The notes under the pieces were generated by a model, which saw only the letters and a program-made list of their open reading frames with translations, had not been told where the DNA came from and ran no database searches. Positions 1 to 16,114 of a DNA stretch of 16,114 bases are shown here, piece by piece; positions within the stretch are counted from its first letter, which is position 1; every line of letters begins with the position of its first letter. This DNA comes from an uncultured Clostridia bacterium. Its GTDB lineage: Bacteria; Bacillota; Clostridia; Lachnospirales; Lachnospiraceae. A program made the position numbers and the translations under genes. The DNA is taken from assembly GCA_946623485.1 (NCBI GenBank), contig CAMORF010000015.1, positions 1 through 16,114 of the forward strand, written 5' to 3'.

Positions 1-47
1 TTGCCGGATGCTTTGAGGCGGTAGAAAAAGAAAGCAAAGCAGCATGA

Positions 48-212
48 AGACTGAACAATAATGGCATCGCCGTCACAAGGAAACCTCTTGCTGACTGGAA
101 GATCAACGTTTCCAATAAATATTTATCTCAGCTCTATGCGCTCTATGCAGTCATGTTGGGCAGCCTTATCAGCATGCATGTGTTGCAGGCTGACGAGACG
201 CCCGTGTGGTAA
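48..212 (+). mobile_element. IS66-type transposase fragment (degraded)
   Basis: An open stretch reads GIAVTRKPLADWKINV, then YLSQLYALYAVML, and ends QADETPVW followed by a stop. This matches the order of the central IS66 TnpC region as I know the family: a 'GI..SR.T.A.W' segment, a 'YL.PLY' segment, then the DDE-domain signature 'HADETPV' carrying the first catalytic Asp. The His of HADE is Gln here. The frame is closed by a stop at 45-47 upstream and by TAA at 210-212 just after the motif. About 55 codons of a normally ~500-codon protein survive, so it is a dead remnant. Nothing recognisable follows at 213-320. The identification rests on motif order only. Confidence 0.6.
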
Positions 213-324
213 ATAAGGGTGGAATGCTATATAGCTGCCAAGGAACCGACAAAGCCTATCGAATGGATTGCTGAACTCAGGTTCGGCAAATGTTTGACCG
301 GATACTCATTATGGAGCGTTTACG

Positions 325-365
325 AAAAAGAAAAGCCTCTCATCCGTTTCATACGATGAGAGGCT
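325..365 (-). terminator. Rho-independent terminator, minus strand
   Basis: A perfect 11-bp inverted repeat (AGCCTCTCATC at 334-344, GATGAGAGGCT at 355-365) surrounds a 10-nt loop. Read on the minus strand, the stem is followed by a T-rich tract interrupted by single bases (complement of 325-334). It lies just beyond the stop of the minus-strand aminotransferase fragment and probably ended that gene's transcript. It may now end the peptidase transcript. CATCCGTTTCATA occurs twice, at 341-353 and 366-378, so half of the hairpin region is also a direct repeat. Confidence 0.7.
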
Positions 366-416
366 CATCCGTTTCATAAGACTGCTTTATGTGAAAATCT
401 GCTTTCGAGGTTGTTA

Positions 417-597
417 TTATTCTTCCGAAGTCTCTGATTTTGCCTCTTCAACAATAAGCTTTAATACTTCCAGGAACTGATCCACTTCTTCTTCAGTATT
501 GTAGATGCCAAAGCTCAGTCTGACCATTCCGGGGTTTCACCAAGCATGGAAAAAGTATTACTGTCCCTTCTGGAACCTTCGAATTCAGATGTATGAT
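417..597 (-). pseudogene. C-terminal remnant of class V aminotransferase / cysteine desulfurase, frameshifted
   Basis: Read on the minus strand, one frame gives EFEGSRRDSNTFSMLGETP. A shift by one base in the CCCC run near 530-533 continues it as GMVRLSFGIYNTEEEVDQFL and on to a stop at 417-419. The 'VR.SFG.YNTEEEVD.F' block is the well-known C-terminal signature of PLP-dependent class V aminotransferases of the NifS/cysteine desulfurase group. Only about 60 residues of a ~380-residue protein remain. The PLP lysine and catalytic cysteine region are missing because the sequence runs directly into the 3' end of the peptidase gene. Together with the IS66 fragment next door, this suggests a deletion or rearrangement scar. 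Choice within the family is uncertain. Confidence 0.7.
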
Positions 598-600
598 CGA

Positions 601-2601
601 TTACTGCTTTTGTATCAGTGCAATATATTCATCGATTAGTTCGCCTATATATTCCCCTGCAGCTTCATAGGTCGCATCGTCTAAAGGATCCACTCCTGCA
701 ATACTAAGGAGGCTCGCGGGATCCGCACTGTTTCCGGCCTTAAGGAAATCGATATAGGCATCGATCTCTTCCTGGCCCTTCTCCTGCACTTGCTTACACA
801 CAGAGGAAGCGTAGGTGGTTGAGGTCGCATATTTATAGACATAGTAGTTGTAGTACATGTGCGGGATCCGTGCCCAATCTATGCCATATTCCTTAGGAAG
901 GCTGAACCGGTCGCCATAATAGGTCCGGGTCAGCTCCAGCCATTTCTCAGCGAGCTCATCTGCGTTGAGCGCCCCGCCCGCTTCGACTGTCTTGTAACAA
1001 TAGTCCTCGAACTCCGAATACAAACACTGCCTGTAGATTGTAACCGCAAACAGATTGATCTCCCGCTCGAGCCAGAAGATCCTCTCACTTTCTGTCGGAG
1101 CTTCATTAACCATTTTTTTGTAAAATGTAATCTCATTGGCAATGGAAGCGACTTCCTGCGTGAATATCCGGGGATAGTTATTGTACACATTCTGGTTTTC
1201 AGCGGCGAACTCACTGTAGACCGCGTGTCCCATCTCATGGACGATCGTGGAGATATAGGTTTCTAATTCGGTGAAGTTGTAGAGAACGAATGGCGTTGTC
1301 GCATTTCCAAGGAGAGATTCATAAGCACCGGTTTGCTTGGTATCGGAGGGATAGACATCGATGTGGGGACTTGTAATGATTCTGTCAAAGACCTCGAGAT
1401 ATTCGTCGCCCCACAGCTTGATTGCATCCCGTCCGATGTTCACCGCGTCTTCGTAGGAGATCGACTTCGGTTCGTAGTCGGAGGAGGGCATGTCTAAATT
1501 GTAAATGGTTGCTTCAAGTCCAAGATGATCAAATTTGGCTGCATAATATTCATGCATCTTTCCCAATGTATCATGAGCGAATTGGATGATCCGGTCATAG
1601 ATTGCAGGGTCTATGTCATTGCTGTTGAGTGCATACGCCAGCGTGGAATCGTATCCATTGATCTGTGCCTCAGCCCAGTATGCCTTCATATGCGAATCCA
1701 GCATAGCGGTATAGGTAGAAGCATATGGGGCGCGCATCGCGTTCCGGAGCATAAAAATATCCTTCTTAAATTCCTCAGGGTAGGCGTTGCCTGCCATTAT
1801 CTGTGTATAGGTCTTATCTGTCAGGACTCCCTCCGTTCCGTCCGGATAAGTAAAGGTAGGATGCGGGAGCTCTGTATAATCAAAGATGTCATGGATCTTT
1901 CTTGAGCTAAAGGCTGGTGCTTTCATATAGGTTTTAACCTGGGACGCCTCCTCAGAGAGCACAACATTATCCGGATCGATATACTCTTGCAAATAGTAAG
2001 CATAAGGCTCCAGGCGCTTATCCGCCAGGATCTCCTGCCGTTTCTCAAGGGGCATCGACATGATTTCTGAGGACACAAATCCGCTGGCCAGATCTTTTTT
2101 CCTCGACACGTCACGGAATCTGGCGCCCGCCTTGCCTGCCCAGGCGTCCGTCGCGTTAAGAGAATTAAGGAAATTCGTATACATCGTAGCGTTGTTCAAG
2201 ATCGCTGTAAGTTCCATAAGCTCCGGGCTCTCCATATAAGCAAGGATTCCATCTGCGCTGTCCAGCGTCCCGCGAAAGGATTCGTAAACAGTAATGAGCT
2301 CCTCAGCGCGTTTCATATCCTTCTCAAATGCATCCGCATCCGCATATAGTTCCGTGAGATCCCATGCGGTTGGAAGATCACTGAGTCCGTCCTTTCCGTT
2401 CCAGGTTCGGATGTCTGGCTCCTGATGCACTTTATCCTGTGCAGCATCCGGGGCCGCCGGCCCCTCGCTTTCCACCGCTTCCTGCTGCGGGGCAGAAGAC
2501 TGCGCACCACCTGCCTGTGCGGCACCACAGAGAACACTGCCTGACAGAAGACAGGATGCGGCGACAGATGTAAGAAACACGCTAACCATTCTTTTCCTCA
2601 T
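601..2601 (-). CDS. Secreted M3-family oligoendopeptidase (PepF-like)
   Basis: A zinc metallopeptidase that would cleave oligopeptides outside the membrane. With the start at 2601 (666 aa), HEMGHAVYS at residues 455-463 is the HExxH zinc and catalytic motif. The third ligand is probably the Glu in FTQEVASIANE (about residue 483), 28 residues downstream as usual in family M3. The whole body aligns in style with oligoendopeptidase F (WDLTELY at the N-terminus, a Tyr-rich C-terminal catalytic region). Residues 1-30 form a signal peptide (MRKR, hydrophobic core, then AQA before GG), followed by an Ala/Gln/Glu/Pro-rich linker of ~35 residues. Typical PepF is cytoplasmic and ~600 aa, so the export signal is the odd point. 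I chose 2601 over the upstream ATG at 2634 because AGGAGG-type bases at 2611-2618 are well spaced for it. It is transcribed alone, divergent from the next gene. Confidence 0.9.
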   Translation of the reverse strand: MRKRMVSVFLTSVAASCLLSGSVLCGAAQAGGAQSSAPQQEAVESEGPAAPDAAQDKVHQEPDIRTWNGKDGLSDLPTAWDLTELYADADAFEKDMKRAEELITVYESFRGTLDSADGILAYMESPELMELTAILNNATMYTNFLNSLNATDAWAGKAGARFRDVSRKKDLASGFVSSEIMSMPLEKRQEILADKRLEPYAYYLQEYIDPDNVVLSEEASQVKTYMKAPAFSSRKIHDIFDYTELPHPTFTYPDGTEGVLTDKTYTQIMAGNAYPEEFKKDIFMLRNAMRAPYASTYTAMLDSHMKAYWAEAQINGYDSTLAYALNSNDIDPAIYDRIIQFAHDTLGKMHEYYAAKFDHLGLEATIYNLDMPSSDYEPKSISYEDAVNIGRDAIKLWGDEYLEVFDRIITSPHIDVYPSDTKQTGAYESLLGNATTPFVLYNFTELETYISTIVHEMGHAVYSEFAAENQNVYNNYPRIFTQEVASIANEITFYKKMVNEAPTESERIFWLEREINLFAVTIYRQCLYSEFEDYCYKTVEAGGALNADELAEKWLELTRTYYGDRFSLPKEYGIDWARIPHMYYNYYVYKYATSTTYASSVCKQVQEKGQEEIDAYIDFLKAGNSADPASLLSIAGVDPLDDATYEAAGEYIGELIDEYIALIQKQ

Positions 2602-2658
2602 AAATACCCTTCCTCCTTTTTTAAAATACAACATAAATCAAATTTAGGATCTGCTCAT

Positions 2659-2684
2659 TAATAACTGTTCATAATAACTGTTTA
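2659..2684. repeat. 13-bp direct repeat, two copies
   Basis: TAATAACTGTTCA (2659-2671) is followed directly by TAATAACTGTTTA (2672-2684). It lies between the peptidase start and its presumed promoter, in the 5' untranslated region of the minus-strand gene. Confidence 0.75.
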
Positions 2685-2739
2685 TCTTTCTTGTATTTTT
2701 CTCCCGTCACACAGGGCAGGATTCGGTTACATAGTTAGT

Positions 2740-2787
2740 ATAAATCAAGTATAGCATAAATTAAATTCAGCATAAGTCAAGTAAAGC
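2740..2787. repeat. 16-bp tandem repeat, three degenerate copies
   Basis: Three consecutive 16-mers share the pattern ATAARTYAARTNNAGC: ATAAATCAAGTATAGC (2740-2755), ATAAATTAAATTCAGC (2756-2771) and ATAAGTCAAGTAAAGC (2772-2787). The array overlaps the most promoter-like sequence for the peptidase, so copy number could change promoter spacing. Confidence 0.7.
2748..2785 (-). promoter_or_regulatory. Candidate promoter for the peptidase gene
   Basis: On the minus strand TGCTATACT is an extended -10 element (TATACT at 2748-2753 by plus coordinates). A TTGACT sits upstream in the repeat array but is ~21 bp away, too far for a good -35, so the call rests mainly on the extended -10. An alternative -10, TATGCT, with 16-bp spacing from the same TTGACT is also possible. 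The 5' leader would be ~140 nt. Confidence 0.3.
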
Positions 2788-2834
2788 CATAGACAATCAC
2801 ACCGGCGAAGCGGCTCCTCTTTCAGATATCATAG

Positions 2835-2864
2835 TGAATTTTTTCATCCCCTGTTTCATATAAT
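2835..2864 (+). promoter_or_regulatory. Candidate promoter for the beta-helix protein gene
   Basis: A perfect TATAAT lies at 2859-2864, with a weak -35-like TGAATT at 2835-2840 (18-bp spacing). It would give a leader of roughly 95 nt before the ATG at 2966. No operator or riboswitch was recognised between it and the gene; the rest of 2602-2965 holds only the repeats and promoters listed. Confidence 0.4.
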
Positions 2865-2965
2865 TTAATCCCCATCTAATGTTCAAAACACATTTTACAC
2901 AAATCATGGCGATATCTTAGGTTCATCCCAAGTGAAAGACAACAGATGAAAAGGGGGTATTGATC

Positions 2966-4720
2966 ATGAAGAAGAGAAATTGGATTGTTTGTTCATTATT
3001 ATCATTGTCACTGTCAGCGAATCTGGTGATGCCGGCTTTGGCGGAAAACACCGTGGCTTCTACCGAGACTGCACAGCGGGCTGACACAGAAGAGACAGCT
3101 GAGGATTCTTTAGGAGGAACCTCTGAAGATGTGGTTGCTTCCGGTGAAAATGGTGCCCCGGATGGCACAGAAAGCCTTGATGGAAATGCTTCGCCAGACG
3201 GCGCAGGCGGTCCCGGTGGAAGCGATGCACCTGATGGCGCAGGAGGCCCCGGCGGAAGTGGCGCTCCTGACGGCCCCGGAGGTCCCGGCGGAAGCGATGC
3301 GCCAGACGGCCCCGGAGGTCCCGGTGGAAGTGGTGCGCCAGACGGCTCAGGTGGTCCTGGCGGAAGTGGCGCGCCTGACGGCGCAGGCGGTCCCGGCGGG
3401 CAGGAGAGTGTTGAATATACTGCAGTGAATGAGGTCACCACAGATGCAGAGGAATTCACCGGCGCAATTGAATCGACCGGCACCGATGAGAACGCGGTTC
3501 TTGTAAGTGGAACAGATGCTTCCGCAACGGTTCGGGATGCTCAGGTTTCCAGAACAAGTGAAGATTCTGATTCCGGTAATACTTCAAGCTTTTATGGAAA
3601 TGCAGCTGCGTTGCTTGCGACAGATGGAACACTGTATGTAAAGGACAGTACCATTACAACAAACTCAGGAGGAGGCGCAGGCGCCTTTGCCTACGGAGAC
3701 GGAACGGTATATATTGCGAACACCTCGATCACGACAGAAAAAGGTACATCAGGCGGAATCCACGCGGCAGGCGGAGGCACCCTCTATGCCTGGAACCTGG
3801 ATGTTGCAACACAAGGCGGCTCTTCTGCGGCAATCAGGTCTGACCGGGGCGGCGGCACCATGGTGGTAGACGGCGGTACGTATACGACCGATGGAACAGG
3901 AAGTCCGGCAATCTACTCAACGGCTGACATCGCAGTCCATGATGCTGTTCTGACGGCAAATGACTCTGAAGCGACCTGTATCGAAGGATTGAATTCCATC
4001 CGCCTCTTTGACTGTGACCTGTCCGGAAACATGCCTGATGACAATGAGCAAAATGATGTTCTCTGGAATGTGATTGTCTATCAGTCCATGTCCGGAGACG
4101 CAGAAGACGGAAATGGTACATTTGAGATGGTTGGCGGAACCCTTACCGCGAAGCAGGGCGGGATGTTCTACACCACGAATACGCAGTCAACCTTCATATT
4201 GAATGGTGTCGATATCACTTATGCGGAGAATTCGGACTTCTTCCTTCGTTGTACGGGAAATGCAAATGGCCGTGGCTGGGGATCCTCCGGCGCGAATGGC
4301 GCAGATTGCACCTTTACCGGCATTGCACAGGAAATGGAAGGGGATGTGATCTGGGATCGGATTTCCAATCTTGACTTTTATGCTACCCAGAGTAGTATCC
4401 TGACCGGAGCGGTGACGGAGGATACCACCTATTCCGGTGGAGAAGGCGAGGGATATTGCAATCTGACCATCGATGAAACCTCGCAGTGGGTCGTAACCGG
4501 AGATTCAACATTGACGAACCTTCATTGTGCCGGAACAATCACAGACGCGGATGGAAACACGGTATCTGTCATTGGAACCGATGGAACCGTCTATGTGGAA
4601 GGCACCAGCCAGTATACAGTCACGGTTGACAATTACAGTGAAGATGTGGATCTGAGTGGCGCATCCGAAGCTGACAGCTGGGACAGCTATGCGGTGGAAC
4701 AACCTGCTGAATTAACATAA
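2966..4720 (+). CDS. Secreted repeat-linker / beta-helix-like surface protein
   Basis: A 584-residue exported protein of unknown function. The N-terminus is a classic signal peptide (MKKR, hydrophobic core, PALA before EN). Residues ~30-75 are Thr/Glu/Ala-rich. Residues ~79-145 are a 12-residue repeat of the type GAGGPGGSDAPD, which looks like a flexible linker. From ~190 to ~500 short beta-strand-like rungs recur (GTLYVKDSTITT, GTVYIANTSITT, GTLYAWNLDVAT, GTMVVDGGTYTT). These suggest a right-handed parallel beta-helix of the pectate-lyase-like or adhesin kind. I see no catalytic motif, LPxTG signal, SLH domain or C-terminal membrane anchor, so it may be released, or a tail may have been lost (see 4721-4976). 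The ATG at 2966 is preferred over TTG 2960 because GGGGG at 2953-2957 is 8 nt upstream. An adhesin or carbohydrate-binding role is inference. Confidence 0.75.
   Translation: MKKRNWIVCSLLSLSLSANLVMPALAENTVASTETAQRADTEETAEDSLGGTSEDVVASGENGAPDGTESLDGNASPDGAGGPGGSDAPDGAGGPGGSGAPDGPGGPGGSDAPDGPGGPGGSGAPDGSGGPGGSGAPDGAGGPGGQESVEYTAVNEVTTDAEEFTGAIESTGTDENAVLVSGTDASATVRDAQVSRTSEDSDSGNTSSFYGNAAALLATDGTLYVKDSTITTNSGGGAGAFAYGDGTVYIANTSITTEKGTSGGIHAAGGGTLYAWNLDVATQGGSSAAIRSDRGGGTMVVDGGTYTTDGTGSPAIYSTADIAVHDAVLTANDSEATCIEGLNSIRLFDCDLSGNMPDDNEQNDVLWNVIVYQSMSGDAEDGNGTFEMVGGTLTAKQGGMFYTTNTQSTFILNGVDITYAENSDFFLRCTGNANGRGWGSSGANGADCTFTGIAQEMEGDVIWDRISNLDFYATQSSILTGAVTEDTTYSGGEGEGYCNLTIDETSQWVVTGDSTLTNLHCAGTITDADGNTVSVIGTDGTVYVEGTSQYTVTVDNYSEDVDLSGASEADSWDSYAVEQPAELT
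3200..3400 (+). repeat. 36-bp in-frame tandem repeat in the secreted protein gene
   Basis: Five full 36-bp units plus a partial sixth encode GAGGPGGSDAPD, GAGGPGGSGAPD, GPGGPGGSDAPD, GPGGPGGSGAPD, GSGGPGGSGAPD, then GAGGPGG. Silent and Ala/Pro/Ser, Asp/Gly changes separate the copies, so the array is not brand new. The complementary strand reads as a Pro-rich collagen-like pattern, which is only a reflection of the repeat. Confidence 0.95.
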
Positions 4721-4727
4721 GTGCCAG

Positions 4728-4797
4728 CATCTAAGGAGCAAGCGTTTCAGGAGCAAGCGTTTCAGGAGCAAGCGTTTCAGGAGCAAGCGTTTCAGGA
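4728..4797. repeat. 15-bp tandem repeat after the secreted protein gene
   Basis: The unit AGGAGCAAGCGTTTC occurs four times in perfect tandem. Degenerate relatives (GCATCTAAGGAGC, GCATCTAAGAAGC) flank it to about 4840. In the frame of the upstream gene it would encode the pentapeptide EQAFQ. The perfect identity suggests recent expansion. Confidence 0.95.
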
Positions 4798-4910
4798 GTC
4801 AGCATCTAAGGAGCCTGCATCTAAGAAGCGAGCATCTAAGACCAGCCTCTGAAGCGCCTGTAGGTGAAGAAAGTGTTGATCTTAAGCCCCGACAAGGCGT
4901 AGAAAACTTC

Positions 4911-4939
4911 TTGACGGAAAGCCTGCAGGATGATAATAT
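4911..4939 (+). promoter_or_regulatory. Promoter of the trp operon
   Basis: TTGACG (4911-4916) and TAATAT (4934-4939) are separated by exactly 17 bp. The predicted transcript start, near 4946, lies about 40-50 nt before the T-box stem I, as expected for a T-box-regulated operon. No repressor operator was recognised. Confidence 0.65.
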
Positions 4940-4984
4940 TTATGCAATTCAACTGAATAACGCATCAAACCGTTGAAGCGGAGA

Positions 4985-5473
4985 AAAAGTGTATATGCTT
5001 TTCCAGAGAGTCCGGGATGCTGAGATCCGGACATAACACAGTACACGTAATATGGACCGCAGAGGGCGCTGTCAAAGGATCATCGTCAGGAATTACAGAA
5101 AGAAAATGACAGAGGGTCTGAGTATACAGCGACGTAAGGCACACGTTAGCTGCACAGAGTATGATGGTACTCCATAGTTGTAATCTATTCCGGTAAGCGG
5201 ATCAGACGACTGCTCCATTTTATGGAATCAAACGGAACAAGCCTGCATTGGACAACTCACTGCATTCCTTCCTGGTATTCCATGTATTGCATGGCAGCAG
5301 AAGGGATTGTTCCGGATCAGCCAGCTTGTGGCTTTCCGTTGCTTATTTCCTTGGAAAACCGGGTAGATGAAAACTGATAAAGCGTATGGCATAGCCATAA
5401 ATCAGGGTGGCACCGCGGATATATCGGATATTCGTCCCTGGCAGAGACAGATGATCTCTGCCAGGGACTTTTT
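4985..5473 (+). promoter_or_regulatory. T-box riboswitch, tRNA-Trp responsive (trp leader)
   Basis: The conserved T-box core AGGGTGGCACCGCGG is at 5404-5418; its AGGG can pair with CCCT (5436-5439) to form the antiterminator, which competes with the terminator. Upstream, stem I shows CAGAGAGTCCGG, a GCTGAGA distal loop and the closing CCGGAC (5004-5031), followed by TATGGACC. UGG at 5053-5055 is the likely Trp specifier codon. A CTGAGTA element and stem III (CAGCGACGT 5127-5135 with ACGTTAGCTG 5143-5152) follow. In the bulge UGGC the variable base is C, which pairs with a G discriminator base, the usual one in bacterial tRNA-Trp. Known mechanism: uncharged tRNA binds both sites and prevents termination. 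About 250 nt separate stem III from the core, far more than usual. Confidence 0.93.
5434..5473 (+). terminator. T-box-controlled intrinsic terminator
   Basis: A perfect 14-bp stem (GTCCCTGGCAGAGA 5434-5447, TCTCTGCCAGGGAC 5455-5468) with a 7-nt loop is followed by TTTTT. Its 5' arm overlaps the sequence that pairs with the T-box core, so the two structures exclude each other. The remaining 150 nt to trpE hold no further element that I recognise. Confidence 0.95.
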
Positions 5474-5624
5474 GCTTTACTTTTATTTTCTATTTGAGTG
5501 TATGAATACTTACTATGTGATTGATTTTTGAGCTGTGCTATCGGATGAAAAGACAAACAAGATATACAAGTTGTTTTGCGACAGATCCTTATCTCAATCC
5601 GAATGATAAAGGGGGGGAACAGAA

Positions 5625-7355
5625 ATGAATATAATGCCTGAATTGGAGCAGATACGGTCATATGTTGGGCGTTACCGTGTTTATCCGGTGAGTACGGAGA
5701 TTCTTTCAGATATGCGTACGCCACTGGAGGTTCTGCTGGCGCTGCAGAATGTATCGGATCATGTCTATCTGCTTGAATCCGTATCAGGACATGAGAATTG
5801 GGGACGTTACACTTTTCTCGGATATGATCCGAAGCTGGAGATCACATGCCAGTCGGGAATTCTCCGAATCCGCACATCCGATGCAAAAGATACCGCTGTA
5901 TCGGAAGGCAGTCAGTTCAGCGAGACAAAAGTTACCGCAGCATCGGAAGGCAGTCAGCTCAGTGAGACAAAAGTTATCGCGGCATCGGAAGGCAGTCAGC
6001 TCAACGAGACAAGAGTTACTGCGGCATCGGAAGGAAGTCTGCTCAGCGAGGCAAAAGCTACCAGTGCATCGGAAGCCAATCTGTGCATTGAGACCAATGA
6101 CCCGGGCAACTTCATACGCCGGATCATTGCTGCGCACAGGAGTCCGAAGGTAGAGAACCTGCCACCCTTTACGGGAGGACTGGTTGGATATTTCTCCTAT
6201 GATTATCTGAAATATGCTGAACCCGGCTTGCGGCTGGATGCGGAAGACGGAGATGGATTCAATGATGTCGATTTGATGCTGTTTGATAAAGTGATCGTCT
6301 TCGATAATTATCGGCAGAAGATGATCCTCATTGTCAACATGGAACTACCCGAAGAAAGAACCAAAGAGGGAGCTGAAGAAGCTATGAAAGAAGCCAGCAA
6401 AGAAGCCGAAGAAGATGATTTTCTTAAAAAATCTTACCAAAGAGCATGCCTTGCGCTTCAGGAGATGGCGGATCTGGTGAAGAAGGGGAGGATGATGCGG
6501 ATCAGCCCCGGGAAAATGACTTCACCGGTGCAGGCGTTGTTTTCTGAAGAGCAGTTCTGCGGCATGGTTGAGAATGCCAAGAGGCATATTTTTGAAGGAG
6601 ATATCTTTCAGGTTGTGCTCTCGAACCGGCTCGAAGCCAGGTATGAGGGGAGCTTGCTGAATACTTACCGGATTCTGCGGACTGTGAACCCATCGCCTTA
6701 CATGTTTTACTTTGCAAGCTCTGATCTGGAGGTAGCGGGGGCTTCGCCGGAAACCCTAGTCAAGCTGGAAGACGGCGTACTGTATACATTTCCGCTCGCA
6801 GGCACAAGGCCAAGAGGCAGGACGCCGGAGGAAGATCAGGCGCTGGAACAAGAGCTGCTCGCAGACCCGAAGGAGCTTGCAGAGCATAGCATGCTGGTAG
6901 ACCTTGGCAGAAATGATATAGGGAAGATTGCCGAATATGGCAGCGTGGAGGTAGAGAAAGCATTTCAGGTGGAACGGTTTTCCCATGTCATGCACATCGG
7001 GTCAACCGTGCGCGGGAGAATCAGCGAGGACAAGGACGCGCTTGACGCCGTGGCATCGATTCTTCCTGCGGGGACGCTGAGCGGCGCCCCGAAGATCCGG
7101 GCGATGCAGATCATCGATGACCTGGAAAACAACAAACGTGGAATCTATGGAGGTGCGCTTGGCTATCTGAGCCTTACCGGAAATCTCGATCTGTGTATCG
7201 CGATCCGGATCGCCTACAAAAAGAATGGGAAAGTATATATTCGCAGCGGCGCCGGCATTGTGGCGGACTCTGATCCCCGAAAAGAGTATCAGGAGTGCCT
7301 CAACAAGGCGCGGGCCGTCCTCGTCTCACTGGAAAAGGCGCAGGAGGAACTGTAG
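5625..7355 (+). CDS. trpE: Anthranilate synthase component I
   Basis: Makes anthranilate from chorismate with ammonia supplied by TrpG; first committed step of tryptophan synthesis, cytoplasmic. The N-terminal domain (residues ~1-230) contains LLES (49-52), the start of the Trp feedback-binding site, and PPFTGGLVGYFSYD. The C-terminal chorismate-binding domain is complete, with GDIFQVVLSNR, PSPYMFYF, GASPETLV, FPLAGTRPRG, HSMLVDLGRNDIG, LPAGTLSGAPKIRAM and RSGAGIVADSDP. At 576 aa it is longer than the usual ~500. The excess comes from a 14-residue tandem repeat (92-161) and a Glu/Lys/Ala-rich linker (~244-265), both in the N-terminal domain outside the catalytic core. The start is set by GGGGGGG at 5611-5617, 7 nt before the ATG. 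First gene of the operon, behind the T-box. Confidence 0.97.
   Translation: MNIMPELEQIRSYVGRYRVYPVSTEILSDMRTPLEVLLALQNVSDHVYLLESVSGHENWGRYTFLGYDPKLEITCQSGILRIRTSDAKDTAVSEGSQFSETKVTAASEGSQLSETKVIAASEGSQLNETRVTAASEGSLLSEAKATSASEANLCIETNDPGNFIRRIIAAHRSPKVENLPPFTGGLVGYFSYDYLKYAEPGLRLDAEDGDGFNDVDLMLFDKVIVFDNYRQKMILIVNMELPEERTKEGAEEAMKEASKEAEEDDFLKKSYQRACLALQEMADLVKKGRMMRISPGKMTSPVQALFSEEQFCGMVENAKRHIFEGDIFQVVLSNRLEARYEGSLLNTYRILRTVNPSPYMFYFASSDLEVAGASPETLVKLEDGVLYTFPLAGTRPRGRTPEEDQALEQELLADPKELAEHSMLVDLGRNDIGKIAEYGSVEVEKAFQVERFSHVMHIGSTVRGRISEDKDALDAVASILPAGTLSGAPKIRAMQIIDDLENNKRGIYGGALGYLSLTGNLDLCIAIRIAYKKNGKVYIRSGAGIVADSDPRKEYQECLNKARAVLVSLEKAQEEL
5898..6107 (+). repeat. 42-bp in-frame tandem repeat inside trpE
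   Basis: Five consecutive 42-bp units (5898, 5940, 5982, 6024, 6066) encode variants of ASEGSQLSETKVTA. The fifth unit is divergent (ASEANLCIETNDPG) and merges into the normal TrpE sequence, so it probably represents the parental segment. The array lies between the strand ending LRIRTSD and the helix NFIRRIIAAH, a place where TrpE proteins have a loop. Confidence 0.95.
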
Positions 7356-7388
7356 AAAGCAACCATGATCTGAAAGGAGGATCTGGAA

Positions 7389-7979
7389 ATGATATTACTG
7401 ATCGATAATTATGACAGTTTTTCTTATAACCTCTTCCAGATGGTCGGTGCGATTGCGCCGGACATCCGCGTGATCCGGAACGATGCGTACAGTGTAGAAG
7501 AGATTTTGGAAATGAAAGCGTCCGGCATTCTCATTTCTCCGGGGCCGGGCCGCCCGGAGGATGCAGGGATATGCATCGAGCTTGTGAAAAGAATGGAGAC
7601 GGAAGCGGGGAATGTTCCGTTGCTGGGGGTCTGCCTTGGACATCAGAGCATCTGCGCGGCCTTCGGAGCAAGCATCGGATACGCAAAACAGCTGATGCAT
7701 GGAAAAACATCCATGTGCCGGATGGATCAATCAAGCCCGCTGTTTGAGGGATTGGAGGAAATGGAGCAGGTTGGGCGTTATCATTCGCTTGCAGCAGATG
7801 AAGCAACCATGCCGGAGTGCCTGAAGATAACAGCAAGGACGGAGGACGGTGAGATCATGGCGGTTGAACATCGACATATGCCGATATATGGAATTCAGTT
7901 TCATCCGGAATCCATCCTCACTCCACACGGCGGGAAGATTCTGGAGAACTTTATCCATATGCTGCGGTATTCGGCATGA
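7389..7979 (+). CDS. trpG: Anthranilate synthase component II (glutamine amidotransferase)
   Basis: Class I glutamine amidotransferase that hydrolyses glutamine and passes ammonia to TrpE. It is 196 aa, the normal length. The catalytic triad is visible: C82 in GVCLGHQS, H172 and E174 in FHPES. The oxyanion region SPGPGRPEDAG and N-terminal LLIDNYDSFSYNL are typical. It is a separate subunit, not fused to TrpE or TrpD. It could in principle also serve aminodeoxychorismate synthase, as in some Bacilli, but no pab gene is in the window. A strong AAAGGAGG (7373-7380) sits 8 nt before the ATG; the gap to trpE is 33 nt. Confidence 0.95.
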   Translation: MILLIDNYDSFSYNLFQMVGAIAPDIRVIRNDAYSVEEILEMKASGILISPGPGRPEDAGICIELVKRMETEAGNVPLLGVCLGHQSICAAFGASIGYAKQLMHGKTSMCRMDQSSPLFEGLEEMEQVGRYHSLAADEATMPECLKITARTEDGEIMAVEHRHMPIYGIQFHPESILTPHGGKILENFIHMLRYSA

Positions 7980-7984
7980 GGTCG

Positions 7985-8001
7985 CACCGGCGAAGCTGGT
8001 G
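7985..8001 (+). other. Small hairpin between trpG and trpD
   Basis: CACCGGC, GAA, GCTGGTG can fold into a 7-bp stem (one G-U pair) with a three-base loop, just after the trpG stop. There is no T-run, so it is not a normal terminator. The 12-mer CACCGGCGAAGC occurs again at 2800-2811. It might be a small dispersed element or an mRNA processing hairpin. Confidence 0.3.
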
Positions 8002-8051
8002 ACGGAGTCCTGGTGCCATAAGAGGTAAACGAGAAACGGAGGAGGGTGAAA

Positions 8052-9077
8052 ATGATTAAGGAAGCAATTATTAAAATAGTGGATAAGCAGGATCTGACTT
8101 ACGAGGAAGCATACAGTGTCATGAATCAGATCATGAGCGGTGAGACTACGCCGACACAGAATGCGGCTTTTCTGGCGGCGCTTTCGACCAAATCAACAGG
8201 CGCGGAAACCATCGATGAGATTTCCGGCTGCGCCAGCGCCATGCGGGAAAAGGCTACGCCGATGGATCATCCGGGCATGGAGGTGATGGAGATCGTCGGG
8301 ACAGGCGGTGACAATGCACACACCTTCAACATATCGACAACAAGCGCATTTGTCCTCGCAGCAGGAGGAGTGAAGGTTGCAAAACACGGCAACCGTGCTG
8401 CGTCTTCGGATTGCGGGACGGCAGACTGCCTGGAAGCCTTGGGGATCAATATCCAGCAGGATCCCGACATGTGCCGGAGGCTGTTGGATGAGGTTGGCTT
8501 CTGTTTTATGTTTGCGCAGAAATATCACACGTCCATGAAGTATGTGGGCGCAATCCGCAGGGAACTTGGCATCCGCACCGTATTCAATATCCTGGGACCT
8601 TTGACCAACCCGGCCCGTCCGGATTACATGCTGCTGGGGGTCTACAGCGAAAGGCTGGTGGCCCCGCTGGCGAAGGTTATGATCAGCCTTGGCGTGAAGC
8701 GTGGTATGGTTGTCTATGGCACGGACCATCTGGATGAGATTTCCATCAGCGCTCCTACTGTTATCTGCGAATTCCGGGATGGCTATTACCGCGACCTGAC
8801 CATCCAGCCGGAAGACTTTGGACTTACCACGGCAACGAAGGAAGCGATTGTGGGAGGCACTCCGGCGGAAAATGCCCAGACGGTCCGTGGCATCCTCTCC
8901 GGCGCTGTCACCGGCCCGAGGCGTGACATTGTCCTGATGAATGCAGGGGCAGGCCTGTTCATTTCCGGAAAAGCGCAGAATATGCAGGATGGTGTCCGGC
9001 TCGCTGCGCAATTGATCGACAGCGGCGAGGCACTCAGGAAGGTGGATGATATGATCCGTGTATCTACGGCTCGTTAG
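8052..9077 (+). CDS. trpD: Anthranilate phosphoribosyltransferase
   Basis: Transfers the phosphoribosyl group of PRPP to anthranilate, second step of the pathway. It is 341 aa, usual length. Family motifs are intact: GTGGD (83-87) and NIST (93-96) for PRPP/Mg, KHGNR (111-115), GVRRG-like [15 protein letters not shown] in the C-terminal half, and LGPLTNP. The ATG at 8052 is preferred to GTG 8046 because GGAGGAGGG (8038-8046) overlaps that GTG and is correctly spaced for the ATG. No insertion is seen in this gene, in contrast to trpE. It lies 72 nt after trpG. Confidence 0.96.
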
Positions 9078-9152
9078 TCGATTTGACTAAGGAACTGTTG
9101 AAGAAAATGAAAAGAAAGTACGATCAAGAAGCATGAGGAGGGCGGGGAAGAT

Positions 9153-10010
9153 ATGACGATACTGGATGAGCTGGCGGCATATGCCGGAATCCGGGTGGAG
9201 AGAGCAAAGGAAAATGTGCCCCTTGAAGTGGTCAAAGAACAGGCGCTGGCATGTGCCGATATGCAAAAAAACTGTCAACCTGGTACGGCTGGCTCCCCGG
9301 ATCAGGCAGCAATGACAGCGGTGACAGATCGCCCGGAATGGTTTGCGTTTGAAAAGGCACTTGCAGGGCCGGGCATTGGCTTTATCTGCGAGGTGAAAAA
9401 AGCCTCTCCCTCCAAAGGATTGATTGCTGCGGAATTCCCTTATGTTGAAATTGCAAAAGAATATGAAGCAGCAGGTGCCGAATGCATTTCCGTTTTGACC
9501 GAACCAAAGTGGTTTCTTGGAAGCGGCACATATCTGAAGAAAATTACCGAAAGCGTCAGGACTCCATGCATCCGAAAGGATTTTACCATAGACGAATATA
9601 TGATTTATGAGGCAAAACTTCTTGGGGCAGGCGCAGTGCTGTTGATTTGCTCTTTACTTGATACAAAACAGTTGGAGGCATACATTCGTATAGCGGATCG
9701 CCTTGGCCTCTCTGCTTTGGTGGAAGCGCATGATGCGGAAGAAATACGATCCGCAGTTGCCTCCGGCGCCAGAATGATTGGTGTGAATAACCGTAACCTG
9801 AAAGACTTTACGGTTGATGTTCGTAATTCACAAAATCTCCGGAAGCTGGTACCGGACAACATTTTGTTTGTCGCAGAGAGTGGAATACGGAATGCGGACG
9901 ATGTGCGTGCCATGCGTGAAGCAGGTGCCGATGCCGTTCTGGTCGGGGAGACGCTGATGCGTGCACGGGATAAAACACAGATGCTGCATTTGCTCAGGGG
10001 AACAAATTGA
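9153..10010 (+). CDS. trpC: Indole-3-glycerol phosphate synthase
   Basis: Ring closure of the carboxyphenylamino-deoxyribulose phosphate made by TrpF to indole-3-glycerol phosphate. A TIM barrel with the expected catalytic residues: E80 and K82 in CEVKKASPSKG, K142 in RKDF, E191 in LVEAHD, N212/N213 in GVNNRNL, E242 in AESGI. At 285 aa it is ~25 longer than the common 255-260. The excess appears to be a Gln/Ala/Thr-rich stretch (residues ~33-60) between the N-terminal helix and the first barrel strand. GAGGAGGGCGGGG precedes the ATG closely. It lies 75 nt after trpD; its 3' end is the first element of a tandem array. Confidence 0.96.
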   Translation: MTILDELAAYAGIRVERAKENVPLEVVKEQALACADMQKNCQPGTAGSPDQAAMTAVTDRPEWFAFEKALAGPGIGFICEVKKASPSKGLIAAEFPYVEIAKEYEAAGAECISVLTEPKWFLGSGTYLKKITESVRTPCIRKDFTIDEYMIYEAKLLGAGAVLLICSLLDTKQLEAYIRIADRLGLSALVEAHDAEEIRSAVASGARMIGVNNRNLKDFTVDVRNSQNLRKLVPDNILFVAESGIRNADDVRAMREAGADAVLVGETLMRARDKTQMLHLLRGTN

Positions 10011-10143
10011 AAGAAAGTATGTGAAATCGAAAGGAACAACCTGAAAGAAAGCACGTGAAATCCAAAGGGGCGGCCTGAAGGAAAGTATGTAAAATTCAAA
10101 GGGGCTGCCTGAAAGAAAGCACGTGAAACCGAAAGGGACAATT
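10008..10143 (+). repeat. 34-bp tandem array in the trpC-trpF spacer
   Basis: Four contiguous 34-bp units start at 10008, 10042, 10076 and 10110, each of the form TGAAAGAAAGYAYGTGAAAY followed by YSAAAGGRRCNRCC. The first three bases of unit 1 are the trpC stop codon. The bases before that stop (AGGGGAACAAAT) resemble the end of each unit (AAAGGAACAACC and relatives), so the array seems to have grown from the trpC 3' end. Each copy contains an AAAGGRRC purine block resembling a ribosome binding site. Confidence 0.95.
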
Positions 10144-10168
10144 TGAAGAAGACCTGGGGAGCTAAGAG

Positions 10169-10789
10169 ATGTCTGATATTAGGAGGAAAGAGGTACGGGT
10201 GAAAATATGCGGGCTGAGGCGGCCGGAGGATATCAGGATTGTGAACGAGGCAATGCCTGATTATGCAGGCTTTATTCTGGCTGCAGGCCGCAGGCGTACC
10301 GTCACCCCGGAGCAGATGGCAGAGCTGTCATCCGGACTCACCCCGGAGATCTGCAAGGTGGCAGTGTTTCTGAATCAGGATCCGGAGTGGATCTGCAGCC
10401 TCGCGCAAAGGGGCCTTATGGATGTGATCCAGCTGCATGGATCGGAGTGTGAGGATGAGATTCTGATGCTTCAGAAAAAGACCGGAAAAAAGGTGATCAA
10501 AGCATTCCGGATTGACACGGAGGAGGATGTCCGTGCAGCTGAGGCATCTTCTGCGGATTGGATTCTTCTGGATCATGGCATGGGCGGAACGGGGGAGATG
10601 TTTGACTGGTCTTTGCTTCAGATGATTTCCAGGCCGTTTTTTCTTGCGGGTGGCCTTTCCCCGGAAAATGTGCGGGAGGCGATTCGGAGAACGTGTCCGG
10701 CGGGAGTGGATGTCAGTACGGGTGTGGAAAGTGATGGCTGGAAGGATGCAGTGAAGGTAAGTGAATTTATGCGGCAGGTACGAGGCTGA
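10169..10789 (+). CDS. trpF: Phosphoribosylanthranilate isomerase
   Basis: Isomerises phosphoribosylanthranilate for TrpC. It is 206 aa, typical. The N-terminal strand VRVKICGL carries the general base C14, and D135 in ILLDHGMGGTG is the general acid. LAGGLSPENV and GVDVSTGVESDGWKD are the phosphate-binding end of the barrel. The ATG at 10169 has GGGGAG 7 nt upstream. An alternative GTG at 10199 would give the canonical short start (MKICGL), with AGGAGG at 10181-10186 but a long 12-nt spacing. Both are possible, so the first ten residues are uncertain. It is preceded by the 34-bp array and followed by the longest spacer of the operon. Confidence 0.95.
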   Translation: MSDIRRKEVRVKICGLRRPEDIRIVNEAMPDYAGFILAAGRRRTVTPEQMAELSSGLTPEICKVAVFLNQDPEWICSLAQRGLMDVIQLHGSECEDEILMLQKKTGKKVIKAFRIDTEEDVRAAEASSADWILLDHGMGGTGEMFDWSLLQMISRPFFLAGGLSPENVREAIRRTCPAGVDVSTGVESDGWKDAVKVSEFMRQVRG

Positions 10790-10841
10790 GTCAGCACCCC
10801 AGTGTTCAAGTGCTCAGACAGTCCAGCTTACGGCGACTGAG

Positions 10842-10874
10842 GGCGCTGCGTGCCAGTGGCACGCGGTTAGCGCC
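10842..10874. repeat. Bulged inverted repeat in the trpF-trpB spacer
   Basis: GGCGCT and GCGTGCC, a three-base loop (AGT), then GGCACGC, a four-base bulge (GGTT) and AGCGCC form a 13-bp stem with one asymmetric bulge. It is GC-rich and lacks a T-run, so it is more like a REP-type palindrome or mRNA stability element than a terminator. It lies 53 nt after the trpF stop. Confidence 0.7.
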
Positions 10875-10987
10875 GACCGGAGCGAAGCGTAGAACAACGC
10901 AGCAGATGAATTCAAGATGATGTTATTAATGCAAAAGTCATTGAGACGGGGCACTATGATCCTGCCGGGCGGAAAAGGGGCCAAAAG

Positions 10988-11131
10988 ATGTCTCAGGAGA
11001 TTCAGGGGCGGATGCATCGTATCCTGAAAATCGCAGGATTACAGGACCGGAATCACAGAATCACGGAATTACAAGATCGAAAACCACAGGGTGATAAGAT
11101 CAAGAATTCAGGATCGAAAACCACAGGATGA
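10988..11131 (+). CDS. Possible small ORF in the trpF-trpB spacer
   Basis: A 47-codon frame opens at ATG 10988 ([20 protein letters not shown]...) and ends at TGA 11129-11131. The frame is open back to about 10914, reading [19 protein letters not shown] before the ATG. This earlier part looks protein-like, basic and helical. The second half runs into the 37-bp array. I do not recognise it, the ribosome binding site (GGGGCC) is poor, and it could be a decayed gene end or chance. Confidence 0.2.
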
Positions 11132-11240
11132 TAAGATCAAGAATTCAGGATCGAAAATCACAGGATGATAAGATCAAGAATTCAGGATCGAAGATCATAG
11201 GATTACAAGATCAGGTTTACAGGATCGAAAATCATAGGGA
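11075..11240 (+). repeat. 37-bp tandem array upstream of trpB
   Basis: Three nearly identical 37-bp units (11075, 11112, 11149), a degenerate fourth (11186-11222) and a partial fifth begin GATCGAAAAYCACAGGRTGA and end AAGATCAAGAATTCAG. The last unit runs into the trpB ribosome binding site. Since 37 is not a multiple of three, the open frame that appears upstream of trpB (from 11128) is a by-product. Confidence 0.95.
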
Positions 11241-11256
11241 TGTCAAGGAGGGCAGT

Positions 11257-12456
11257 ATGGCTACAACAGCAGACGCAAAAGGAAGATTTGGCAGGTTCGG
11301 CGGGCAATATATCCCCGAAACGCTTATGAATGCAGTCATAGAACTGGATCAGGCATACACACATTTTAAGCATGATCCGGAGTTTCAGTCGGAGCTGTCA
11401 ACGCTTTTCCGTGAATATGCAAACCGCCCCAGCCCTCTTTACTATGCTGAAAAAATGACGCAGGATCTGGGCGGTGCAAAAATCTATTTCAAGCGGGAGG
11501 ATCTGAATTTTACAGGCGCTCACAAGATCAATAATGTCCTGGGGCAGGCATTGCTTGCGAAAAAAATGGGCAAGACGCGCCTCATCGCGGAAACAGGCGC
11601 CGGCCAGCACGGCGTGGCGACCGCGACCGCCGCCGCGTATTTTGGGATGGAATGTGTCGTCTTCATGGGAAAAACAGACACGGAACGCCAGGCCTTGAAC
11701 GTCTACAAAATGAAGCTGCTGGGCGCGGATGTTGTGCCGGTTACCAGTGGGACAGCAACTCTGAAAGATGCTGTCTCAGAAGCATTTCGCGAATGGACAA
11801 ACCGGATTGCGGACACGCACTACTGCCTTGGATCTGTCATGGGGCCGCATCCATTTCCAACCATCGTCAGAGATTTCCAGGCAGTGATCTCCCGGGAAGC
11901 CCGGGCACAGATCATGGAGGCGGAAGGACGGCTGCCTGACGCTGTGCTGGCTTGTGTTGGAGGAGGATCCAATGCCATCGGTTCCTTCTACCATTTCATA
12001 GACGATGAAAATGTACAGCTGATCGGCTGTGAAGCAGCGGGGCGGGGGATCGATACCTTTGAGACTGCAGCGACGGTAAGCACAGGAAGGCTCGGTGTCT
12101 TTCATGGGATGAAGAGCCTGTTCTGCCAGGATGAATATGGACAGATCGCGCCGGTCTACTCCATTTCCGCAGGGCTGGATTATCCCGGCATCGGCCCTGA
12201 GCACGCTTACCTGAACGAGATTCACAGGGCAGAGTATGTTCCGGTAACAGATGAGGAGGCCGTCCAGGCGTTTGAATATACCAGCAGGACGGAGGGAATC
12301 ATCCCTGCCATTGAATCATCCCACGCAATTGCGCATGCATTGAAGATCGCGCCTGCAATGAAGAAGGATCAGATTCTGATCGTAACAATTTCCGGCCGCG
12401 GCGATAAGGACTGCGCAGCAGTAGCGAGATATCGAGGCGCATCGATAAAAGACTAA
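11257..12456 (+). CDS. trpB: Tryptophan synthase beta chain
   Basis: PLP enzyme that joins indole and serine to give tryptophan; works as an alpha2-beta2 complex with TrpA through an indole tunnel. It is 399 aa, the normal TrpB1 length. [13 protein letters not shown] is the typical N-terminus. K90 in [11 protein letters not shown] is the PLP Schiff-base lysine, E112 in AETGAGQHG the catalytic Glu, and [10 protein letters not shown] the PLP phosphate loop. The ATG at 11257 has AAGGAGGG (11245-11252). An in-frame ATG at 11128 would add 43 repeat-derived residues and has no ribosome binding site, so I reject it. The C-terminus RGASIKD is also the first unit of the following array. Confidence 0.97.
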
Positions 12457-12577
12457 GGTCGGGTATTACGAGGCGAATCGATAGAAGATTCAGGCACAGC
12501 ATAATGAGGCGAATCGATAGAAGATTCAGGCACAGCATAATGAGGCGCATCGATACAAGATTCAGATACAGCATTCA
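12434..12577 (+). repeat. 36-bp tandem array from the trpB 3' end into the spacer
   Basis: Four 36-bp units start at 12434, 12470, 12506 and 12542. Unit 1 contains the last codons and stop of trpB. Units 2 and 3 are almost identical (GAGGCGAATCGATAGAAGAT then TCAGGCACAGCATAAT). Unit 4 is intermediate. In the trpB frame the units read RGASIKD-stop, RGESIED, RGESIED, RGASIQD, with TAA TGA closing units 2 and 3. The trpB C-terminus has thus been copied three times downstream of its own stop. Confidence 0.95.
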
Positions 12578-12607
12578 GAGGAAATGAAAGAGGGAAGCGT
12601 GATCCTT

Positions 12608-13450
12608 ATGAGCAAAATTCAGGAAGCCTTCGCGAATGGAAAGGCATTTATCCCATTTATTACAGCCGGATATCCGGACATTGAGACGACCAGAAGTGTG
12701 ATCAAGGCGATGCAGGAGAACGGAGCGGATCTGATTGAGATCGGAATTCCATTTTCCGATCCCACTGCGGAAGGGCCGGTCATACAGACTGCCAATGTCG
12801 CTGCGCTGGAGCGTGGAATCACAACGGATCAGATATTTGACTTTGTACGGCAGCTGCGGGAAAATGATCATATCACAGTTCCAATGGTTTTTATGACGTA
12901 TGCAAATGTGGTATATTCATACCATGAGGGCGGGGATGCTCCGGCGGACGGGGCAGATGGAAAAGATCTTGGATGCTTTGGCTTTTGCCGAAGATGCGCT
13001 GAGGCCGGGATCGATGGATTGATCCTTCCGGATGTTCCATATGAGGAAAAGGGGGAATTCCAGGAAGCCTGCGAAAAAGCCGGGATCGATCTTATCTCGC
13101 TGATTGCCCCGACCAGTGAAGAACGGATTCAGGCAATCGCAGCGGATGCGCGCGGATTTATCTACATCGTATCTTCCCTGGGGGTGACCGGCGTACGTAA
13201 AACGATTACGACCGATATCGGCGCGATTACCCGTAAAATTCGATCAGTCACGGATGTTCCCTGCGCTGTGGGATTCGGCATCTCCACGCCGGAGCAGGCG
13301 GCCGCGATGGCAGCACAGTCCGATGGCGCAATCGTTGGTTCCGCCATCATCCGCCTGATTACACAGCATGGGGATAATGCACCCGTTGAAGTCGGGAATT
13401 ATGTCAGGCGCATGAAAGACGCGCTGCGCAGCAGCTACTATACAGTATAA
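12608..13450 (+). CDS. trpA: Tryptophan synthase alpha chain
   Basis: Cleaves indole-3-glycerol phosphate to indole and glyceraldehyde 3-phosphate, passing indole to TrpB. It is 280 aa from the chosen start (usual ~265). AFIPFITAGYPD, E44 in LIEIGIPFSDP (catalytic Glu, E49 in Salmonella) and the phosphate loops (SSLGVTGVR, GFGIS) are present. In DPTAEGPV the position of Salmonella D60 is Glu (E55). Residues ~106-122 (HEGGDAPADGADGKDLG) are an acidic Gly/Asp insertion between VVYSY and CRRCAEAGIDGLILPDVP, absent from typical TrpA. The ATG at 12608 fits the family start (MSKIQEAF). ATG 12584 has AGAGG only 2 nt away and adds eight atypical residues, but cannot be excluded. Last trp gene. Confidence 0.95.
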   Translation: MSKIQEAFANGKAFIPFITAGYPDIETTRSVIKAMQENGADLIEIGIPFSDPTAEGPVIQTANVAALERGITTDQIFDFVRQLRENDHITVPMVFMTYANVVYSYHEGGDAPADGADGKDLGCFGFCRRCAEAGIDGLILPDVPYEEKGEFQEACEKAGIDLISLIAPTSEERIQAIAADARGFIYIVSSLGVTGVRKTITTDIGAITRKIRSVTDVPCAVGFGISTPEQAAAMAAQSDGAIVGSAIIRLITQHGDNAPVEVGNYVRRMKDALRSSYYTV

Positions 13451-13467
13451 GATTCAGGCATGATGCA

Positions 13468-13503
13468 CCGACAGATACGCCGATAGATACTCCGATAGAG
13501 ATG
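13468..13503 (+). repeat. 12-bp tandem repeat after trpA
   Basis: CCGACAGATACG, CCGATAGATACT and CCGATAGAGATG follow one another exactly, 17 nt after the trpA stop. The rest of the 172-nt spacer to the next gene holds no promoter or terminator that I can support, so the following genes may be co-transcribed with trp. Confidence 0.75.
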
Positions 13504-13622
13504 TGCCGGCAGCGCCGCGGGATGGATGGAATTTCACATGTCGTGTAACGGACTTCACGCCGTGGAGCAGGCTTTCATTCGCAACGAAGAAGATAGAGAA
13601 GAATAAGAAGAGGATTGAGAAC

Positions 13623-14480
13623 ATGTTTCGGGAAGAAACCGTAGAAGAATTATCAGACGGAAAGCTGTATACAGCAAATGACCTCGTAAGGATCGGCACG
13701 AATGATTGCCATGGCTGCACAGATTGCTGCAAAATGGGCCCCGTGATTGTACTTGATCCTTTGGATGCATTTGAGCTCAACCGGTTTCTGCCCCAGCGTT
13801 TTCATGAATTGGCAGGGAAAACGGTTGAGTTCAAGGTGATTGACGGGCTGATTCTGCCGATCCTGAAGCTTGTTCCTGCTCCTGAATCCGTTGGCGCAGA
13901 TGGTTCCGCAGCTTCCGCCGGTTCCTCAGAACGGACAGGCGCCGCAGCTTCCGCCGGTTCCTCAGAACGGACAGGCTCTGCAGATGCCGCCGGCCTCGCG
14001 GATCAGGCAGGCTCTGCGGCATCCGCCTGTTCTGCAGAGCCTGCCGGTTTCACAGATCCCGCAGAACCGATGGTCTGCCCGTACCTTGGGCAGGACGGGC
14101 GGTGCAGCATTCATGAGTTTCGCCCGGGCATTTGCCGCATGTATCCCCTTGGCCGCAGTTGGGAAAACGGTGATTTTCATTATATTTTGCAGGTAAATGA
14201 ATGTACGCATTGTACAGGAACCAAGATCAAAGTGAAAAAATGGCTTGGGATTCCAAACCTTGGCGCGTATGAGGATTTTTGCCGCAGCTGGCACGGCTTG
14301 CTTGAACGGGTCAGGCATCTTCTTGAGGGGGAGAATCCGGCGGGCTCTTTCTACCAGCAGGTTTGTACCTACCTTTTGCGCCAATTTTATCTTTGCGACT
14401 GGGATGTGGACGATTTCTATACCACTTTCGAAGAACGCCGTAAGGATGCGCTCTCATATCTTGGATTTACAACATTATGA
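13623..14480 (+). CDS. YkgJ-like CxxCxxCC cysteine-cluster protein
   Basis: Putative zinc- or iron-chelating protein of the YkgJ/UPF0153 type; the biochemical role of the family is poorly known. C29, C32, C35 and C36 (CHGCTDCC) form the family cluster, with further Cys at C152, C161 and C171 in VCPYLGQDGRCSIHEFRPGIC, the usual second half of the site. At 285 aa it is longer than the typical 120-250. Residues ~96-143 are an Ala/Ser/Gly-rich tandem repeat placed between ILPILKLVPAPE and the second Cys block. The C-terminal ~100 residues (KWLGIPNLGAYEDFC onward) are helical and seen in longer clostridial members. ATG 13623 has AGAGGA 8 nt upstream; the longer frame from 13503 has no such signal. 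Its stop overlaps the moaA start by 4 bp (ATGA), implying coupled translation. Confidence 0.85.
   Translation: MFREETVEELSDGKLYTANDLVRIGTNDCHGCTDCCKMGPVIVLDPLDAFELNRFLPQRFHELAGKTVEFKVIDGLILPILKLVPAPESVGADGSAASAGSSERTGAAASAGSSERTGSADAAGLADQAGSAASACSAEPAGFTDPAEPMVCPYLGQDGRCSIHEFRPGICRMYPLGRSWENGDFHYILQVNECTHCTGTKIKVKKWLGIPNLGAYEDFCRSWHGLLERVRHLLEGENPAGSFYQQVCTYLLRQFYLCDWDVDDFYTTFEERRKDALSYLGFTTL
13908..14051 (+). repeat. 36-bp in-frame tandem repeat inside the YkgJ-like gene
   Basis: Four 36-bp units start at 13908, 13944, 13980 and 14016. The first two are nearly identical (AASAGSSERTGA, AASAGSSERTGS). The third and fourth are diverged (ADAAGLADQAGS, AASACSAEPAGF). It is flanked on both sides by conserved family sequence, so it is an expanded linker. 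Confidence 0.95.
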
Positions 14481-15553
14481 TTGATCAAAATGGACGCAGC
14501 ATCGATTATGTGCGAATCTCTATTACCGACAGATGCAATCTGAGATGCATCTATTGTATGCCGGAGGAAGGGGTCTGCAGAATAGAGCATGCACAGATCC
14601 TGCGCTTTGAAGAGATTATACGCGTTGTTCGGATATTAACCGAAGTGGGTGTGAAGCATGTCCGGCTGACTGGCGGAGAACCGATGGTTCGCAGAGGATG
14701 CCTGGAGCTGGCTGCGCGTCTTCATGCAATCCCCGGAGTCGAAAGTATCTCTATGACCAGCAATGGCATTTTGCTGAATGACAGGGTTCACCAGGCAAAG
14801 CTTGCAGGGATTTCTTCTCTGAATATCAGTATGGATGCCTTGGATCCTGCCGTCTATTCCCGTGTGACCCGGGGCGGAGATGTCAGTCTGGTTTTGCGTG
14901 TGCTGGAACAGGCATTGGAAGAGGGCTTGAATGTCAAGGTGAATACGGTTCCGGTCAGAGGCATCAATGAAGACGACCTGCCCGGCATTGCAGCCCTCGC
15001 GCGGGAGGCGCCGCTGTGTGTCCGGTTCATCGAATTGATGCCGGTGGGATACGGGATGCAGGCTGAGCGGATTCCGTACGCAGCTGAGCGGGTTCCGTAC
15101 ACAGCTGAGAGGACTTCGTACGCAGCTGAGCGGGTTCCGCACGCAGCTGAGAGGACTTCGTACGCAGTTGAGCGGATTCCGTACGCAGAGGTGGCGAAGA
15201 TTCTGGAGGAGGCTTTTGGAGCGCCAGCCGTGGATGCACGAATACATGGACATGGGCCTGCACGTTATGTAACGTATCCGCATTTCAAGGGCTCTGTCGG
15301 ATTTATCAGTGCCATCAGCCATGAGTTCTGTGATTCCTGCAACAGGGTACGCCTGACTGCCGACGGACAGCTGAAGCTATGCCTGAATCATACGAAGGGG
15401 CTTGATCTGCGTGCCATGCTCCGTAGGGGAGCGGATGACGGGGAGATTCTGGATGCGGTGCGCAGCGCAATCGCAGAAAAGCCGAGGCGGCATGGGTTTT
15501 ATGAGACGATCGGTGATCATGAAACGCGGACCATGAACGCGATCGGTGGTTAG
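14477..15553 (+). CDS. moaA: GTP 3',8-cyclase (molybdenum cofactor synthesis)
   Basis: Radical SAM enzyme for the first step of molybdopterin synthesis, converting GTP to the 3',8-cyclic intermediate used by MoaC. The N-terminal [4Fe-4S] site is C20-x3-C24-x2-C27 in DRCNLRCIYCMP. The second, GTP-binding cluster is C285, C288 and C302 in FCDSCNRVRLTADGQLKLC. RLTGGEPMVR is the SAM 'GGEP' motif, and the C-terminus ends in the conserved Gly-Gly (MNAIGG). It is 358 aa against ~325 usual; the difference is a 7-residue repeat at 196-237. Start ATG overlaps the stop of the preceding gene. No other moa gene is visible, so the rest of the pathway lies elsewhere. Confidence 0.95.
   Translation: MIDQNGRSIDYVRISITDRCNLRCIYCMPEEGVCRIEHAQILRFEEIIRVVRILTEVGVKHVRLTGGEPMVRRGCLELAARLHAIPGVESISMTSNGILLNDRVHQAKLAGISSLNISMDALDPAVYSRVTRGGDVSLVLRVLEQALEEGLNVKVNTVPVRGINEDDLPGIAALAREAPLCVRFIELMPVGYGMQAERIPYAAERVPYTAERTSYAAERVPHAAERTSYAVERIPYAEVAKILEEAFGAPAVDARIHGHGPARYVTYPHFKGSVGFISAISHEFCDSCNRVRLTADGQLKLCLNHTKGLDLRAMLRRGADDGEILDAVRSAIAEKPRRHGFYETIGDHETRTMNAIGG
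15062..15187 (+). repeat. 21-bp in-frame tandem repeat inside moaA
   Basis: Six exact-length 21-bp units encode AERIPYA, AERVPYT, AERTSYA, AERVPHA, AERTSYA and VERIPYA. It interrupts MoaA between RFIELMPVGYGMQ and EVAKILEEAFG. The last unit continues smoothly into native sequence (IPYAEV), suggesting that it is the parental copy. Units alternate between two subtypes (ERVPxA and ERTSYA), hinting at a 42-bp higher-order duplication. Confidence 0.95.
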
Positions 15554-15570
15554 GTGCTGAGAACGATTAT

Positions 15571-15604
15571 ACGAACTCTCCGACGGAGTGTTGAGTTTTC
15601 CCCC
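15571..15604 (+). terminator. Weak terminator candidate after moaA
   Basis: ACTCT and GGAGT can pair around a five-base loop, and the following sequence is pyrimidine-rich (TTTTCCCCCTCTC). The stem is short and there is no uninterrupted T-run, so this is only a suggestion. Confidence 0.25.
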
Positions 15605-15620
15605 TCTCATGTGCTATGAT
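15591..15620 (+). promoter_or_regulatory. Candidate promoter for gtrA
   Basis: TTGAGT (15591-15596) and TATGAT (15615-15620) are 18 bp apart, and TGC directly before TATGAT makes an extended -10. Transcription would start near 15627, only a few bases before ATG 15631, which would give a nearly leaderless mRNA. Confidence 0.45.
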
Positions 15621-15630
15621 ACCCCTCGTT

Positions 15631-16110
15631 ATGGAGACGATAAAAAAACTATTTCGAAAATACCGTGAACTCATCGTTTATTTCATCACCGGTGTCCTGA
15701 CCACCCTTGTCAACTGGGTGGTCTATGCATTGTGTGTCCAGACCATAGGCTGGAGCGTGGCTGTATCGAATGCCCTTGCATGGATCGCGGCCGTGGTTTT
15801 CGCGTATATTACGAACAAACTCTGGGTATTCCAAAGCTACAGCTGGAAGCCCGGATTCATTTTGCGCGAAGCACTCCTTTTTGTCAGCTCCCGGATCCTC
15901 ACCGGAATCTTTGAGATTGCCGCTGTCCCGTTGCTGGTACGGCTTGGCCTGAGCCAGCCTTTCTTTGGCGTAAAGGGAATGTGGGCGAAGATTCTGGTGA
16001 GTGTGATTGTCATGGTCTTGAATTATGTATTTTCCAAGCTGATTGTATTTCGTACAAAGAAAGACAAGAAGCCAGGAGACCAGGCCGGAGCGCTCAGGGA
16101 TCGGCAATGA
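15631..16110 (+). CDS. GtrA-family membrane protein
   Basis: A 159-residue integral membrane protein of the GtrA/DPMS1-like family, whose members are thought to help move polyprenyl-linked sugars across the membrane. Four hydrophobic segments are visible (roughly residues 14-36, 43-62, 80-105, 118-140). The family-typical LIVYFITGVLTTLVNWVVY stretch is in the first and FAYITNKLWVF follows the second. The C-terminus is basic and cytoplasmic-looking. I chose ATG 15631 (METIKKLFRKYRE) because ATG 15616 overlaps a -10 box; neither has a ribosome binding site. The stop overlaps an ATG at 16107 (ATGA), so another gene probably starts there. A glycosyltransferase would fit the family's usual context but cannot be seen. 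Confidence 0.88.
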   Translation: METIKKLFRKYRELIVYFITGVLTTLVNWVVYALCVQTIGWSVAVSNALAWIAAVVFAYITNKLWVFQSYSWKPGFILREALLFVSSRILTGIFEIAAVPLLVRLGLSQPFFGVKGMWAKILVSVIVMVLNYVFSKLIVFRTKKDKKPGDQAGALRDRQ

Positions 16111-16114
16111 CGGG

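Follow-up and report, generated by a model that had tools for sequence, protein, structure and literature searches.

Why does a single bacterial locus carry so many short tandem arrays, in its spacers as well as inside genes for core enzymes? We examined the window, by which we mean the complete 16,114-nucleotide stretch of DNA analysed here, from an uncultured Lachnospiraceae-like bacterium, together with other contigs of its genome and samples from relatives. The reading we consider probable is that each array arose on the spot as an independent tandem duplication of ordinary host sequence, and that the arrays later gain and lose units and survive under selection for reading frame and protein fold.

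Tandem arrays in the window

At a TRF score of at least 50, ten merged tandem arrays were found in the 16.1-kb window; 100 dinucleotide shuffles of the window gave a mean of 0.02 arrays and a maximum of 1, and the arrays are real. An earlier note on this DNA had counted at least ten, and TRF recovered every unit length that it named. The arrays are made of head-to-tail units of about 10-100 bp, as are VNTR and minisatellite loci. A dispersed repeat family was rejected because no common unit is found across loci, in agreement with the same note: the genome sample, with the window's ten included, comprises 94 arrays, of which four pairs matched at E<=0.01, and one of these pairs involves the window (the array at 11066 and L120:14941, 73% over 67 nt). 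No match at E<=1e-3 was seen between the window arrays and either a 456-kb sample of the same genome or 20 trp-region loci of relatives, and Rfam gave zero matches in the window at gathering scores.

Several trp spacers are made up largely of tandem arrays. A 34-bp unit repeated 3.9 times (10002..10148) runs from the last trpC codons into the trpC-trpF spacer, where it takes up 138 of 158 bases. Upstream of trpB, 4.6 copies of a 37-bp unit (11066..11238) fill 173 of the 467 bases of the trpF-trpB spacer and stop 18 bp short of position 11257, where trpB probably starts. From the end of trpB into the trpB-trpA spacer (12429..12579), TRF placed a 36-bp x 4.1 array at 12429-12574 and a 13-bp array at its end, at 12552-12579; the 36-bp array provides 118 of the 151 spacer bases, and its first copy starts 25 bp before the trpB stop codon, taking in the last codons and the stop. 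Smaller spacer arrays lie between the genes for an M3 peptidase and a Gly-rich secreted protein (16 bp x 3.2, 2736..2787, score 55) and between trpA and the gene for a CxxCxxCC protein (12 bp x 2.7, 13468..13499, score 50). A 15-bp array (4723..4840), which starts 2 nt past the end of the gene for the secreted protein, counted from its stop codon, holds 4.3 identical copies within a more diverged array, and is the sole region of the window perfect over at least 50 nt and at least three units. In sister species, the orthologous trp spacers and loops have different units or none.

Four of the ten arrays lie within genes. The suggestion that housekeeping enzymes contain them holds for TrpE and MoaA; the other two gene-borne arrays lie elsewhere, and none is in TrpB proper. 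The secreted protein (2960-4720) has 5.8 copies of a 36-bp unit in a Gly/Pro/Asp-rich stretch (3192..3399, plus strand), at the place of which its orthologues have other repeats of 18-84 bp. With a dN/dS of 0.13 between them, these units are under purifying selection and, for that reason, of a different kind from the TrpE and MoaA units. In the CxxCxxCC (YkgJ-like) protein, the start of which was taken as 13621, a linker carries 2.4 copies of a 36-bp, 12-residue unit (13902..13993, plus strand). This linker is unaligned or different in 17 of 18 same-genus relatives and variable among the aligned homologues, one of which has a 10-residue repeat of its own.

Array density in the genome and its relatives

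The other contigs of the same genome (456 kb) held 84 arrays, or 1.84 per 10 kb, compared with 1.03 in same-genus samples (555 kb) and 0.75 in same-family samples (213 kb); the relatives' samples are small, and the genome itself is a 73% complete MAG in 390 contigs. This density is 1.8 times that of the pooled same-genus samples (p=1.8e-4) and also above that of the family samples (p=5e-4), and for arrays of at least three copies the ratio to the genus rises to 2.7 (p=4e-4). The excess sits in spacers and hardly in genes: non-coding density was 8.1 versus 2.45 per 10 kb of non-coding sequence, and in-gene density was 1.06 versus 0.85. The genome thus lies above the sampled relatives, and not at the ordinary density that the earlier note had named as speaking against an active process.

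The window is the dense end of this genome-wide pattern, with 10 arrays observed and 3.0 expected at the genome's own rate. The idea that the 13-kb region is special in kind was not borne out, as another contig carries 8 arrays in 18.3 kb. Being such a tail, the window invites the reading that all Clostridia have such arrays and that a dense stretch was met by chance, and some samples at order and family level (oG046, fG025) do reach 1.75-2.0 per 10 kb. We nevertheless consider this very unlikely, given the genome's excess over genus and family, mainly in spacers, and a mean of only 0.59 arrays per 10 kb in 80 trp loci from named genomes, at least four of the same genus.

Reading frame, protein fold and position relative to genes

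In the window, all four in-gene arrays with scores of at least 50 (in the Gly-rich secreted protein, trpE, the CxxCxxCC protein and moaA) have units divisible by three and keep the reading frame, whereas the units of three of the six other arrays are not divisible by three (periods 16, 37 and 68, the last being 2 x 34). Phase-variable contingency loci switch genes through units that change the frame or the promoter spacing; the in-gene units of the window leave the frame intact. The same rule was found across the 456-kb sample, where units divisible by three made up 37/39 of coding and 11/40 of spacer arrays (Fisher p=2.6e-10). Corresponding counts were 40/42 and 3/12 in the other genus samples and 9/10 and 1/6 in the family samples; the rule was not seen in G004 and G006 (12/16 coding, 4/6 spacer). 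Folded domains are also avoided. Of the array-bearing ORFs, 24 had a Pfam match above the cut-off, including PolA, FtsK, GlgB, CoaE, a RarA-like ATPase and FtsQ; in these 24, 26 of 28 judgeable arrays fall outside the best Pfam-matched stretch. Both counts support the proposal that gene arrays are in frame and in loops, with spacers free of the rule.

The trp loci had pointed to a preference of spacer arrays for the 3' ends of genes. In the other genus samples, including these loci, 15 arrays lay near 3' ends (10.8 expected) and 5 near 5' ends (10.6 expected). This was not confirmed in the genome itself, where 13 were observed and 9.8 expected at 3' ends, and 12 observed and 10.3 expected at 5' ends.

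Copy number and constraint in TrpE and MoaA

TrpE (gene 5625-7355) contains 4.6 copies of a 42-bp, 14-residue unit in its N-terminal part (5884..6075, plus strand). Apart from P0121 and P0122, the 18 aligned TrpE relatives lack this array. P0121 is a second record of 576 residues, with the array unchanged and one substitution elsewhere. P0122 is near-identical to the window protein except for about three fewer units in the 42-bp array (526 versus 576 residues, 6 substitutions), and it also lacks 11 residues in a second linker, where the window has a weak 12-bp x 2.7 array (6376..6407, plus strand, TRF score 43) and P0126 and P0136 have unrelated 15- and 11-residue repeats of their own.

MoaA (gene 14477-15553) has six copies of a 21-bp unit encoding AERIPYA (15062..15188, plus strand) and is 358 residues long, compared with 323 in 105 of the 120 homologues listed. 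Relatives have the segment once, for example QAERIPYGEVAK in P0009, and the array is a tandem amplification of this single ancestral segment. P0001 (344 residues) has two units fewer and is identical outside the array. An amino-acid repeat count gave 0/120 for the listed homologues, a figure understated by at least one, since its threshold misses the repeat of P0001.

As in VNTR loci, copy number thus varies between close relatives in MoaA and TrpE and is not fixed, a comparison made at the protein level, with same-species origin of P0001 and P0122 judged from their identity. The process looks recent because copy number differs between near-identical proteins; most arrays are not fresh, because most have imperfect copies, with unit matches averaging 84% in coding and 89% in spacer arrays. 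Between units, dN/dS was 0.95 in TrpE and 1.9 in MoaA; the copies drift without amino-acid constraint, and the inserts therefore look like tolerated filler.

Short-read assembly could in principle create such repeats, and the MAG is in 390 contigs, with a MoaA homologue (P0038), identical over its length, that ends within the array. We give an artefact next to no credence: copies within most arrays differ (TRF match 72-92%, the identical 15-bp core excepted), the arrays of TrpE and of the CxxCxxCC protein are each found again in a record that has substitutions elsewhere (P0121 and P0241, respectively), and assembly cannot yield a frame rule or domain avoidance.

A dedicated or selected mechanism that makes spacer and linker diversity, tuning for instance operon expression or enzyme properties, is highly improbable. 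It would fit the recurrence of arrays at given spacers and loops from one species to another, the constraint on the secreted-protein units and the 3' enrichment and 5' depletion in the other genus samples. The units, however, are largely unrelated, with those of the window absent from the relatives sampled; those of TrpE and MoaA are free of amino-acid constraint; and spacer arrays of the genome itself have no clear tie to gene ends. A purpose-built diversity generator, the second of two ideas in the earlier note, is not supported, and we found no evidence that the duplication process serves a purpose. The first idea, a raised duplication or slippage tendency filtered by selection, gains support from the density excess, the frame rule, the Pfam avoidance and the unit-number differences.

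Proposed birth and turnover of arrays

Local duplication filtered by selection may be set out in four steps. Duplications of roughly 12-70 bp would arise anywhere in the genome at a raised rate. From two copies on, slippage or unequal exchange probably adds and removes units, and near-identical genes would therefore differ in unit number. Selection would then purge duplications that disrupt the frame of a gene or the fold of a domain. Spacers would take any length, and survivors in genes would be whole-codon units in linkers, loops and termini; this step matches the pattern seen. Finally, copies would drift, as they do in TrpE and MoaA without amino-acid constraint.

The first step was approached through perfect two-copy arrays (n=22), which had a mean flanking extension of 4.5 nt, or 2.2 nt for the 11 that are isolated. 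For eight of these 11, lying outside longer TRF arrays, the extensions were 0, 0, 0, 0, 0, 0, 1 and 2 nt (0.71 under a blunt null); the remaining three (1, 7 and 13 nt) were set aside. Extensions as short as these do not favour an origin by slippage at short direct repeats. A tentative and rather doubtful extension is that this species, and perhaps G014, has raised homology-independent short tandem duplication, with births lacking flanking direct repeats, so that spacers and linkers lengthen faster than deletion shortens them. Ku-type end joining was rejected as the source: a search of 19 genus genomes, several incomplete, turned up no Ku-type protein.

A raised rate could also follow if mismatch repair, RecJ or hairpin and flap processing were lost or weakened, which we regard as unlikely. 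The loss of mutS, mutL or recJ raised by the earlier note was not seen: the genome has open frames for mutS1, mutL and recJ (mutS and mutL over the cut-off) and for a second MutS-type gene, and a mutator arising by loss of these three was rejected. SbcD had no match in the genome (73% complete), and in G014 (68% complete) no match passed the cut-off. Both genomes also contain a high-copy dispersed element that has palindromic forms, and this pairing with missing SbcD is what speaks for a repair deficiency. Against it, 7 of 19 same-genus genomes lack an SbcD match over the cut-off, and one of these, G018 (94% complete), has an ordinary density of 0.92 per 10 kb; the incompleteness of the first two genomes weakens their missing SbcD. 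No repair defect accounting for a raised rate was found in the genome.

Comparison with known systems

Our literature search found nothing on tandem repeats in Lachnospiraceae spacers; the closest published parallels appear to be Borg repeats and satellite-rich prokaryotes. In the part of the Borg report used here (PMC9879509), 43-65% of tandem repeats lie in ORFs, all in-ORF units are divisible by three, as are 14-38% of intergenic units, and the repeats, from an archaeal extrachromosomal element, are perfect, A-rich and often accompanied by flanking partial repeats. Our arrays are similar in that about half (39/84) lie in ORFs, that in-ORF units are divisible by three (37/39) with intergenic units free (11/40), and that units are nearly all unique, independent in origin and fast evolving (PMC9879509). 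They differ in being mostly imperfect, with two regions in 456 kb and one in the window by the paper's stated criterion, as applied with our own script. At the eight clearest two-copy duplications, with extensions of 0-2 nt, we saw no partial repeats on the flanks; over all 22 perfect two-copy arrays the mean extension was 4.5 nt. A Borg-like A- or purine-bias was set aside, being only weak in spacers of the genome (30.5% A versus 28.1%); coding arrays are T-depleted (15% versus 22%).

Methanobrevibacter ruminantium and Clostridioides difficile likewise have many unrelated satellites; the excerpted account gives 36 long-unit satellites in M. ruminantium, scattered and at least half non-coding, and 28.3 and 9.3 satellites per Mb, respectively (PMC6749651). 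With an approximate re-implementation of that search, we obtained 8 satellites in the 456-kb sample, or 17.5 per Mb; the genus samples had 6.4 per Mb and the family samples, with 2 cases, 9.4. These figures are not strictly comparable with the published ones. VNTR loci and the 'small variable segments' of Staphylococcus aureus also differ between close relatives and are in frame in genes and present between them; as far as the cited portion goes, the S. aureus segments lie in surface proteins, whereas ours lie in trp-operon spacers, TrpE, MoaA, PolA and similar enzymes (PMC2884548).

Implications

The arrays provide a chromosomal, bacterial instance of a pattern known from Borgs. The raw process in spacers, the frame filter in genes and the fold filter in linkers are visible together, with sister species serving as replicates. 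If births without flanking repeats were confirmed in a much larger set, the origin of minisatellites by slippage, as usually assumed, would not apply here, and homology-independent births would represent a distinct duplication route. The arrays also call for caution: when a core enzyme of a metagenomic bacterium has an insert of tens of residues, that insert can be a neutral repeat.

Distribution of tandem arrays in the genome

The window, which is a complete contig, carries a gene for an M3 peptidase (601-2634, minus strand), one for a Gly-rich protein (2960-4720) that was judged by eye from its N-terminus to be secreted, the genes trpE, trpG, trpD, trpC, trpF, trpB and trpA (5625-13450; trpE identified from PDB matches, trpG named by eye), a CxxCxxCC protein gene whose start we place at 13621, moaA (14477-15553) and a GtrA-like gene (15616-16110). 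Positions 1-600 contain no ORF of 60 or more amino acids, and perhaps represent degraded genes or the remains of a mobile element. A T-box leader with a long additional stretch (>150 nt) in its middle lies 5' of trpE (4964-5442, plus strand; RF00230, 82 bits, E = 4e-18, not reaching the gathering score of 93). We searched for short head-to-tail tandem arrays using TRF, merging arrays and retaining those scoring at least 50 unless stated otherwise. Ten were found in the window, compared to 0.02 per shuffle (100 shuffles), and every unit length reported in an earlier note on this DNA was recovered.

That note had suggested that the genome is prone to duplication. The assembly (2.45 Mb, 390 contigs, 73% complete) was sampled as 40 other stretches totalling 456 kb: we took the 20 longest of the other contigs, limited to 20 kb each, plus 20 shorter contigs. 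This sample contained 84 arrays, or 1.84 per 10 kb (95% interval 1.47-2.28), compared to 1.03 in other same-genus samples (57 in 555 kb), 1.00 in the genomes G004 and G006 together (22 in 220 kb), 0.75 in family samples (16 in 213 kb) and 1.25 in two genomes at the order level (10 in 80 kb); masked or short (<5 kb) samples from G012, G026, G007 and G017 were set aside. Arrays with at least three copies numbered 32 in 456 kb in the own genome, 20 in 775 kb in the genus and 2 in 213 kb in the family. There were 5 arrays in 353 kb of shuffled own contigs and 1 in 50 kb of E. coli K-12. In 80 named trp loci, including at least four from the same genus, there were 79 arrays in 1.35 Mb (0.59 per 10 kb); some loci had far more, such as L080, L035, L069 and L083 (4.7, 3.7, 3.3 and 3.0 per 10 kb). 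L080, from a record titled Kiritimatiellae bacterium, has 10 arrays in 21 kb and encodes a TrpE 64% identical to that of the window.

At the own-genome rate 3.0 arrays would be expected in the window (Poisson 0.001, for a window chosen by a reader), and array counts were over-dispersed among contigs (chi-square 31.7, 19 df). Together with the own-genome rate, this indicates an array-rich genome with the window at its dense end. The proposal of a duplication-prone genome is thus supported by a density above that of the genus and family samples, but the 13-kb region is not of a special kind, since another contig holds 8 arrays in 18.3 kb, the maximum among the other contigs.

Most arrays in genes keep the reading frame and lie outside matched domains

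With genes called by a simple longest-ORF method, the 84 arrays comprised 39 within ORFs and 40 in spacers, and 5 spanned a boundary. The unit length was divisible by three in 37/39 arrays in ORFs and only 11/40 in spacers (Fisher 2.6e-10), bearing out the frame rule of the earlier note, in which units inside genes obey divisibility by three and those in spacers are free of it. Corresponding fractions were 40/42 and 3/12 in other genus samples and 9/10 and 1/6 in family samples; no such difference was seen in G004 and G006 (12/16 and 4/6). Non-coding DNA held 8.1 arrays per 10 kb in the own genome, compared to 2.45 in the genus, 2.43 in G004 and G006 and 2.6 in the family, whereas the rates in coding DNA were 1.06, 0.85, 0.82 and 0.53, respectively. 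The excess therefore sits mainly in spacers.

A Pfam scan covered 30 of the 33 array-bearing ORFs, and 24 of these, with 28 arrays, matched over Pfam's cut-off. Judged against the best matched stretch only and ignoring overlaps of up to 3 residues, 26 of the 28 arrays lay outside it, the exceptions being in a SecDF-like membrane segment and in an insertion in the PUA domain of a methyltransferase; two further arrays (L120:15093 and L131:10148) overlap sub-cut-off matches and were left uncounted. Array-bearing proteins include DNA polymerase I, FtsK, glycogen branching enzyme, dephospho-CoA kinase, cobalt chelatase, a RarA-like ATPase and FtsQ. The array of PolA (residues 326-353) is in or beside a stretch (about 310-340 to 400-445) that is unaligned in most relatives, with a few matches (G016, G013, G008, G004 and G006) extending into or beyond it. 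A single ORF at L127:1746-3725 (minus strand) contains alpha/beta hydrolase and periplasmic binding domains separated by a tandem array of 21-bp units, and is possibly a fusion across a repeat linker.

The MoaA insertion falls at an alignment break between chain residues 201 and 215 of a solved MoaA (1tv7), and that of TrpE at a break in the alignment to anthranilate synthase (5kck; query residues 80 to 157). dN/dS between units was 0.95 for TrpE and, from few sites, 1.9 for MoaA, values that fit inserts tolerated as filler. Selection maintains the repeat of the Gly-rich protein (dN/dS 0.13), an ordinary low-complexity region of another type.

Arrays arise independently and differ in unit number

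In same-genus trp operons, the corresponding spacers and loops contain different arrays or none. We found 29-bp units between trpC and trpF and 91-bp units running from the trpF end into the spacer before trpB in G002, 14-bp units 3' of trpA in G008, 56-bp units 3' of trpA and 34-bp units further on in G015, 21-bp units within trpF in G016, and 52-bp units 3' of the CxxCxxCC gene in G011. The trp genes and spacers fetched from G004, G005, G006, G010 and G012 had no array scoring 40 or more. The gap between the trpC and trpF matches is 7 bases in G005; the spacer in the window is 158 bp long, and the array accounts for 138 of these. No window array had a match at E<=1e-3 in the 20 loci fetched from relatives or the own-genome sample; in a smaller, array-only comparison, array 11066 was weakly similar to L120:14941. 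Unrelated repeats also occur in other proteins: P0126 and P0136 have theirs in the second linker of TrpE, and P0245 in the linker of the CxxCxxCC protein.

Copy numbers fixed across all relatives, which the earlier note had set against its own proposal, were not observed. MoaA is 323 residues long in 105 of 120 homologues (the best 120 of 3983), 358 in the window, equivalent to five additional 7-residue units, and 344 in P0001, which has three additional units and does not differ from the window protein outside the array. Because relatives have a single copy of the unit, it was amplified in place. The TrpE of P0121 (576 residues) has the array as in the window and one substitution, while P0122 (526 residues) is shorter by 39 residues in the array, about three units, and by 11 in the second linker, and shows six substitutions, one at the array edge. 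P0001 and P0122, which bear no source label, are taken as the same species from identity.

A dispersed 76-bp element

The spacer 5' of trpE also contains one copy (5513-5588, plus strand; 93% identical) of a dispersed 76-bp element. Forty-nine places in the own genome lie within 3 mismatches of its 40-base core (43 identical), and an 80-base query gave at least 52 matches there and at least 47, many partial, in G014, the genus member whose TrpE reached the highest single identity (83%); counts for both genomes are lower bounds, as the scoring covered 40 of the first-look candidates. There was one match in G015 and none in the remaining 16 genus genomes. Of the 11 full copies sampled, 7 have equal TTA or TAA triplets on both sides, as from target duplication, and some copies form a palindrome of about 160 bp with a diverged inverted partner. 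The element is MITE-like. A second subfamily (L120, L127 and L181, e.g. L181:2112, reverse complement) differs in the 5' half and shares the 3' half, a comparison of sequences that suggests modular ends. The arrays do not derive from this element, although two sample arrays (L122:3824 and L129:154) include parts of it.

Repair genes and possible mechanism

Loss of mutS, mutL or recJ, raised in the earlier note, was not found: mutS1, mutL and recJ have open frames and score over their cut-offs, and the genome has another MutS-type gene. Ku was detected in 0 of 19 genus genomes. SbcD was without a match in the own genome, and 7 of the 19 lacked one over cut-off; ordinary-density G018 is among these, so the absence of SbcD is no more than a lead. 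The own genome and G014, both incomplete assemblies with many palindrome-forming element copies, have no SbcD over cut-off.

Perfect two-copy duplications in the own genome had a mean extension of 4.5 nt (n = 22; blunt null 0.71). Removing cases with diverged neighbouring copies left 11 (mean 2.2 nt; six of 0, two of 1, then 2, 7 and 13), three of which (1, 7 and 13 nt) belong to longer arrays according to TRF. The remaining eight (0-2 nt) resemble blunt duplication, in small numbers sorted after the fact; for one of them, L122:10332, TRF adds 9 nt across an indel. Isolated duplications elsewhere had extensions of 0, 0, 1, 2 and 3 nt in the genus and 0, 1, 1, 2, 5 and 7 nt in other samples.

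Among the papers listed in our literature searches, none dealt with such arrays in Lachnospiraceae. A survey describes satellite-rich prokaryotes with unrelated, scattered satellites (PMC6749651), and small variable segments within species are treated in PMC2884548. In PMC9879509, Borg repeats are in frame within ORFs and free in length between genes, as in the own genome, and their units are unique and of recent independent origin; in contrast to the arrays here, Borg repeats are described there as perfect and A-rich. Slippage or unequal exchange would bring about the changes in unit number in this genome.
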